Below, piece by piece: positions 1 to 64,000 of a stretch of 64,000 nt of DNA (the stretch's first letter is position 1; every line of letters starts with the position of its first letter). A model generated the notes under the pieces. That model was not told the DNA's origin and did no database searches. It saw only the letters and a program-made list of their open reading frames with translations. Made by a program: the position numbers and the translations under genes. Origin of the DNA: Mycobacterium sp. D16Q14 (GTDB taxonomy: Bacteria; Actinomycetota; Actinomycetes; Mycobacteriales; Mycobacteriaceae). The stretch lies in contig MAEX01000003.1 in NCBI GenBank assembly GCA_002013415.1, forward strand, positions 119,571 to 183,570, written 5' to 3'.

Positions 1-645
1 CGCCTGAATTGCCGTGTCAGCCAGGGCTACGGGATGACCGAGCTCAGCCCCGTCAGCCACCTCATTCCGCCGGGTCGGCCCGATATCCCGCTGAACTCGG
101 TGGGTATCCCGGTGCCGAATTCTGAGAACAAGCTCATCGACACCGAGACCGGTGCGGAGATCGAGATTCCTGCCGAGGGCGAGAGTGCGCCCGGCGAGCT
201 GCTGGTGCGTGGCCCCAATGTGATGGCCGGTTACCTCGGCAACGAGGAGGCCACCGCAGCGACGATCGAACCCGACGGGTTCCTGCACACCGGAGATATC
301 GCGGTCGTGCGCGCCGACGGCGTGGTGACGATCGTCGATCGGCTCAAGGAGCTGATCAAGTACAAGGGTTACCAGGTGCCGCCCGCCGAGTTAGAGGCGT
401 TGCTGCTGACGCACCCGGGTATTGGCGACGCTGCCGTCATCGGCGTTCCCGACCCCTCCAGCGGCGAGATTCCCAAGGCGTTCGTGGTCCGCACTGATCA
501 GGACCTCACTGATGAAGAGGTCATGGCCTTCGTCCAGCAGAAGGTGGCTCCGCACAAGCGGATTCGACAGGTGGAGTTCATCGACGCCATCCCCAAGAGC
601 GCTGCGGGCAAGATCCTGCGCAAGGATCTGCGCGCACGCATCTGA
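1..645 (+). CDS. Acyl-CoA synthetase (AMP-binding), C-terminal part only
   Basis: This is the last 214 codons of an ANL-superfamily acyl-CoA or 4-coumarate-CoA-like ligase; the start lies outside the window, and the frame is open from base 1. It begins in the YGMTE nucleotide-binding motif (residues 10-14) and runs through GELLVRGPNVMAGY, the hinge GDIAVV..VDRLKELIKYKGYQV and the C-terminal catalytic lysine motif PKSAAGKILRKDL. The family activates a carboxylic acid to acyl-AMP and then acyl-CoA. The downstream SDR, monooxygenase, esterase and acyltransferase suggest a lipid substrate, in a gene set like the mymA operon of M. tuberculosis (inference). The exact substrate cannot be read from this fragment. 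Confidence 0.93.
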   Translation, partial: RLNCRVSQGYGMTELSPVSHLIPPGRPDIPLNSVGIPVPNSENKLIDTETGAEIEIPAEGESAPGELLVRGPNVMAGYLGNEEATAATIEPDGFLHTGDIAVVRADGVVTIVDRLKELIKYKGYQVPPAELEALLLTHPGIGDAAVIGVPDPSSGEIPKAFVVRTDQDLTDEEVMAFVQQKVAPHKRIRQVEFIDAIPKSAAGKILRKDLRARI

Positions 646-696
646 CCTGCGAAATCCAGTGGCGGGTTGTCAGGCCCGAGTGGCACCCTGGACCGT

Positions 697-1251
697 ATGG
701 GTCACGTGTACGAGGAGATTGACGACAAGCTCGCTCGATGGCTGACCGAGCAGCCGGTGTTCTTCGTGGGCACCGCACCGAGCGGCCCCGAAGGGCACGT
801 CAATGTCTCTCCCAAGGGGATGGCCGGGACCTTCGCGGTGTTCGGGCCACACCACGTGGGCTACCTGGACTACGTCGGCAGCGGTGCGGAGACCATCGCG
901 CACGTGCGCGATAACGGGCGCATCGTGCTCATGTTCTGCTCGTTCGACAAGCGCTGCCGCATCATCCGGCTGCACGGCCGCGCCCGTGTGGTGCAGTTCA
1001 ACGAACCCGACTACCCGACGCTGCGTGGCCACTTCGACAAGAAGCTCGAAAAGGGTGCGCGCTCAATCATTTTGGTTGACGTCACCCGGGTGGCCGACTC
1101 CTGCGGCTACTCGGTTCCGCTGATGGATTTCGTGGGTCATCGAGACGTGTACGAGAAGCACATCGAGAAGGTGCCGGAGCAGAAGATGACCCTGGAGGGC
1201 GCGCTGGAGAAGAACGGCAGCTCGATTGATGGCCTGCCCGCGCTGCAGTAG
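697..1251 (+). CDS. Pyridoxamine 5'-phosphate oxidase-like flavin/F420-binding family protein
   Basis: A 184-residue protein of the split beta-barrel PNPOx-like fold. The N-terminal half (VFFVGTAPSG, HVNVSPKGM, then LDYVGSGAETIAHVRDNGRI) is typical of the PF01243 family, whose members bind FMN or F420 and act as oxidoreductases or cofactor carriers. I chose ATG 697 over an in-frame TTG at 667 because the conserved N-terminus begins there, although no strong ribosome binding site precedes either. It sits between the acyl-CoA synthetase and the SDR but has its own intergenic gaps. The substrate is unknown. Confidence 0.82.
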   Translation: MGHVYEEIDDKLARWLTEQPVFFVGTAPSGPEGHVNVSPKGMAGTFAVFGPHHVGYLDYVGSGAETIAHVRDNGRIVLMFCSFDKRCRIIRLHGRARVVQFNEPDYPTLRGHFDKKLEKGARSIILVDVTRVADSCGYSVPLMDFVGHRDVYEKHIEKVPEQKMTLEGALEKNGSSIDGLPALQ

Positions 1252-1374
1252 TCTTCGCGCGGTACGACTAACCCGACATTAATCTCGCCGGACCCTTGAC
1301 AAGCGGGCGGGCGTGACACACGCTTGGTTTACGTTTACGAGTGATGCGTAAGCGACAAGCGAAGGGTGATGCCA

Positions 1375-2298
1375 ATGACGGCACCCGACGCGGGAGCCTA
1401 CCCGCGCCGACGTCCGAAGGTCAGTTACGGGGCGAGCGCGGTGGTGACGGGCGCAGGCAGCGGCATCGGACGCGCCTTCGCGGAGGCCATCGTCGCTCGT
1501 GGCGGCCGGGTGGTGTGTGCCGATATCAACCTGGCCAGCGCACAGGAGACCGCCGACAAGCTTGGACGTGACAACGCGCATCCTGTCGTGTGCGACGTCA
1601 GTTCGTATGACGAGATCGTCACGCTCGCCGACACCGCGACCGACTGGCTGGGGCAGGCCCCCGATCTGGTGATCAACAACGCGGGTATCGGAACGGGCGG
1701 CAAACCCATCGGTGAGGTGTCGATGGACGACTGGCACGCCACCATCGGCATCAACATGTGGGGAATGATTTACGGTTGCCAGGTTTTCACCCCCCGGCTG
1801 CGTGAACAGGGATTCGGCGGCATCATCAACGTGTCGTCCGCCGCCAGTTTCGCGGCCGCGCCATTGATGGGCCCGTACAACGTGAGCAAGGCTGCCGTGC
1901 TCGCGCTCTCGGAGACGCTACGTGCCGAGCTGGCGGGCAGCGGGGTGCTGGTAACGGTGCTATGTCCCACGGCCGTCAAGACGAACATCCTGGACGGCGC
2001 ACGCATCCCCGGGCCGCTGACCAACCTCGCGAGTACCGCGTTCAAATGGGTTGGGGTGTCGCCGGAATGGATCGCGAAGACCACCCTCAACGCGCACGAT
2101 CGGGGGCGGCTGTATGTGGTCCCGCAGCCCGATGCAAAACTCATCTGGGCGATGAAACGTCATGCGCCGGTGCCCTATTCGTGGGCCGCGGGAATCATCT
2201 CACGGTTGGGCCGGCTACTGCCCGCGGACACCGATCCGCGTGAGTTGTGGGATACCGCCTACGAAAAGGAATCCCCGGTCAAGGTGGTGCCCCGGTGA
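1375..2298 (+). CDS. Short-chain dehydrogenase/reductase
   Basis: A 307-residue classical SDR. The Rossmann motif TGAGSGIGRAF lies near residue 25, NNAG near residue 100 and the catalytic YNVSK near residue 165, with a C-terminal extension of about 70 residues typical of actinobacterial SDRs linked to lipid oxidation. These enzymes interconvert alcohols and ketones with NAD(P). Start choice: GAAGGG at 1361-1366 is well spaced for ATG 1375; GTG 1366 and ATG 1369 are also in frame. The stop overlaps the start of the flavoprotein-esterase fusion by 3 bases (GTGA), so the two are translationally coupled. The ketone product would suit the downstream monooxygenases (inference). Confidence 0.9.
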   Translation: MTAPDAGAYPRRRPKVSYGASAVVTGAGSGIGRAFAEAIVARGGRVVCADINLASAQETADKLGRDNAHPVVCDVSSYDEIVTLADTATDWLGQAPDLVINNAGIGTGGKPIGEVSMDDWHATIGINMWGMIYGCQVFTPRLREQGFGGIINVSSAASFAAAPLMGPYNVSKAAVLALSETLRAELAGSGVLVTVLCPTAVKTNILDGARIPGPLTNLASTAFKWVGVSPEWIAKTTLNAHDRGRLYVVPQPDAKLIWAMKRHAPVPYSWAAGIISRLGRLLPADTDPRELWDTAYEKESPVKVVPR

Positions 2299-4334
2299 CG
2301 GGCCCCGCGCTGTCGGTCGTCGTCGTAGGCGCCGGATACACCGGTCTGGGTACCGCGGTGGGTTTACAAGAGGCCGGGATCGCCGACTTCACCGTGCTCG
2401 ATCGTGCCCGCCCGGCACCGGGAAGCTGGCGTGACGACACCATCGCCCTGTTCAAGCTCGATCCGCACGTGAAGTTCGGTCATGACGTCACCCGGATCGC
2501 GCTCGACGGTGACTTGTGGATCGTGGACACGGAAGCAGGACAGCGCTTCACCGCACGCGCGGTCGTGCTGGCCACCGGGTCGGTGGACGGTAGTCCCGAC
2601 ATCCGGGGTATCGAGGGGTACACCGGAAAGATCCTCGACGCCGCCAGGATCGGTGACGGTACAGAGTTCGCCGGGCTGCGTGTCGCCGTCGTCGGTAATA
2701 GCGCCGCCGCCGCGTCGGTGCTGCCCGTAGTGGTGCGAAATGCTGCCAGTGTCAAGCTTTTCCAGAGTTCACCCGATTGGGTGCTGCCTCGGACCAGTGG
2801 CCGCGTCGGTCAGCTGGTCGATCGCACGCTACGCCGTGAGACACGCCAGGCCTGGTTCTCGGGTAGGCGTACCACAACGCTCGGGCTGCTCGAAGTAGTG
2901 GCCCAGCGCAACCTGCGCCGGCGTGTGCCGGACCCCTGGATCCGGCGTCAACTGACGCCGCTGAGGCTCACCGGTCGCCCCAACGTCGTGGTGACCGATG
3001 AGTTCCTTACCGCACTGCAAGCACCCAACTGCAAGCTGGTTACCTGGCCCATTGCCCGGTTCAGCAGTGGAGGCATCCGCACCGCCGAAGGCATCGATCA
3101 TCAGTGTGATGTCGTGGTTTTCGCATCCAGCCCGGATGCGGGATCGACCATCGCGGTGGTGCCGGTGGTGGGAGCCCAGCGTCGAAAGCTGAAGCCGGCG
3201 GGCCGCGTTTCGGCCACCGTGGCGGGTTTCCCGAACTTGTTCCTCGCCGACCTGCCAGCCACCGAACCGAGTCGCGACAGTGCTCGAAAGACACAGGCGC
3301 GAATCAATGCCGTCGTCGGTGGTGTGGCGTTGGCACTGCGCACGGCGGACGTCGCCGGGACAGCGGTCTCCGAGGCCTCGCGGCGCACCAGGGCCACCGC
3401 GGCGCTGACCTCCATCGGGTTGCGGCCAGTACTGTCTCGCGCCCGCCTGGATAAAACGGGCAAGCCCGGTGTGCTGCTGGCGCGCCGGATCGTCGCGACC
3501 ATCATGGCGCTCGGCGGAGCGATGCCCCGCGGCACCGAGGTGGCGCGGTTGAGGGATCCGATACGGGCAGAATGGGTTCGGGCAGGGGCTGCGCTCAGCG
3601 CCGACGATCAGGGGCCGGTCATCCTGTACGTCCATGGCAGTGGTTATGTCATCTGCTCGGCGAAAACTCACCGCTCGATGGTCGCCCGCCTGTCGGAGGC
3701 GACCGGCCTGCCTGCCTTCACCGTCGACTACCGGTTGGCACCCGAACATGTCTTTCCGGCGGCCGCCGACGACGTCCGGGCCGCCTACGACTGGCTGCTG
3801 GAACGCGGTCATGCTGCCCAGGACATTGTGGTCGCCGGTGATTCGGCGGGCGGGCATCTCGCGGTGGACCTGCTCATCGAGAACCACAGGCTGAACGTGC
3901 CGCAACCCGGTGCGGTGGCGTTATTCTCGCCACTGTTGGACGTGACGCTCGGTTTGGCCGCCGAACGCGAGAAGGTGCGGCCAGACCCCGCCATCACCGC
4001 GGCCGCCGCTAAACATCTGGTGGACAAGTACACCCGCTGTGAGCCTGCCGACTCGCCACGCCTACGTCTGAGCTTTCCCTCCGGAATCTCCCTGCCGCCC
4101 ATTCTGATTCAGGCCGGCGGGGCCGAGTTCCTGGCCGCCGACGCGGAGGAGCTCGCGCGAATGATCGTTCAGGCCGGTGGGCAATGCGATCTGCAGATTT
4201 GGCCCGAGCAGATCCACGTGTTCCAGGCCCTGCCCCGGTTGATTCCGGAGGCCGACGCGGCACTCGGCGAGGCCGCCAGATTCATCACCGGGGTGCTGGC
4301 CCAACAGCCCCTGCGTACGGCCCGGACCGCATAG
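2295..4334 (+). CDS. Fusion of a degenerate flavin monooxygenase-like domain with an HSL-family alpha/beta hydrolase
   Basis: A 679-residue two-domain protein from GTG 2295, which overlaps the SDR stop. Residues 1-360 resemble class B flavin monooxygenases: the first dinucleotide motif is present (VVVVGAGYTGLG). However, the usual GGTWxxNxYPGxxxD segment and the 50 or so residues after it are gone, leaving APGSWRDDTIALFKLDPHV. The Baeyer-Villiger fingerprint FxGxxxHxxxWP is also lost (YTGKILDAARIG), and the second Rossmann motif is VVGNSAAA. Residues 430-670 form a complete fold-3 esterase with HGSGY in the oxyanion-hole position, GDSAGG nucleophile elbow, DYRLAPE and a C-terminal His in QIHVFQ. 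The esterase half therefore looks active, and the flavin half may be catalytically dead or a scaffold (inference). Confidence 0.85.
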   Translation: MTGPALSVVVVGAGYTGLGTAVGLQEAGIADFTVLDRARPAPGSWRDDTIALFKLDPHVKFGHDVTRIALDGDLWIVDTEAGQRFTARAVVLATGSVDGSPDIRGIEGYTGKILDAARIGDGTEFAGLRVAVVGNSAAAASVLPVVVRNAASVKLFQSSPDWVLPRTSGRVGQLVDRTLRRETRQAWFSGRRTTTLGLLEVVAQRNLRRRVPDPWIRRQLTPLRLTGRPNVVVTDEFLTALQAPNCKLVTWPIARFSSGGIRTAEGIDHQCDVVVFASSPDAGSTIAVVPVVGAQRRKLKPAGRVSATVAGFPNLFLADLPATEPSRDSARKTQARINAVVGGVALALRTADVAGTAVSEASRRTRATAALTSIGLRPVLSRARLDKTGKPGVLLARRIVATIMALGGAMPRGTEVARLRDPIRAEWVRAGAALSADDQGPVILYVHGSGYVICSAKTHRSMVARLSEATGLPAFTVDYRLAPEHVFPAAADDVRAAYDWLLERGHAAQDIVVAGDSAGGHLAVDLLIENHRLNVPQPGAVALFSPLLDVTLGLAAEREKVRPDPAITAAAAKHLVDKYTRCEPADSPRLRLSFPSGISLPPILIQAGGAEFLAADAEELARMIVQAGGQCDLQIWPEQIHVFQALPRLIPEADAALGEAARFITGVLAQQPLRTARTA

Positions 4335-4347
4335 GAAGGCTGAAGAG

Positions 4348-5289
4348 ATGGCCATTGTTCTGGAAGACATGCTGCAGACCATCAAGGACAAGCAGTGGGC
4401 CCTGGCCGATGTGGACTGGGAAGCTCCTGGCGCCGAGCAGATCACCGACGAGCAGCGGCCCAAGCTGAAGGCCTTCATGGCAGACCTGGTGTGGATCGAA
4501 AATATCGGCGCGCGCGGGTTTTCGGCGTTGGCCAAAAAGGCCCCCAATGAGACGCTCGCGGAGATCTACCGGTACTTCCACGCCGAGGAACAAAAGCACG
4601 CCAATGCCGAGCTGGCGTTGATGCGGCGCTGGGGCATGCTCGAGAAGGATGAAGTTCCTGTACCGAATGTGAACGTGCGCTTGGCCATTGAATGGCTGGA
4701 CCGATACTCGGACGGGTTGTCGCTCACCGTGTTGGGCACCATCATCCCGCTACTGGAAGTGGCCCTGGACGGCGCGCTGCTGAAGTTCCTGCTGGAGGAG
4801 GTCCATGACCCCGTCTGTCACCAGGCCTTCCGACATATCAACTCTGACGAATCGCGTCATCTGGCAGTGGATTTCCATGTACTAGACATGATGGGGCAGG
4901 GCAATCTGCGCCGCGTCATCATCGAGAATGTCGCCACGGTGCTCAACCCTTCGTTGTTGATGGGGTTGCTGTTGGGGCTCGGCACGGGAATCCCGCTCAT
5001 CAACAGAATCAAGGGCAATCTGATCGGCATGGGCCTGCGTGAACAGCGTTTGTACGACGCCATGGAGCGGTTCGTCAATGTCGGCAGCCGCGGCAAGGGC
5101 ACTCGGTTGCTGGTGTACCAGGTACTGCGGCTCGGCGCGGCGATGATCACCAACGAGCAGAACCCGCTTCACGGCCCGTATCACGCTGTGGCCAACACCA
5201 TGGTCAAGCTGTCCGACTACTACCCGAAGCGCTGGCTTGCCGAACAGCCGAGCTGGTCCAAGGAACTCACTTATGAGGCCATTGCATGA
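4348..5289 (+). CDS. Ferritin-like diiron protein of unknown substrate
   Basis: A 313-residue, mostly helical protein with the full four-helix diiron-carboxylate signature: Glu51, Glu81-x2-His84, Glu137 and Glu168-x2-His171 (EEQKH and DESRH motifs). Such sites occur in diiron oxygenases and desaturases. It has a good ribosome binding site (AGGAAGG, 4334-4340) and overlaps the next monooxygenase by an ATGA junction, so it is in the same operon as the fusion protein upstream and the monooxygenase downstream. A hydrophobic stretch around residues 200-220 could associate with membrane. A diiron oxygenase or N-oxygenase role is inference; I cannot name the reaction. Confidence 0.78.
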   Translation: MAIVLEDMLQTIKDKQWALADVDWEAPGAEQITDEQRPKLKAFMADLVWIENIGARGFSALAKKAPNETLAEIYRYFHAEEQKHANAELALMRRWGMLEKDEVPVPNVNVRLAIEWLDRYSDGLSLTVLGTIIPLLEVALDGALLKFLLEEVHDPVCHQAFRHINSDESRHLAVDFHVLDMMGQGNLRRVIIENVATVLNPSLLMGLLLGLGTGIPLINRIKGNLIGMGLREQRLYDAMERFVNVGSRGKGTRLLVYQVLRLGAAMITNEQNPLHGPYHAVANTMVKLSDYYPKRWLAEQPSWSKELTYEAIA

Positions 5290-6827
5290 CCGGCCAACCT
5301 GATCATTACGTGGCCGTCATCGGCGCGGGGCTGGCCGGATTCGGTATCGGATTGGAGTTGCGCCGCCGGGGTATCGAAGACTTCGTCATTTTTGAGCGCA
5401 TGGATGGCGTTGGCGGCACCTGGCGTCAGAACGTCTATCCCGGTATCGGCGTGGACATCCCGGCGCAGGCCTACCAGTTCCGCCATGCTCTGAACCCGGA
5501 GTGGACCAGGTTTTACGCCAAGGGCGGGGAGGTACTCAGCTACATCGAGCGGCTGTACCGAGAAAACGACGTGCAGCGTTTTGTCCGATTCGGCAGCGAT
5601 GTGGGAGCGCGTACGTGGGACGAGGATGCGAAGTTCTGGCGGCTCCGGGTCAACGGGCGGGAGGTGACGGCGAGGTTCGTCGTCGCGGCGGCCGGGCCGT
5701 TTCCCGAACCCAAACCGGCTGACCTGAAGGGGCTGGACGACTTCCGCGGCACCATCCTTCGGTCGGCCGCCTGGGACCACAGCATCGAGCTGAAGGGTAA
5801 GCGCGTCGCCGTCATCGGCACCGGGGCCAGCGCCGTGCAGATCATTCCGGAGATCGCGGGCGAAGTAGACCATCTCGACGTCTACCAGCGCACCCCGATC
5901 TGGGTCTTCCCCAAGGTCGACCCGAGCATGCCGGCACCCTTGCGCGCGTTGTTCCGCCGGGTGCCCACCACGCAACGGTTACTTCAGGAAAGTCTGGAGT
6001 TCATCGTCGGCGGTGCGCTCGTCTACGGGGTGCTGTATGCCGGTCGTCTCGGCAACACCCCGGGGGCGCTGCGTTGGCTACTGGGCAATGTCTCCTATCG
6101 GTTGCAGGTGCCCGATAAGGAGCTGCGGGCCAGGCTCACGCCCGACTACGACTTCGGGTGCAAACGCCCTGCCACGTCCAACACGTACCTGCCGACCTTC
6201 AACCGGGTCAACGTGGAGCTCGTGACCGACCCGATCGAGACCATCACCGAGAAGGGCGTCCGAACCGCCGCAGGTGCGGAACGAGAGATCGATGTCTTGG
6301 TCCTCGCCACCGGTTTCCGGTTGTTCTTCGATCCACAGGTGTACCGGGACCGGCCGGTGATCGGCCGGGACGGCTTCGATCTGGCCGACTTCTACCAGAG
6401 CCACGTACCGCAGAGCTATCACGGCTTCTCGATACCGGGACTGCCCAACACCTTCAACGTCTTTGGCCAATATGGGTGGACCGGTGGCACCTACCACAGC
6501 GTGGTTGACACCGCGGCCATCCACATTGGGCGGGTCATCGGCGAGGCGCGACGACTCGGGGCCACCGATGTCGAGGTGCGGGTGGACGCCGCCGATGCCT
6601 GGACCGAGGATGCGCGGTCGCGGTACACCTACTCGCTGTTTCAGACCGGCAACTGCGTCACCGCCAACAGCTACTACTTCGACCACAACGGCGAATCCGC
6701 GTACATCCGGCCGCTGTCGACGCAGGCAGCGCGCCGCTCGTCGCGCACCTTCCCTCTCCATGACTACATTTTCGAAGGTCGCGAAGAGTCGGTCCGGCCG
6801 GTCGCGGCGGCGGCGATGGCCGAATAG
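5286..6827 (+). CDS. FAD-dependent monooxygenase (Baeyer-Villiger-like)
   Basis: A 513-residue class B flavoprotein monooxygenase. It has the N-terminal FAD motif VIGAGLAGFG, the GVGGTWRQNVYPGIGVDIP segment, the NADPH motif VIGTGAS and the C-terminal LATGFR and FNVFGQYGWTGG blocks. The Baeyer-Villiger fingerprint reads FRGTILRSAAWD, with Arg in place of the usual central His. The family inserts oxygen into ketones or oxygenates heteroatoms using NADPH and O2. It is translationally coupled (ATGA) to the diiron protein. Because of the His-to-Arg change, I would not assume ketone-to-ester activity without testing. Confidence 0.88.
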   Translation: MTGQPDHYVAVIGAGLAGFGIGLELRRRGIEDFVIFERMDGVGGTWRQNVYPGIGVDIPAQAYQFRHALNPEWTRFYAKGGEVLSYIERLYRENDVQRFVRFGSDVGARTWDEDAKFWRLRVNGREVTARFVVAAAGPFPEPKPADLKGLDDFRGTILRSAAWDHSIELKGKRVAVIGTGASAVQIIPEIAGEVDHLDVYQRTPIWVFPKVDPSMPAPLRALFRRVPTTQRLLQESLEFIVGGALVYGVLYAGRLGNTPGALRWLLGNVSYRLQVPDKELRARLTPDYDFGCKRPATSNTYLPTFNRVNVELVTDPIETITEKGVRTAAGAEREIDVLVLATGFRLFFDPQVYRDRPVIGRDGFDLADFYQSHVPQSYHGFSIPGLPNTFNVFGQYGWTGGTYHSVVDTAAIHIGRVIGEARRLGATDVEVRVDAADAWTEDARSRYTYSLFQTGNCVTANSYYFDHNGESAYIRPLSTQAARRSSRTFPLHDYIFEGREESVRPVAAAAMAE

Positions 6828-6930
6828 GCATCACGCCCTATCCGCAGCTCGACGGGGTGATCAGGTCCGGCGCCCCGCGTCGGCTAAGCCCGCTGCCTGC
6901 ACCGATCCCGTAGTGCGTGGCAATATGGCA

Positions 6931-6978
6931 AGTATCGGGTACTTTCAGTATCGATAACTGGGTGTATCGAATACCTGG
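6931..6978 (+). promoter_or_regulatory. Three tandem 16-bp operator-like repeats upstream of the PapA-like gene
   Basis: Three direct repeats with exact 16-bp periodicity start at 6931, 6947 and 6963. Each carries GTATCG, and each forms a short dyad: AGTATCGGGTACT, AGTATCGATAACT and TGTATCGAATACC. The last ends 17 bases before the start codon at 6996, just upstream of the ribosome binding site AAGGA (6986-6990). The first and third copies fit RGTATCNNRTACY (the third with T at position 1), found upstream of three other operons in this window. A repressor array is the likely function (inference). Confidence 0.6.
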
Positions 6979-6995
6979 CTTGCCTAAGGAGCTTC

Positions 6996-8327
6996 ATGCC
7001 CGAGCTGCTGCCGCCGCGCGTCCTGTCGCCCTCGGAGTCTGTGTTCGTCGTCTCGGGTGCCACCGTGGCGCAACATTGCTATGGCACGGGAACGCTGGAC
7101 GATGCTGCGCTGGCGGATGCGCTCGCCGGATTGGTGGACCTGTATCCGCTGTTGGGTGGCCGGATTCGTATGTCGCGGAATGGATTTGAGCTGCGATTCG
7201 ACCCTAGAGCGCGCCCGGCGGTCATAGTCCAGGATGTTGGTGATGTCGATGTCGGGGACTATGTGGTGGCCGGGAAGTCGGCCTTGCCCCTGGGGCAGGT
7301 GTGTGCGCTGCGGGTGTATCGGTCCGGCGCGAAGTTTAGGGTGACGTTTCTTTTGCACCACGCCATCGCCGACGCCGACGCCGCCATGGCATATCTGCAC
7401 GATATGTGGAAGCTCTACGCGGAGCGCGTGCGACGGGTGAACGGCGTGGTGAGGTTGGTCAGTGCGCCACCGCCGCGTCCCGTTCCGGCCAGTGCCGAGA
7501 CGCTGCTGCGGGCGCGTGGCTATGCCGAACCGGTGTCCCGGCCGATCATGGACCTCCGTCCCGCATACCGCGGCCCCGAATCGATCTGGACCGCCCTGCG
7601 GCCACGTCGCGCGCGGCGGGCACGCCTTCACCTGTCGGTGGAGCAGACCGATCGGCTCCTTGACGTGGGGCGCGCACAGGGGGTCACGCTCAATGGGCTC
7701 GTCAGTGCGGCGCTGGCGCTTGCCGAGCGCGAGCTCTCCGGGAGAAGTGAACTGTCCGTGGCTATTTCCTCATTTGTGAACTTGCGCTCCCGGATCGATC
7801 CGCCGGTCGCTGCGACCGCGGGCACCAACGTGCTGGGCATTGCCGAGATGATCCTTGACGTGAGTCGAGGCAGTGATGCGCTCGACCTCGCCCGCCGCGT
7901 TGTGGCGGACATTCACGATGGGCTACGGACCACCCGCATTCACGACACCGCGTTTGTCCGCGGCGACATCCGGCGGGTGCTGTCTTTGGTGAGGCGGTAT
8001 TTCCTTCTCGTACCGACGGCAGGTTTGGTGCCCACCTTCACCGCCATCCAGGTCACCAACTGGGGGCGGGTATCGGAGTTTGCAACGCCAGAAGGCGTGG
8101 ATATCCATGATTTCCGTTGTGGCGTCGAGCTTCATCCCATGAGCGCATTCATCGCGACCAGGGGCATCGCGATGGTAGAGGGTCGGATCTACTTCGTCAC
8201 CAGCTACAACGGACGCCTGAGTATTGACTTCACCGATCTCGTGACCGCCACGAGCAGTGCGCGGCGAGTCGAGCAGATATTGCACGATGAGATCGAGAAA
8301 TTGCTTCCTGCAAAGGTTTTCGAATGA
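6996..8327 (+). CDS. PapA/wax-ester-synthase-like acyltransferase (condensation-domain fold)
   Basis: A 443-residue protein with the CoA-dependent acyltransferase fold of PapA5, wax ester synthases and NRPS condensation domains. The catalytic HHxxxD motif is HHAIAD near residue 116, followed by DADAAMAYLHDMW. A TNWGR block near residue 350 occupies the place where related enzymes carry a structural DFGWG-type motif. The family transfers long acyl groups onto alcohols or amines. ATG 6996 has AAGGA at 6986. It is preceded by the three tandem operator-like repeats. In context it could esterify alcohols made or released by the neighbouring oxidoreductases and esterase (inference). Confidence 0.8.
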   Translation: MPELLPPRVLSPSESVFVVSGATVAQHCYGTGTLDDAALADALAGLVDLYPLLGGRIRMSRNGFELRFDPRARPAVIVQDVGDVDVGDYVVAGKSALPLGQVCALRVYRSGAKFRVTFLLHHAIADADAAMAYLHDMWKLYAERVRRVNGVVRLVSAPPPRPVPASAETLLRARGYAEPVSRPIMDLRPAYRGPESIWTALRPRRARRARLHLSVEQTDRLLDVGRAQGVTLNGLVSAALALAERELSGRSELSVAISSFVNLRSRIDPPVAATAGTNVLGIAEMILDVSRGSDALDLARRVVADIHDGLRTTRIHDTAFVRGDIRRVLSLVRRYFLLVPTAGLVPTFTAIQVTNWGRVSEFATPEGVDIHDFRCGVELHPMSAFIATRGIAMVEGRIYFVTSYNGRLSIDFTDLVTATSSARRVEQILHDEIEKLLPAKVFE

Positions 8328-8346
8328 ATTCGCAGGAGGTGCCGAC

Positions 8347-8886
8347 GTGAAGTCGCTTTTCGACTCGTCTGGCTGGGGCCGGGAACAGATAGGATTCACC
8401 GACGACGCCGGGGTGTTCGATGTTGCCGCGGCGGCGCTGGGCATCGCAGCGTCCACAGGTCTGTCGCCCCGGGCGGTCACCGCCGTCTTCTTCGGACACG
8501 GTGCCACAGCGGCAGGGGGCGACCCCATCTACATCCAGCATGTCCAGTTCTTTGAAGCAGCGATCGCCGAAGGGGTCCTCCTGGACATGGTTGTGCAGGA
8601 GCTGTCCGCCCCTGGTGCGGCGCAGCCCAGACTTGTCGACGACCCCGCCGCGCGGAACGTGAACATGTTGTCCGTGGTGATGAAGGTTCCGGCGCCGCCG
8701 ACGACCCGATGGTCCGGCGCAGTGGTCGCGCTGCATATCGCGAATGCGCTCAACGTGCTCCGGATCAGCGTGGGTGTGGTGCGCGACCCGGTCGCATGCC
8801 GATACCCCGTCGACGAACTCGTGACGAATGCGTCCGTCGTCGTTCGGGATATGCGCTGCACCGAGCTGAACAGGGAACTGCGTTGA
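8347..8886 (+). CDS. Conserved-looking protein of unknown function
   Basis: A 179-residue protein starting at GTG 8347, chosen because AGGAGG lies at 8334-8339 with ideal spacing; the open frame extends upstream to 8257 but overlaps the acyltransferase gene. I recognise no domain. It is soluble, with no signal peptide or membrane segment, and has a regular alternation of hydrophobic strands. It ends with a Cys-containing segment (DMRCTEL). It follows the acyltransferase by 19 bases, so it is very probably co-transcribed and may assist it, but that is only a guess from position. Confidence 0.7.
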
Positions 8887-8929
8887 TACGTCTGGAGCAG
8901 CCGTGCAGCCACATGAGAGACTGGCGCCC

Positions 8930-9700
8930 ATGAGCGGCGAGACCTCCAGCCAGGCAAACGGAGCCACCCTGATCCTGCTGCGCCACGGCGAGAGCCAGTG
9001 GAACGCGAAGAACCTGTTCACCGGCTGGGTCGACGTCGACCTGACTGAAAAGGGCCGGTCAGAGGCTCAGCGCGGTGGTGAGCTGCTCGCTCAGCAGGGG
9101 CTGCTGCCCGATATTTTGTTCACCTCGCTGCTGCGCCGCGCGATCAACACCGCGCACCTGGCCCTGGATACGGCCGACCGGCTGTGGATCCCGGTGGTAC
9201 GGGACTGGCGCCTCAATGAGCGCCACTACGGCGCCCTGCAGGGCCTCGACAAGGCCGAAACGAAGGCCAAGTACGGCGAGGACCAGTTCATGGCCTGGCG
9301 GCGCAGCTACGACACCCCGCCGCCGCCCATCGAGCGGGGGAGCCACTACAGCCAGGACCAGGATCCTCGCTACGCCGACATCGGCGGTGGACCGCTCACC
9401 GAATGCCTGGCCGACGTGGTGGCGCGGTTCGTGCCGTATTACGAAGAGGCCATCGTGCCGGAGCTTCGTGCGGGCAAGACAGTTCTGGTTGCCGCCCACG
9501 GCAATTCGCTGCGGGCCTTGGTGAAGTACCTCGACGGGATCTCGGACGAGGAGATCGTCGGTCTCAACATCCCCACCGGTATTCCATTGCGGTACGACCT
9601 CGACGAGAACCTCAAACCGGTCACCGCAGGTGGGATGTACCTGGACCCGGAGGCTGCGGCCGCGGGTGCCGCGGCGGTAGCCAACCAGGGCGCGAAATAA
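8930..9700 (+). CDS. gpm1: 2,3-bisphosphoglycerate-dependent phosphoglycerate mutase
   Basis: A 256-residue protein that aligns along its length with mycobacterial Gpm1 (Rv0489). The phosphohistidine motif [10 protein letters not shown] is near residue 18, the substrate-binding segment [18 protein letters not shown] near residue 95 and the second catalytic His in [10 protein letters not shown] near residue 190. It interconverts 3- and 2-phosphoglycerate in glycolysis. ATG 8930 places the start just before the conserved core; GTG 8903 is an upstream alternative. As in M. tuberculosis it stands directly before senX3-regX3, which identifies the conserved locus. Confidence 0.97.
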
Positions 9701-9728
9701 CGTCACCGCGGGTCTGGACCCACCAGAA

Positions 9729-9835
9729 GTTCGCCAATCGGCGAATATTCGGTGAACTCACGCCTAACACCTGTGCGGGAATGTGTGACTTGCTCGGCAT
9801 TTAGCCGCACGCTGCTGGGGTGACGTTCACCGAAT
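9729..9835 (+). promoter_or_regulatory. Candidate RegX3 autoregulatory region upstream of senX3
   Basis: The gpm1-senX3 gap holds a perfect 11-bp inverted repeat: ATTCGGTGAAC at 9747-9757 and GTTCACCGAAT at 9825-9835. Just upstream, TTCGCC-AATC-GGCGAA forms a tight palindrome at 9730-9745, and on the minus strand GTTCACC and ATTCGCC lie 11 bases apart. GTTCACC-type heptamers spaced by 11 bases are the known PhoP/RegX3-family box in actinobacteria. The second arm ends 15 bases before the senX3 GTG. Binding by RegX3 is inference. Confidence 0.55.
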
Positions 9836-9850
9836 GCGTACGCTTTTCGC

Positions 9851-11164
9851 GTGACCGCCGCATCGGGCTCTCTGGTTGTGATCGTGACGATCGCAGCCCT
9901 CGCGGCGCTTGCTGCGGGCGTGGTGCTGGGCGCGTGGTACTCGCGTCGCTCTTCGACGCACCGCACGGCCCGGACGGGGTCGCAGATAGCCCAGACCGGT
10001 CTGACCGTTTCCCAGATGCTCGAGCGCATTGTCGCCATCTCGCCGACCGGAATTGTCGTCGTCGACAAGCATCAGGACGTCGTCCTGGCCAATGCTCGCG
10101 CCCGGGAGCTGGGCCTGGTACGCGACCGTCAGCTCGACGAGCAGGCGTGGAACGCCGCCCAGCGGACGCTGGTCACCGGTGAGGCCGTCGAAGTGGACCT
10201 GACCACCAAACCGAAGGCGCCCGGTCGCGCGGGTTTCAGCCTGCGTGGACATGTGCGCAGGCTCTCCGATGCCGATCCGCGCTGGGCGGTCATCTACGTC
10301 GACGACGACTCCGAGCATGTCCGCATGGAGGCCACGCGCCGCGATTTCGTGGCCAACGTCAGCCACGAGCTCAAGACCCCTGTCGGTGCCATGGGCGTGC
10401 TCGCCGAGGCGCTGCTGGAATCCTCCGACGAGCCCGAGACCGTGCAGCATTTCGGCGAGCAGGTGCTCGCGGAGTCCCGCCGCCTGGGCAATATGGTCAC
10501 CGAACTCATTGCGCTCTCCCGGCTCCAGGGGGCCGAAAAACTACCCGACCTGGAGGTCGTCGACGTCGACTTCGTGGTGTCCGAGGCGCTGAGCCGCTCC
10601 AAGGTGGCCGCCGAGAATGCCGACATCGCGGTCACCACGGATGCGCCCAGCGGTTTCGAAGTGCGGGGTGACCCCACGCTGCTCATCACCGCCATCAGCA
10701 ATCTGGTGGCGAACGCCATTGCCTACTCGTCGCACGGATCGCCGGTCTCGATCAGCCGACGGCGCCGCGGCGACAAGATCGAGATCGCCGTCACGGACCG
10801 GGGCATCGGGATCGCCAAGGAACACCAGGAGCGCGTCTTCGAACGCTTCTTCCGGGTGGACAAGGCGCGCTCCCGCGATACCGGGGGCACCGGTCTGGGG
10901 CTGGCGATCGTCAAGCACGTGGCCGCCAACCACAATGGCGCCATCAAGCTGTGGAGTCAGCCGGGCACCGGGTCAACCTTCACCCTGTCCCTCCCGGTCT
11001 ACGAGGACGAGGATGACGCGGTCGAGGAAACCGCAGATCACCCGCACTCAGACCAATCCATGCCTCGCAAAGACGCGATCGACCACGCCCCGCCGCACGC
11101 ACCAACCAGCCGCTTACGCGAGGATCGCCAAGCGACTACACGAGAGGAACATGTACGTCGATGA
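9851..11164 (+). CDS. senX3: Phosphate-sensing sensor histidine kinase SenX3
   Basis: A 437-residue histidine kinase. It has one N-terminal membrane segment (about residues 7-28), a PAS-like sensor region (about 50-150), the phosphoacceptor motif [15 protein letters not shown] near residue 165 and ATPase motifs NLVANA, DRGIGI and [13 protein letters not shown]. With RegX3 it controls the phosphate-starvation response. The GTG start at 9851 is the natural one. The tail beyond the ATPase domain is long and rich in His, Pro and Arg, and its stop overlaps the regX3 ATG by four bases. M. tuberculosis instead has an intergenic region with MIRU repeats here (established). Confidence 0.96.
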
Positions 11165-11847
11165 CCAGTGTCTTGATTGTTGAGGACGAAGACTCGCTGG
11201 CCGATCCACTGGCCTTCCTGCTGCGCAAGGAGGGCTTCGAGGCGACCATCGTCAACGACGGTCCCTCCGCGCTCGCCGAATTCGAGCGCGCCGGTGCCGA
11301 TATCGTGCTGCTGGACCTCATGCTGCCCGGAATGAGCGGCACCGATGTGTGCAAGCAGCTGCGCGCCAAGTCCAGCGTGCCGGTCATCATGGTGACCGCA
11401 CGCGACAGCGAGATCGACAAGGTTGTCGGACTGGAGCTGGGTGCCGACGATTACGTGACCAAGCCGTACTCGGCGCGCGAACTCATCGCCCGCATCCGGG
11501 CGGTGCTGCGCCGCGGGGCGGATTCCGAAGAGACCGCCGCGGGTGACGGCGTGTTGGAGGCCGGCCCGGTTCGCATGGACGTCGACCGGCATACGGTGTC
11601 GGTGAACGGGGAAGCGATCACCTTGCCGCTCAAGGAGTTCGATCTCCTCGAGTACCTGATTCGCAACAGTGGCCGGGTGCTCACCCGCGGGCAGCTGATC
11701 GACCGGGTGTGGGGCGCCGACTACGTGGGTGACACCAAGACCCTGGACGTGCACGTCAAGCGGTTGCGCTCCAAGATCGAGTCGGATCCCGCCAATCCGG
11801 TGCACCTGGTCACGGTGCGTGGTCTGGGCTACAAGCTGGAGGGCTGA
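11161..11847 (+). CDS. regX3: Response regulator RegX3 (OmpR/PhoB family)
   Basis: A 228-residue response regulator. The receiver domain (residues 1-120) has the acidic pair EDED, phosphoacceptor Asp in VLLDLMLPG near residue 52, and Lys in [12 protein letters not shown] near residue 101. The C-terminal winged helix includes [12 protein letters not shown] and [14 protein letters not shown]. It activates phosphate-uptake and phosphate-scavenging genes when phosphorylated by SenX3. The ATGA overlap implies obligate co-translation with the kinase. It is near-identical in layout to Rv0491. Confidence 0.97.
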
Positions 11848-11955
11848 CCTCTCACCGCGCAAGGTCCGGCGCGTACCTGTTTAGACTCTGACGGCAATGA
11901 AGCGTGCGTATCCGCGCGCGCCCCGGATCGGTCAGACACGTCGATGGAGCAGCTA

Positions 11956-13272
11956 GTGGCGCAGGATCCGCCTCGCCGAGGACGCCCCCCGGTGTCCGGA
12001 CTCGCCGATAGGCGCCGTCAACAGATCGTCGACGCGGCCTTCGCGGCATTCACCGAAAACGGCTACGAGCAGACCAGCATGTCCGATATCGCCACCCGTG
12101 CCGGCATGGGGCAGGGCACCGTCTACCGGTATGTCGATAGCAAGCGCGAGGTTCTGGACCTGGTCTTCGACTATGGCGTGGAGCGCCTTATCGACACCCT
12201 GTCGCTCGATGACTTTCTTGACGTGGTCGGCGGAACGGCCGGTATCGAAGAACGAAACGACATCATCATGGAAGGCGGCCGCCGCCTCTATGCACTGGTG
12301 GACCAGGAGCCGGCGCTGCTCAAACTCCTGACCGTCCAGTCGGCCGCCGCCGATAAGGAACTCAAACAGCGTGTGCTGGGTATTCAGGGGATGCTCGATT
12401 CGTACGTCCAGCGGGGTTTGGATAGCGGCCGCCGCGCCGGGTGGGTTCCGGAGGACGGCCAAAACCACGCCGTGCTCGCGCGCCTGTTGCCGGCACTGGT
12501 TCTCCCCGGTTTTCTGCTCGCCCAAAGCCGGCACGATAACCCCAGTACCCGAGAGCGATTTGTGACCACCGCTTCGCAGATCGCGGAGACGGGCATTCTG
12601 CGTGACGGTGTGGTTCTGGAGCTCGGCGCGGGGCATACGGCTGCGGAAGCCGTTGGTTCCGTACATATTCCAGTGCCTATTGCCTCCGATCGCCGGAATG
12701 AACTCCTCGATTCCGCGCTTGGTTGTTTCCTGTCCGACGGTTACCACGGCATCGGAGTGAACGAGATCGTTGAGCGGCTCGGGGTCAGCCACGGCACGTT
12801 CTACAACTACTACCAGAACAAACGCGACTTGCTCGATGCGCTGATGGTCCGCGAGTTTTCGGCGATGGAACCCGTCCTGTCTCGACCGGTTGGCCGTCTC
12901 GATGCGCGTCAGGACATTGAACACGCTCTGGCACAAGGGTTTAGCAAGGCGCTTGAGACGGTGGCTGGTCGGTTGCCTGCGCTGATCTTCGTGTGCACGG
13001 AGGCCGCCGGAGTGGATCCGGAGGCGCTTCAGTCCATTATTCAGTTTTTCCGCTTTGCGTCGGTGCGTAGCGAGCAGTCCGTGTACTCGATGCTCGGCGC
13101 CGACCGGATCAACCCGTCGATCGACACCGAGTTCCTCGGCCAGGCGTTTGTGTCGTTGCTGATTGGTGCCGTCACCCTGATCGTTGACGATGATGGGCGG
13201 ACGGGCCATATTGACGAGTACGCGCGAGCCATCACGCAGTTTTTGCTCTATGGTCTGAACTCAGCGCCGTAG
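11956..13272 (+). CDS. Tandem TetR-family regulator with two complete TetR units (Mce3R architecture)
   Basis: A 438-residue single chain made of two TetR repeats. The first helix-turn-helix (QQIVDAAFAAF..TSMSDIATRAGMGQGTVYRY) is near residues 20-65. The second (NELLDSALGCF..GVNEIVERLGVSHGTFYNYY) is near residues 248-292. Each is followed by a helical ligand/dimerisation-type region. M. tuberculosis Mce3R, which represses mce3 and nearby lipid genes, has the same fused design. GTG 11956 is preferred because GGAG lies at 11946-11949; ATG 11944 is in frame too. It is the best candidate in the window to bind the asymmetric RGTATCNNRTACY element (inference). Confidence 0.88.
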   Translation: MAQDPPRRGRPPVSGLADRRRQQIVDAAFAAFTENGYEQTSMSDIATRAGMGQGTVYRYVDSKREVLDLVFDYGVERLIDTLSLDDFLDVVGGTAGIEERNDIIMEGGRRLYALVDQEPALLKLLTVQSAAADKELKQRVLGIQGMLDSYVQRGLDSGRRAGWVPEDGQNHAVLARLLPALVLPGFLLAQSRHDNPSTRERFVTTASQIAETGILRDGVVLELGAGHTAAEAVGSVHIPVPIASDRRNELLDSALGCFLSDGYHGIGVNEIVERLGVSHGTFYNYYQNKRDLLDALMVREFSAMEPVLSRPVGRLDARQDIEHALAQGFSKALETVAGRLPALIFVCTEAAGVDPEALQSIIQFFRFASVRSEQSVYSMLGADRINPSIDTEFLGQAFVSLLIGAVTLIVDDDGRTGHIDEYARAITQFLLYGLNSAP

Positions 13273-13301
13273 ACCGGCGTGGGAAACGAAGGAGCACTCC
13301 C

Positions 13302-14696
13302 ATCGGCGAACCAGTTGACAACGAGGTCAACGCAACTCGGGCCGGCGTGCCGCTGCGTGCGAAGAGGGCCGCGGCGCTGGGAAAGGTTGTCGCCGGTCAC
13401 GCCGTGCGGTCGGCGATCACGACGGCGATAAAGCCGGTCGCCGCGGACGTGGCCGCCCGTCGGGACGCCGATATTCTGCGGTTCGCCGACGATCTCGTGG
13501 CCGTCGCGGGCTCGATGAAGGGCGCCGCGCAGAAGCTTGGTCAGCTGCTGTCCGTCGTGGATGTGGGTATCACCTCTAGCTCGGTCAGAGACGAGTTCAC
13601 CGCACGGCTTGCGCCCCTGTTCGATAATGCGCCAAGGGTTCCCGACGAGACGATGCACCAAGCGCTGGACCGCGAGCTGGGCGGGCTGCGTGCCCGGATC
13701 GTGAGCATCGAGGCTGGGGCCATCGCTTCGGCCTCCATCGGGCAGGTGTATCGCGCCCGCCTGGACGACGGGCGGGCGGTCGCGGTCAAGATCCAGTACC
13801 CGGATATCGCGTCCAAGGTCCGAGCGGACCTGAAGAACCTGCAGCTGGTTGCCAAGCTGGCGTCCAAGAAGATGCCGGCGAGCAATAGCCAGGCCATCGT
13901 CGCGGAGGTGCAGCGGCAGATGATCAAGGAAGTCGACTACCGCACCGAGCTGGCTCATCACCGGCGGATCTTCGATACCTTCCGCGAACACCCCGGGTGG
14001 CGTATCCCCGAGCCGATTACGGAACTGTGCACCGAACACGTCCTGGTGACCGAGTACCTCGACGGCGTGCCCTTCGACGGGCTGCTCGGTGAGGATCAGC
14101 CGATCCGGGACCGCGTGGGGGAGGCGATCTATCGCTTCTACTGCGGCGAGATGTACCGCACCGGATTCTTCTGCGCCGATCCGCACCCCGGCAACATCAT
14201 GTTGCTTCCCGACGGGCGGGTCGGTTTTCTGGACTTCGGGCTGTGTATGGACATGGACCCCGAGGATGCTGAGGTGCAGCGCAACGTGTTCCGGGCACTG
14301 CTCTCTGGGAATGACGACGAGGCATTCGAGCTCGCCGTGGCGGCGGGGTTCCTGGCAGACCCGCAGACCATGGAGCGAAGTGCTGCTACCGAGTACATCC
14401 GTGCGGTCAGTAGCTGGCATCTCGAGGACGGGAGCGTGCGGATGACGCCGGATATCGCTCGGCGGTCGGTCGCCGATGCCGTGCTGCCCTCCTCCAAGTT
14501 TTACGACGGCATTCGCAACCAGCGTCTAGTGGAGACGCACACGATGGCGCGGCGTACCGAGCTGTGTGTGGCGGCATTACTCGGCAAGCTCGGCGCGGCG
14601 GCGCCCTGGTCGGCGATCGCCCGCGAGTATCTCGGCCTTGCCGGTATCGCCACGCCGCTGGGCGAAGCCATAGAAAGCTGGTCTCACCAGCACTGA
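13302..14696 (+). CDS. ABC1/AarF/UbiB-family atypical kinase, probable ATC start
   Basis: A roughly 464-residue UbiB-family protein. It has the family KxGQ motif (AQKLGQLLS, about residue 75), the Ala-rich loop SASIGQVYRARL, the ATP lysine in VAVKIQYP, the EVDYRTE segment, and DPHPGN with LDFGL in the active site. These ATPase/kinase-like proteins support lipid or quinone metabolism. The first standard start in frame is GTG 13347, which has no good ribosome binding site. The frame stays open to ATC 13302, placed 7 bases after a strong GAAGGAG (13288-13294), so a non-canonical start is likely. Confidence 0.87.
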   Translation: MGEPVDNEVNATRAGVPLRAKRAAALGKVVAGHAVRSAITTAIKPVAADVAARRDADILRFADDLVAVAGSMKGAAQKLGQLLSVVDVGITSSSVRDEFTARLAPLFDNAPRVPDETMHQALDRELGGLRARIVSIEAGAIASASIGQVYRARLDDGRAVAVKIQYPDIASKVRADLKNLQLVAKLASKKMPASNSQAIVAEVQRQMIKEVDYRTELAHHRRIFDTFREHPGWRIPEPITELCTEHVLVTEYLDGVPFDGLLGEDQPIRDRVGEAIYRFYCGEMYRTGFFCADPHPGNIMLLPDGRVGFLDFGLCMDMDPEDAEVQRNVFRALLSGNDDEAFELAVAAGFLADPQTMERSAATEYIRAVSSWHLEDGSVRMTPDIARRSVADAVLPSSKFYDGIRNQRLVETHTMARRTELCVAALLGKLGAAAPWSAIAREYLGLAGIATPLGEAIESWSHQH

Positions 14697-14723
14697 CAAT
14701 CAATCTGGTGTGTGCGGGCACCT

Positions 14724-14763
14724 CCCTCTTGTATTTTTGTGAATGGCATGTCAGTCTGTTAAA
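14724..14763 (+). promoter_or_regulatory. 40-bp promoter element shared with 42335-42374
   Basis: These 40 bases match 42335-42374 at 35 positions without gaps, and the last 23 bases differ at only one. The core GAATGGCATGTCAGTCT contains TGGCA-TGTCA as a direct repeat or imperfect dyad. Both copies stand upstream of an operon containing a flavin monooxygenase. The element ends 35 bases before the esterase start at 14799. A common activator or repressor site is the likely explanation (inference). Confidence 0.6.
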
Positions 14764-14773
14764 CAGTTGCCTG

Positions 14774-14786
14774 TGTACGAGATACC
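14774..14786 (-). promoter_or_regulatory. RGTATCNNRTACY-type operator site
   Basis: On the minus strand these 13 bases read GGTATCTCGTACA, matching the recurring element except at the last base. The site lies 12 bases upstream of the esterase start codon and just after the 40-bp shared element, so it would overlap transcription initiation or the leader. Confidence 0.45.
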
Positions 14787-14798
14787 GAGGGAGTGCCG

Positions 14799-15800
14799 AT
14801 GACGGCCGATGTGGTGCCGCTGCATGCGGAGCGTGTGCAGCTCACGCGCGTTGAGCGAGGCTCGCTGACGGTTCTGCTGCGATTGGGGCGGCTGGGCATC
14901 CGGCTGTTCGCGTATCCGGTGATTGCGCTGTGGGCGCGATTCCCGGATTTGCCGTGGCCTTACCGAATTGTCGACCTTGCGGCCGTCGTGCTGCGGCCGG
15001 TCCGGGGTGTGCGTCGTTCACGTGTGCGGCTCGCGCATTGCGAGGCCGAGCTGATGGCGCCCACGGGCCAGTTGCCCACTGGCGCTGTGCTTTATCTGCA
15101 CGGTGGGGCGTTCGTCGTCGGTGGGCTCAACACGCATCGCCGGCTGGTCTCGCGCATCGTCGTGGGTGCGGGCGTCACGTCCCTTGCCGTCAATTACCGG
15201 AAGCTGCCGGGGCACCCGGTGTCGGCGGCGGTCGAGGATGCGCTCGACGGATACCGGTATCTCATGGACCTCGGCTATCAGTCCGAGGAGATCGTCGTCG
15301 CCGGGGATTCCGCAGGCGGTTTCCTCACTTTGGTCACGAGCCTGATCGCACAGCGCCGAGGGCTCGGCTCACCGGGTGCTCTGGTGTGCATGTCACCCCT
15401 GGTGCAGCGCGACCCCGCGGGCAAGCTGGTGCTGGCCAGCCAATCCAACGACTCGTTGTTCCCGCGGGCGGCGCTGATCGCCATGGAGCGCCTGATGCTC
15501 TCCGCGGAAAGGTCCACGGTGGGACTTGCGGCTCTGGACAGTTTCGTCGAGGGCGACCTTGCCGTGCTGGCGTGCCTGCCCGCGACGCTCATTCAGGTGG
15601 GTAGTGACGAAATCTTGCGCCCCGATGCCGAATTCGCGGCTGCTCGGCTGGCCGAGGCGGGAGTACCCGTCGAACTGCAGATATGGAGAAATCAGGTGCA
15701 CGACTTCCAGATCGCCGCGGACGTGCTTGTCGATGCGCGGGCCGCGGTGGGCGAGATCTCGGCGTTCGTCAGGGCTCACGTGGGTCGGCCGGCCGCATGA
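14799..15800 (+). CDS. HSL-family alpha/beta hydrolase (esterase/lipase fold 3)
   Basis: A 333-residue esterase with the hormone-sensitive-lipase signature: HGGAF oxyanion motif near residue 105, nucleophile elbow GDSAGG near residue 171, acidic residue in GSDEILRPD and His in NQVHDFQ near the C-terminus. GAGGGAG at 14787-14793 fits ATG 14799; GTG 14793 lies within that site. An ATGA overlap couples it to the following SDR. It could hydrolyse the ester formed by a Baeyer-Villiger step, giving an acid and an alcohol (inference). Confidence 0.88.
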   Translation: MTADVVPLHAERVQLTRVERGSLTVLLRLGRLGIRLFAYPVIALWARFPDLPWPYRIVDLAAVVLRPVRGVRRSRVRLAHCEAELMAPTGQLPTGAVLYLHGGAFVVGGLNTHRRLVSRIVVGAGVTSLAVNYRKLPGHPVSAAVEDALDGYRYLMDLGYQSEEIVVAGDSAGGFLTLVTSLIAQRRGLGSPGALVCMSPLVQRDPAGKLVLASQSNDSLFPRAALIAMERLMLSAERSTVGLAALDSFVEGDLAVLACLPATLIQVGSDEILRPDAEFAAARLAEAGVPVELQIWRNQVHDFQIAADVLVDARAAVGEISAFVRAHVGRPAA

Positions 15801-16654
15801 AGTTCACAGAGATTCAGCTGGAAGGCGCCGTCGCGTTGGTGACGGGCGGAGCTCGCGGTATCGGGCTGTCCATCGCACAACGGCTGGCACGCGAGGGTGC
15901 ACGAGTGGTCATCGCCGATCTCGACGGCGAGGCCGCTGTCCGGGCCGCACGTGAAATCGGTGCGGGTGCGCAAGGATTTGCGCTGGACGTGACCGAGTTT
16001 GACGAGTACCTGCGCGTGGTGACCGAGGTCGAAGAGACCCTCGGACCCATTGACATCGTGGTGAACAACGCGGGGATCATGCCCGTGGGCCCGCTCCTGG
16101 GAGAGCTGCGTGGGGTAGCCGAGGCGACGATGCGCGTCAACTTCTGGAGCCACTACATCTCCTACCAGGTGCTCGCTCCGCGGATGATCGCCCGGGGGAG
16201 AGGGCATTTCATCAATGTGACCTCGGCTGCCGGTGCCATACACTCGCCGGGCCTGGCCAGCTATGTCGCATCGAAGCATGCTGCGACCGGGTTCGCGCGC
16301 AGTGCCCGCGAGGAGTTGGCCGGTACCGGCGTGACGATCTCGACGGTCATGCCGGCGGCCGTCCGTACCCAGCTTGTGGACGGAATTCCGTTCAAATGGT
16401 GGGAAAAACTGGGCATTATTCCTCCCGAGTGGGTGGCACGCGATGCGGTGAGGACCGTCCGCAACCGCCCCGCGGTGGTCGGTTCCCCAAGGGGCACGGT
16501 GCTCGCGCTGCGTTTACAGCACCTCGTTCCCGAATGGTTGTGGCTGCTGGGTAGGCGAGTCGTCAATGCCGACAGGACTGTGGGTCCGGTGGACCGGCGA
16601 GCACGCAGTGAATACGACGGCCGTATCGAACAACAGGTCGAGGCGACTCTATGA
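15797..16654 (+). CDS. Short-chain dehydrogenase/reductase
   Basis: A 285-residue classical SDR with TGGARGIGLS near residue 15, NNAG near residue 89 and catalytic YVASK near residue 155. It is coupled by ATGA overlaps to the esterase before it and to the monooxygenase after it, so the three form one tight unit: esterase, dehydrogenase, monooxygenase. That order suits oxidation of an alcohol to a ketone followed by oxygen insertion and ester hydrolysis (inference). Confidence 0.9.
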   Translation: MKFTEIQLEGAVALVTGGARGIGLSIAQRLAREGARVVIADLDGEAAVRAAREIGAGAQGFALDVTEFDEYLRVVTEVEETLGPIDIVVNNAGIMPVGPLLGELRGVAEATMRVNFWSHYISYQVLAPRMIARGRGHFINVTSAAGAIHSPGLASYVASKHAATGFARSAREELAGTGVTISTVMPAAVRTQLVDGIPFKWWEKLGIIPPEWVARDAVRTVRNRPAVVGSPRGTVLALRLQHLVPEWLWLLGRRVVNADRTVGPVDRRARSEYDGRIEQQVEATL

Positions 16655-18201
16655 GTACCCCTGAGCATGAGACTGTCGTCATCGGCGCCGGGATAGGTGG
16701 GCTCGGTGCCGCCATCGGGTTGAAGCGCGCAGGACTGACCGATTTCGTGATCCTGGAGAGGTCGGCGGGGATAGGTGGCACCTGGTACAACAACCACTAT
16801 CCCGATGTGGCGGTGGATGTCCCGGGGATCGTGTACCAATTTTCCTTCGCGAAAAACCCCGACTGGTCCCGCACCTTTCCCAAGGGGCGAGAGGTGCAGC
16901 AGTACATCGCGGGCCTGGTCGACCAGTACCGCCTGAACGACCACCTCCGGTTGGGGCACGAGGTCATGAGGCGGGAGTGGGACGAGGACAACCACCTGTG
17001 GCGCCTTACTCTCGCCGATGGCCGGGTGATGACGTCCAGATACGTCATCACCGCGGTCGGTGCCTTCGTCGAGCCAAAGGTGCCGGACATCCCGGGCCTG
17101 GACTCATTCGGTGGCAAGGTGATCCAGACCCAGAACTGGGACCATAGTTTCGACCTCAAGGGCAAGCGGGTGGCGGTGATCGGCACCGGGGCCACCTCCG
17201 TTCAGCTGATTCCGCAGATGGCCCGGGTGGCCTCGCATGTGGATGTGTACCAGCGCCGGGCCATCTGGGTGTTTGCGAAACCGGACTTTCCGATACCGCG
17301 CGTCGCCCGGTTGGCCCTGAAGTACGTGCCCGGCCTGCAGTCGCTGATCCGGGGGATCGCCGCTGCCGCCGTAGAGGTTGGTCTGGTGGCTATCACGGTG
17401 TACGGCAAGCAGATCGCGCCTATCACGTTGATCCCGAAATGGGCCTGTCGCGCATTCCTGTTCAGCCAGGTTCGCGACCAAGAGCTGCGCAAGAAGCTCA
17501 CGCCTGAGTATGGATTCGGGTGCAAACGCCCGAGCGTCTCAAACATTTACTACCGCACCTTCACCCAGCCCCATGTGGAGCTAGTGACCGATCCGATCGC
17601 CAAGATCACCCCGACCGGGATTGTCACCAAGGACGGTGTACGTCGCGATATCGACGTCTTGGTGCTCGCCACCGGGTTCGAGATGTCCCAAAGTCCCGAG
17701 GTTTACCGCGCGCGCCCTGTGAAGGGGCGCAACGGCTTTGATCTGGCCGACTACTACGAGAACAACCGCGCCCGGGCCTACGAAGGGGTGACGATGCCCC
17801 AGCTGCCCAACACCTTCATGGTTTTCGGGCCGTTCGCGTGGAGTGGCAGCTCGTGGCATGTGATGGTGGAGAACGCCACGCGCATCGCCGTGCGGGTGAT
17901 CACCGAGGCCCGTAAGCGCGGCGCGACGGCCTTCGCGGTGACCGAAGAGGCCAACGATCGGTTCTTCGATTTCATCGCGCCCAAAGCGGAGTCGACGCTT
18001 ATGCATGGGCGTGCGTGTGTCAACGCCAACTCCTATTACATCGACCGCCACGGCGACTTCTCGTTCTTGCGCCCCACCACGGCGTACCAGTCGACGCGGG
18101 CCAGTAAACACTTCCCGATCGACGACTTCCGGTTCGAGAAGCTGCCGGTCCCGGGCGAGCGCACCGCCAGGGCGAAAGCCGCCGCCATACCGGCGAACTA
18201 G
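16651..18201 (+). CDS. FAD-dependent monooxygenase (Baeyer-Villiger-like)
   Basis: A 516-residue class B flavin monooxygenase with VIGAGIGGLG, GIGGTWYNNHYPDVAVDVPG and VIGTGATS dinucleotide motifs. The Baeyer-Villiger fingerprint is FGGKVIQTQNWD, with Gln in place of the central His. The conserved Gly of YPG is Asp. The C-terminal half has LATGFE and FMVFGPFAWSGSSWH. The gene is translationally coupled to the SDR. Reaction type is uncertain because of the fingerprint changes. Confidence 0.88.
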   Translation: MSTPEHETVVIGAGIGGLGAAIGLKRAGLTDFVILERSAGIGGTWYNNHYPDVAVDVPGIVYQFSFAKNPDWSRTFPKGREVQQYIAGLVDQYRLNDHLRLGHEVMRREWDEDNHLWRLTLADGRVMTSRYVITAVGAFVEPKVPDIPGLDSFGGKVIQTQNWDHSFDLKGKRVAVIGTGATSVQLIPQMARVASHVDVYQRRAIWVFAKPDFPIPRVARLALKYVPGLQSLIRGIAAAAVEVGLVAITVYGKQIAPITLIPKWACRAFLFSQVRDQELRKKLTPEYGFGCKRPSVSNIYYRTFTQPHVELVTDPIAKITPTGIVTKDGVRRDIDVLVLATGFEMSQSPEVYRARPVKGRNGFDLADYYENNRARAYEGVTMPQLPNTFMVFGPFAWSGSSWHVMVENATRIAVRVITEARKRGATAFAVTEEANDRFFDFIAPKAESTLMHGRACVNANSYYIDRHGDFSFLRPTTAYQSTRASKHFPIDDFRFEKLPVPGERTARAKAAAIPAN

Positions 18202-18225
18202 CCAAGCACTCGAGAAGGAGACTCG

Positions 18226-18282
18226 TTGTCTATGCCGCTCTTGATCGGGGTTGCCGCAGTGCTCAGTATGGCGATCCGTTGA
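18226..18282 (+). CDS. Short hydrophobic peptide, possible leader ORF
   Basis: A TTG codon at 18226, five bases after a strong GAAGGAG (18214-18220), opens an 18-codon frame; ATG 18232 is a second in-frame start. The peptide is strongly hydrophobic (PLLIGVAAVLSMAI) and stops at TGA 18280-18282. That stop overlaps TTG 18279 of the next gene as TTGA, the same coupling style as the rest of the operon. It could be a genuine small membrane peptide, a translational leader, or the remnant N-terminus of the next gene after a frameshift. Confidence 0.4.
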   Translation: MSMPLLIGVAAVLSMAIR

Positions 18283-19022
18283 GGGGACACCAGCGTCGTG
18301 CCACGGCGGCTTCGGAGGGGGTCCGGGCCGGACTGGCGCGATTGGCCCAGTCCGACCCGGGCCATGCCGAAGAGTTGACGTGGCAATGGCTCGATGAACT
18401 GGGCAAGGCGGGGAACCTCGCGGCGCTCGAAGCGATCTTCCTCATGGGAACCCCGCTGGTTGGCGCAGACGGCCTGACACAGGCCAGGTATTTGGCCAGC
18501 CCGTATGGCCGCCTGGTCGATTCGCTGTTGCGGTGGGGTCTCGGACGCTGGTGGCAAGGACATCGGTTCTCAGACGGTGGACGGTGCGGGATCTCGAACA
18601 CGCACCGCGAGTTCCGCTGGGCGTGGCGCCTGATGTTCCCCGGCTATCCGCGCCCCGGGGGGTGCCGCGGGGAAGAGGTATTCGATTTCCGCACCGTGAC
18701 TATCGAGGACTCGAAGACGCCGGGGCACCGGGTTACCCTGCTGGACTGGCATCTTCCGCCGGGAAAGATGAACCGTGTCGTCACCGCGGCCGTACGGCCC
18801 GTCGCGCGATGGTTCGTGTGGGATCTGACCCGGAGCGAGTTGGTTGCGCTGGCTGGCGGGGACATCATCCTGGCCCGGATACCGGTGCGGATTCCCTTCG
18901 GGCGCCGGTGGCGGACCACAACTTTCTACATGCACAGATGGGTGACCGGAGGCCCGTCGCTGTCAACATCGGAGTTATCAATGAACTGTCCGTCCCGGAC
19001 ACCGAGTGAGGAGTCCCAATGA
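18279..19022 (+). CDS. Hypothetical protein between two monooxygenase genes
   Basis: An open frame of 247 codons from TTG 18279, ending in an ATGA overlap with the following monooxygenase, which supports this frame to its end. No domain is recognised. The central part is rich in Trp and Arg (LMFPGYPRPGG, LLDWHLPPGKMN, FYMHRWVTGG). The start is weak: the good ribosome binding site belongs to the small frame at 18226. Either translation re-initiates at TTG 18279 or the gene once began at 18226 and is now frameshifted. Around 18950 another frame gives an alternative C-terminus ending at 19009. Confidence 0.55.
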   Translation: MRGHQRRATAASEGVRAGLARLAQSDPGHAEELTWQWLDELGKAGNLAALEAIFLMGTPLVGADGLTQARYLASPYGRLVDSLLRWGLGRWWQGHRFSDGGRCGISNTHREFRWAWRLMFPGYPRPGGCRGEEVFDFRTVTIEDSKTPGHRVTLLDWHLPPGKMNRVVTAAVRPVARWFVWDLTRSELVALAGGDIILARIPVRIPFGRRWRTTTFYMHRWVTGGPSLSTSELSMNCPSRTPSEESQ

Positions 19023-20590
19023 CCACATCAATTCCCGATCATCACGTCGTCGTCATCGGTGCGGGTATCGGGGGCCTGTGTGCCGGCGTGCGTTTACAGC
19101 AAGCGGGTGTGGAGGATTTCGTGATCCTCGACCGGGCCGCGGACCTGGGTGGGACGTGGCGCGACAACGTGTACCCGGGGATCGCGGTCGATATCCCGTC
19201 GGTGATCTACCAGTTCCCGTTCTTCCGCAATCCACAGTGGTCTCGCGTATTCGCACCTGGAGCCGAGGTGCAGGCCTATCACCTGCAGGTCGCCGAACGA
19301 TTCAACCTGCGGCCGCACTTCCGTTTCGGAGTCGAGGTACGCAACGAAGAATGGGACGAGGAGAATCACTGCTGGCGTCTGAATCTCGCCGACGGCACGG
19401 TGATCACCGCGCGGTTCGTGATCTCGGCGATAGGACCCTTCTTCGACGCGAAGCAGCCCGGCATCAAGGGGCTTGAGAGCTTCGCCGGCACCCGCGTGAC
19501 CCCTGTGCAGTGGCTGCCGGAACATGATGTGCGGGGCAAGCGCGTGGCGGTCATCGGCACCGGGGCAACCGGCGTCCAGCTGTGTGGCGCTATAGCCGAT
19601 GAGACCGAATCGCTTGTGGTGTTTCAGCGGACGCCCGTGTACTGCATCCCCAAACCGGACTTCCGGATCCCCGTGATTGCTCAATGGGCACTTCGTATCC
19701 CGGGGTTGTTCTCGGTGATCGAATGGGGAGCTCTACTCGGGGGAAGCCTGGGGCTGTGGTTCATGATTCACACCCCGGGTGCCGTCATGCGGCCGCTGAT
19801 GCGGGCCTTCGACCGTGCGGGCCGGGCCCTGTACGGCGCGTACTTGCGTGCGGTGGTCCGCGATCCGAAGGTGGCTCGCGACCTCCTGCCGTCCTTCGGA
19901 CCCTTCGGCAACCGGCCGACGCTGAACTCCGACTTCCCGCGGGTCTTCAACAAGTCGCACTGCTCGCTGGTCACCACGCCGATCGCCGAGGTGGTTCCCG
20001 AGGGTGTGAGGACGACGGACGGGACCGTTCACGAGGCCGATTTCCTCATCACGGCAACAGGATTCGACCTGTTTTCGGAACCTGCTTCCTACAAGCAGGG
20101 GCGCGTGACCGGAGCCGGTGGGCGTGACCTCGGCGACTTCTTCAATACCCGCGGGATGCAGGCGTACGAGAGCGTCTCGATCACCGGCTTCCCGAACCGA
20201 TGGATCATCGTCGGACCGTACTCCTGGACCGGAAACGGCGGATGGCACGGGTTGGCCGATACCGCGGTCACCCACATTGTCCGGGCCATCGAGCTGGCGA
20301 GTGAACGCGGTGCCACGCGCATGGAAGTACGGCAGGAAGCACTGGACAGGTTTCACCAGAGCATGCTGCGCAACGGGCGTAATCTGAAGTACTACTTCAC
20401 CGAACTCAATCGGGGAGTGCGGTCGTACTGGAAGAACGCCGACGATGATGTGCCGTTGCTGCGGCCTACCACGACTCTGCAGGCGCGTCGCGCGGCGAAG
20501 AACTTCCCGGCCGGCGATTATCAATATGCACAACAGGCTCGGTCCATCGATTCGACTGCGGTCCTGAATGATTCGCAGGTAGTGGTCTGA
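19019..20590 (+). CDS. FAD-dependent monooxygenase (Baeyer-Villiger-like)
   Basis: A 523-residue class B flavin monooxygenase with VIGAGIGGLC, DLGGTWRDNVYPGIAVDIPS and VIGTGATG motifs. The fingerprint is FAGTRVTPVQWL, with Thr for the central His and Leu after Trp. The NADPH half and the C-terminal IIVGPYSWTGNGGWH block are intact. It is followed at once by a disrupted SRPBCC gene, mirroring the intact monooxygenase-SRPBCC pair at 42470-44585. Confidence 0.88.
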   Translation: MTTSIPDHHVVVIGAGIGGLCAGVRLQQAGVEDFVILDRAADLGGTWRDNVYPGIAVDIPSVIYQFPFFRNPQWSRVFAPGAEVQAYHLQVAERFNLRPHFRFGVEVRNEEWDEENHCWRLNLADGTVITARFVISAIGPFFDAKQPGIKGLESFAGTRVTPVQWLPEHDVRGKRVAVIGTGATGVQLCGAIADETESLVVFQRTPVYCIPKPDFRIPVIAQWALRIPGLFSVIEWGALLGGSLGLWFMIHTPGAVMRPLMRAFDRAGRALYGAYLRAVVRDPKVARDLLPSFGPFGNRPTLNSDFPRVFNKSHCSLVTTPIAEVVPEGVRTTDGTVHEADFLITATGFDLFSEPASYKQGRVTGAGGRDLGDFFNTRGMQAYESVSITGFPNRWIIVGPYSWTGNGGWHGLADTAVTHIVRAIELASERGATRMEVRQEALDRFHQSMLRNGRNLKYYFTELNRGVRSYWKNADDDVPLLRPTTTLQARRAAKNFPAGDYQYAQQARSIDSTAVLNDSQVVV

Positions 20591-20592
20591 CG

Positions 20593-21128
20593 ATGGGATG
20601 GCCGATGCTCGCCCCGTGCCGGATCCCGATGTCGGATGATTCCGCGTTCGAGTCGGCGGCCATCGTGCTGCGCACCGCCCACACCTTCAACCTGCCCCTG
20701 GGCCAGGTGTGGACGGCGCTGGACAGCGACCAGACGTGGTCGTGGCTGCCGTTTGGGTGTGGCGTGCGGTATGACGAACTGCGCCGCGCAGTCGGCATGG
20801 AGTGAGAGATGGGCACGGTGTCGGTGCCCTGGCGGTTCTTGTGGATTCAGCGTGAGAGATTCTGGCGGTATGAGCCACCGCATCGCATCACCTACTCCGC
20901 GGCGGCGGGCACACGTGGCCACTGTTGAAGCTGTGGGCCGAGGACTACGTGCTCGCTTCCGCTCCCGGTGGCTGCACCGTCCGCTGGACTGCCGCGATAA
21001 CCCCGCGATTCGTGTCCGGGTTGCCCCTACGCTGGCTCCAGTCGCTCCTGCGGGTGGTGTTCGCGTGGGGTTTTCGGCCCGGGATGCGGTCGCTCATCGC
21101 ACATCTGGACAGTCCGGACTCGTCCTAG
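20593..21128 (+). pseudogene. SRPBCC-family protein, disrupted by a stop and a frameshift
   Basis: The first 70 codons (RTAHTFNLPLGQVWTALDSD, then TWSWLPFGCG) end at TGA 20803-20805. The same frame continues with a coherent sequence (EMGTVSVPWRFLWIQRERFW, RITYSAAAG) to about 20905, where a frameshift is needed to reach WPLLKLWAEDYVL and TVRWTAAITPRFVSGLP, ending at 21128. The pieces align in order with the intact protein at 44040-44585 (VWRVVSGDRMWSWLP, TVDWTLACAPRYLTNIP). The premature TGA replaces what was probably a Trp codon. Two independent lesions indicate a true pseudogene rather than a sequencing slip. Confidence 0.8.
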
Positions 21129-21143
21129 AGTGCGGTATCTGAC

Positions 21144-21953
21144 CTAGCGGCCTTGCACGCGCCGGTTGGTCTCCACCCGCGCGGCGTCCGGCCAAATCGA
21201 CTTGGCCGCAGGCGAATCACAGAAGACAGCGGAATCCTGCCAGTCCATGTCAATGGCCCCCAGCCCGGCCTGCTTGTGCACCATGCAGCTTGCGGTGAGC
21301 ACCTTGCTGCTGTCTGGGTCAACTTCCTCGGTGGTCATCGTCAGGGTGATGATGTGGGTGTACCCGGCCGCGGTCGGTAGGTAGAAGTCGAGGTCGCGGC
21401 TGGAGAACGCGCCGCTGTTGACCACGACGTAGCCGTCGCCGCTGGGGTAAATGGCCTGTCCGAACATCTGAACCCGCTCGAAGTGGGTCGTCTGCTTCTC
21501 GGCGCGCCACACCGAAAACCGGCTGTTCACAGCGCCGTTCATGACACGGGTGGCGATCGGAATGATCATCTCGTCGCGCCCGTCCCCGTCGATGTCCTGT
21601 AAGCCAACCGGCGCGGGGCTGGACGGCTCCAGCAGTTCGTTGACCTCTTGCAACTTTTTGCCGGAGGCGTCCTTGATGGTGACCCTGACCGACAGCGGCG
21701 GATAGTCGGGGGCGTCGTCGTTGTCGGGGTGTGGCCGCCAATACTCGACATCAAAGGTGATTCCCGTGCCGTCAGCGGCCGACAGGCGACAATCCGTGTG
21801 TGCCATAGGGCGTTCCGGGACGATCATCGTGGTTCGGCTGGGGCAGGGCGGCAATGCCGCCCGTGCCACGGCAACCGGGTAAATCGCCTGCGCCGAAGCG
21901 AGCAGGGCGGCCGCGGCGATACCAGCGCCCAGACCATGCATACGCCGGGGCAT
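21144..21953 (-). CDS. Secreted protein at the end of the mce operon
   Basis: A 269-residue protein with an N-terminal signal peptide (GLGAGIAAAALLASAQAIY, cleavage likely near ARA-AL, residue 33). The mature part has a calcium-binding-like DIDGDGRDE motif of the VCBS/FG-GAP type near residue 125 and several Cys residues that could pair outside the cell. It starts 3 bases after the stop of the Mce-associated protein, so it is the last gene of the operon. Its role is unknown; a periplasmic accessory of lipid import is plausible. Confidence 0.8.
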   Translation of the reverse strand: MPRRMHGLGAGIAAAALLASAQAIYPVAVARAALPPCPSRTTMIVPERPMAHTDCRLSAADGTGITFDVEYWRPHPDNDDAPDYPPLSVRVTIKDASGKKLQEVNELLEPSSPAPVGLQDIDGDGRDEMIIPIATRVMNGAVNSRFSVWRAEKQTTHFERVQMFGQAIYPSGDGYVVVNSGAFSSRDLDFYLPTAAGYTHIITLTMTTEEVDPDSSKVLTASCMVHKQAGLGAIDMDWQDSAVFCDSPAAKSIWPDAARVETNRRVQGR

Positions 21954-21956
21954 TGC

Positions 21957-22745
21957 CTACTTCTGACCGGGAAGCGCAGGCAGCGGCGGAAGGCTAGGGG
22001 CGGGCGCCTTACCGGGCGCCGGGGCCAGCTCCTCGGGAAGCAGCTTCTGGTCGCCGGGATGCATGATGGTGCCGGTGGAGCTGGCATTTTTGGGGCCGAT
22101 ATCGGTCACCTGCCATCCGTCGCCGTCTTTCTTGACGGTGATCTGCAGGACCAGCGTGGTGGCCCGGGGCTCCGGGTTCTGTACGTTTCGGGTGGTCTGC
22201 CGGGTGGTGACCACAACCTGGTAGATGCCGTTCTGCTGTGCCACCGCATCCGAGGCGATGATCTCGCCCTTGGACGTCACCTGCGCCTGCAGCATGATGG
22301 CCTTGAGGAGCTTCTCAGCATCGCTGTACTTGCTCTGAAGTGGCTCGGCGGCACCTTCTTTGACGTTCTTGAAGAACTTCTCGGGATCTTCGTAGCTGTA
22401 GGTGAGTGACTTCATCGCGTATGCGGATGCCGCATCGGTGGCCGCGGTGCGTTCGGTTTCGCCCGCACGGGTAGCGGCGAGGGTGTCGGACAACTTCTGG
22501 TATTGCCAGACCCCGAGAACAGCTCCGAGGATTCCCACGGCGAGCAGGCCGATGGCAAACCACTTCCAGATATTGGCGCCGCTGTCCGGCGCGTCTGTAT
22601 CGGATTCGTTTTCAACGACTTTCGAACGCTTTGCGGGTTTCTCTTTGGCCTTCGCAGGGCCCTCGGTTGCCTCGTCGGTGGTCTCCGAGATTTCCTCGGG
22701 ATCTGCGTCATCCAGGGGGAGCGTGCGCTCGTCGATGTCGGTCAT
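21957..22745 (-). CDS. Mce-associated membrane protein
   Basis: A 262-residue protein from ATG 22745, which overlaps the mceF stop by ATGA; the open frame continues upstream but inside mceF. It has an acidic and Lys-rich cytoplasmic N-terminus (residues 1-58), one membrane helix (FAIGLLAVGILGAVLGVW) and an extracytoplasmic domain with the NTF2-like features of Mas proteins (DAASAYAMKSLTYSYEDPEK..). The C-terminus is Pro-rich. Mas proteins are encoded at the ends of mce operons and are thought to stabilise the transporter. Confidence 0.88.
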   Translation of the reverse strand: MTDIDERTLPLDDADPEEISETTDEATEGPAKAKEKPAKRSKVVENESDTDAPDSGANIWKWFAIGLLAVGILGAVLGVWQYQKLSDTLAATRAGETERTAATDAASAYAMKSLTYSYEDPEKFFKNVKEGAAEPLQSKYSDAEKLLKAIMLQAQVTSKGEIIASDAVAQQNGIYQVVVTTRQTTRNVQNPEPRATTLVLQITVKKDGDGWQVTDIGPKNASSTGTIMHPGDQKLLPEELAPAPGKAPAPSLPPLPALPGQK

Positions 22746-23815
22746 GATCCGGGCCTTCCTGCTGTCGCTGTTTGTGGTGCCGCGGTTGTTTTGGGTGCGG
22801 CTGGTTGTGATCCTGGTGGGGCGGGTTTGGCTGCTGCCGGTGGCGATTCGGGCTGTGGCCACTCGGGTACGCCGAGGTGGACGCGCACTCCGCCCCGGTT
22901 GTTGAATGTCGAATCCCAAAAGTCCAGCCAGTGCCCGGCGTCCAACTTGATATCGCGTAGCGGAGCGACGATCGGTTCGAGGACCGTCACGAATTCCGAG
23001 AGCGGTTCGGACAGGGCACTGACATAGTCGAAGAGCTTGTCCACGAGGTCGGTTAGCGGCTTCCCGTCGCCCATGCCGGCTTCGACAAGCGGTTCGAGCT
23101 TCTCGATCACCTTCACCAGGGCGACCAGGCCGTCAATGCTGGCCGGGACTGTTTTGGCGGATTGCTTCAGGATCTCACCAGCCCTGATTTCGCCGAGACC
23201 GTTGGTCAGGGTCGACGTATTGCCGATCAGCTGTGCCAGATACTGTTTGTCATCCCTCACCATCTGCGCGAATAGACCTGCGGTGGTGGCCAACTGGTCG
23301 ATGGTCTTGGTGTTGTCCATGATTCCCGCCGCCACGTTGTTGAGGGTGATCTCCAGGTCGTCGGCGTTCATGGCCTGCATGAGTGCATTGCCCTTTTGCA
23401 GCAGATCGCTCACCGTGTACACGGGCGCTGCCTTCGAGGCCGGGATCACGGCGCCGTCGCTGTAGTACGGGGGTTCGATACGAACCGGCTTGAACTCCAC
23501 ATACTGTTCGCCAGCGGCCGAGAGGTTTTGCACGCTCACTTGGCTGTCAACGGGGATGGGATAGCCGCTGTCGAGGGCCATCGAGACTGCCAAACCTGTG
23601 GGGGTGGCTTGAACGTCGGTGACTCGTCCCACCTTGATTCCCCGCAGGGTGACCTGAGAGGTGGACATCAATCCACCCGAACTGTCCAGCATGAGCGTCA
23701 TGCGATGGGTCTTGTTGGTAGAGGCGATGTCGAGGACACCAAAGGCCATATAGACGGCGCCGACAAGCGAGATGATCGACAGCACCGCGAGGGTGAGCAG
23801 CACCTTGAGCCTCAT
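22742..23815 (-). CDS. mceF: MCE-family protein MceF
   Basis: A 357-residue substrate-binding subunit of an Mce lipid importer. It has an N-terminal membrane helix (LLTLAVLSIISLVGAVYMAFG), the MCE/MlaD domain (residues 38-115, with VTLRGIKVGRVTDV), then a long helical region and a Pro/Ala-rich C-terminal tail. It is sixth in the MCE series, coupled to mceE before and the Mas gene after by ATGA overlaps. Confidence 0.93.
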   Translation of the reverse strand: MRLKVLLTLAVLSIISLVGAVYMAFGVLDIASTNKTHRMTLMLDSSGGLMSTSQVTLRGIKVGRVTDVQATPTGLAVSMALDSGYPIPVDSQVSVQNLSAAGEQYVEFKPVRIEPPYYSDGAVIPASKAAPVYTVSDLLQKGNALMQAMNADDLEITLNNVAAGIMDNTKTIDQLATTAGLFAQMVRDDKQYLAQLIGNTSTLTNGLGEIRAGEILKQSAKTVPASIDGLVALVKVIEKLEPLVEAGMGDGKPLTDLVDKLFDYVSALSEPLSEFVTVLEPIVAPLRDIKLDAGHWLDFWDSTFNNRGGVRVHLGVPEWPQPESPPAAAKPAPPGSQPAAPKTTAAPQTATAGRPGS

Positions 23816-24846
23816 CGCACCAGCCCCATCGTCTGCATGTTCCGAATGACCGAATCGGCACGTTCCCCGGGGCTGACCCCCAGTGTGCTGTCCGGAGCTT
23901 CAATATCGGTGACGGTGTATTTCGGGCCGCCGTCCTTGAAGAACGGGATGATCCTGTCGCGGATGGTGCGGACCATCTTGTCGCCGAGCACCGGGACGGT
24001 GGTGTCGGTGGTCGAGGTGGTGTGGATGAACGGGGTTAGGTACGAGAGGATCTGCATGAGGTTGGGGTAGTCCAGGATCTCTCCGACCTCCCGCCCGAGT
24101 TGTGCGCCGTTGATGATCAGATCGCTCAGGCTCAGCACCACTTTGGCCAGTGAGGGCAGCTTGGTCGGGCCCTCGGCAAGTAGCCGCCGAAACGTTCCCT
24201 TGTTGGCCCGGAACGACTCGCTGATGGTTTGCATGTTGGTCAGGATCCGGTTGAGGGTGTCCTGGTTATTGGACAAATCATTGACCATTCCGGCCAGCGA
24301 ACGATGGATGCGGTCGAGCTCCTCCGGCGGAGGAAAGGAGCTGTTCATATTGGCCACCGTGGTCTGCATGGTGTTGAGGCTGCCTCCGCCGATCAGGTTC
24401 GACATGGACCGCATGAGGTCCTCCACATTCGCGGCCGGGACGGTGTTGGCCAGCGCCACGGTGTCGCCGTCCTGCAGGTGGGTAGGCGCAGGATCGGTGG
24501 GCGAGATCATGGCGATGTAGACATCGCCGAGCACGGTGGCCTGTCGGAGCTCGGCCTTGACGTTCCGCGGGAATGTGGCGCCGCCTTCGATATCGACGTA
24601 CGCGACGGGAGTGGTGCCCCTGAGCTCGACCCGGTCCAGCAGGCCCACCTGTACGCCGCCCGAGTCGACCTTTGCCCTTCCGGGCAAGTTCAGCACGCTG
24701 GAGAACTCGATCTTGAGGCGGTAGGTGTCCTTCGGGATGTAGGCGCCGGGCATGGGCATCTTGGTGGGGTCCAGGGCCTCGGTGGAACACGCCGGGACCA
24801 CGGCGAATGCCGTGGCGAGAAGGATGATCAACAGGCGTCGAATCAT
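23812..24846 (-). CDS. mceE: MCE-family lipoprotein MceE (LprN-like)
   Basis: A 344-residue protein from ATG 24846. It has a lipoprotein signal peptide (RRLLIILLATAFAVVPAC) whose VPAC lipobox gives the lipidated Cys near residue 19, as in mycobacterial MceE/LprN proteins. The MCE domain follows (VDSGGVQVGLLDRVELRG) and then a helical needle region. The longer open frame to 25062 lies inside mceD and has no lipoprotein signal at its start, so it is rejected. ATGA overlaps flank it on both sides. Confidence 0.93.
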   Translation of the reverse strand: MIRRLLIILLATAFAVVPACSTEALDPTKMPMPGAYIPKDTYRLKIEFSSVLNLPGRAKVDSGGVQVGLLDRVELRGTTPVAYVDIEGGATFPRNVKAELRQATVLGDVYIAMISPTDPAPTHLQDGDTVALANTVPAANVEDLMRSMSNLIGGGSLNTMQTTVANMNSSFPPPEELDRIHRSLAGMVNDLSNNQDTLNRILTNMQTISESFRANKGTFRRLLAEGPTKLPSLAKVVLSLSDLIINGAQLGREVGEILDYPNLMQILSYLTPFIHTTSTTDTTVPVLGDKMVRTIRDRIIPFFKDGGPKYTVTDIEAPDSTLGVSPGERADSVIRNMQTMGLVR

Positions 24847-26090
24847 GACAGTGCCGCTCCCATGATCAGGTTGGTCAAACCGAGGGTCACCGGGTCCGAC
24901 GCGGTCCCGGGTGCACACGCCGCCTGGGATCCGGGGGTGTTCCGGTTCCGCAGATTTTGGCAGATGGCGCTGGCCTGCTCCGGCGAGATGGCAACGCGCG
25001 GAGGAACATAGGTGACGTTGTGGGTCTTCGTGTTGGGTAGGTAGATGTCGTCGGCCAGCCAATTGATCACCGGTGGCAAGGTGCTGAAGAATGTGAGGAT
25101 ATGCGGGGTGTAGGCGTTGAGGATGTCGCGCACCCAGGGCACGATCTTGTCGAAGAGGTTCTTGTATATCCGGCCGGCGGCGCGCTGCACCATGCCGTTC
25201 ACCGTGGGAAGAAAGGTGGTGAGGTAGTCGAGGCCGACAGCAAAGTTGTCCGATATGCCCGCAATCAACCGGGCGACATCAGGGAGCGCCTTGACCACGC
25301 CCGCGAACTCGTTCCAGTACTGCAGCCAGTTCGAGGTGACGATGGCGCTGTTCTCGAACAGCTGACGGTAATCGGCATCGGCCTTGTACGGATCTCCGAC
25401 CATGGTGGTGAGGTTGTTGAGCATTTCTTTGAATCCGGGGCCCACGCCGTCGAGCGATCGGGCCGCTCCCTTGAGAGTCTTGTTGAGCGCCTGCACGCCC
25501 GGCGAATTCGCCGGATCTTGGCCGGGCGCTGCCTGCATCAGGGTGTCGGCAAGCTCGCCGATGGCGGAGAACGATTCGGTGACGCTCACCGGTGTTCTGG
25601 TGTTTTCCAGCGAGATGCATTGGTTTCCAGCAAATTTGGGGCCCTCGCTCCACGACCGGGTCAGTTCAATGCTGCGATTGGTGATCACCGATTGTGAATA
25701 GCTTGCCGCACCCACATCGGCAGGCAGGTCCATGTCGTCGGGGATCTCGAAGTCGACCTCGACATGGTCGGGCGTGTTGGTGACCGCCGTCACCGTCCCG
25801 ATCTCGACACCGAGGAGCAGGACCTTGTTGCCCTTGTACAGCCCGGACCCGTCGCGGAAGTCTGCGCAGAGCGATCTGGTGTTGTCCAACAACGGGATAT
25901 GGGCATTTCCCAGGTACGGCATCACCATGTTCTTGACGGCGGGCAGGACGGTGCGAGCGCCGAAGATTCCGGCAACTGCCACCACCGCAACAAGCGCTAC
26001 GCCGATGGCGGTCACCAGGGCCGCCCGCGCACCGCGGCGCATGCCAGCGAGGCGAGTCAGGATGTTCTGGACAAATACTGGCTGTGTCAT
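24843..26090 (-). CDS. mceD: MCE-family protein MceD
   Basis: A 415-residue MCE protein from ATG 26090. The N-terminal membrane helix (ALVTAIGVALVAVVAVAGIFG) precedes the MCE domain (GSGLYKGNKVLLLGVEIGTV) and a long C-terminal region predicted to be helical. The start is 8 bases after the mceC stop. Two extra Cys near the C-terminus (SAICQN, AACAPG) could form an extracytoplasmic disulfide. Confidence 0.93.
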   Translation of the reverse strand: MTQPVFVQNILTRLAGMRRGARAALVTAIGVALVAVVAVAGIFGARTVLPAVKNMVMPYLGNAHIPLLDNTRSLCADFRDGSGLYKGNKVLLLGVEIGTVTAVTNTPDHVEVDFEIPDDMDLPADVGAASYSQSVITNRSIELTRSWSEGPKFAGNQCISLENTRTPVSVTESFSAIGELADTLMQAAPGQDPANSPGVQALNKTLKGAARSLDGVGPGFKEMLNNLTTMVGDPYKADADYRQLFENSAIVTSNWLQYWNEFAGVVKALPDVARLIAGISDNFAVGLDYLTTFLPTVNGMVQRAAGRIYKNLFDKIVPWVRDILNAYTPHILTFFSTLPPVINWLADDIYLPNTKTHNVTYVPPRVAISPEQASAICQNLRNRNTPGSQAACAPGTASDPVTLGLTNLIMGAALS

Positions 26091-26098
26091 CAAGGGCC

Positions 26099-27121
26099 TC
26101 AACAGAACCTGAAGAAGTGGGGTAGGCAGACGTCTTGCCCGGGGATCACCCGGTCGTTCTCGTTGATAGTGATGCCGTTGCCGCTGAGCATGGGCAGCAC
26201 GACCCCGACGAGTTGGCCCCACTGTTCGGCGGCCTTACCGAGCTTTTCGGGATATTTGGTGAGGGTGTCGACGATGTCGTCCAGTCCATTGAGCATGGGT
26301 TCGTAATCGCGCGCGTATGCGGTGGTGAATCGGTTGAAAAGTCGGAGGAGCTCCCGCAACAGGGCGAACACCTCGATCAGATCGGTCGTGCTGTTGCCGT
26401 ATTTGGCGCCGATTTTGGAGAGCGTGGTGACGATCTTGGCGAGTTGTTCCTTGCCCGTCTTGAAGGCACGGAGGTACTCGTTCGCGTAGTTCAGGGTGGC
26501 GTGGAAGTCCTCGGTGGTCGGCTCAAGTGCGCTGATGAGTGATTGAGACGAGTCGAAGAAGTCACGTAAACCGTTGGGATACTTGTCCACTGCATTCGCG
26601 ACTTCCATCAGGCTGTCGTGGATAACCTTGGCGTCCACCTTCTTGACCACGGGCGTGAACTTCTGGAACAGCTCATTGATCTCGAAAGGGATGCTGGTGC
26701 GCTCGGGTGGAATCGGGGTTTTCCCCAGCGGGGTCGAGCCCTCGGGGTAGAGGGCCACATAGTGCCCACCGAGCGGGGTGAGCATCCGGATATCTACCCG
26801 CGAATCGGATCCGACCGGCACCGAGTGATCCACCGTAAAGGTGGCCTCCACCAGCGATTTATCGATGCGTACGCTCGACACCTTGCCCACCGAGATGCCG
26901 GCGATTCGGACGTCGTCGCCGGCGCGCAGCCCACCCGAGGCCCGAAGGTGCAGCACGTAGGTCTTCATGCCACTCGTATTGACGAATGCCACTCCGATGG
27001 CGGCCAGTATCGCGACGATGACAATGACTCCAATAAGTCCGTTTCGCCGATTGCGTTTAGCCTCCGCCTGTTCATCGAGAATCGGACGGTTTCTCGCGAA
27101 AATTCGCACGAGGGCGTTCAC
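26099..27121 (-). CDS. mceC: MCE-family protein MceC
   Basis: A 340-residue MCE protein. GTG 27121 overlaps the mceB stop as GTGA, matching the rest of the operon; GTG 27127 is two codons upstream. It has a basic cytoplasmic N-terminus, a membrane helix (LIGVIVIVAILAAIGVAFV), the MCE domain (GDDVRIAGISVGKVSSV) and a helical C-terminal region ending in CLPHFFRFC. Confidence 0.93.
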   Translation of the reverse strand: MNALVRIFARNRPILDEQAEAKRNRRNGLIGVIVIVAILAAIGVAFVNTSGMKTYVLHLRASGGLRAGDDVRIAGISVGKVSSVRIDKSLVEATFTVDHSVPVGSDSRVDIRMLTPLGGHYVALYPEGSTPLGKTPIPPERTSIPFEINELFQKFTPVVKKVDAKVIHDSLMEVANAVDKYPNGLRDFFDSSQSLISALEPTTEDFHATLNYANEYLRAFKTGKEQLAKIVTTLSKIGAKYGNSTTDLIEVFALLRELLRLFNRFTTAYARDYEPMLNGLDDIVDTLTKYPEKLGKAAEQWGQLVGVVLPMLSGNGITINENDRVIPGQDVCLPHFFRFC

Positions 27122-28131
27122 TGACACACCACCAGATCCTGATTGGCGAAGGACACCTCACCGATTCCGGGCATCTTCACCACGCCGTTCTTGCACTCGA
27201 AGGCGGTGGGGGGCGCCGTCTTCTCTTCGATCAGTGCATCGCGCATGCCCTGCACGAGGTCGGGGATCAACGACAGACCCGCCATGATGGTCGGGGTCCC
27301 CGGGGTGGTGCGGCTCGCCACGTCATACAGGGGTAGCTGGGCGCCGTCGACCGTGTTCTCGATGTACCGCAGCAGGCTGATTGCTCTGCGCAATATGGGC
27401 AGTGCATCCTTGCCGGCCCTATTGAATTCGTCGGCCTGTTGCTCGAACGGGGCCAGCACGTCGTTGAGATCGTTGACCAGATAGAACAGCTGGTCGGAAG
27501 TGCCGCCGAGGTCCTTCGAGATATCACCAAGATTCGTGACGATGGCCTGGAGGGCGGCCTGGCGGTCCACCGAGAGTTTGAGGACGGCATCGATATCACG
27601 CAGGATCGGCCCTATTCCGCGCTCGTCACCCTGGATGAGCTGCAGAATGTTCTCGGTCAATCTGTTGAACTGGGCGGGGTCCAATGTTTGGAATATGGGC
27701 CGGAAACCGTTGAACAGCTTGGCGATATCGAATGAGGGGATGGTCTGTCCGAGCGGTATGGTCGCGCCGGCCGCCAGGGGCGCACTGGGTGTTGGTGCCT
27801 GGGCGATCTCGACGTACCGTTGACCGACCAGCGACTGATACCGGATCGCGATGGTGGTGTTCTGGTAGAGCGGATGGTCTGTCAGCACATTGAACGTCAC
27901 CCGCGCGTTCTTGCCGTCGAGATGAATTCTCTCGACCTTGCCGACCTGCACTCCTGAGATGCGTACGTCGTTGCCGATGATCAACCCCGAGGCGTCGGTG
28001 AACAGCGCATCGAAGCGCCGCACCGGGCCGTTGACTGGTGTGCGCAGGGCGTTCACGATGATCAGGGTCAGCACCACGGCTACTGCGACTGTCGCGGTGA
28101 GGCCGGCCATCAGAAATGCAATCCGTTTCAT
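27118..28131 (-). CDS. mceB: MCE-family protein MceB
   Basis: A 337-residue MCE protein from ATG 28131, which overlaps the mceA stop (ATGA); the 90-codon upstream extension is inside mceA and rejected. It has an N-terminal membrane helix (FLMAGLTATVAVAVVLTLII), the MCE domain with GNDVRISGVQVGKV and YQSLVGQRYVEI, and a C-terminal helical region ending with a Cys pair (FECKNG, VVCQ). Confidence 0.93.
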   Translation of the reverse strand: MKRIAFLMAGLTATVAVAVVLTLIIVNALRTPVNGPVRRFDALFTDASGLIIGNDVRISGVQVGKVERIHLDGKNARVTFNVLTDHPLYQNTTIAIRYQSLVGQRYVEIAQAPTPSAPLAAGATIPLGQTIPSFDIAKLFNGFRPIFQTLDPAQFNRLTENILQLIQGDERGIGPILRDIDAVLKLSVDRQAALQAIVTNLGDISKDLGGTSDQLFYLVNDLNDVLAPFEQQADEFNRAGKDALPILRRAISLLRYIENTVDGAQLPLYDVASRTTPGTPTIMAGLSLIPDLVQGMRDALIEEKTAPPTAFECKNGVVKMPGIGEVSFANQDLVVCQ

Positions 28132-29210
28132 CGCGGTCCTCCAGAGGTTGGCCCGGGCACGGGTCCGGTGACCGTGGAAGCGGCCCGGCCATCGGGCGCC
28201 ATCGGCATTGCCGCGGCGAGCCCTGGCGCGGTGTCCATGATCAGCTGGACGTTGAGGCGTACCTTGCCGTTGTCGACGGGGAAGGCGGCGGTTGTTCGGT
28301 CGAGCAGGCCGTTGAGCCTGTCGTACGCCGGGGCGAGGCTGCCCAGGAAGTAGGTGGATGGGATGGCCAGATCCAAGAGCGACCGAACCAAGGGAACGAT
28401 CCAATCGTTGTTGTCGTGAAGTCCGTCGCCAATTCCCTTGAGCAGGTTCGTCAGCCCATTGATCGCGGCGGTGGCCCGCTCGGTGTCACTCGGAGCAACC
28501 ATGAAGGTAAGGCTGTCGAGCAGCTTGTTGGTGGACCCGATGACGGGCGCAAATTCGTTGGCGCCCTCGATCAATGAGGCCATGACCGCCAGCGTTTGGG
28601 AGAAGGGCACTGTCTGAGAATCGGCGATCATCGCGAACAAGTCCCAGAAGGATTTCACGACCGGGCCGGTCAGGTCGGCGTGCCGCTCGAATGTTGCGAT
28701 GATCGCGTTGAATTCGCGGCTGTCCAGGATCGAGCCCAGCCGCTGACCCATGCGCAGAAATCCGGTGATGGATGCCGCCTCGACGTCACTGCTGATCTCC
28801 AGCACCCCACCGGGTTTCAGCGGTTCGCCGACGCCGTTACTGACGAGCTCTACGGCGGCGGTGCCGAAGATGTTCGACGAGGTGAATCGCGCCGTGGTAT
28901 CGGCCGCGAGGGCCTTGGCTTGCCGACCGTCGAGGGTCACCGTCATCCGCTGCTTGTTGTACCCGGTGGTCTGCAGGGATTTGACCTTGCCGATGTTGTA
29001 GCCGCGGTACTTCACCTCGCCACCGGGGCCCATGCCCTCACCAATGGTATTGGTAATCAGAGTGAGCTCGAAGGGCTCGCCATAACTGCCGATGCCGGAT
29101 TGATAGAGCGAATAGCCGCCGGCGGCGACCACAAGTGCCAGCGCAAGTCCGCGCACCTTGAGGGCGCCTGGACCTGCGGACCGTCCGCTGGGATCTTTAT
29201 AGATGGCCAC
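28128..29210 (-). CDS. mceA: MCE-family protein MceA
   Basis: A 360-residue MCE protein starting at GTG 29210, 3 bases after the yrbEB stop. It has an N-terminal membrane helix (LALALVVAAGGYSLYQSG), the MCE domain (GGEVKYRGYNIGKVKSL; FTSSNIFGTAAVELV) and the longer coiled region seen in MceA proteins, with a Pro/Gly-rich end. MceA-F are thought to form the periplasmic needle that conducts lipid to the YrbE permease. Confidence 0.94.
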   Translation of the reverse strand: MAIYKDPSGRSAGPGALKVRGLALALVVAAGGYSLYQSGIGSYGEPFELTLITNTIGEGMGPGGEVKYRGYNIGKVKSLQTTGYNKQRMTVTLDGRQAKALAADTTARFTSSNIFGTAAVELVSNGVGEPLKPGGVLEISSDVEAASITGFLRMGQRLGSILDSREFNAIIATFERHADLTGPVVKSFWDLFAMIADSQTVPFSQTLAVMASLIEGANEFAPVIGSTNKLLDSLTFMVAPSDTERATAAINGLTNLLKGIGDGLHDNNDWIVPLVRSLLDLAIPSTYFLGSLAPAYDRLNGLLDRTTAAFPVDNGKVRLNVQLIMDTAPGLAAAMPMAPDGRAASTVTGPVPGPTSGGPR

Positions 29211-29213
29211 CCG

Positions 29214-30092
29214 TTACCCCGATATCTGAATTCCAGGATTGTTGCCCCAGAAGAGCAACGTGAGAAGCATGTCGAAGAGAACGATCGCGACCAGCGAGGC
29301 CCGGATGGCGCGCCCGGAGGCCATACCCACGCCCTCGGGTCCGCCATCGGCGTAGTAGCCCTGATAGCACTGGATGGCGATGATGATGACGACGAACACC
29401 ACGGCCTTGATCACCGAATAGAGCACGTCAATCGGGTGCACGAATGAGTCGAAGTAGTGCTTATACACGCCCTGCGACTGGTTGTGGACGAAGAACACCA
29501 TGAACGCGCAGGAACCATAGGCCAGCAGCAGCGTCAGTACGTACAGCGGAACGATGATGACGATTCCGGCGATCACGCGGGTGGTGACCACGAACGGGAT
29601 GGACCGGATGCCCTGCGCCTCGAGCGCGTCGATCTCCTCAGAGATGCGCATGGCCCCGATCTCGGCGGTCATGCGGCATCCCGCTTGTGCGGCAAACCCG
29701 ATCGCGGCGATCATCGGGGCCATTTCCCGGGTGTTCACATAGGCGGAGATGAATCCGGTGAGCGAACCCATGCCCACCATGTCGAGGGTCGAGAAGCCCA
29801 CGATGCCGACCGACGCGCCGACCGCGATCCCCATGAAAACCAGAACGCCGATCACCCCGCCGCCGACGATGATCGAGCCGTTGCCCCAGGTCATGTCGAC
29901 GAGCAAGATGCCGGTTTGGCGTCGGTAGCGCTTGATGGTCTGCGGTATGGCGGCCAGCACCAGGCCGACGAAGGTGATCTGGTGGCCGAGATATTCGGCG
30001 GAGCCACCCGCGCCCTTGGTGAAGTTCCAGATGGACCGCGCGACCGGGGGTAGTTCGTCGGGGAAGTACCGCGAGGGACGGGAGGTGGCCAC
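29214..30092 (-). CDS. yrbEB: Mce permease subunit YrbEB (MlaE family)
   Basis: A 292-residue integral membrane protein of the MlaE/permease family, GTG start at 30092. It has about five hydrophobic segments and the conserved cytoplasmic EAEIG-type loop (CRMTAEIGAMRISEEIDALE, residues 140-160) that contacts the ATPase in such transporters, followed by IPFVVTTRVIAG. It pairs with YrbEA to form the inner-membrane channel. The ATPase MceG is normally encoded elsewhere and is not in this window. Confidence 0.94.
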   Translation of the reverse strand: MATSRPSRYFPDELPPVARSIWNFTKGAGGSAEYLGHQITFVGLVLAAIPQTIKRYRRQTGILLVDMTWGNGSIIVGGGVIGVLVFMGIAVGASVGIVGFSTLDMVGMGSLTGFISAYVNTREMAPMIAAIGFAAQAGCRMTAEIGAMRISEEIDALEAQGIRSIPFVVTTRVIAGIVIIVPLYVLTLLLAYGSCAFMVFFVHNQSQGVYKHYFDSFVHPIDVLYSVIKAVVFVVIIIAIQCYQGYYADGGPEGVGMASGRAIRASLVAIVLFDMLLTLLFWGNNPGIQISG

Positions 30093-30094
30093 TG

Positions 30095-31069
30095 TCAGCC
30101 CACCTTCGACGGCATGAACATCGCGACGATTTGAGTGATCACGGTGTTGAGCACCATGACCGTGACCACACCGATCACGACGGTGGCGTTCACCGCATCG
30201 GCGACTCCCCGCGCGCCGCCCTTGGCCTCTAGGCCGCGCTGACAGGCGACGAGGATGACCACCACGCCGAACAGCCAGGTCTTGAGAACCGCGACCGTGA
30301 CGTCATTGACGTTCGCGAACGCGGCGAACGAGGACAGGTAGCTGCCGGGGGTACCGCCTTGAAAACCGACGTTGACCAGGTAACCGGCGAAGATTCCGAC
30401 GAAGATGATGAAGATGCACAGCAGTGGTGAAACGAACAGAATCGCCGCCAGTCGGGGCGTCACCAGCCGCTGGATGGGATTGACGCCCATCACCCGCATG
30501 GCATCCACTTCCTCGCGGATGCTGCGGGCGCCAAGATCGGTGGCGACTGCGGAACCCGCAGCGCCACCGAGGAGCAACGCGGCGACGATGGGGGCGCCCT
30601 GCTGGATGACGCCCAGACCACCGGCGGCACCGGAGATGGACGATGCTCCGACCTGCGAGATGATGCTGCCCGCCTGCACGGCGACGATCACACCGAAGGG
30701 GATCGACACCAGGATCGCCGGAACAACCGTGACTGTCAGGATGAACCAGGACTGAATGACGGTGTCTTGCCACGGGTGACGCAGGCGGACGATGTCGCTC
30801 ACCAGAAACGCGAAGGACTGCGCCACCAGATCGACATAGCGGCCCAACGTTTTCAGCATCGAATCGGTTTGGGAGACCACATATTCGACGGGGCGCCGGA
30901 CAAGTCGAGGGGCCCGATTGAGTAGCTGGAAGCCGCCGCCCGATCCCGAAGAGGCTGGGCTGTCGACGGTGGATTTGCTGCCGTATTCAACATCGGAGGA
31001 TTGGCCCCACTCGTCCGCGACGGACTCTGGGTGCGCCTCGGCCGCTATTTGACTCATGGCTGAGTTCAA
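30095..31069 (-). CDS. yrbEA: Mce permease subunit YrbEA (MlaE family)
   Basis: A 324-residue MlaE-family permease and first gene of the mce operon. After a roughly 70-residue polar cytoplasmic N-terminus it has about five membrane segments and the loop DLGARSIREEVDAMRVMGVNP that mates with the ATPase. TTG 31069 is six bases after AAAGGAG on the minus strand and is better placed than ATG 31057, so I keep the TTG start. Two operator-like palindromes lie upstream at 31110 and 31146. Confidence 0.93.
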   Translation of the reverse strand: MNSAMSQIAAEAHPESVADEWGQSSDVEYGSKSTVDSPASSGSGGGFQLLNRAPRLVRRPVEYVVSQTDSMLKTLGRYVDLVAQSFAFLVSDIVRLRHPWQDTVIQSWFILTVTVVPAILVSIPFGVIVAVQAGSIISQVGASSISGAAGGLGVIQQGAPIVAALLLGGAAGSAVATDLGARSIREEVDAMRVMGVNPIQRLVTPRLAAILFVSPLLCIFIIFVGIFAGYLVNVGFQGGTPGSYLSSFAAFANVNDVTVAVLKTWLFGVVVILVACQRGLEAKGGARGVADAVNATVVIGVVTVMVLNTVITQIVAMFMPSKVG

Positions 31070-31109
31070 GAGCGGCTCCTTTGGCTTTGCATTTCGAGGC
31101 TGACCTCGA

Positions 31110-31124
31110 TGGACGGACCGTCTA
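31110..31124 (+). promoter_or_regulatory. TetR-type palindrome before yrbEA
   Basis: TGGACGGACCGTCTA is a 7-1-7 palindrome with one mismatched pair, centred at 31117, about 41 bases upstream of the yrbEA start. Its form is typical of TetR operators, and the TetR gene at 31407 is the nearest candidate (inference). Confidence 0.5.
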
Positions 31125-31145
31125 ATGGACAGCTGTGTAACAGTG

Positions 31146-31158
31146 GGTATCTAGTACC
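31146..31158 (+). promoter_or_regulatory. RGTATCNNRTACY operator upstream of the mce operon
   Basis: GGTATCTAGTACC is a full match to the recurring 13-bp element and has GGTA/TACC dyad ends. It is embedded in a longer dyad (GTGGG at 31143-31147, CCCAC at 31158-31162). It lies about 77 bases upstream of the yrbEA start. Confidence 0.55.
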
Positions 31159-31406
31159 CCACATCACAGTCGGTGGCTTAGTGTGGTGTAGGCCATGGCC
31201 CCTGTCAAGCGCGGGGTTACCGCGTTGATCAGGTTGCAGCATGTGCCCACGCGGGTAGATATGTGACGCGTCCTGGTCGGGGCGGTGTCATGGCGAGGCT
31301 GTCGGAGGTCCCCCGACCCGGCCTTCTAGCAATTCACTGGTTCAGTGTTCAGTTTATTGGCTAGGGCAGAGGCTAGCGGAGGTTCACGATCTTGGGACGG
31401 GAATTG

Positions 31407-32087
31407 TCAAGAATTTGCGAGCGTGGGAGGGGCGGTGGTCACCGACCGCACCAGCTCGATGAATGAGCCGATGTACGCCTCGCGTGCGTCCCCCGCCAGT
31501 TCGCCTCGGATGGCCTTCAGCGTGGCGGCCATCGACAACCCGGTGATGGCATGCGCCAGGAATTCGGTGTCGACGGCCAAGGTGATGGCACCGTCCGTGC
31601 GGGCCTGCTCGATGATGGTGATGTTGATGGACTCGATGAGGTCCAGGATGCCGAACATCCGCTTCGTCATTGCTGAGTCGAGCAGACCTTCACGCAGGAT
31701 GACCTGCACGATCTCCGGACTGTTATCCAGCATGTCGAATAGCCGAGTGAATACCGTGCGCAGATGCTGGTCGAAGTCACCCGCATTGCCCAACAGGTCG
31801 CTGGTGTCGTTCACCGCCGCGAGCGTTCTCTGGAAGTAACTGTCGATCACCGCGTCCAGCGCGTCCCGTTTGGTGTCGAAGTACAGATAGAACGTGCCCC
31901 GCCCCACGCCCGCGCGCTGGGTGATGTCGGTGATGCTCGCCTTGTGGTAACCCTTCTCGGCGAATTCCAGGGCGGCCGCCTCGGTCAGGGTGCGCTGACG
32001 CTCGCGTGCACGCGTCGGATTCGGCGGGCGGCCCGGCCCTCGCCGGCCTCCGTTGGTGCTGGCCACGCGAACACAGTAACCACTCAT
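31407..32087 (-). CDS. TetR-family regulator upstream of the mce operon
   Basis: A 226-residue TetR protein. The helix-turn-helix is near residues 35-75 (LTEAAALEFAEKGYHKASIT, RAGVGRGTFYLYF), preceded by a basic GRRGPGRPP arm. ATG 32087 is chosen over the frame start at 32129 because the upstream residues do not look coding; no clear ribosome binding site is seen, so leaderless translation is possible. It is read in the same direction as the mce operon, 337 bases upstream, and probably regulates it. Confidence 0.88.
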   Translation of the reverse strand: MSGYCVRVASTNGGRRGPGRPPNPTRARERQRTLTEAAALEFAEKGYHKASITDITQRAGVGRGTFYLYFDTKRDALDAVIDSYFQRTLAAVNDTSDLLGNAGDFDQHLRTVFTRLFDMLDNSPEIVQVILREGLLDSAMTKRMFGILDLIESINITIIEQARTDGAITLAVDTEFLAHAITGLSMAATLKAIRGELAGDAREAYIGSFIELVRSVTTAPPTLANS

Positions 32088-32223
32088 GGCAAATATGTTG
32101 GTAAATGCACTAACGTGCCGTCGCATCATTCGGGCGCGATCACAACCATTTCATTTAGCTGAACTGCGGGCCGGAGAAATATGCCGTGGTGGGGAGGTGG
32201 GGGTCGATACCTCTCTCTAGGGT

Positions 32224-32240
32224 CGCCGATACCGTCGGCG
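32224..32240 (+). promoter_or_regulatory. 6-5-6 dyad between divergent TetR genes
   Basis: CGCCGA-TACCG-TCGGCG is a perfect dyad in the 277-bp gap between the two divergently transcribed TetR genes. CGATACC also occurs twice nearby (32204 and 32227). It may be an operator for either TetR protein. No gene is supported in the gap. Confidence 0.35.
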
Positions 32241-32364
32241 TGACGGCATTGTTTGCTGTACACCTCATGGGGGTTGCTCATCGTGGGCGCCCCAGTTGAT
32301 TCTCGGTTCTTCTGGGTCGCGCTATGCGCACCGGAGGCCCAGGTAGTCGGTCTACGATGTGGGC

Positions 32365-33054
32365 GTGTCAACGCAGGTGTATCCCGATCGCGGCCTTCCT
32401 GAGCTGACCGGTGATGCGCGCGTCGACCGGTGGCGTGAGCATCGTGCGAAAGTTCGCGCGGAGCTGGTAGAAGCGACTCTGCGTGCGATCGACGAGCTCG
32501 GTCCGGATCTTTCGATCGACGATGTCCTCAAGTCCGCGGGTATCTCCCGGCCCAAGCTGTACCGCTTCTTCGCCGACAAGGAAGCCCTCTTCACCGCGGT
32601 GGCGATGCGTGTTCAGGAGTTGGTTGTCGAGCGGGTGGTGTCGAACATCGACTTGTCCCTGAGCCTGCTTGAGCTTTTCCGCTCGGGAATGGCCGGTTAC
32701 GTCGACCTCGTCGATGAGCAGCCCAACCTGGTGCGCTTTCTGCTGAGTGTCCACTATGCGAATGCGACATCGCTCATCGAGAGCGGGCGGCCGCTGTCCG
32801 ACGCCATTGCCCAGCTGGTGGGCTCGATATTCAGTTCTCGCGGTGGCAACGCCGATCACATCGAGTATGTGATCGATGCGATGCTGGCCTCCACCGGTAT
32901 CGCGGTCCTGCGCTGGTTCGACGAGCCGGTCATCAGCAAGGAAATGCTCGTCGATGAGCTGGTGGTCTATGTGTGGGGGGGGCTGGCGGCATCCGCCAAG
33001 GCTCGTGGTGTCGAGCTGCATCCGGACGATCCCATCGTCCTGCCTGTCGACTAG
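32365..33054 (+). CDS. TetR-family regulator upstream of the diiron/BVMO operon
   Basis: A 229-residue TetR protein with helix-turn-helix near residues 33-75 (LVEATLRAIDELGPDLSIDD, SAGISRPKLYRFF) and a helical C-terminal domain. Start GTG 32365 is used; GTG 32359 is in frame. It is encoded directly upstream and in the same direction as the operon beginning at 33243, whose leader has a perfect 17-bp palindrome, so it is the likely local regulator (inference). Confidence 0.88.
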   Translation: MSTQVYPDRGLPELTGDARVDRWREHRAKVRAELVEATLRAIDELGPDLSIDDVLKSAGISRPKLYRFFADKEALFTAVAMRVQELVVERVVSNIDLSLSLLELFRSGMAGYVDLVDEQPNLVRFLLSVHYANATSLIESGRPLSDAIAQLVGSIFSSRGGNADHIEYVIDAMLASTGIAVLRWFDEPVISKEMLVDELVVYVWGGLAASAKARGVELHPDDPIVLPVD

Positions 33055-33196
33055 CCTCTGGCCCTGCCCGGCGGGACGCCTTCTTTCGTTGTCGCCCTGG
33101 GTCGCTCGTCGGCCACCCGGTGATCTCTTGAAATCCATTTCGCCCGCAGCGGTGTATTGCGCCCCGCGCCGCCGTCGTCTTATGGTGTACTGAAGG

Positions 33197-33213
33197 TAGT
33201 ACTTCAAGTACTA
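33197..33213 (+). promoter_or_regulatory. Perfect 17-bp palindrome before the diiron/BVMO operon
   Basis: TAGTACTTCAAGTACTA is an exact 8-1-8 palindrome ending 29 bases before ATG 33243. A weaker dyad (TACTGAAGGTAGTA) overlaps its left edge, so two regulator dimers might bind side by side. It has the size and symmetry of a TetR operator. Confidence 0.6.
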
Positions 33214-33242
33214 GTAACTTTCCGTCACAAGGGAGTGGTGAA

Positions 33243-34097
33243 ATGGCAAGTCCAGCTGCGGCGTACCCCAAGACCCGGCGGATCCGATTCCGTTTCGGCG
33301 ACGACGGCAACGCCCACAAGTACTTCGTGGAAAACGACATCGTCTACAGCCATTTCGTCGCCGGACTGTCCGGCGGCTTCCCTCCGGGCGAAGAGGGATT
33401 CATCCGTTCGGTGCGTAGGTTCTCCGACCAGATCACCGATCCGGTGCTCAAAAAACGCGTCGCAGGATTCATCGGGCAGGAATCGGTGCACGGACAAGAG
33501 CATCGCCGGGTCAACGAGAAGCTGATCGATCTGGGCTACCCCATCGCATGGTGGGATGCGCCGAAACAGGTTGACCGGTTGATCCGGTTCGAGAATATGC
33601 TCCCCGCTCGCGCACACCTGGCCTTCACGGCGATGGCCGAGCACATGACCGCGATCCTTGCCGAGCGGACTCTGGGTAGCGAGGAAGTGCAGGCCATTCC
33701 GGGTGATCCCGAAGTGTGGCATCTGTTGAACTGGCACGCCTTGGAGGAGCTCGAGCACAAGTCGGTGGCATTCGATGTGTACCGCGCGGTCGGCGGTACC
33801 GAGACCATGCGGATCGGTCTGATGCTCGTCGCGATGACCATCGTCCCTCCGCTGACGCTCGGCGTTCTCGCCGGCTCGTTGCTGTCCGACCCGGTCGCGC
33901 GGCGCCAGCCACTTCGGCTGTTGCGCGAAGCGCGGGGGCTCTTCGGCGGACCCTTGTTCAAGGGGATCGTGGGCGATGTTCGCAAGTACCTGCGGCCCGG
34001 CTTCCATCCAGATGACATCGATACTGAGGAGCTGCTGGACCGTTGGCAGCAAGAGCTTTTCGGTAGTAAGGGCCTTCTCGTCGATCACCTCAAATAG
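33243..34097 (+). CDS. PF10118 (COG3687) predicted metal-dependent hydrolase, diiron-like
   Basis: A 284-residue protein of the family annotated as predicted metal-dependent hydrolase. It carries Glu51, Glu80-x2-His83, Glu133 and Glu169-x2-His172 (GQESVHGQEH and EELEHKS), the spacing of a ferritin-like diiron site. A hydrophobic segment lies near residues 195-215. It is first in an operon with a BVMO, two SDRs, a second PF10118 protein and a 2Fe-2S reductase. The family's true reaction is not established; the motif and neighbours suggest an oxygenase rather than a hydrolase (inference). Confidence 0.82.
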   Translation: MASPAAAYPKTRRIRFRFGDDGNAHKYFVENDIVYSHFVAGLSGGFPPGEEGFIRSVRRFSDQITDPVLKKRVAGFIGQESVHGQEHRRVNEKLIDLGYPIAWWDAPKQVDRLIRFENMLPARAHLAFTAMAEHMTAILAERTLGSEEVQAIPGDPEVWHLLNWHALEELEHKSVAFDVYRAVGGTETMRIGLMLVAMTIVPPLTLGVLAGSLLSDPVARRQPLRLLREARGLFGGPLFKGIVGDVRKYLRPGFHPDDIDTEELLDRWQQELFGSKGLLVDHLK

Positions 34098-34126
34098 CCC
34101 GCGACACGTCAAAGGAGACGCGAACC

Positions 34127-35698
34127 GTGAGCACTGCCGCACGGCATTCAACGACGGCTGAGCCGGAACAACCCGACCACGAGGTGGCGGTTATCGGCGC
34201 CGGCTTTGGCGGAATCGGGACAGGTATTTCTTTGCAACGCAAAGGTATCCACGATTTCGTCATCATCGACAAATGGGACCAGGTGGGTGGTACCTGGCAC
34301 GCGAACACCTACCCGGGGGTAGCGGTCGACATCCCGTCGGTGGTGTACAGCTTCTCCTACGAGCAGCGCGGCGATTGGTCGCGTCTGTTCGCGCCGGGCG
34401 ATGAATTGCAGCATTACGCCGATTTCATGGTGGACAAGTATGGACTGCGTGAGAAGCTGCGGTTGGGGACCAGCATCGTCCGTGCGGAATTCGACGAACG
34501 AAACAGTCTGTGGCGGTTAGTCACCGATGGAGGCAGGGAGATTACCGCCAGATACTGCGTGATGGCGGTCGGCGGCCTAGAACGTCCGAAGATGCCAGAT
34601 ATTCCGGGAGTCGACGATTTCGGCGGGACGCTTCTGCATACCGCGCTGTGGGATCACGATGTGGCGCTTGCGGGTAGGCGCGTCGCGGTGATTGGAACCG
34701 GGGCGACTTCACTGCAACTGGTTCCCGCCATCGTCGACGACACACGCCATCTCACGGTGTTTCAGCGCACACCCATCTGGGTTGGTCCGAAATTGGACCT
34801 CGAAATCGGCCCATTAGGCCGGGTAATTCTGGGAAATAAGCAGATTCGCTCCGCCATCCGATCGGTCGCGACGGTCGGGATCGAGCTTGCCATGAGCGGA
34901 TCGGTGGCAGGTCCGGCGTGGCTGATCAACGCGGCGCGCCGCGCCGGCGAGGCGCCGATGCGCCGGTGGATGCGCAAACAGGTCGATGATCCTGTGATTC
35001 GGGAGAAGTTGATCCCTCAGTACGGATTGGGCTGCAAGCGTCCATCGATGTCGAACGAGTATCTCAAGACGTTCAACCGGGATGACGTCAGCCTGATCAC
35101 CGAATCGATCCAATGCGTGACACCCCACGGAGTACGCACCGTCGACGGCGTCGAGCACGAGGTTGATGTGCTGATCTGTGCGACGGGATTCAAGCTGTGG
35201 GACAAGGGCTCGGTGCCACCGTTTCCTGTACTCGGTCGCAGCGGGCAGGACCTCGGCGAGTTCTGGGACAAGCACCGTTTCCAGTCCTACCAAGGGGTTT
35301 CGGTGCCCGGCTACCCCAACATGTTCTCCATTACCGGGCCGTACGGATTCGTGCTGGGGTCCTATCTCTGGATGATCGAGGCGACATCGGCGCACCTGGC
35401 GCGAGCCATCGCCGAGACCAAGCGTCGTGGCGCCACCATCTGTGAGATACGGCAGGAGGTCCACGATGAGTACTTCCAGAAGTGTTTGAAGCGGCAGGAC
35501 AAGAACTTCCTGTTCACCGATGTGTGTGCCGGGTCAAACACGTACTACCTGGATCAAAACGGTGATTCGCCGTTCCGGCCGACGACACATGGCGAGATGT
35601 ATTGGCAGAACCGTCATTACAACCTTGATGTATACCGCTACTCAACGGGTTCGGTAGTTCCCGAGACCGTGGCATCGATCTCCGGGGAGAGTGCGTGA
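34127..35698 (+). CDS. Type I Baeyer-Villiger monooxygenase with canonical fingerprint
   Basis: A 523-residue flavoprotein. FAD motif VIGAGFGGIG, QVGGTWHANTYPGVAVDIPS and NADPH motif VIGTGATS are present. The Baeyer-Villiger fingerprint is complete: FGGTLLHTALWD, with the central His. This makes it the only one of the six related proteins here with the full signature, so ketone-to-ester or lactone conversion is the best call. GTG 34127 follows AAAGGAG (34111-34117). It overlaps the next SDR by GTGA. Confidence 0.92.
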   Translation: MSTAARHSTTAEPEQPDHEVAVIGAGFGGIGTGISLQRKGIHDFVIIDKWDQVGGTWHANTYPGVAVDIPSVVYSFSYEQRGDWSRLFAPGDELQHYADFMVDKYGLREKLRLGTSIVRAEFDERNSLWRLVTDGGREITARYCVMAVGGLERPKMPDIPGVDDFGGTLLHTALWDHDVALAGRRVAVIGTGATSLQLVPAIVDDTRHLTVFQRTPIWVGPKLDLEIGPLGRVILGNKQIRSAIRSVATVGIELAMSGSVAGPAWLINAARRAGEAPMRRWMRKQVDDPVIREKLIPQYGLGCKRPSMSNEYLKTFNRDDVSLITESIQCVTPHGVRTVDGVEHEVDVLICATGFKLWDKGSVPPFPVLGRSGQDLGEFWDKHRFQSYQGVSVPGYPNMFSITGPYGFVLGSYLWMIEATSAHLARAIAETKRRGATICEIRQEVHDEYFQKCLKRQDKNFLFTDVCAGSNTYYLDQNGDSPFRPTTHGEMYWQNRHYNLDVYRYSTGSVVPETVASISGESA

Positions 35699-36615
35699 GA
35701 AACAACGCGCTGGAGCCTCGACTGGTCGTGGTGACCGGTGCGGGTAGCGGTATCGGCCGGGCGACCGCGATCCGATTCGCCAAACGCGGTGCCTACGTGG
35801 TGGTTACCGACCTGGATCTGGACACCGCCAATGAAACGGTGGACCTGATCCACGCGGACGGGCGCAACGCGTCGGCGGTGCAGCTTGATGTCACCGACCC
35901 CGACCATTGGGCGGACGTCGCCCGCTACGTGTCCATCGAATACGGCGTTCCGGATGTGCTGGTGAACAACGCGGGGATTGTGGTCAGCGGTCCGTTCTTC
36001 AAGCTGAGCGCCGCAGACTGGGACAAACAGCTGTCGGTGAATCTGATGGGTGTGGTGCATGGGTGCCGGGTGTTCGGTGAACAGATGGTCGCACGCGGCG
36101 GCGGGCATATCGTCAACATCGCCTCGGCAGCCGCGTATACGCCGACCGCGGTGATGGCGCCGTACTCGGTGTCCAAGGCCGGTGTCAAGATGTTGACCGA
36201 GTGTCTGCGGCTTGAATTGGGGCCCAAGGGTGTTGGTGTCAGTGCGATATGTCCTGGATTCATCAATACCAACATCGGTATCCACGGCACCATGGTGGGT
36301 ATCGACCAGGAAATCGTTGATGTAAGCCAGCGGAGCATGCGGCGGTTACGTGAGATCACGGAGAAGCTGCCCTGGGCGCCGATGAGCCCCAATCTGGTCG
36401 CACGGGCAGTCACCCGCGCGGTTCGTCTGGATCTTGTGGTGGTTCCGGTGAAGCTCGAGTCATGGCTGGGCTATGTCCTGTCGCGGGCTTTTCCGGCCGT
36501 GAACAGGCGACTCATGGCTCCGTTCGGCGTCGACAGATTCGAGCGTCTGGGCGAGCGTGCGGCGGCCAAACGCAGCGAGCGTCAGGCTCCGGTTCTTGTC
36601 GATAGCGTGCAGTAG
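35695..36615 (+). CDS. Short-chain dehydrogenase/reductase, first of a tandem pair
   Basis: A 306-residue classical SDR with TGAGSGIGRAT near residue 15, NNAG near residue 92 and catalytic YSVSK near residue 160. It is closely similar to the next gene along most of its length (shared SAVQLDVTDPD, LMGVVHGCR, KAGVKMLTECLRLEL, AICPGFINTNIG), so the pair arose by tandem duplication. The start overlaps the BVMO stop. Confidence 0.92.
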   Translation: MRNNALEPRLVVVTGAGSGIGRATAIRFAKRGAYVVVTDLDLDTANETVDLIHADGRNASAVQLDVTDPDHWADVARYVSIEYGVPDVLVNNAGIVVSGPFFKLSAADWDKQLSVNLMGVVHGCRVFGEQMVARGGGHIVNIASAAAYTPTAVMAPYSVSKAGVKMLTECLRLELGPKGVGVSAICPGFINTNIGIHGTMVGIDQEIVDVSQRSMRRLREITEKLPWAPMSPNLVARAVTRAVRLDLVVVPVKLESWLGYVLSRAFPAVNRRLMAPFGVDRFERLGERAAAKRSERQAPVLVDSVQ

Positions 36616-36625
36616 GGAGACCACG

Positions 36626-37576
36626 ATGAAACTCAACAAACTCGAGCCCCAGTTGGTGGTAGTGACCGGTGCCGGCAGCGGCATCGGCCGGGCCACAGCC
36701 GTTCGATTCGCCAAACACGGTGCTCACGTGGTCGTTTCCGATATGGATCTTGACTCCGCGCGCGCCACGACAGCAATGATCCGCGCCGATGGCAACACGG
36801 CATCGGCGGTGCAGCTGGATGTCACCGATCCGGACCAGTGGGAAACCTTCGCGCGGGACGTGCTTGCCGATCATGGCGTGGCCGATGTGTTGGTCAACAA
36901 CGCGGGAATCGCCTTGGGCGGGGCATTTCTGAAGCTCAGCCCGGCCGACTGGGACAAGTTGCTCTCGGTGAACCTCATGGGCGTGGTGCATGGGTGCCGG
37001 GCGTTCGGTGAGCAGATGGTTGAACGCGGCAGCGGGCATATCGTCAATATCGCCTCGGCCGCGGCCTTCACACCGACTCCGGTGATGGCACCCTACTCGG
37101 TGTCCAAGGCGGGTGTGAAGATGCTGACCGAATGCCTGCGGTTGGAGTTGGGCTCGAAAGGTGTTGGAGTCAGTGCCATTTGCCCCGGCTTCATCAACAC
37201 CAACATTGGGCTTAACGGAATAACCGTGGGCGTGGACCAAGAGATGGTCGATCGGGGTAAGGAGATCATGCTCCGGGTGCAGGAGTTCGCAGCAGGCCTG
37301 CCGTTCTCCCCGATGAGCCCGGACTTGGTGGCACGCGCTGTGATGCGCGCGGTGAAGTACGACCTTGCGGTGGTGCCGGTGCGCACCGAGGCATGGCTCG
37401 GATATGTGCTGGGCCGAGTCGCTCCGGGAATCAACCGGCGTACCACACAGGCGTTCTCGATCGAGCGGGCGGAGCGGTGGGGTGCCTGGGCCCTCGGCAA
37501 ATTGGATGATCTGAATCTGCTTCCACGTCAGGGCGGCGTCGAGGTGGCCCGAAAGCCCACGGCAGCACGGAGGTAG
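36626..37576 (+). CDS. Short-chain dehydrogenase/reductase, second of a tandem pair
   Basis: A 316-residue SDR from ATG 36626, with AGGGAG just upstream; the longer frame from 36557 lies inside the previous gene. It carries TGAGSGIGRAT, NNAG and YSVSK at the same positions as its twin. The C-terminal third has diverged (Arg/Gly-rich tail), which could reflect a different partner or substrate. Confidence 0.92.
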   Translation: MKLNKLEPQLVVVTGAGSGIGRATAVRFAKHGAHVVVSDMDLDSARATTAMIRADGNTASAVQLDVTDPDQWETFARDVLADHGVADVLVNNAGIALGGAFLKLSPADWDKLLSVNLMGVVHGCRAFGEQMVERGSGHIVNIASAAAFTPTPVMAPYSVSKAGVKMLTECLRLELGSKGVGVSAICPGFINTNIGLNGITVGVDQEMVDRGKEIMLRVQEFAAGLPFSPMSPDLVARAVMRAVKYDLAVVPVRTEAWLGYVLGRVAPGINRRTTQAFSIERAERWGAWALGKLDDLNLLPRQGGVEVARKPTAARR

Positions 37577-37580
37577 ACAG

Positions 37581-38465
37581 ATGAACGACACGGCAGACAT
37601 CGGGGACGTGGCGCTGCGCGCACGTAACGTTACGTTCGACTTCTCGGACTCGCCACTGCAATGGATACCGGATGAGCCGGTGGCCTCGCACGCGCTCTCT
37701 GCGCTGAACTTCATGCTGCCCGCCGGCGAGTTGTTCTTCGTCGACGTGTTCGGACGGGCACTGCCGCACATCAAGGATGAGAAGCTGCGTGAGGCGGTCA
37801 TCGGTTTTATCGGTCAGGAGCAGTTGCATTCCGATACACACGACAAAGCGCTGCTGGAGTACTTCGGTCAGCATGGTATCGATGCACAGCCGCTGCACGA
37901 ACTGACCGACCGTGTGCTTTCGACCTTCAAGCAGCAGACGGACCGGCTCCCGCCCAAGGTGAGGTACCGGGTGATGGTCGAGGGCATCGCCATCATCGCG
38001 GGTATCGAGCACCTGACCGCCACCGCAGGGGACTGGCTGCTCAACCATGATTTCGAAAAGTACGGTGCCGATCCCGTGATCACCGACATGTTCCGCTGGC
38101 ACGGTGCGGAGGAAGTCGAACACCGCAGCGTCGCTTGGGATCTTGCTCGGCACCTCGGGGTCGGGCGCCCCCGGATGATGGCGTACTTCGTCGGCTCCTG
38201 CGCGACAATCCCCGTGGGTCTGGTCTTCCTCAGCTGGCTGCTCGCACGTGCCGACCCAGACCTGCCGAAGATGAGCCTGGCGCAATGGCTCCGAGAGACC
38301 AACAGGGCGATGAAGCGCGGCGCGACCCTGAGATGGAGCGTCCTGGGGGAGGGGTTCAGGAGCTTCCTGCGGCCCGGTTTTAGTCCGGAATCCATCGGGG
38401 ACACCGCACAGGCGGTTGCCTATCTGGCCAAGTCTCCGGCCGCCAAAGCCGCGGCTGTGGCATGA
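37581..38465 (+). CDS. PF10118 (COG3687) predicted metal-dependent hydrolase, diiron-like
   Basis: A 294-residue paralogue of the protein at 33243 with the same metal-site spacing: Glu50, Glu80-x2-His83 (GQEQLH), Glu143 and Glu178-x2-His181 (EEVEHRS). A hydrophobic stretch (YFVGSCATIPVGLVFLSWLL) suggests membrane association. It starts 4 bases after the SDR stop and overlaps the 2Fe-2S reductase gene by ATGA, the strongest hint that the two proteins work together. Confidence 0.82.
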   Translation: MNDTADIGDVALRARNVTFDFSDSPLQWIPDEPVASHALSALNFMLPAGELFFVDVFGRALPHIKDEKLREAVIGFIGQEQLHSDTHDKALLEYFGQHGIDAQPLHELTDRVLSTFKQQTDRLPPKVRYRVMVEGIAIIAGIEHLTATAGDWLLNHDFEKYGADPVITDMFRWHGAEEVEHRSVAWDLARHLGVGRPRMMAYFVGSCATIPVGLVFLSWLLARADPDLPKMSLAQWLRETNRAMKRGATLRWSVLGEGFRSFLRPGFSPESIGDTAQAVAYLAKSPAAKAAAVA

Positions 38466-39589
38466 CGCGGGCACTTCCGGTGGCGACCCCGAGGAGCCGC
38501 CACCCCCTGGGCTGGGGCATGAAGGTTCTTGACGTCGTGGGGCCGACCGCCGTCGCGGCCTTGGGCAAGACACTGCCCGCCGTGCTGCGGCTGAGCCCGC
38601 TGCTGGGGCCCGTCCGTCAACCCAGATGGGTGGACCGGTCGCTGAATCTGGTTGTCCGGGAACGTTCCGTGGTGGCTGCCGACCAGGACGTGGTGGCCTT
38701 CACGCTCGGTGCGGTGGGCGGAGGTGAGTTGCCGAGGTGGCGGCCCGGCGCACATCTGGATGTCACGTTGCCCTCGGGTGCGGTGCGCCAGTACTCGTTG
38801 TGCGGTGACCCGCGTGACCGGTACCAATACCGGATTGCGGTGCGACGCATACCCGGTGGCAACGGGGGATCGATCGAACTGCACGACGGTGTGCGTATCG
38901 GTGACACTCTTGGGGTCAAGGGGCCGCGGAACGCCTTCCCGCTGGCGACCACCGGACATCTGAACGCCAGTACCCGCCAGTTCCACTTCGTGGCCGGGGG
39001 AATCGGCATCACACCGATCCTGCCGATGCTGGCGGTCGCTACGGAGCTCGGGCTGCCGTGGACGATGACGTACACCGGGCGCCGTAAGGAGTCCATCCCC
39101 TTCCGCGATGAGCTGGCCCGCTACGGCGAACGGATCACCATCCGTACCGACGATGAGGACGGGTTGCCGACACCGGCCGATCTGCTGCCGCCGTTGCACC
39201 CTGATCTTGCGGTGTACTGCTGCGGACCGGGACCCATGTTGAAGGTGATTCGCGACGCGGTCACCGAATACCCAGGCGCTGAGCTGCATTTCGAGAGATT
39301 CTCGGCGCCGCCGATCGAAAATGGGCTGCCGTTCCAGATGCAGCTGGGCGTGGGCGGTCCCGTAGTGGATGTCGGGCCCGAGAACAGTGCGTTGGACGCG
39401 GTTCTCGCGGCCAGACCCGGCACACCGCACTCGTGCCGGCAAGGCTTCTGTGGCACCTGCAAAGTCACGGTGCTCTCGGGTAACCCCGATCACCGCGACA
39501 CCCTCTTGACCGAATCACAGCGCGCCGAAGGCCAGATGCTCCTATGCGTATCTCGTGCCGACGGCGGGCGGTTGGTACTGGACTTCTGA
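38462..39589 (+). CDS. Flavin/2Fe-2S oxidoreductase (phthalate dioxygenase reductase type)
   Basis: A 375-residue electron-transfer protein. After an N-terminal extension of about 55 residues it has the flavin-binding RQYSLCGDP, the NAD-binding region with GGIGITPILPML and YCCGPGPML, and a C-terminal plant-type ferredoxin domain whose cluster ligands are in CRQGFCGTC and LLCVSR. It would pass electrons from NAD(P)H to an oxygenase. Coupled by ATGA to the PF10118 gene, it may reduce that protein's metal site (inference). Confidence 0.92.
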   Translation: MTRALPVATPRSRHPLGWGMKVLDVVGPTAVAALGKTLPAVLRLSPLLGPVRQPRWVDRSLNLVVRERSVVAADQDVVAFTLGAVGGGELPRWRPGAHLDVTLPSGAVRQYSLCGDPRDRYQYRIAVRRIPGGNGGSIELHDGVRIGDTLGVKGPRNAFPLATTGHLNASTRQFHFVAGGIGITPILPMLAVATELGLPWTMTYTGRRKESIPFRDELARYGERITIRTDDEDGLPTPADLLPPLHPDLAVYCCGPGPMLKVIRDAVTEYPGAELHFERFSAPPIENGLPFQMQLGVGGPVVDVGPENSALDAVLAARPGTPHSCRQGFCGTCKVTVLSGNPDHRDTLLTESQRAEGQMLLCVSRADGGRLVLDF

Positions 39590-39604
39590 GAATGGAGATA
39601 TGGG

Positions 39605-41428
39605 ATGACTCTCACGACAGAGCGCGAAGACGGAGTGACGAACGACCGTGTCACCGAGCATGTGGTGCGCAACGGCGCTATCGACGTCGCGTACTTCGTT
39701 CAGGGCAACCCCGACGGGGAAACCATTCTGCTGGTGCATGGGTGGCCGGATTCGCATCATCTCTGGGACGGCGTCGCGCCGTTGCTCAGAGATCGCTTCC
39801 GGTTGGTCGCGATTGACAATCGTGGCGCAGGAAAGAGCTCCAACCCCAAGAGCTTCCGCGGCTTCCGGCTCACCGAGATGGCCAGCGACTACGTAGCCGT
39901 GGCCGACGCGGTGAGCCCCGACAAGCCCGTACATGTCCTTGGTCACGATTGGGGCAGTGTCGCGATGTGGGAGGCGATCTGCGATCCCGGCCTGGAACAG
40001 AGATTTTCCTCCTTCACGTCGGTGTCCGGGCCCTCGGCGCATCACATGAGCCGGTGGGTGCGGTCACGGCTCGGTAATCCAACGCCGAAGAATGTGGCGC
40101 TCGCGCTGGGGCAGATTGGCTCCTTGCTGTACATGTTCGGATCCATGACTCCCGTCATCCCCAACGTTCTACTCAAGCTCGCCATGAACGAAAATCGTTG
40201 GCGTGCTGGGCTTTCCCTTGCGGAAGGTGCTCCCGTCGAGCAGATTCACCTCGGGCCGACGTTCATGAGCGACATTACCAAGACATTGCGGGTGTACCGC
40301 GCCAACGCGTTGCCCGCGATGCTGCATCCACAGGACCGGCACACAGGCGTGCCCGTGCAGGTTATCGTCGGTACCCGCGACCCCGCGGTGCGCCAATCGA
40401 ACTACGACGACGAGCTCACATGGAACAAGCAGACATGGCGGCGGGTGCTCGATGGTGGCCACTGGTTGCCCTTCTCTCACCCACACGTGCTCGCTGCCGC
40501 AGCTACCGAACTCATCGACGCGGTATCGGGCAAGGAGCCCGACCGTGCACTGCGGAGGGCGGAAATGGGCAAGAGCCGCAAGCCATTTGAGGATCAGCTC
40601 GTCGTCATCACCGGCGGGGGTAGCGGTATCGGCAGGGAGACCGCCCTCGAGTTCGCCCGGCAGGGCGCCGAGGTGGTGCTCTCCGATGTGAACCTCGACG
40701 GTGCCAATGAGACTGTCGCGCTGATCGAACAGGCAGGCGGTGTGGCGCACGCATACCGGCTCAATGTCGCGGACGAGGATGCCGTCAACGCGCATGCCGA
40801 GGAAGTCGTCGCGCTCCATGGCGTGCCCGACATCCTGGTGAACAACGCCGGAGTCGGTGCCGCGGGTGGTTTCCTGGACACACCTTCCGAAGAATTCCGC
40901 CGCGTCATCGAGATTAACCTGTTCGGAGTGGTCAACGGCAGCCGGGCATTTGGCGCGAAGATGGCCGAGCGCGGGCTCGGCGGTCATATTGTCAACCTCT
41001 CCAGCATGGCTGCGTACAGCCCGCAGAAGGCTTTTACCGCATACTCGACCAGCAAGTCCGCGGTGTTCATGTTCTCCGATTGCCTGCGCGCCGACCTTGC
41101 GGCGCACAACATCGGTGTCACCACCATTTGCCCTGGCGTGGTGCATACCAACATTGTGGCCAATACCAAGATTTCGGGTGTGGATGCCGCAGAAGAGGCG
41201 CGGATGCAACAGGCCGGCGACAAGGCCTATGCGATGCGCCGCTACGGTCCAGACAAGGTGGCGCGCCAGATCGTTACCGCGGTGCGCAAGAACAAGCAGG
41301 TCGTACCCGTGACACCCGAGGCGCGGCTGCAGTACCTCAACAACCGTGTGGCGCCGGGACTCACGCGCTACTTCGCATCCAAGGCGGGCATGACCGACCT
41401 CATCAAGCTGGTGCCCAGCAAGAAGTAG
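39605..41428 (+). CDS. Epoxide-hydrolase-like alpha/beta hydrolase fused to an SDR (EphD-like)
   Basis: A 607-residue two-domain protein. The N-terminal 310 residues are an alpha/beta hydrolase with VHGWPDSHHLWDG, nucleophile Asp in GHDWGS near residue 115 and catalytic His in GGHWLP. The C-terminal 280 residues are an SDR with TGGGSGIGRET, NNAG and YSTSK. The same fusion is found in M. tuberculosis EphD (Rv2214c), linked to epoxide chemistry on mycolic acids (established for the family). It closes the operon that starts at 33243. Here it may hydrolyse epoxide or lactone intermediates and oxidise the product (inference). Confidence 0.9.
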   Translation: MTLTTEREDGVTNDRVTEHVVRNGAIDVAYFVQGNPDGETILLVHGWPDSHHLWDGVAPLLRDRFRLVAIDNRGAGKSSNPKSFRGFRLTEMASDYVAVADAVSPDKPVHVLGHDWGSVAMWEAICDPGLEQRFSSFTSVSGPSAHHMSRWVRSRLGNPTPKNVALALGQIGSLLYMFGSMTPVIPNVLLKLAMNENRWRAGLSLAEGAPVEQIHLGPTFMSDITKTLRVYRANALPAMLHPQDRHTGVPVQVIVGTRDPAVRQSNYDDELTWNKQTWRRVLDGGHWLPFSHPHVLAAAATELIDAVSGKEPDRALRRAEMGKSRKPFEDQLVVITGGGSGIGRETALEFARQGAEVVLSDVNLDGANETVALIEQAGGVAHAYRLNVADEDAVNAHAEEVVALHGVPDILVNNAGVGAAGGFLDTPSEEFRRVIEINLFGVVNGSRAFGAKMAERGLGGHIVNLSSMAAYSPQKAFTAYSTSKSAVFMFSDCLRADLAAHNIGVTTICPGVVHTNIVANTKISGVDAAEEARMQQAGDKAYAMRRYGPDKVARQIVTAVRKNKQVVPVTPEARLQYLNNRVAPGLTRYFASKAGMTDLIKLVPSKK

Positions 41429-41443
41429 AGGGCCAGTTCGCCG

Positions 41444-42238
41444 CTAGGTCGCGATCCGGAGGGCGGCCTCGCGGCGGGCACGGATGAATTGTCCTTGCCC
41501 GGTGAGTGTTTGGTCGATGTTAGTCCAGCCCTGGGCGCGCAGCCATCCGGTGACTTCCTCGCGCCCGAAGGCGCGGAAGCCGCCGATGCGCATTGCCCCG
41601 GTGACGCCCGGGAACGAGGCCGCCGGGGTTCGCAGTGACGTGAAGATCACGATCTGTCCGCTCGGCCCCGCCACTCGGCACAGTTCCCGCACGGCCTGTT
41701 CGGGATTGGGGATGAGGTACAGCGCAGCGAGGCAGACCACCGTGTCGAATGCCGCGTCGGCGAAGGGCAGTGCGTGCGCGCTGCCGCGGACGTAATCCAC
41801 ATGTTCGGCCGAGTTGTCGCGCACTGCCCGCCGCAGCATGGGGCCGGACAGGTCTAGGCCGATACACGCGCCGTCGTGCCCGAGCTGCGCGGCGAGCTCA
41901 CGGGTGTAGAGGCCGGGACCGCATGCGACGTCAAGGATCTTGAGATCCCCGCGACCGGCGATCTCACCCATCAAAGCGGTGTGTGCCTTGAGGGTGCTTC
42001 GACCGCCATAGCTGAACCCGCGGGTGAACATTGGCCGCCAGGCGCGCTCGTAGATCGCCGCCAACAGGGGGCTCTGCATGAACCGGTTGGCCAGGGAAAC
42101 CGGCTCGTCGCTTTCGGGGCCGAGGACATCGAGATAGCCGTGTTTGCGCTCGGGCGGGTGCGCGATCCGGGTGGGATCGACGAACGTATCGGCGAGCGTC
42201 GGATCCGGCAGGTTGCCCACGGTCCCTCCAGTACACAT
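41444..42238 (-). CDS. Class I SAM-dependent methyltransferase
   Basis: A 264-residue protein with the SAM-binding motif ILDVACGPGLYT near residue 99, GLDLSGPM and the ALPFADAAFDTVVC block. The fold matches small-molecule or lipid methyltransferases of the UbiE/Cma type. It is transcribed divergently from the monooxygenase at 42470 and convergently with the EphD-like gene. The 13-bp operator-like site lies 28 bases upstream of its start. Confidence 0.88.
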   Translation of the reverse strand: MCTGGTVGNLPDPTLADTFVDPTRIAHPPERKHGYLDVLGPESDEPVSLANRFMQSPLLAAIYERAWRPMFTRGFSYGGRSTLKAHTALMGEIAGRGDLKILDVACGPGLYTRELAAQLGHDGACIGLDLSGPMLRRAVRDNSAEHVDYVRGSAHALPFADAAFDTVVCLAALYLIPNPEQAVRELCRVAGPSGQIVIFTSLRTPAASFPGVTGAMRIGGFRAFGREEVTGWLRAQGWTNIDQTLTGQGQFIRARREAALRIAT

Positions 42239-42266
42239 CGGTTGATTTCAGATTAATGCAACGGAT

Positions 42267-42279
42267 AGTACTGGATACC
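42267..42279 (-). promoter_or_regulatory. RGTATCNNRTACY operator upstream of the methyltransferase
   Basis: The minus strand reads GGTATCCAGTACT, a full match to the 13-bp element. It lies in the 231-bp divergent region between the methyltransferase and the monooxygenase at 42470, close to the methyltransferase start. Confidence 0.5.
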
Positions 42280-42334
42280 TAATGTCACGCATAGGCTAGC
42301 AACATGTGAGTCTGTGCAGCATGGAGACGCGGGT

Positions 42335-42374
42335 CCCACTTGTTATTTAGTGAATGGCATGTCAGTCTATTAAA
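42335..42374 (+). promoter_or_regulatory. 40-bp promoter element shared with 14724-14763
   Basis: Second copy of the element described at 14724, with 35 of 40 bases identical and no gaps. It ends 95 bases before the GTG of the monooxygenase gene. Conservation of non-coding sequence over 27 kb, in front of genes of the same family, points to shared regulation. Confidence 0.6.
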
Positions 42375-42469
42375 TACCTGAGCGGCGGGTGGGGTGTTTC
42401 TACGCGGTAGGCACATCCCATCGCGACCGCTCAGCCGGAGATGCCGCAGGCAAAGGGAAGGAACGTGCC

Positions 42470-44050
42470 GTGAAACGAACCATGGAACCCGCCATGGGTC
42501 TGTATGACGAACCCGATTACGAGGTCGCGATCATCGGTGCCGGGCTGGGTGGCATCTGCGCGGCCATCAAGTTGCTTGAGATCGGCATCGAGAACTTCGT
42601 CATCATCGATCGGGATGAGGACTTTGGTGGCACGTGGTTGCGCAACACCTACCCCGGGGTCGGTGCCGACATCCCGACCGTCGCCTACCAGTTCACCTTC
42701 GCGCCGAAAGGCGACTGGCAACGATTCTTCGCCACCGGCGCCGAAATACAGCAGTACGCCCAGGATTTGGTTGCCGAGCACGGACTGCGCGCGTATGCGA
42801 GATTCGGAACACGTGTTGAGCGTGAGGTGTTCGATGAAGGCAATCATCTGTGGCAGGTGCATACCGCCGACGGTGAGATCATCTCGTCACGTTTCCTGAT
42901 CAGCGCAATCGGTGCGTACATCAACCCGCGAACAGCCCCGGATATCCCGGGGCTGGACACCTTCGCCGGCCCGATACAGGTGCCGTCCCGGTGGCAGCAC
43001 GACGTGGACATGCGCGGCAAGCGTGTCGGAATCATCGGTGTGGGAAGTTCCACCGTGCAGATCGCTCCGGCCATTGCCGGTGAGGTGGAACATCTCGATG
43101 TGTATCAGCGGACACCGCAGTGGTACTTCCCGAAGCCGGACTTCCGGATGCCTCGGCCGCTGCAGCGGTTACTGGCGGGGCGCAGATTCGCTAACGCGGT
43201 CAATGGTATTGCCTTGGCGGGCATCGAACTTGGCTTGCGCGTTCTGATCTACACGCCCAAGCCGTTGTTCCGGGTGGGTGCGGCGGTCTTCGACAAGGTG
43301 GCGCTGTGGGCGTATCTGGGCTGGCTCCGGTACAAAGTGGATGACCCGGAGGTTCGAGAGCAGCTGCGGCCGAGGTTCGGGGCGGGCTGCACCCGCGGCA
43401 CGCTGGGCGCCGACTACCTGCCGACCTTTAACCGGTCGAACGTGACGCTGGTGTCGAACGGTATCGAGCGGATCACCCCGACGGGCATCGTGGACAAGAC
43501 GGGTACCGAACGCCCCGTCGATGTCCTGGTGCTGGCCACCGGGTACGAGATGTTCTCGGACCCGGAAACCTATCGGCTGGGAACTGTGCTGGGTACCAAA
43601 GGATTCGACCTAGCGGAGTTTTACCGCGACAACGGGCTGCAGGCATACCAAAGCACCTCGGTCCCGGGCCTTCCCAACAGGTTCATGCTCGTCGGTCCGT
43701 ACTCGTGGACCGGCACCAGCTTCCACTACATCCTGGAGAACTCGATGCGTCACATCGAGGCCGTCATCAAGCTCGCCCGTGCCAAACGGGCCACCTGGGT
43801 CGAGGTCACGCAGGAGGCGCTGGACGACTTCCAGTCGAACATCGCCCGCAGCGGTGCCAACCTGAATCGGTACTTCACGGTGAACTGTGCCGGGTCGAAC
43901 AGTTACTTCATCAACTCGCAGGGCGACACACCCTATGTGCGGCCGTGGACGGTGTTGCAGTCATATCGGCGCAGTGTCAAATTCCCTTCGGGTGCTTACG
44001 ATTTCAGGTCCATCAACAGCCCCGTTAAGGAGATCGAACATGCGATTTGA
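42470..44050 (+). CDS. FAD-dependent monooxygenase (Baeyer-Villiger-like)
   Basis: A 526-residue class B flavin monooxygenase with IIGAGLGGIC, DFGGTWLRNTYPGVGADIPT and IIGVGSST motifs. The fingerprint is FAGPIQVPSRWQ, with Val for the central His. GTG 42470 is chosen from GGGAAGGA at 42455-42462; upstream in-frame codons do not look coding. It overlaps the SRPBCC gene by 11 bases. It resembles the protein at 19019 in C-terminal blocks (LVGPYSWTGTSFHY, YFTVNCAGSNSYFIN). Confidence 0.9.
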   Translation: MKRTMEPAMGLYDEPDYEVAIIGAGLGGICAAIKLLEIGIENFVIIDRDEDFGGTWLRNTYPGVGADIPTVAYQFTFAPKGDWQRFFATGAEIQQYAQDLVAEHGLRAYARFGTRVEREVFDEGNHLWQVHTADGEIISSRFLISAIGAYINPRTAPDIPGLDTFAGPIQVPSRWQHDVDMRGKRVGIIGVGSSTVQIAPAIAGEVEHLDVYQRTPQWYFPKPDFRMPRPLQRLLAGRRFANAVNGIALAGIELGLRVLIYTPKPLFRVGAAVFDKVALWAYLGWLRYKVDDPEVREQLRPRFGAGCTRGTLGADYLPTFNRSNVTLVSNGIERITPTGIVDKTGTERPVDVLVLATGYEMFSDPETYRLGTVLGTKGFDLAEFYRDNGLQAYQSTSVPGLPNRFMLVGPYSWTGTSFHYILENSMRHIEAVIKLARAKRATWVEVTQEALDDFQSNIARSGANLNRYFTVNCAGSNSYFINSQGDTPYVRPWTVLQSYRRSVKFPSGAYDFRSINSPVKEIEHAI

Positions 44051-44585
44051 TGCAGTCCCTATCGAGCTCGACGGGGTCGAGGAGTTCTTCGCCACCGCGC
44101 CGTTCGTGACTCGTGTTCGGCGCACTTTCGACGCACCGCCCGAGGACGTATGGCGGGTGGTGTCGGGCGACCGCATGTGGTCATGGCTGCCCTCGGTATG
44201 GGGCTGCCGGTATCCGCAGGACATCACGCCGACCGCCGGCACCGTGCGGGATTTCCAGATGTACATCCATTCCTGGATGGTGTTCGCCCAGCACGAGCAG
44301 ATCATTCACTTCGATGCCCCCCGCGTCATGCGGTACACGGCGCTGGACGCCACTCTGCCGGTGTTCGGGTCGTGGTGCGAGGAGTACCGGGTCGTGCCGG
44401 AGGCCGATCCCGGCAAGGCCACCGTGGACTGGACGCTGGCCTGCGCGCCGCGATACCTGACGAACATCCCGGGATCGCAGTATGTGATCCGCCCGGTCGC
44501 CGCCATCCTCAAGCCCGTCTTTTGGTTCGGCCTGGGTGGCCTCGCGCGCGAGCTGCCGGTGCGCGGTCCGCAGCGCACCGGCTGA
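44040..44585 (+). CDS. SRPBCC-family protein, partner of the monooxygenase
   Basis: A 181-residue protein of the START/polyketide-cyclase-like fold, which binds hydrophobic ligands. Evidence: an N-terminal beta strand RRTFDAPPEDVWRVV, the WSWLPSVWGCRYP loop and the C-terminal helix with LKPVFWFGLGG. ATG 44040 lies inside the end of the monooxygenase gene, so expression is coupled. The broken copy at 20593-21128 occupies the same position behind another monooxygenase. A lipid- or product-carrying role is inference. Confidence 0.78.
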   Translation: MRFDAVPIELDGVEEFFATAPFVTRVRRTFDAPPEDVWRVVSGDRMWSWLPSVWGCRYPQDITPTAGTVRDFQMYIHSWMVFAQHEQIIHFDAPRVMRYTALDATLPVFGSWCEEYRVVPEADPGKATVDWTLACAPRYLTNIPGSQYVIRPVAAILKPVFWFGLGGLARELPVRGPQRTG

Positions 44586-44599
44586 CCCCCGGCCGGGGG
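44586..44599 (+). terminator. GC palindrome after the SRPBCC gene
   Basis: CCCCCGGCCGGGGG is a perfect 14-bp palindrome directly after the SRPBCC stop codon and before the Mca-like gene. It has no following T run, which is common for mycobacterial terminators, so termination is plausible but unproven. Confidence 0.35.
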
Positions 44600-44630
44600 C
44601 CCCGCGTTCGCGTTGTGTTCCACTGAAAAC

Positions 44631-45500
44631 ATGCGGTTGATGGCGGTGCATGCCCACCCCGACGACGAGTCGAGTCGCGGTGCGGCGACCCTGGCCAAGT
44701 ACGCGGCCGAGGGGCATGAGGTTCTTGTCGTCACGGCCACCGGCGGCGAGCGTGGTGACATCCTCAACCCGGTGATGAATCTGCCGGGCACTCACGAAAA
44801 TCTGACGGATGTGCGTCGTGAGGAAATGGCACTCGCAGCGAAAACTCTTGGGGTTGAACATCACTGGCTGGGTTTTATGGACTCCGGTCTGCAGCTCGAC
44901 CCCAGTCTGTTGCCCGAGGACGGGTTCGCCCGTGTGCCGCCCGCCGAATCCCTGGCTCGCCTCGTCGAGGTGATCAGGCATTTCCGGCCGCACGTGATGA
45001 TCACCTACAACGAATGCGGCGGCTACCCACACCCCGATCACCTTCGCTGCCACCAGCTGGCGGTCGCCGCGTACGAGGCGTGTGAAGAGGTGGGCAAGCT
45101 CTATTACTTCCACGAAATTGTCAGGGTGACAACGGGAATGGTGAAGTTCGCCGGAATGGTGGAGCGGATCATCGGCCGTATCCCACGCAGGAGAACTAGC
45201 GCAGGCCCAGCAGATCCCCGAGCGGGCGATATCGCGGTCCCCGGTTGGGTGCGGCGGGTGAGCCTGCTGACCCGGCGGCTGCGAGGGCGTCGGGTGACCA
45301 CCGAAGTCTCCTGCGCCGACTACTTCTCTGTACGTGACAGGGCCTTGCGGGCGCACGCATCGCAAGTCGATCCCAACGGGCCGTTCTTCCTGGTGCCGTG
45401 GACCTGGCGACAGCAGCTATGGCCGACGGAGAAGTTCGAACTCGCGCACACCCGCGTGGCAACCACCGCGCCAGAGACCGACCTCTTCGCGGGTCTCTAA
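44631..45500 (+). CDS. Mycothiol S-conjugate amidase-like protein (Mca/PIG-L family)
   Basis: A 289-residue zinc hydrolase matching Mca (Rv1082) in length and motifs: [12 protein letters not shown] at the start, [27 protein letters not shown] near residue 130 and [20 protein letters not shown] near the end. The AHPDDE and HPDH residues give the zinc site. Mca cleaves mycothiol conjugates to detoxify electrophiles. The usual mca gene lies elsewhere in mycobacteria, so this is probably a paralogue and might act on thiol adducts of compounds handled by the neighbouring oxygenases (inference). Confidence 0.88.
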
Positions 45501-45503
45501 CCG

Positions 45504-46319
45504 CTAGTGGGGTGCCGCTGCCACCGTCGCCGGATGCACCGCGATCAGTCCCAGCCCCCGGCGACGCTTGCACATCGCGGCCAGCTCCGAGTAGGCCTTC
45601 TCGCCCAGTAGCTCCGTCAGCTCGGGGCCGTACGACTGCCAGACCTGCTTCTTGCCGACATGCGCGGCCGGGTCTCCCGTGCAGTACCAATGCAGGTCGG
45701 CGCCGCCCTCGCCCCAGCCGCGACGGTCGTACTCGGTAATCGTCGTCTTGAGGATCTGCGAACCGTCCGGCCGGTCCACCCAGGCCTGCGTCCGCCGAAT
45801 CGGCAGCTGCCAGCACACCTCGGGCTTCATCGTCAGCGGCTCGACACCCAGCTTGATGGCCTTGGAATGCAGGGCGCAGCCGATGCCGCCCGCGAAGCCG
45901 GGACGGTTCAGAAAGATGCACGCACCCTTGTACTTGCGTGTGCGCCACTGCTTTTCCCCGTCGAGCTCGTCCTTCTCCAGGTAGCCCTTACGGCCCAGCC
46001 CCTTCTCCCGGAATTGCCAGTCCTCATCGGTGAGCTGTTTCGCCGAGTCGTCGAGCTTCGCCCGATCGTCGGCATCGGACAGAAACGCCCCGTGTGAGCA
46101 GCAACCATCGTCGGGCCGTCCGGCAACCGTGCCCTGGCAGGCCGGAGTGCCGAACACGCAGGTCCAATGTGATAGCAGCCAGGTCATGTCGGCCTTGATC
46201 AAATGCTCAGGATTCTCCGGGTCGTAGAACTCCACCCACTCGCGGGCGAAGTCCAGCTCCACCTCCTGGCCGTCGAGGGAGGCGTCACGTCCAAAGGGCT
46301 GTTTTGGCAGCGTCGTCAC
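45504..46319 (-). CDS. Cys-rich conserved protein, Rv0495c homologue
   Basis: A 271-residue protein matching M. tuberculosis Rv0495c. It has clustered cysteines ([36 protein letters not shown]), suggesting bound zinc or an iron-sulfur centre. GTG 46319 is chosen because the conserved sequence begins there (TTLPKQPFG); the frame extends a further 230 codons antisense to ppx1, which I reject. It is divergent from ppx1 with 34 bases between starts. Function is unknown. Confidence 0.85.
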
Positions 46320-46353
46320 AGATGTAAACGGTAGACCCACTAACGTGTGCTGC

Positions 46354-47301
46354 GTGCGATTAGGCGTGCTGGATGTCGGCAGCAACACGGTGCACCTGTT
46401 GGTGGTCGATGCCCGACGGGGTGGACACCCCACACCCATGAGTTCCACCAAGGCGGCACTGCGTCTGGCGGAGGCCATCGATGAGTCCGGCAAGCTCACC
46501 CGCAAGGGCTCCGACAGCCTGGTGCACACCATCCAGGAGTTCTCCAAGATTGCCCGCAGCTCCGGCTGCGCGGAGATCATGGCGTTCGCCACCTCGGCGG
46601 TTCGGGATGCCACCAACTCTGATGAGGTGCTGACACGCGTCAAGAAGGAAACCGGCGTGGATCTCGCGGTTCTTTCCGGCGTCAACGAGTCACGACTGAC
46701 CTTCCTGGCGGTTCGGCGTTGGTACGGCTGGAGCGCTGGACGCATCATCAACCTCGACATCGGCGGCGGCTCGCTGGAGCTGTCCTGCGGTGTCGATGAA
46801 GAACCCGACATCGCGTTGTCCCTGCCCCTGGGCGCGGGGCGATTGGCCCGGGAGTGGTTGGCCGAAGATCCGCCGGGACGTCGCCGCGTCGCTATGCTGC
46901 GTGACTGGCTGGAATCGGAACTGGTGGACGCTGCCAAGCAGGTGGCGGCGGCGGGAGTGCCCGACCTGGCCGTAGCGTCCTCGAAAACATTCCGGTCGCT
47001 TGCGCGACTCACCGGTGCGGCGCCTTCCGGCGCAGGACCACGAGTTAAGAGGACACTTACGGCAAGCGGACTGCGTCAGTTGATCGCGTTTATTTCGCGA
47101 ATGACGACCGCAGACCGTGCGGAGTTGGAGGGAGTCAGTGTCGATAGGGCGCCTCAGATCGTCGCCGGAGCACTCATTGCGGAGGCAAGCATGCGTGCTC
47201 TGTCGTTAGAGGCGGTCGACATCTGTCCGTGGGCGCTGCGCGAAGGGCTAATTCTGCGCAAGCTGGATAGCGAAGCCGATGGCACCGCACTCGTTGACTG
47301 A
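46354..47301 (+). CDS. ppx1: Exopolyphosphatase, Ppx/GppA family (PPX1, Rv0496 type)
   Basis: A 315-residue protein closely matching Rv0496. Motifs of the Ppx/GppA actin-like ATPase fold include [16 protein letters not shown] at the N-terminus, [13 protein letters not shown] and [14 protein letters not shown] near residue 140. It removes phosphate from short-chain polyphosphate. GTG 46354 matches the start of the known protein; GTG 46345 is an alternative. Its nearness to the phosphate regulators senX3-regX3 in M. tuberculosis is stretched here by the 33-kb insertion. Confidence 0.95.
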
Positions 47302-47367
47302 ACCCGTCCGACACGGCCTCGGAGCCGCGACGCCGGCGACCTTAAGCCTCGGACGGTAGGAGAGGAC

Positions 47368-48573
47368 ATGACCGACTCAGACGACACGCAGCGGCCGGTA
47401 TCGGTTGCCGAGCTGCTGGCACGCAATGGTGCCGCCGACGGCAAGATCAGCGGCCACCGCCGCAGGATGCGCGGTAACGCCGACGCGATCCCGGTGGCCG
47501 AGCTGACCGGCGAGATCCCCGTCATCCGTGACAAGAAGGGCGGACGGGCGCGCCCCAACCCGGCGCCCACCCCCACGTCGGAAAGGTTGACGGCGCCCGA
47601 GACAGGAGCGCGCTCCTACCTGCGTTCCAACGAAGATGCGCTGTTCGGCGGCGACAGCATGGCCGACGAGGCCGCGCGTCGCGGTCCCAGCACGTCGTCG
47701 ACGCCGGCTCAGCCTTCCTCGATGGCGTCACCGCTTCGCAGTATCTTCCCGCCAACCCCCACACCCGTCGCCCGGCCCGGGGAACCGCGCAAGTCGATCG
47801 ATTTCAACGACGCGACCGGTGTCATCTCCCCGATCACCAAGGAGCCGCCCGCCGCTGAGCCGACGCCCGCGCCGAAGCCTGCCGCGGTCGCTCCCGCTCC
47901 ACCGGCGGCACCGCCTGCTCCACCGGTTCCGGATGCACCGGTGTCTCGCCCGGAGCCCGTCGCAGGGGAACCCGAGCCAGAGCCGGTCGCCCAGCCGGAG
48001 ACTCGCGAAGACGAGCCAGTGGAGGCCCTGGAGGCCGTGCAGTCGTCGGGCCACGGAGACTACGTGGAGTACGAAGAAGACGACGAGTACGAGCAGTACG
48101 GCCACGCTCCCGGTGTCGCATGGACCTCCCACGATGCCGAGCAGGACGTTGAGGATGACGAGTTCGAGGGCGAGGAAAACGACTACCAGCTGGAGCACGA
48201 GCTTCAGGAGCTCATCGGCGTGCACGGGGGCCCGGCCGAACCCGAGGCCAGTCAGCTCGCCGATGTCGAGGCCGACACCGACAAGGCCGACCGCAGGGAG
48301 AAGATCAAGACCTACCTGCAGGGCAGCTGGATCGCTGCGCAATATCTGCTGGCCGCCGCCGCGGGTGCGGGCCTCTTCTTCGGCTTCCGGGAATTGTGGA
48401 GCTGGAATCAGGGCATCGCGTTGGTCCTGGGCGTGTTGTTCATCGCAATTCTGGTCGCCTCGCTGTGGGTTATTCGCAAGACAGTCGACCTGGCCAGCAT
48501 TCTGATCGCAATCGTGGTGGGAGCGCTGATCGCGTTCGGCCCGCTTGTGCTCATGCTGCAGTCGGTCGATTAG
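47368..48573 (+). CDS. Membrane protein with long acidic/Pro-rich cytoplasmic region, Rv0497 homologue
   Basis: A 401-residue protein. The N-terminus has a basic conserved patch (AELLARNGAADGKISG, then HRRRMRGN). Residues 130-310 are low-complexity, rich in Pro, Ala, Glu and Asp. The C-terminal 100 residues form about three membrane helices, the last being LASILIAIVVGALIAFGPLV. AGGAG precedes ATG 47368. It matches Rv0497 in position and design. Its role is unknown; the disordered cytoplasmic domain suggests a scaffold. Confidence 0.88.
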   Translation: MTDSDDTQRPVSVAELLARNGAADGKISGHRRRMRGNADAIPVAELTGEIPVIRDKKGGRARPNPAPTPTSERLTAPETGARSYLRSNEDALFGGDSMADEAARRGPSTSSTPAQPSSMASPLRSIFPPTPTPVARPGEPRKSIDFNDATGVISPITKEPPAAEPTPAPKPAAVAPAPPAAPPAPPVPDAPVSRPEPVAGEPEPEPVAQPETREDEPVEALEAVQSSGHGDYVEYEEDDEYEQYGHAPGVAWTSHDAEQDVEDDEFEGEENDYQLEHELQELIGVHGGPAEPEASQLADVEADTDKADRREKIKTYLQGSWIAAQYLLAAAAGAGLFFGFRELWSWNQGIALVLGVLFIAILVASLWVIRKTVDLASILIAIVVGALIAFGPLVLMLQSVD

Positions 48574-48589
48574 GTAGCGTTATCCAACC

Positions 48590-49435
48590 GTGCGCCCTGC
48601 GATCAAGGTTGGTCTGTCCACGGCCTCGGTGTATCCACTCAAAACCGAAGCGGCTTTCGAGTATGCGGCCCGACTCGGGTACGACGGTGTCGAGCTCATG
48701 GTGTGGGCCGAGGCGGTGAGTCAGGACGTCGGCGCCGTCGCGAAGCTCTCCCGCAAGTACGACATGCCGGTGTTGTCCGTGCATGCCCCGTGCCTACTGG
48801 TGTCGCAGCGCGTCTGGGGTGCCAACCCGATCCCGAAGCTGGAACGCAGCGTCCGGGCGGCCGAAAAATTGGGTGCGCAGACCGTTGTCGTGCACCCACC
48901 CTTTCGGTGGCAGCGCCGGTACGCCGAGGGGTTCGCCGAACAGGTTGCCTCGCTGGAGGATTCGAGTGACGTCCACGTTGCGGTGGAGAACATGTTTCCA
49001 CTGCGCGCCGACCGCCTGTTCGGCGCCGGGCAGTCATCGGTGGAACGCATGAAGCGCCGCGGCGGCAGGCCCGGAATCGGAGTCTCCGCCTTCGCGCCGT
49101 CGTTCGATCCCACCGACGCCAACCATGCGCACTACACCCTCGATCTATCGCATACCGCCACCGCCGGGACCGACGCGGTGGAGATGATGCGCCGGATGGG
49201 ATCGGGGCTGACGCACCTGCATCTCACCGACGGCACGGGTGCATCCGTCGATGAACATTTGGTGCCGGGCAAGGGGACTCAGCCCGTCGCGCAGGTATGC
49301 CGGGAGCTGGCGACCGGCGACTTCACCGGACAGGTGGTGCTGGAGGTGCACACCTCGACGGCGCGCACCGAAGACCAGCGCGAGACGATTCTGAGGGAGT
49401 CGCTGGAGTTCGCCAGAACCCATCTGGTGCGATAG
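48590..49435 (+). CDS. Sugar phosphate isomerase/epimerase-like TIM barrel protein, Rv0498 homologue
   Basis: A 281-residue protein of the xylose-isomerase-like/AP-endonuclease-2 TIM-barrel family: KVGLSTASVYP at the start, GYDGVELMVW, VHPPFRWQ, AVENMFP, HYTLDLSHTATAG and VLEVHTS carry the metal-binding Glu, His and Asp positions of the family. GTG 48590. It is the Rv0498 homologue in conserved order; its substrate is not known. Confidence 0.85.
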   Translation: MRPAIKVGLSTASVYPLKTEAAFEYAARLGYDGVELMVWAEAVSQDVGAVAKLSRKYDMPVLSVHAPCLLVSQRVWGANPIPKLERSVRAAEKLGAQTVVVHPPFRWQRRYAEGFAEQVASLEDSSDVHVAVENMFPLRADRLFGAGQSSVERMKRRGGRPGIGVSAFAPSFDPTDANHAHYTLDLSHTATAGTDAVEMMRRMGSGLTHLHLTDGTGASVDEHLVPGKGTQPVAQVCRELATGDFTGQVVLEVHTSTARTEDQRETILRESLEFARTHLVR

Positions 49436-49440
49436 GTGGC

Positions 49441-50304
49441 GTGGTTAATGCTCCTTTCGCGCAAGCAATGTCTCTTACGCCTGCGGGCGATGGGCTGTTT
49501 GACGCGCACTTAAACGACATCTGGACCATCGGACCCAAGCTGCACGGCGGCGTCATGCTCGCGCTGCTCGCCGGGGCAGCGCGAGAGACGCTGGCTGAAG
49601 GTCTTCGCGCGAGCTGGGGGCACCTCCCGCTCGCTGGGGACTCATCCGCGGGGGAGAGTGAGCCCATTGCCGTCAGCGCGAGCTACCTGTTCGCCCCTTC
49701 TCCCGGTGACATGCAGGTGCGTACATCCGTCCGTAAGCGGGGCCGGCAGATCTCACTCGTGGATGCCGAGCTCGTCCAGGGTGGCCGCACCGCGGTGCAC
49801 GCCGTAGTCACGCTGGGCACGCCCGAGCTGCATGTGGGCCCCCTGCTGACGGCCCTGCCACCCGCGCTCACGCAGCTGCCCGCTGAGCCGCCGCCCGGGG
49901 TGGCCCCGATTGCCTCCGGCCATCCGATGGGGGACATCTTCCATCTGTTCGGCGGGATCGATGTGCGCCCCTCGTTGCGGTCGATGAGCGACCTGAGTGA
50001 GCGGGGTAAGCCCGAGATCGTGCTGTGGGCGCGCCCGCGCGATATGGCACCCGACGGGTTGTTCGCGTTGGTCTGCGGGGATATCTCGGTACCGGTGACC
50101 TTCCCGCTGGGGCGCTTCGGGTGGGCGCCCACCGTGCAGCTGACCACGTATCTTCGTACGCTGCCTTCGGACGGTTGGCTGCGAGTGTTGTGCAGTACCA
50201 ACCAGATCGGCCAACACTGGTTTGATTCCGAACACACGGTGATCGACTCCGAGGGTGCTCTGGTGGTGCAGTCTCGCCAGCTCGCCATGGTGCCGGTAAA
50301 CTGA
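49441..50304 (+). CDS. Thioesterase-like (double hotdog) protein, Rv0499 homologue
   Basis: A 287-residue protein from GTG 49441, five bases after the previous stop. The pattern PKLHGGVMLALLAGAARE near residue 40 and ASYLFAPSPGDMQVRTSVRK near residue 90, repeated in weaker form in the second half, fits the TesB-type acyl-CoA thioesterase fold with two hotdog repeats. It stands where Rv0499 lies in M. tuberculosis. Hydrolysis of an acyl-CoA is the likely role, substrate unknown. Confidence 0.78.
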   Translation: MVNAPFAQAMSLTPAGDGLFDAHLNDIWTIGPKLHGGVMLALLAGAARETLAEGLRASWGHLPLAGDSSAGESEPIAVSASYLFAPSPGDMQVRTSVRKRGRQISLVDAELVQGGRTAVHAVVTLGTPELHVGPLLTALPPALTQLPAEPPPGVAPIASGHPMGDIFHLFGGIDVRPSLRSMSDLSERGKPEIVLWARPRDMAPDGLFALVCGDISVPVTFPLGRFGWAPTVQLTTYLRTLPSDGWLRVLCSTNQIGQHWFDSEHTVIDSEGALVVQSRQLAMVPVN

Positions 50305-50333
50305 TCGGGCTACTCAACCGGAGGGTGCCGACC

Positions 50334-50789
50334 ATGGGTGACAAGCAGAAGACGCCTGACTGGGCCGCAGAGGGAGGCGCGTGGGTGCTCGAGAACGGGC
50401 ACCGCGCTTTGTTGAAGCTGACCGGCGGCCGCTGGCCGCACAAGCTCGGGTTCATGCCAACGCTGGAGTTGCACACCATCGGGCGTAAATCCGGTGAACG
50501 TCGGTCCTCCTTGTTGAGCTCGCCGATCTTCACGCCGGAGCGGATTGTCGTGATCGCTTCGCTTGGAGGGGCCTCGCATAACCCGGCCTGGTATCTGAAT
50601 CTCGTGGCCAATCCGAATGTCGAGATCACCGTGCGCGGTCAGACCAAGCCGTACACGGCGCGCACCGCCTCGGACGACGAGAAGGCCGAGCTCTGGCCGG
50701 AGATCACCCGAGGATTCGGCAATCCATACGCGGGATATCAGCGCAGCACCACCCGGGACATTCCCGTTGTCATCTGTGAACCGGCTTAA
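50334..50789 (+). CDS. Deazaflavin (F420)-dependent nitroreductase-family protein
   Basis: A 151-residue protein of the Ddn family (PF04075): LELHTIGRKSGERRSSLLSS binds the F420 phosphates, followed by IVVIASLGGASHNPAWYLNL and the C-terminal YAGYQRSTTRDIPVVIC. ATG 50334 follows CCGGAGG at 50318-50324. It is one of a tandem pair with the next gene, inserted between the Rv0499 homologue and proC. Confidence 0.88.
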   Translation: MGDKQKTPDWAAEGGAWVLENGHRALLKLTGGRWPHKLGFMPTLELHTIGRKSGERRSSLLSSPIFTPERIVVIASLGGASHNPAWYLNLVANPNVEITVRGQTKPYTARTASDDEKAELWPEITRGFGNPYAGYQRSTTRDIPVVICEPA

Positions 50790-50799
50790 GGAGATTTCT

Positions 50800-51243
50800 G
50801 TGAGCACACAACCTGATTGGGCAATCCGGATCGGCGCTTGGTTTCTGGAGAACGGACACCGGGCGGTACTTGCGCTCACCGGCGGCCGGTATCCCAAGAA
50901 GGTGCTGGGCATGCAGCCGGTGGAGCTGTACACCATCGGTAGCAAGACGGGGCAGCGCCGCGGCACCTTGTTGACCGCGCCGATCTACGAGCCCGACAAG
51001 GTGGTGCTGGTGGCCTCCTACGGTGGGGGCACCGAGAACCCGGCCTGGTACAAGAACCTCGTCAAGAACCCGGCCGTCGAGATCGCCGTGGACGACGTGA
51101 CGCGTCCCTTCACGGCGCACACCGCCTCTGCCGAGGAAAAGGCCGCGCTGTGGCCGGCGATCGTCAAGGTCAACCCCGGCTATGCGGGATACCAGAAGAA
51201 CACCGACCGGGAGATTCCGGTCATCATCTGCGTGCCTGCCTAA
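50800..51243 (+). CDS. Deazaflavin (F420)-dependent nitroreductase-family protein, tandem paralogue
   Basis: A 147-residue Ddn-family protein with VELYTIGSKTGQRRGTLLTA, VVLVASYGGGTENPAWYKNL and GYAGYQKNTDREIPVIIC, parallel to the preceding gene. TAAGGAG at 50787-50793 (overlapping the previous stop) serves GTG 50800. The two arose by duplication and are co-transcribed. Confidence 0.88.
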   Translation: MSTQPDWAIRIGAWFLENGHRAVLALTGGRYPKKVLGMQPVELYTIGSKTGQRRGTLLTAPIYEPDKVVLVASYGGGTENPAWYKNLVKNPAVEIAVDDVTRPFTAHTASAEEKAALWPAIVKVNPGYAGYQKNTDREIPVIICVPA

Positions 51244-51281
51244 CCGCTGCGGAGCCGCCCGCGAGAACGAATGATTGATGA

Positions 51282-51310
51282 GTTGGACACTTTTTCATAT
51301 TGTGTCCAAC
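51282..51310 (+). promoter_or_regulatory. Perfect 9-11-9 inverted repeat before the R2lox fragment
   Basis: GTTGGACAC at 51282-51290 is exactly mirrored by GTGTCCAAC at 51302-51310 around an AT-rich centre. ATG 51311 follows at once, so the site would cover the promoter of a leaderless transcript or the start of the fragment. TetR-type binding is likely in form; the cognate regulator is not in this window as far as I can tell. Confidence 0.55.
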
Positions 51311-51868
51311 ATGAAGGTTGCGACGGCGGATAAGTCGCACGCCGCCGACCTGACGACCCGCGTGATCCTCGATCCGTCGCCGGCTGCTCAGATTCGTGCC
51401 TCGGTGACCTACAACCACGTCGTCGAGGGGATGCTGGCGCTTACGGGATACTTTGCGTGGCACAAGATTTGTGTGGACCGCGGGATTCTCCCCGGCATGC
51501 GGGAACTGATCCGCCGGATCGGCGACGACGAGCGGCGCCACATGGCCTGGGGCACCTTTACCTGCCGACGGCATGTGGCCGCCGATGATGCCAACTGGCC
51601 GGTGTTCGAGGCCCGCATGAACGAGCTCATCCCGATCGCGTTGCGTCTCACCGAGGAAGGCTTCGGGCTGTACGGCGACGACACCCCGGTTGGGCTCATG
51701 CTGGACGAGTTCATGCGTTACTCCGCCGACAAGGGAATGCGCCGGTTCGGCACCATCAGCAGCGCGCGTGGGCGCCCGCTCGGTGAGATCGATCTCGACT
51801 ACTCGCCGCTGCAGCTGGAAGACACATTCGCGGCCGAGGATAGGCAGGCGCTCGCCGCCACGGCCTAG
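51311..51868 (+). pseudogene. N-terminally truncated R2-like ligand-binding oxidase (R2lox, Rv0233 type)
   Basis: A 185-codon frame (from ATG 51311; TTG 51275 and ATG 51278 are also in frame) that matches the last 170 or so residues of the roughly 314-residue R2lox. It keeps the cross-linking Tyr and ligand Glu in [16 protein letters not shown], the Glu-x2-His pair in [14 protein letters not shown] and the C-terminal [11 protein letters not shown]. It lacks the first half, with the first Glu ligand, the first Glu-x2-His and the Val partner of the Tyr-Val crosslink. A functional dimetal site cannot form as in the family, so this is a gene remnant or a repurposed fragment. Confidence 0.78.
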
Positions 51869-53109
51869 CGCACACTCCGCGCCGTCGCCGCCCACAGCCG
51901 GGGGAAGGCCACGTTATGCAGCGGGTTGGGCAGGATCAGATGGTTGTGTGCCAGCCCCACCGCAATGTGGCGCTTCGGGTCTGCCCATCCGGTGGAACCG
52001 CCCGCGCCCATATGTCCGAAACCGCCCACCAAACCCGGTGCGGGGATGCAGTGATAGCCCAGCTCCCAAAGATCGCGGGTCAGGAGAAGGCTGGGTCTGC
52101 CTCCTCGGCCGTGAGCGAGTTCGGCGGTCTTCTCGGCCGACAACAGCTGCCGGCCGTCCACGCTTCCCCGATTACTCAGCGCGCCGTAGAGCTTGGCCAG
52201 CGCCGGGGCGGTGCAGAGGGCGTTGCCCGCACCCATCTGGGTGTCGTAGAGCGGTGCGCTGGCGTGTCCGTCGTCGGCGACGATGCGCTCGGCTCCTGGC
52301 AGGTGGATCGCTCCGGTGGCGCCGCGCGCACCCGGAATGAAGTCGACGACGCGTGCCCCGATGGACAGCCCGCGCGAAAGAAAGGGCATCGTCACGGCCT
52401 TGTCGAGTTGCGCGTAGATACCTGCGGGGACTGTCGGCGAATCGGCGGGCGGGCGGCCCAGGTGAATGCCGTCGACCCCGAGGATGTCCGCGATCTCGGT
52501 GCGATACAGCGTGCGCATGTCGTTGCCGGTGATCGCGCGCGCGAGCCCGGCCAGTAGCCAGCCGTAGCTCATCGCGTGATAGGCGGCCTTGCCGTAGTAG
52601 CGCCCGACGGGTGTGGCGGCGAGCCGCTGCTCCATGAGTTCGTGGTCGAGAAGTTCCTCGGGCGTGGAGGCGATCGCGGCCAGTGCCGCCAGACCGGACT
52701 TGTGTGCCAGGACATCGCGCACGGTGACGGCTTCCTTGCCGTTGACGGCGAACTCCGGCCAGTAGCGGGCGACGGGAGCGTCGTAGCTCAGTAGTCCGCG
52801 GTCGGCCAGGCGATGGATCACCGTGGCGGTCACGCCCTTGGATGCCGAATAGACGATCGGGGCGGTGTCGTGGGTCCATGGCACGCCGGGCCGTGCTTCA
52901 CCTGCCCAGATATCGAGAACCGATTCGCCGTCGACGTAGATGCAGAGCGCGCCGCCACCGGGGTGGCCGACATAGATCGACGCGAACTTCCGGACCACCC
53001 GGTCGAACTGGGGCTGTGTCCACCCATGGACCCCGTCAGGCAGGCCGGTGCCGACGGATTCAGGTGCGGAAACTGGGTCCGTCTCCACGCGACGCTGCGG
53101 TTGTGACAT
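51865..53109 (-). CDS. Serine hydrolase of the beta-lactamase/esterase family
   Basis: A 414-residue class C beta-lactamase-fold protein (PF00144). The catalytic SxxK is SASK in [21 protein letters not shown] near residue 88; [17 protein letters not shown] sequence ([13 protein letters not shown]) and [14 protein letters not shown] near residue 375 are typical of mycobacterial LipE/LipL-type esterases. There is no signal peptide, so it is probably cytoplasmic. It converges with the R2lox fragment, overlapping its stop by 4 bases. Confidence 0.88.
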
Positions 53110-53283
53110 ATGTAACTTGTAGTCCGGATACCCCGTTGTGCGCCACTACTTGGCGCGAGGTCTGCGAATAGTCACAAACCGAGGCGAATGTGCATATCTG
53201 CGTGCACATAGCGCGCGGGCCGTCCAACACCCGGCCAGAAAGCCGTTTCCGGGCGCGCTGGCTGGTCTGCCATGCTGGTCGCC

Positions 53284-54171
53284 ATGTCCAGAATCGCAAT
53301 TATCGGCGGCGGCAATATTGGCGAAGCACTTATCTCCGGGCTGCTGCGGGCCGGACGGCAAGCCAAGGACATCGTCGTTTCCGAGAAGGTCCCCGCTCGG
53401 GCGAAGGCTCTGGCCGAGGCGTACTCGATCCGGGTCAGCGAGGTGGCCGACGCCGTCGAGGGCGCCGACTTCATTGTGGTGGCGGTCAAACCGTCGGATG
53501 TCGAGAGCGCGACCAGCGAGATCGCCGCCGCGTTGGCGAAACTGGACGCGGAGGGTGATGAACGCGAGACAGAACAGGTGTTGGTCTCGGTGGCGGCGGG
53601 AGTTTCCGCGGGCTTCTTCGAGTCCAAACTGGCCGCCGGGGCGCCGGTGGTGCGGGTGATGCCCAACGCCCCGATGCTCGTCGGTGCCGGGGTCAGTGCC
53701 ATCGCCAAGGGCCGGTTCGCGACCGACGAGCAGCTGAGCGCCGTCGCCGAGCTGCTGGAGTCGGTGGGCAGCGTCATCAAGGTGGCCGAATCCCAGATGG
53801 ATACCGTCACCGCGCTGTCGGGATCGGGCCCGGCCTACTTCTTTTTGCTTGTGGAGGCGCTCGTCGATGCGGGGGTCGCTTCCGGGCTCACTCGCCCCGT
53901 CGCAACCGACCTGGTCATCCAAACCATGGCCGGATCCGCCGCGATGCTCCTCGAACGGGCGGAAACCGACGAAAATCGTGCCCCCGGGCTACAGACCCGC
54001 ACCGAGGTCGATACGACCGCTGCCGAGCTTCGCGCGACGATTACCTCGCCGGGTGGCACTACCGCCGCTGCGCTGCGTGAATTGGAACGTGGAGGTTTGC
54101 GGGCAAGCGTCTACGCGGCCGTCGAAGCCGCAAAAACCCGCTCCGAGCAGCTCGGAATCACATCAGAGTAA
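53284..54171 (+). CDS. proC: Pyrroline-5-carboxylate reductase
   Basis: A 295-residue ProC. The NAD(P)-binding motif IAIIGGGNIGEALISGLLRA is at the N-terminus, with VVAVKPSDV and the C-terminal signature GSGPAYFFLLVEALVDAGV and SPGGTTAAALRELERGG. It performs the last step of proline synthesis. ATG 53284 is preferred over ATG 53272, giving the standard N-terminus. Its position matches Rv0500. Confidence 0.97.
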   Translation: MSRIAIIGGGNIGEALISGLLRAGRQAKDIVVSEKVPARAKALAEAYSIRVSEVADAVEGADFIVVAVKPSDVESATSEIAAALAKLDAEGDERETEQVLVSVAAGVSAGFFESKLAAGAPVVRVMPNAPMLVGAGVSAIAKGRFATDEQLSAVAELLESVGSVIKVAESQMDTVTALSGSGPAYFFLLVEALVDAGVASGLTRPVATDLVIQTMAGSAAMLLERAETDENRAPGLQTRTEVDTTAAELRATITSPGGTTAAALRELERGGLRASVYAAVEAAKTRSEQLGITSE

Positions 54172-54313
54172 TTTAACCAAATCTTGATCAATTAGCCCAC
54201 ACGGGTATCAGTAACCCCACTGGTCCCGCTATTCTCCTTCTAGCACGTGCGTGTCCGTACCGCCGATGGGGAAGATCGGCGGCACGACATGTGCCAAGGG
54301 AAATGGGTATGCG

Positions 54314-54574
54314 ATGACTTCAATGAACGGGCCATCCGCGCGCGACGGGGCCGGCGCCAAGCCGGGCCGTGATGCGGCGGCTACTGGCCAATCCGGAAAA
54401 GCTCAGTTCCTCACAGTCGCCGAGGTCGCCGCGCTGATGCGCGTCAGCAAGATGACTGTTTACCGGCTGGTGCACAACGGAGAGCTGCCCGCGGTGCGGG
54501 TTGGCCGATCGTTCCGTGTGCACGCCAAGGCCGTCAACGATCTGCTGCAGGCCTCGTACTTCGACGCTGGATAG
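54314..54574 (+). CDS. Excisionase-type helix-turn-helix protein, Rv0500A homologue
   Basis: An 86-residue protein whose C-terminal 55 residues are a MerR/excisionase-like winged helix: FLTVAEVAALMRVSKMTVYRLV then GELPAVRVGRSFRVHA. Such a small DNA-binding protein is conserved between proC and the bS22 gene in mycobacteria. ATG 54314 follows AAGGGAAA. The N-terminal 30 residues look disordered. Target unknown. Confidence 0.88.
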   Translation: MTSMNGPSARDGAGAKPGRDAAATGQSGKAQFLTVAEVAALMRVSKMTVYRLVHNGELPAVRVGRSFRVHAKAVNDLLQASYFDAG

Positions 54575-54590
54575 GCCCCCGCAAGCGGGT

Positions 54591-54623
54591 GGGGGTACCT
54601 CCCACTCGTGGGGGCGTACCCCC
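54591..54623 (+). terminator. Long GC-rich hairpin after the helix-turn-helix gene
   Basis: GGGGGTAC (54591-54598) pairs with GTACCCCC (54616-54623), and the inner CTCCCAC pairs with GTGGGGG around a 2-base loop, giving about 15 pairs with one bulge. It lies 17 bases after the stop codon and before the bS22 promoter, so a terminator is likely. The rest of the 205-bp gap carries the bS22 leader. Confidence 0.5.
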
Positions 54624-54779
54624 GATTCGGCCGGTTTCCTGACGGGGGACTGTAACGGGTAGAGTCATGCGGCACCCTGGTTTTAAGCCTTGAGGGGTTA
54701 GGGCGCTCGTGTACGGCTGGCATAAGCCGCTGTGCACCGCCCACGGAAAAGACGATTTCAAAGTAGTTAGCAGGAGTTC

Positions 54780-54881
54780 ATGGGTTCAGTTATTAAGAAG
54801 CGGCGTAAGCGTATGTCCAAGAAGAAGCACCGCAAGCTGCTTCGCCGCACCCGGGTTCAGCGCAGAAAACTCGGTAAGTAA
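54780..54881 (+). CDS. Small ribosomal protein bS22 (AURKAIP1/COX24-domain, Rv0500B type)
   Basis: A 33-residue, extremely basic protein ([20 protein letters not shown] then [12 protein letters not shown]), the actinobacterial 30S subunit protein bS22 found near the decoding centre in mycobacterial ribosome structures. CAGGAG at 54771-54776 precedes ATG 54780. It is a conserved neighbour of proC and Rv0500A. Confidence 0.95.
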
Positions 54882-54893
54882 ACCTTGCGTTAG

Positions 54894-54916
54894 TGGGCAT
54901 CCGCTCGGGATGCCCA
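54894..54916 (+). terminator. Hairpin downstream of bS22
   Basis: TGGGCATCC and GGATGCCCA form a perfect 9-bp stem with a 5-base loop, 12 bases after the bS22 stop and 28 bases before the next start. An intrinsic terminator is the simplest reading, although the T run is weak. Confidence 0.55.
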
Positions 54917-54944
54917 TTGGTGCTGTGATGGATAGGCTTCGTCC

Positions 54945-56009
54945 GTGAGCACCGGTGAGACCAATCTGCATTACCCACGGGTGGTGCTGGTCACCGGGGC
55001 CAGCCGATTCCTCGGGGGCTACCTGGCCGCGCGCCTGGTACAGAACCCGATGATCAACCGCGTCATCGCGGTGGATGCCGTCGCTCCCAGTAAGGACCTG
55101 CTGCGCAGGATGGGTCGGGCCGAGTTCGTGCGGGCCGATATTCGCAACCCGTTCATCGCGAAAGTCATCCGTAACGGTGAGGTCGATACGGTGGTGCACA
55201 CCGCCTCGGCCTCATACTCGCCGCGTTCGGGTGGCCGCGCCGCGCTCAAGGAACTCAACGTGATGGGCGCGATGCAGCTGTTCGCGGCCTGCCAGAAGGC
55301 GCCCACGGTGCAGCGCGTCATCGTCAAATCCACGGCACAGGTGTATGGGTCCAGCGGCCGCGATCCGGTGATGTTCACCGAAGAGATGGGTGCCCGCCGT
55401 CCACCGTCCGACGGATTCGCGCGGGACAGCATCGATATCGAGAGCTATGCGCGGGGTCTGGGCCGTCGCCGGCCCGATGTTGCGGTGACGATTCTGCGGC
55501 TGGCCAACCTGATCGGCCCCGGTATGGATACCGCTTTGGCTCGCTATCTGGCGGGGCCTGTGGTCCCGACCATGCTCGGACGCGACGCCCGCCTGCAGCT
55601 GCTGCATGAGCAGGATGCGCTGGGCGCGCTCGAACGCGCCACCATGGCCGGTAAGGCGGGCACGTTCAACATCGCGGCCGACGGCATGATGATGATGTCG
55701 CAGGCGGTCCGCCGTTCCGGGCAACTCGGGATCCCCGTCCCCTCGTTTGCGGTAGCAGCGATCGCGTCCTTCACCAAGGGCACCAAGTACACCGAACTGA
55801 GTTCGGAACAGCGTGACTGGCTGGCATATGGGCGCGCCATGGACAACACCCGCATGAAGACTGAGCTCGGGTATCAGCCCAAGTGGACCACCATGGGGGC
55901 CTTCGGAGATTACGTTCGGGGCCGCGGGATCACTCCGGTTATCGAGCCGGAGTGGGTACGCTCATTGGGAGATCGCGCGGTGGCTATCGCGCAGAAGATC
56001 AGTTCGTAG
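54945..56009 (+). CDS. NAD-dependent epimerase/dehydratase (extended SDR), Rv0501 homologue
   Basis: A 354-residue extended SDR with VVLVTGASRFLGGYLAARL at the start and a VYGSSGRDPVMF segment. In the position of the YxxxK motif the sequence reads SIDIESYARGL, so the usual catalytic Tyr-x3-Lys is altered. M. tuberculosis Rv0501 is annotated galE2; because of the atypical active site I do not assign UDP-galactose epimerase activity. GTG 54945. Confidence 0.85.
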   Translation: MSTGETNLHYPRVVLVTGASRFLGGYLAARLVQNPMINRVIAVDAVAPSKDLLRRMGRAEFVRADIRNPFIAKVIRNGEVDTVVHTASASYSPRSGGRAALKELNVMGAMQLFAACQKAPTVQRVIVKSTAQVYGSSGRDPVMFTEEMGARRPPSDGFARDSIDIESYARGLGRRRPDVAVTILRLANLIGPGMDTALARYLAGPVVPTMLGRDARLQLLHEQDALGALERATMAGKAGTFNIAADGMMMMSQAVRRSGQLGIPVPSFAVAAIASFTKGTKYTELSSEQRDWLAYGRAMDNTRMKTELGYQPKWTTMGAFGDYVRGRGITPVIEPEWVRSLGDRAVAIAQKISS

Positions 56010-56031
56010 AAATAGGGTGGAGGTGAAAAGC

Positions 56032-57105
56032 ATGGCTGGTGAAACAAAGGCCAAAGTCATTCAACTGCAGGCTAATTCGGAACGCCATGCTGCACGCGCT
56101 CGCCGGGCCGAGGCTCGTGCCGACGCCGGAAGGCGGCACCCGTCATCGTTAGCAAGCGATGCGCCGGCCGAAAATTCCGCGGACACCGCCGCGGTGATCC
56201 ATGACCTCAACGAGATCCGTGCGGCCCAAGGCAACGCACACGTGGGCGATGAAGAGTCGCTGACCGCGCTCGCGGCCAATATTGCCGCCGTCGCTGAGTT
56301 CATTCGCCGCAGGGTAGGCGGCGACTACAGCGTCGATGATTTCGGGTTCGACGAGCATCTCAACGAATCACTCTTACTTCCTTTGCTGAGGCCATTGTTC
56401 AACCGATGGTTCAGAGTGGACGTGACCGGCGTGGAGAACATTCCAGCGACCGGTGGAGCCCTGGTTGTGGCTAACCACGCGGGTGTGCTGCCGCTCGACG
56501 GTCTGATGCTGTCGGTGGCGGTACACGACCGCTGCCCCGGCAACCGGACCCTGCGCAACCTGGCCGCCGATATGGTGTTCGACGCACCGTTCCTGGGGCA
56601 GTTGGCGCGAAAAGCCGGTCATACGCTGGCCTGCACCGCCGATGCGCACCGGCTACTGTCCGCGGGCGAGCTGACCGCCGTGTTCCCCGAGGGATACAAG
56701 GGTCTGGGCAAGCCGTTCAAGGATCGCTACAAGCTGCAGCGGTTCGGTCGCGGGGGATTCGTCGCGGCAGCCATTCGGACCGGAGCGCCGATCATCCCGT
56801 GCTCGATCGTCGGATCAGAGGAGATCTACCCGATGATCGCTGACCTGAAGGTCATCGCCCGGCTGTTTGGGCTGCCGTACTTCCCGGTGACCCCGCTGTT
56901 CCCGGCGGCTGGGCCCGTCGGCTTGGTGCCGCTGCCGTCCAAGTGGCACATCGAGTTCGGCACGCCCATCCCCACGGACGGGTATGACGACGCGGCCGCC
57001 GACGACCCGATGGTCACCTTCGACGTCACCGACCAGGTGCGCGAGACGATTCAGCAGACGCTGTACCGACTGCTTGCCGCCCGGCGCAACATGTTCTTCG
57101 GCTAG
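56032..57105 (+). CDS. Lysophospholipid acyltransferase (PlsC-like), Rv0502 homologue
   Basis: A 357-residue protein. After a roughly 100-residue hydrophilic N-terminus, the PlsC domain shows VVANHAGVLPLDG (acyltransferase box I, with HAGVLPLD in place of the usual HxxxxD), VFPEGYKGLGK (box III) and IIPCSIVGSEE (box IV). GGAGGTGA at 56019-56026 supports ATG 56032 over GTG 56017. It probably acylates a lysophospholipid or glycolipid. It is the last gene colinear with M. tuberculosis. Confidence 0.88.
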   Translation: MAGETKAKVIQLQANSERHAARARRAEARADAGRRHPSSLASDAPAENSADTAAVIHDLNEIRAAQGNAHVGDEESLTALAANIAAVAEFIRRRVGGDYSVDDFGFDEHLNESLLLPLLRPLFNRWFRVDVTGVENIPATGGALVVANHAGVLPLDGLMLSVAVHDRCPGNRTLRNLAADMVFDAPFLGQLARKAGHTLACTADAHRLLSAGELTAVFPEGYKGLGKPFKDRYKLQRFGRGGFVAAAIRTGAPIIPCSIVGSEEIYPMIADLKVIARLFGLPYFPVTPLFPAAGPVGLVPLPSKWHIEFGTPIPTDGYDDAAADDPMVTFDVTDQVRETIQQTLYRLLAARRNMFFG

Positions 57106-57252
57106 AAACGCGATCCTGTCTATCCACTTGTTGCGCTGCTTCGGGTAGCGGTCCGTAACGAGCCTTGATTACGCTCTGTCGCTAGATGTTTGGTTCGCTC
57201 GTGATGGTATTGGCGACGTTAGCGACTAAGTGTGACAGATTCGATTCGAACC

Positions 57253-58671
57253 TTACGTGCCACGCGGCGTCGTCAGAACGCTTCGCTCGTATCTTGGTCC
57301 CAGCGAGCCCAGATGTGACATGGCGACCAACCCCACGCCAGCGGCATAGACGAGTGCGGTGAGGGTGGGAAACTTCCCACCCGGTGCGAATCCCGCAACA
57401 GCGAACTGTGTGAGGGCCACCGCCGCCATCGCCGTGCCGACCAAGAGCCAAAGTGCGGTCAACCGCCGCAGTGAGGCTCGCAGTGCGACAACGGATATCG
57501 CACGCGTTCTCCGCCAGACACAGGCCCGCATTGCCGAGAGCAACAATATGATCGCTGCGGTGAGCGCCACCAGTATCGCTACCCACATAACCCGAGATAG
57601 CCACCACGCGCCCGAACCGAGCGCTGGCTGAGGCATTAAATGTCCTGGATAGCCAATGAGTACAACCACGACCACCGCGATCATGTGCCACAGGTATAGC
57701 GCCATCACATTGTGGTTCACCATGGTGAGGAGCGGTTGTCGGCGCCAGCGTTGCAACCAGCGTGTCACAGCCGGTGCCGCGGCAAGCAGTAGCCCCGATT
57801 GGGTGGCCGCGAATGCTAGTAACGCGATTGTCGGCGGTGAACTGTTGTGCACCGTCTGGCCGGGTACTCCCAGCATGCTCACCGGATACGGGCCCAGCCA
57901 CACCAGAGCTGCCAGCGTGGCCGCGGCGCCAGCCGACAAGAGGATCGGGCGCCGCCCTTGCAAGGCTCCACCGAACCAGGCGATACCGATCTGGTAAATC
58001 GCAGCCCATACGAATAGGTAGTTCGCTACACCGATCACCGGCGCTCCTGCATCGAGTGTGGCGATGTCGATGGCGGCGACGCAGAGCGTCAGCGCGACTA
58101 GCACGGCCACCCCCCGTCGTCGATGAGCCGCCACCAGCCACGGTGTCAGTGACACCGTGACCAGATACACCGGCAGAAACCATAGATGCATGGCGATTGC
58201 CCATGCACCCAGTTCCACAGTCGATCCGCCTATCCCGATTCCGGACAGCACGCCTACGACTGCGAGCGCGGCCGCGACATAGACAGTGGTTGGCCCCAGA
58301 GTCGTGGTTACGCGATGTCGAATCCAATCCAGGGTGCGATCACCGTGGGCGGCACGCCAATGGGTCCACGATGCCGCATTCGCGTAGCCTGCCACCACGA
58401 AGAACACGGGGACTACCTGGAATATCAAAGTCAGCCACTGCGTCCAGGGCATTTCGACGAGCACATTCAGATAGATGAAATGCCCGTCCTGATAGCTCAC
58501 GGCGGACGCTACCCAATGGCCAAGCACCACAATGAGGACGGCTGATACCCGGTAGAGATCGAGCGAGAACTCGCGGGCGGGCCGAGCCTCTGCACCGTTG
58601 TCGGACGTGCGTTTGATCGACCGGTCGGGGTGAACGGAATCGTCGAGACCTTCTCGGCCCATATCGATCAT
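57253..58671 (-). CDS. Membrane acyltransferase (acyltransferase 3/OafA family)
   Basis: A 472-residue integral membrane protein with ten or more hydrophobic segments. The N-terminal FSLDLYRVSAVLIVVLGHW carries the family's conserved Arg and His, and PVFFVVAGYANAAS the xxxGY block. The family moves acetyl or other acyl groups onto sugars or lipids at the membrane. ATG 58671 or 58662 are likely starts; the frame continues to 58746. It begins a stretch that is not colinear with M. tuberculosis. Confidence 0.82.
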   Translation of the reverse strand: MIDMGREGLDDSVHPDRSIKRTSDNGAEARPAREFSLDLYRVSAVLIVVLGHWVASAVSYQDGHFIYLNVLVEMPWTQWLTLIFQVVPVFFVVAGYANAASWTHWRAAHGDRTLDWIRHRVTTTLGPTTVYVAAALAVVGVLSGIGIGGSTVELGAWAIAMHLWFLPVYLVTVSLTPWLVAAHRRRGVAVLVALTLCVAAIDIATLDAGAPVIGVANYLFVWAAIYQIGIAWFGGALQGRRPILLSAGAAATLAALVWLGPYPVSMLGVPGQTVHNSSPPTIALLAFAATQSGLLLAAAPAVTRWLQRWRRQPLLTMVNHNVMALYLWHMIAVVVVVLIGYPGHLMPQPALGSGAWWLSRVMWVAILVALTAAIILLLSAMRACVWRRTRAISVVALRASLRRLTALWLLVGTAMAAVALTQFAVAGFAPGGKFPTLTALVYAAGVGLVAMSHLGSLGPRYERSVLTTPRGT

Positions 58672-58870
58672 GTCGCCAGCGTCCCCCGCGAGCACTGGGT
58701 TCAGTAGTGACTTACGGCCCCTATGCACAGGTCGTCCGCCGGGCAAGCTCAGCGAAATGGGCCGCGGTCATGTCGCCAATGTCGGCATGCACGCCTTACC
58801 GGCGTCCCTTCATCCTGAACTCAGCTCGCCTGAGGTTGGATCACCCACCGCAGAAAGAGAATAGCTAGCG

Positions 58871-60910
58871 TTAGTCTGCTGGCACGTGGCGTCTGATCTC
58901 GTCGAGCCAGATACGAGCCGACATGTCTGATGGTGCCCTCCAGTCGCCGCGCGGCGAGAGTGCACCGCCGGACGATGCCTTGGGACCGTTAGGCATCGCC
59001 GAGCGCTTGAATTGGGAGAAGGCGTAGAAACGTTCGACGAATATCTCAAGCCAATGACGAATCACCTTGAGTGAGTAGGACGGTCGCTGGCTAGGCGGAT
59101 AGCCGGGTGGCCAACGTCCTTCGTCCACTTCGCGCCACGCATGCCAGGCCAAGAATGCGATCCTCGACGGCCTGAATCCGCGCAATGCGTAATAGAGTGA
59201 AAAATCTTGCAGCGCATATGGACCCACAATAGACTCGCTGCTTTGAACCAGTCCATCCTCGCCTGCGGGCACTAACTCAGGGGTGATCTCGGTGTCCACC
59301 ACCGACTGCAGTAGGGCATTGACATCGGTGGTGAATTGCCCGGAGGAGATGACCCAGCGGATGAGGTGCTGGATCAAGGTCTTCGGAACACCGCAGTTGA
59401 CGTTGTAGTGGGACATCTGGTCTCCCACACCATAGGTGGACCAACCGAGCGCGATCTCCGAAAGATCACCGGTGCCTAGCACTATGCCGCCACGCTGGTT
59501 CGCCAACCGGAATAGATGGTCGGTGCGCAAGCCGGCCTGCACATTCTCGAATGTGACGTCGTAGACCCTTTCGCCTCGTGCGTAGGGATGGTGCAGCTGG
59601 GTCAACATCAGCTCTGCGGCGTCGCGGATGTCGATCTCCTCAAGCGTGACATCGAGCGCTTGGCTTAGCGCGATGGCGTTGCCTCTGGTCCGGTCACCGG
59701 TGCCGAACCCTGGCATTGTGAAAGCCAATATGTCGCTGTGTGGTCGGCCCAAGCGATCCATTGCCCTGGCGGCGACGATTAATGCATGCGTGGAGTCGAT
59801 CCCGCCCGACAGTCCTATCACCACCTTCGGATGATTCAGTGCGCGCAATCGCTGTTCCAGGCCGGCGACTTGTATAGAGTAGGCTTCGTAGCAATCCTGT
59901 TGCAGCCGTGTGGGATCGGCGGGTACAAAAGGAAATCGTTCGATGACGCGGCGCAGGCCGACGTCTCCGGCGGGCGGGTCGAGAGTGAATTCGACGCGCC
60001 GAGCCCACTGCTCGCCTATGCCTAGATGACGACGGTTGTCATCGAAGGTTCCCAGGGCAGACCGCTCGGAGCGCAGCAACTCGAGGTCGATATCGGCCAC
60101 AGACGCCCGCGTTCCTTGCGGAAATCGCTCCGATTCGGCGAGTAGAAACCCATTTTCGTAGATCAATGTTTGACCGTCCCAAGCGAGATCGGTGCTGGAT
60201 TCGCCTGCGCCCGCGGCTGCGAACACGTACGCCGCAAGGCAGCGTGCCGACGCCGAACGCACGAGCAGCCGTCGGGCCTCGGCACGGCCAACGGTCACCG
60301 GGCTGCCCGAGAGATTGACCAGCACCGTAGCTCCAGCGAGGGCCGCCCTCGCGCTCGGCGGAACGGGAACCCACATGTCCTCGCAGATCTCGACGTGCAC
60401 CAGGAAGCCTGGGAGATCCGTGGCGGTGAAAAGAAGATCCGGCCCGAACGGAACTGTGGCGCCGGCGACCGTGATAGTTCCACGCACATCATCGCCGGCG
60501 GCCACTTGGCGTCGTTCGTAGAACTCCCGGTAGTTGGGCAGATACGACTTGGGCACCACTCCCAGGACGGTGCCTCGGTGAATCACCACCGCGCAGTTGT
60601 AGATGCGGTGTCGATAACGCAGCGGTGCTCCCACGACCAGAGTTGGAAGTAGGTGGGACGTCTCCACCACTATCTGCTGCAGGGCCTCTTCAACTGCCTC
60701 GAGCAGCGTGTCCTGTCGGACGATGTCATCGATCGAGTAACCCGACAAGGTTAGTTCCGGGAATACTGCCAAAGCCACTGCCTCGGCGTGACATTCGCGT
60801 GCTAGCCGCAACACCGAGGTGGCGTTGGCCGCCGGATCGCCGATTGCGGTGTGCACCGTGCACGCTGCCACGCGCGCGAACCCTTGCCGGTAGATCGAAT
60901 AGAAGTCCAC
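58871..60910 (-). CDS. nadE: Glutamine-dependent NAD+ synthetase
   Basis: A 679-residue protein, the same length as M. tuberculosis NadE (Rv2438c) and matching it throughout. The N-terminal glutaminase has the Glu-Lys-Cys triad in [20 protein letters not shown] and VEICEDMW. The synthetase domain has the ATP motif [12 protein letters not shown] and [15 protein letters not shown]. It converts nicotinate adenine dinucleotide to NAD+. In M. tuberculosis nadE lies far from this locus, so here it is either a second copy or a relocated one. Confidence 0.93.
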
Positions 60911-61119
60911 TACGCCATTGTCGCCGCTGCGTGGTCATCATGGGGAGCGAGGCGAAATGGGGCACTGAGGAGAACGGCTCGGCGATCGACGTCTATCGCC
61001 TCACAGGTGACCTAGGTCCCGGTCGATTCGTATCAATTCCCCTCGTTTGGCGGGCCGGTCGGCGGCAGGATCGGATCTATAGAAGGTGTTAATCGCCGCG
61101 AAGAAAGGTCGAGAAGACC

Positions 61120-61920
61120 GTGTCCACAAAAATTGTTGTCGTGATTGTCATCATCACCGTTATTGTGTTGGGGCTCTTGGCTTTGGGTGCGGTGCGCATC
61201 GTCCAGCAGTACGAGCGGGGCGTACATTTCCGGCTGGGGCGGGTGATCGGTGTTCGCGACCCCGGCTTGCGGCTGATTATTCCGGTGATCGATAGGCTCT
61301 GGCGCGTGTCACTGCGCATCGTGACGATGCCGATTCAATCGCAGGGAATCATCACGCGAGACAACGTCAGCATCGACATCGCTGCGGTTGCCTATTTCCG
61401 AGTGATTGACGCCCGCAAGGCTGTGGTTGCTATCGAAAACGTCCATGCCGCAATCAATCAGATCGCTCAGACGACCATGCGCAACGTGGTGGGCCAACAC
61501 GCGCTGGACGAAGTGCTTGCGGAGACCTCGGCCATCAACGGCAGCATCCGGAAAATTCTGGATGTCACTACCATGGACTGGGGAGTGGAGGTCACGTTGG
61601 TGGAACTCAAAGACATACAGCTCCCCGAAGGAATGAAACGGGCGATGGCCCGCGAAGCGGAGGCCGAACGCGAAAAGCGCGCCAAAATCATTGCTGCCGA
61701 GGGAGAGGCGCGCGCCGCAACGGCACTAGGGGAGGCTTCCGACACCATGATGCAACATCCGTTGGCCCTGCAGTTGAGGAATCTCCAGACTCTTGTTGAA
61801 CTGGGTGTCGAGAAAAACACCACGATCGTCTTCCCGGCTCCACTCATGAGCGCAATCACCGAACTGGGACACTTCCTAACGAGCGAATCGGCCGCGACCA
61901 CGGCGCTTTCGAACCGTTAG
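61120..61920 (+). CDS. Slipin/SPFH (band 7) family membrane protein
   Basis: A 266-residue stomatin-like protein. It has one N-terminal membrane helix ([20 protein letters not shown]), the band 7 domain ([37 protein letters not shown]) and a C-terminal coiled coil rich in Ala and Glu ([20 protein letters not shown]). GTG 61120. SPFH proteins assemble at the membrane and organise microdomains or regulate proteases. No NfeD-like partner is visible next to it. Confidence 0.9.
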
Positions 61921-62140
61921 CTACCGGAGCTAGCGACAAACTGACTTAAGGGCTTCCCCTAGTTTGATCACCTTTGCTCGAGGGAATGCTGGGGTCGAAG
62001 GTTTCTTGGTGGCCTGGGCTGTTCGGAATACGGTCGGCAGCTGTGGCTGCGGGGGCTTGATGGGGCTATTGGCTGGGAATGAAGAGCGGGTTGTCTTGGG
62101 GCGGATAATCGCTCCAGGGTGATCGCCGTAGGTTCGACCG
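61921..62140. other. 220-bp gap without a supported gene
   Basis: I see no convincing coding region between the slipin and the nitronate monooxygenase fragment. A 72-codon minus-strand frame lacks a ribosome binding site and recognisable motifs. Confidence 0.5.
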
Positions 62141-62716
62141 GTGGTCACAAACCGGGTTACCGAGATGCTGGGCGTGGAGCGGCCGATTGTGCAGGCCCCA
62201 ATGGGGTGGATAGCACGATCTCAGCTGGCCAGCGCGGTGTGCAATGCCGGCGGGCTCGGCATCATCGAAACCAGCTCCGGCGAGCTCGATGCCATCAAGG
62301 GCGAGATCCGCGTCATGCGTGAACTCACCGATAAACCCTTCGGGGTGAACATCGCGCAGGCATTTGTGCGGGACCCGTCCATCGCGCAGTTCGTGGTGGA
62401 TCAGGGCGTGACATTCGTGACCACCAGTGCGGGCGACCCCAACAAGTACACCCGGATCCTGAAGGGTAACGGGCTCATCGTCTTTCATGTCGTCCCCACA
62501 CTCGCGGCGGCCCTCAAGGCCGTCGACGCGGGAGTGGACGGATTGGTAGTGGAAGGCGTCGAGGGCGGTGGTTTCAAGGACCCCAAGGGCGCATCCACCA
62601 TGGTGCTCCTGCCGCTGGTGCGCTCGCACGTGGACGTACCCATTATCGCCGCCGGAGGCATCTGCGACGGCGCGTCGATGGCCGCCGCGTTCGCGCTCGG
62701 TGGCGCTGGTCTCTAG
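62141..62716 (+). pseudogene. Nitronate monooxygenase/2-nitropropane dioxygenase family, C-terminally truncated
   Basis: The frame encodes the first 191 residues of an FMN-dependent TIM-barrel oxidoreductase: PIVQAPMGWIA at the N-terminus, GGLGIIETSSG, VTTSAGDPNKY, VVEGVEGGGF and IIAAGGICDGASMAAAFALG. Homologues run to 320-370 residues and continue with a QMGTRF-type FMN phosphate motif. Here the sequence stops right after ALGGAG with a TAG, and the next 75 bases lead into a recombinase gene. Insertion of a mobile element is the likely cause of the truncation. Confidence 0.8.
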
Positions 62717-62727
62717 CAGTTCAACTG
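62717..62727 (+). repeat. Short palindrome at the truncation junction
   Basis: CAGTTCAACTG (5-1-5 palindrome) begins on the base after the premature stop, followed by a GTT-rich stretch to about 62747. It may be the end of an integrated element or a recombinase arm site, but a second copy is not visible in this window. Confidence 0.3.
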
Positions 62728-62791
62728 TTGTTGTTGGTGTTGTTGATCGTACCGAGCGCCTGAGTGGCTGTTCGCCGGTTATGGTCTGGCC

Positions 62792-63889
62792 GTGTCCGAG
62801 TCTCCTGTTTGGCAGGTGTTTCGTTGTGATCAGTATTGCGCGACAGTCGATTTAGTATCTGACCCCGCGTTGACGGGCATACCGTCGGTGGCCGAGTTGG
62901 CGCGAGAGAGCGGTACTCGTGCTGGTCAGCGATTCCTGTTGCGCTCCGATGGGGTGTATCCGTCTGCGGTCAATGAGTTCCTTGGGTCGGTGAGGATGCG
63001 TGCCGCGGCCGTTGAGACCCGGGCGAAAGTATGCGACGGAATTGTCGTTGTGGCTGGGGTTTCTTGACGCGGTTGACTGTTGTTGGAGCGATGCGACTGC
63101 TGAGCATGTAGATGCGTACAAATTTTGGCGTATGACTGACGAGGCGAATCCGCGCAGGGTGGCCGGCGGGACGGTGCGATCTGGCTTGATCGCGATTAAT
63201 GCCTTCTATGAGTGGGCTGAGCCGCGGTTCTCGGTTGTGAACCCAGTGGTGCGGGTGTCAGTTCCGGTGGGCTCGGGCCGTGTTGTCGATGCGTATCAGG
63301 CGGGTCCGCGGTTGGTGCGCGATCGTGATGTGAAGTGGCTGGACCCGGGCGGATATCGACGCTGGAGAGACACTGGGCTGCGGGGTCTTGATGTTGACGG
63401 ACGAGAATTGGCCGCGTGGCGGGGACGCTGTCCGCAGCGAGATTGCGCGTTTGCTGACGGGTTTGTACGGCACGGGGTTGCGGCTAACGGAATGGGCGAG
63501 CGTGCTGCAATTGGAGCTGCCGTTCGATGATCCTGATCGTGGTTTCGTGACTAGTCGGCTTTCTGCATCCTGCGCGAAAGGCGGTGTGGGACGGAAGTAT
63601 TGGATGCAGCGTCGGGTATTGACTGATGCGTTGGCTTACGTGCAGGGTGAGCGCGCGGTGCGCGGTGCGCAGGGCGCAGCGGGCACGGCGCTACGCGCGG
63701 GTCCGCGACATTCGTATCGTAGAACGGCTGACAGGTGCTCGGCGGGTTGAGTTGCGCGATATTGATGGGCAGCGATCGTCGGCCTCTCTGGATGCGCTCG
63801 ATCCGACCGCACGTCGCAGATTGTTCTGGCAAACGCCAGCAGGTCTGGAGCCGCTGATGAGCGACCTGCTCCTCTGCCCGCCAGTATGA
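62792..63889 (+). pseudogene. Tyrosine recombinase/site-specific integrase, frameshifted and truncated
   Basis: One protein can be followed through three changes of frame: SESPVWQVFRCDQYCATVDL from GTG 62792, then YATELSLWLGFLDAV and RSGLIAINAFYEWAEPRFSV, then ARLLTGLYGTGLRLTEWASV with the box I Arg, then DIRIVERLTGARRVELRDID to the stop at 63889. The box II His-x-x-Arg and the catalytic Tyr region are absent, so the C-terminus is also lost. It is therefore an inactive remnant, or the window sequence has several local errors. Confidence 0.72.
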
Positions 63890-64000
63890 AACAGATAGAC
63901 AAATATGTCTTAAAAATGAGGCATCTATAGGGTATATGTTTAAGTGCGCCAGGGGTGACACATCGATGTGGAGGTCTGTTCAGTGACTGGTTACGCCCTT
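63890..64000. other. AT-rich end of window, possible start of another gene
   Basis: The 111 bases after the recombinase remnant are clearly richer in A and T than the rest of the window (AAATATGTCTTAAAAATGAG). TGGAGG at 63969-63974 stands 8 bases before GTG 63983, so a gene may begin there and leave the window after six codons. No product can be given. Confidence 0.3.

Follow-up and report, generated by a model that had tools for sequence, protein, structure and literature searches.

Within the 64-kb stretch of Mycobacterium sp. D16Q14 DNA analysed here (64,000 nucleotides; referred to as the window), a 13-bp element recurs upstream of several genes. A preliminary description of this DNA proposed that the element links four promoters—those of a PapA-like acyltransferase, an esterase operon, an mce operon and a methyltransferase—into one regulon of Mce import plus oxidation genes, with a tandem TetR encoded in the same cluster, or the TetR at 31407, as candidate regulator. 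This raises the questions of whether the element is genuine, which promoters carry it, and which regulator reads it.

The 13-bp Element and Its Promoters

The exact sequence RGTATCNNRTACY is found three times in the window (6931 and 31146 on the forward strand, 42267 on the reverse strand) at an expectation of 0.04, and none of 100 shuffles contained three or more copies. All site sequences quoted previously are confirmed at their coordinates (Table 1), including those departing from RGTATCNNRTACY; 6963 begins with T, 14774 has a final A, and 6947 is imperfect. In the triple upstream of the papA-like gene, the spacing is exactly 16 bp each. Across the 5.17-Mb genome, there are 29 matches to the core GTATCNNGTAC and 8 to its reversed pattern; 24 of the 29 are coding, and four of the five outside genes lie in the window, as judged by the ORF/GC3 heuristic that served for gene calls outside the window. 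For RGTANYNRNTACY, there is no genome-wide excess (39 places versus 100 for the reversed pattern).

Of the dyad-like ends and asymmetric centre ascribed to the element, the former are conserved. The mce-promoter site of Mycobacteroides relatives reads GTA[T/A]CNNGTAC, with GTAACGGGTAC as the G267 version; hence, the “TC” asymmetry is not fixed, and the conserved part of the element is the dyad RGTA-N5-TACY. At this promoter, G244 shows one mismatch, and an eleventh genome, G193, has the dyad on another contig. A further site, at 33207, is alignable in 10/10 Mycobacteroides genomes, being identical in eight, changed by one base in G267 and an exact dyad in G171. The half-site AGTACT lies 16 bp upstream of it, in register, and −35 (TTGCGC) and −10 (TATGGT) hexamers can be read by eye upstream. 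Neither this site nor the TetR gene at 32359 had been named in the preliminary description.

The element is real and present at three of the four promoters named earlier (papA-like, mce, methyltransferase), with a close variant at 33207. The esterase-promoter site at 14774 has no counterpart in 10/10 Mycobacteroides relatives (at least two mismatches to the dyad), and its matrix score of 7.6 compares with a control maximum of 14.1; it is rejected as a regulon member and judged to be a chance match. A high-scoring site at 5114 was also discarded, as it lies inside an ORF and is present in 4/11 genomes.

Table 1. Coordinates of genes and sites in the window.
Feature	Position	Strand	Sequence, assignment or conservation
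Site 1 of triple before papA-like gene	6931..6943	+	AGTATCGGGTACT; exact dyad in 6/6 genomes with the gene there, window included
Site 2 of triple, imperfect	6947..6959	+	AGTATCGATAACT; unaltered in 5/6 genomes
Site 3 of triple	6963..6975	+	TGTATCGAATACC; changed in G074
PapA-type acyltransferase	6996..8327	+	Pfam PapA_C, 157 bits (cut-off 30)
Tandem (double) TetR	11944..13272	+	two TetR_N stretches
Second element before esterase operon	14741..14763	+	GAATGGCATGTCAGTCTGTTAAA
Esterase-promoter site	14774..14786	−	matrix score 7.6
mce operon (two YrbE/MlaE-type permeases, six MCE-family ORFs)	22742..31069	−	NCBIfam
Candidate operator before mce operon	31146..31158	+	GGTATCTAGTACC; exact dyad in 9/10 Mycobacteroides, window included
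TetR beside mce site (TetR-31407)	31407..32129	−	unlikely reader of the 13-bp element
Single-domain TetR (TetR-32359)	32359..33054	+	Pfam TetR_N, 35.2 bits (cut-off 24)
Candidate operator before metal-hydrolase/BVMO operon	33207..33219	+	AGTACTAGTAACT; one base from dyad
Predicted metal-dependent hydrolase PF10118, first in core operon	33243..34097	+	Pfam
Flavin monooxygenase, BVMO-like (BVMO3)	34127..35698	+	family search
Short-chain dehydrogenase, core operon	36557..37576	+	family search
Methyltransferase	41444..42238	−	Pfam Methyltransf_11
Candidate operator before methyltransferase	42267..42279	−	GGTATCCAGTACT; exact dyad in 10/10 Mycobacteroides, window included
Second element before BVMO gene starting near 42470	42352..42374	+	9/9 aligned genomes; substitutions in G267, G171, G074

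A Single-Domain TetR as Likely Reader

The TetR encoded at 32359 is modelled as an all-helical protein (pLDDT 87.9), the nearest solved folds of which are of the TetR family, FasR and EthR included; its recognition helix RPKLYRFF is >95% conserved at every position (50 sequences). Among 396 genomes searched, orthologues were found in 39 non-Mycobacteroides genomes, 35 of which provided 40 loci. In 31 of these 40 loci (25 of the 31 distinct ones), the dyad is present at most 400 bp behind the orthologue gene; for distinct loci, this corresponds to 26 dyads in 12.2 kb behind the gene versus 14 in the other 414 kb of these loci, a 63-fold enrichment. Four of the nine loci without a dyad there have it heading another operon (L166, L167, L169, L170), and in G585, which belongs to a different genus, the dyad adjoins the TetR gene. 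One clade of eight genomes contains the TetR and no dyad at the locus (L146–L149; four more genomes over at most 1.5 kb). When half-sites are ranked at N5 spacing, GTA is first of 64 (25 loci), followed by TAC (18) and others with at most 8. Enumeration of all dyads did not single out the element; AAGT-0-ACTT (16 loci), GTAC-5-GTAC (16) and AGTA-5-TACT (15) lead among 4-mers (control mean 8.0, maximum 14), and in the 3-mer form CGG-2-CCG (27) ranks above GTA-5-TAC (25). Because a near-identical site adjoins its gene in many other mycobacteria, TetR-32359 is likely the reader of the 13-bp element and a predicted repressor.

Genome-wide comparison points in the same direction. The consensus RGTACTAGNTACY occurs in 26/29 TetR-positive genomes (45 sites) versus 4/30 TetR-negative ones (4 sites; Fisher 2e-9), a test that is partly circular because the 45 sites include 26 local ones of the kind that defined the consensus, besides 19 distal ones; the reversed pattern as a control is present in 20/29 and 23/30, respectively. 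The sample comprises 29 of the 39 TetR-positive outside genomes and 30 of 346 negatives (G163 counted as negative), “negative” denoting a genome in which none of the 7 candidates scored gave a match at E 1e-40. If all ten positives left out (G086, G124, G144, G189, G254, G285, G392, G418, G330 and G358, eight of them from the site-less clade) are scored as failures, the count becomes 26/39 (Fisher 9e-6). Seven of the 19 distal sites are one repeated sequence, GGTACTAGCTACC, found also in a TetR-negative genome. Out of eight distal sites inspected, four (L199–L202) head BVMO-, hydrolase-, methyltransferase- or dehydrogenase-type genes, and four (L203–L206) do not. A matrix trained on outside-genome sites alone places 6931, 42267, 31146 and 33207 among its top five in the window, with 33207 scoring 14.2 or 13.4, approximately the control maximum.

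There is support for the predicted regulon that unites the mce operon and oxidation genes, in that the sites are conserved and the same dyad precedes mce operons in three outside genomes (G379, G239, G096); the esterase operon drops out of it. Relatives of BVMO3 with 72–78% identity are present at 23 of the 40 outside TetR loci. As for the mce operon itself, two of the six MCE ORFs exceed the curated NCBIfam cut-offs, which neither the remaining four nor the two permeases reach, and an ORF at 21957, labelled mceF, has no NCBIfam match.

Alternative Readers and Explanations

The genome encodes two further TetRs with a PKLYR helix. One of them, P0136, is encoded next to an AurF gene at another genomic location and might read some of the sites, above all those of the papA-like promoter. 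Its helix (KPKLYRHF) is close to that of TetR-32359, and the reverse complement of the neighbouring intergenic site, AGTACCCGGTACT, is one base from 6931 and nearer to it than the core-operon site. However, P0136 leaves the dyad/TetR-32359 pairing outside Mycobacteroides unexplained, and central bases differ among sites within one genome. We regard a role of P0136 as rather unlikely; nonetheless, because of this paralogue and its neighbouring site, our confidence in TetR-32359 as the reader is slightly reduced, while still considerable. That the element recurs by chance or through common descent of the promoter DNA is scarcely credible: the predominance of coding core matches and the missing genome-wide excess would fit, and the esterase site is indeed accounted for in this way, but sites are kept at three of the originally named promoters despite diverged flanks, and chance does not predict the enrichment beside the TetR gene elsewhere.

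Both regulators put forward earlier fare poorly for the 13-bp element. The gene of TetR-31407 adjoins the mce site, and the sites are most altered in G267, the genome with a split copy of it; yet this TetR matches 10/396 genomes, all of them Mycobacteroides and none of the outside genomes with the element (E 1e-40), and sites persist where it is not found (G171), interrupted by a stop (G244) or only partially matched (G214), making it extremely improbable as the regulator. Very improbable, too, is the tandem TetR, in spite of its gene being inside the cluster and its two unlike recognition helices. Consensus 13-bp sites exist in genomes without a tandem TetR detected at E 1e-25 (e.g., G146, G131, G210, G344, G118, G215), and the protein travels with a different element, being present in 11/11 genomes with that second element at the locus versus 4/23 without (34 of the 39 genomes used).

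The Tandem TetR and a Second Element

This second element, GAATGGCATGTCAGTCT at 14741, is present in 11/11 genomes. It is a 23-bp conserved stretch containing a 16-bp imperfect palindrome, the halves of which differ at two positions; this rules out a wholly asymmetric element. The genome holds two copies at up to 3 mismatches (Table 1). In G239, the second element is also found before mce, and none was found before mce in the window. A copy at the tandem-TetR promoter was considered and dropped, the resemblance by eye being gapped only. The earlier suggestion that the tandem TetR could recognise two dissimilar half-sites is not supported for the 13-bp element and fits the second one better, of which the tandem TetR is the likely predicted reader. 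Hence, the locus probably contains two TetR-type repressors with adjoining regulons.

Tentatively, and with more doubt than confidence, this might be generalised: in many mycobacteria, a single TetR (dyad, 16-bp pitch) and an Mce3R-like double TetR (pseudo-palindrome, unlike halves and domains) could be paired on one pathway, gating an Mce importer together with metal-hydrolase/BVMO oxidation from shared promoters that bear both operators. This would amount to a two-input lipid switch and to a second Mce3R-type operator.

Comparison with Known Systems

The TetR repressors KstR and KstR2 control sterol catabolism jointly with import through mce4, KstR using an operator of the type TNNAACNNGTTNNA. 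The system predicted here resembles them in tying mce import to catabolism, but their operators are unlike RGTA-N5-TACY; against the KstR NCBIfam model (cut-off 280 bits), the two regulators scanned, the tandem TetR and TetR-31407, reach 57.8 and 26.8 bits. FasR of M. tuberculosis, an activator of fatty acid synthesis, is a near solved fold to TetR-32359 despite ~20% identity, and one FasR entry with C20-CoA gives a hint at the type of ligand that TetR-32359 may bind.

EthR–EthA is comparable in that a TetR adjoins BVMO genes and EthR is among the nearest folds of TetR-32359. The EthR motif, as described in PMC4482099, is larger, complex and present in multiple copies, whereas TetR-32359 is associated with a short dyad at several operons, the mce operon among them; the HTH region alone of TetR-32359 matches EthR (E ~1e-4), which does not indicate orthology.

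According to PMC11667970, which reports the first double-TetR structure, Mce3R is a double TetR of M. tuberculosis that represses an mce operon as well as lipid and oxidation genes via two 25-bp asymmetric sites. The tandem TetR of the window likewise contains two TetR domains in one chain, and Mce3R (9b7y) is the best fold match of its model (445 columns, TM 0.58 by query length, rmsd 9.0, 16% identity). There is no clear full-length in-register sequence match; in the best HMMER stretch (E 9e-11), query residues 247–298 pair with Mce3R 12–63, meaning that the second half aligns with the first half of Mce3R. Unlike the Mce3R operators, the mce site of the window consists of a 13-bp dyad associated with a single TetR.

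Proposed Mechanism and Implications

The predicted regulon of TetR-32359 would comprise the adjacent metal-hydrolase/BVMO/dehydrogenase operon, the mce operon and the methyltransferase, with the papA-like acyltransferase as a further target, perhaps shared with the paralogous TetR. A TetR dimer would occupy the dyad, in many cases together with another half-site at a distance of 16 bp, and, bound just downstream of the promoter, would block transcription. Release of the TetR would be triggered by a ligand of lipid origin, perhaps an acyl-CoA or a ketone, so that import and oxidation genes would be induced together for uptake and breakdown of some lipid. The tandem TetR would be a second repressor acting through the second element, both on the esterase operon and on the BVMO gene near 42470; the methyltransferase/BVMO intergenic region would, thus, carry both elements.

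The system is of an ordinary kind, the TetR/operator pair itself being new; among the matches listed from the open-licence literature, no paper concerns the TetR-32359/dyad pair or the locus. With it, a mycobacterial mce importer gains a predicted regulator, operator and target list, and the tie of this importer to BVMO and hydrolase genes may hint at what kind of lipid it handles. Dozens of genomes are predicted to have the TetR/dyad pair, and the second element offers a candidate operator for a double TetR.

The 13-bp Element in the Window and Its Host Genome

The recurring 13-bp element is a dyad, RGTA-N5-TACY, and every site of the preliminary description was present at its position when checked against the sequence. 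The exact form RGTATCNNRTACY occurs in the window at 6931, 31146 and 42267 (3 observed vs. 0.04 expected), and the papA-like promoter carries three sites at exact 16-bp spacing. Within the 5.17-Mb host genome (window, G000:C3:119571-183570), the core GTATCNNGTAC has 29 matches vs. 8 for the reversed pattern; by heuristic gene calls, 24 lie in coding DNA and five outside, four of these within the window. Genome-wide, there is no excess of the form RGTANYNRNTACY (39 places vs. 100 for the reversed pattern). Among 23 further dyads, retrieved in 20 stretches of the genome, seven are intergenic.

The close relatives in a named collection are Mycobacteroides, including M. chelonae and M. franklinii. 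For promoter alignments, the clusters of ten relatives were set beside the window, one of them (G193) being only partial. Counting the window, the exact dyad is found in all six genomes with the papA-like gene in place, in 9/10 at the yrbE/mce promoter (G244 has one mismatch) and in 10/10 at the methyltransferase promoter. Three of the four promoters initially proposed to share the element are thus conserved, but the fourth, that of the esterase operon, has the exact dyad in none of 11 genomes, the window alone being one mismatch off. An additional site, 33207, precedes the operon of the PF10118 hydrolase and the flavin monooxygenase BVMO3; it is aligned in 10/10 genomes, one base from the dyad in nine and exact in G171. 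The dyad at 5114 is found in 4/11 Mycobacteroides regions.

Upstream of the mce site, the block CTACACCACACT...CCACC is nearly unchanged in all 10 aligned genomes and is either a promoter or the site of a third regulator. The mce-operon genes sampled (yrbEA, yrbEB, mceA, ORF 21957) are 94–98% identical to genome G334, while the flanking genes are 81–90% identical to it and closer to G214; because of this difference, the mce operon may have been exchanged between lineages.

Locations of regulators, operons and dyads in the window (coordinates) and in fetched loci (L-numbers)
Feature	Location	Context
Near-perfect dyad TGTACCAGGTACT	5114-5126	inside ORF, 172 bp ahead of BVMO gene
Conserved GTTTA[G/C]ACT	11860-11943	upstream of tandem TetR gene
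Tandem TetR	11944-13272	
mce-operon genes	21957-31069	
Conserved block	31160-31200	upstream of mce site
TetR-31407	31407-32129	
TetR-32359	32359-33054	single-domain
PF10118 hydrolase	33243-34097	first gene of core operon
BVMO3	34127-35698	
BVMO gene	near 42470	second element ahead
Intergenic dyad, own genome	L227	before Abhydrolase_3 gene
Intergenic dyad, own genome	L228	before AurF gene
Intergenic dyad, own genome	L229	before Beta-lactamase-family hydrolase
Intergenic dyad, own genome	L235	before AurF-AurF-BVMO
Distal site, fits	L199	paired sites (16-bp spacing); methyltransferase-domain gene, ephSDR relative
Distal site, fits	L200	two hydrolases
Distal site, fits	L201	operon with dehydrogenase
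Distal site, fits	L202	paired sites (16-bp spacing); BVMO type

The Dyad beside TetR-32359 Orthologues

Among 396 genus genomes, TetR-31407 matches 10 (E 1e-40) and the tandem TetR 11 (E 1e-60), all within the Mycobacteroides group, outside of which distant tandem-TetR relatives are 37–44% identical over the first half. TetR-32359 matches 50 (E 1e-40), 39 of them outside the group; its 100 listed relatives bear, where named, a general TetR/AcrR regulator name. TetR-31407 was not found in G171, is split in G267, is interrupted by a stop in G244, and in G214 matches over residues 1-178 only, reflecting either ongoing loss of the regulator or draft errors.

Outside the group, 40 loci from 35 of the 39 TetR-32359-positive genomes were oriented on the TetR gene. 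The dyad lies 71–359 bp behind the orthologue in 31 of them, mostly directly ahead of an ORF of ~300 residues; in the loci compared (L141, L144, L153, L168), this ORF is related to the PF10118 hydrolase. A BVMO 72–78% identical to BVMO3 is nearby in 23/40, the remaining loci having different neighbours. Counted over distinct loci, the dyad is present in 25/31, with 26 sites in 12.2 kb vs. 14 in 414 kb elsewhere (63-fold), and a further half-site lies 16 bp upstream, in register, in 16 of the 25. When all 64 half-sites were tested at the same spacing, GTA ranked first (25 loci) and TAC second (18), the rest reaching at most 8; with the enumeration widened to all spacings, the dyad stood out less clearly.

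Of the nine loci with no dyad behind the TetR gene, four (L166, L167, L169, L170) carry it where another operon begins or ahead of that point; it is absent from L146–L149, which form one clade, and L160 is a contig of 7.2 kb that lacks the hydrolase operon. In G585, from another genus, the dyad adjoins the TetR, and in G379, G239 and G096 it precedes mce operons. Two TetR-BVMO loci on one contig (L139 and L140, G131:C34) are the same in every feature shown and run in opposite directions, the result of either misassembly or the inverted duplication of a large segment.

A matrix built from the outside sites only ranked 6931, 42267, 5114, 31146 and 33207 as the top five window matches, with the same five on repeat. 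Site 33207 scored 14.2, a value that the reversed window approached once (14.1), and 60 shuffles gave a mean maximum of 10.9; the esterase site 14774 scored 7.6. The consensus RGTACTAGNTACY occurs in 26/29 genomes with TetR-32359 (45 sites) vs. 4/30 without (4 sites), a comparison that is partly circular because 26 of the 45 sites sit at the TetR locus itself; with ten omitted TetR positives scored as failures, the count is 26/39 (Fisher 9e-6). Eight distal sites were inspected in TetR-32359-positive genomes, and the neighbours do not fit at four (L203–L206).

A Second Element and the Tandem TetR

The second element, 23-bp GAATGGCATGTCAGTCTRTTAAA, has an imperfect palindrome as its 16-bp core. 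This core is found ahead of the esterase operon in 11/11 genomes, and the element precedes the BVMO gene near 42470 in 9/9 aligned genomes, with some substitutions; the host genome holds no further copy at ≤3 mismatches. Sites resembling GASTGAYRTRTCASTC occur in the same kind of loci in other members of the genus, at times sharing one promoter with the 13-bp dyad, as in L144 (mce) and in L145 and L200 (hydrolases).

We infer that the tandem TetR reads this second element. A tandem TetR is present in all 11 genomes with a second-element site at the locus vs. 4/23 without (Fisher 5e-6), those four having no such site ≤1.5 kb from the tandem TetR either. Across 297 genomes, the 17-mer (≤1 mismatch) was found in nine that have a tandem TetR and, beyond these, in G279 alone. 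The best structural match of the tandem TetR model (pLDDT 80.0) is Mce3R, at an rmsd of 9.0. GTTTA[G/C]ACT, unchanged in 11 genomes, is perhaps the promoter or operator of the tandem TetR gene.

Candidate Regulators of the 13-bp Sites and Possible Mechanism

The 13-bp sites are conserved and associated with the TetR-32359 gene. One dyad of the host genome adjoins P0136, a paralogous TetR that has a similar recognition helix and lies beside an AurF gene; compared with the papA-like site 6931, this dyad has a single base changed. The sites may therefore be common to several TetR paralogues, and the papA-like promoter may be read by either TetR. The closest precedent for joint control of an mce operon and oxidation genes by a TetR-type protein is Mce3R (PMC11667970, PMC10843139); predicted operators of conserved divergent TetRs of M. 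tuberculosis are tabulated in PMC4482099.

A putative promoter recognized by eye upstream of 33207, TTGCGC-N18-TATGGT, would place this site just behind the transcription start. Repression would proceed via a steric block at the 13-bp site, from which a lipid-type ligand would release the repressor, and Mce import would be co-induced with oxidation by hydrolase, BVMO and dehydrogenase.
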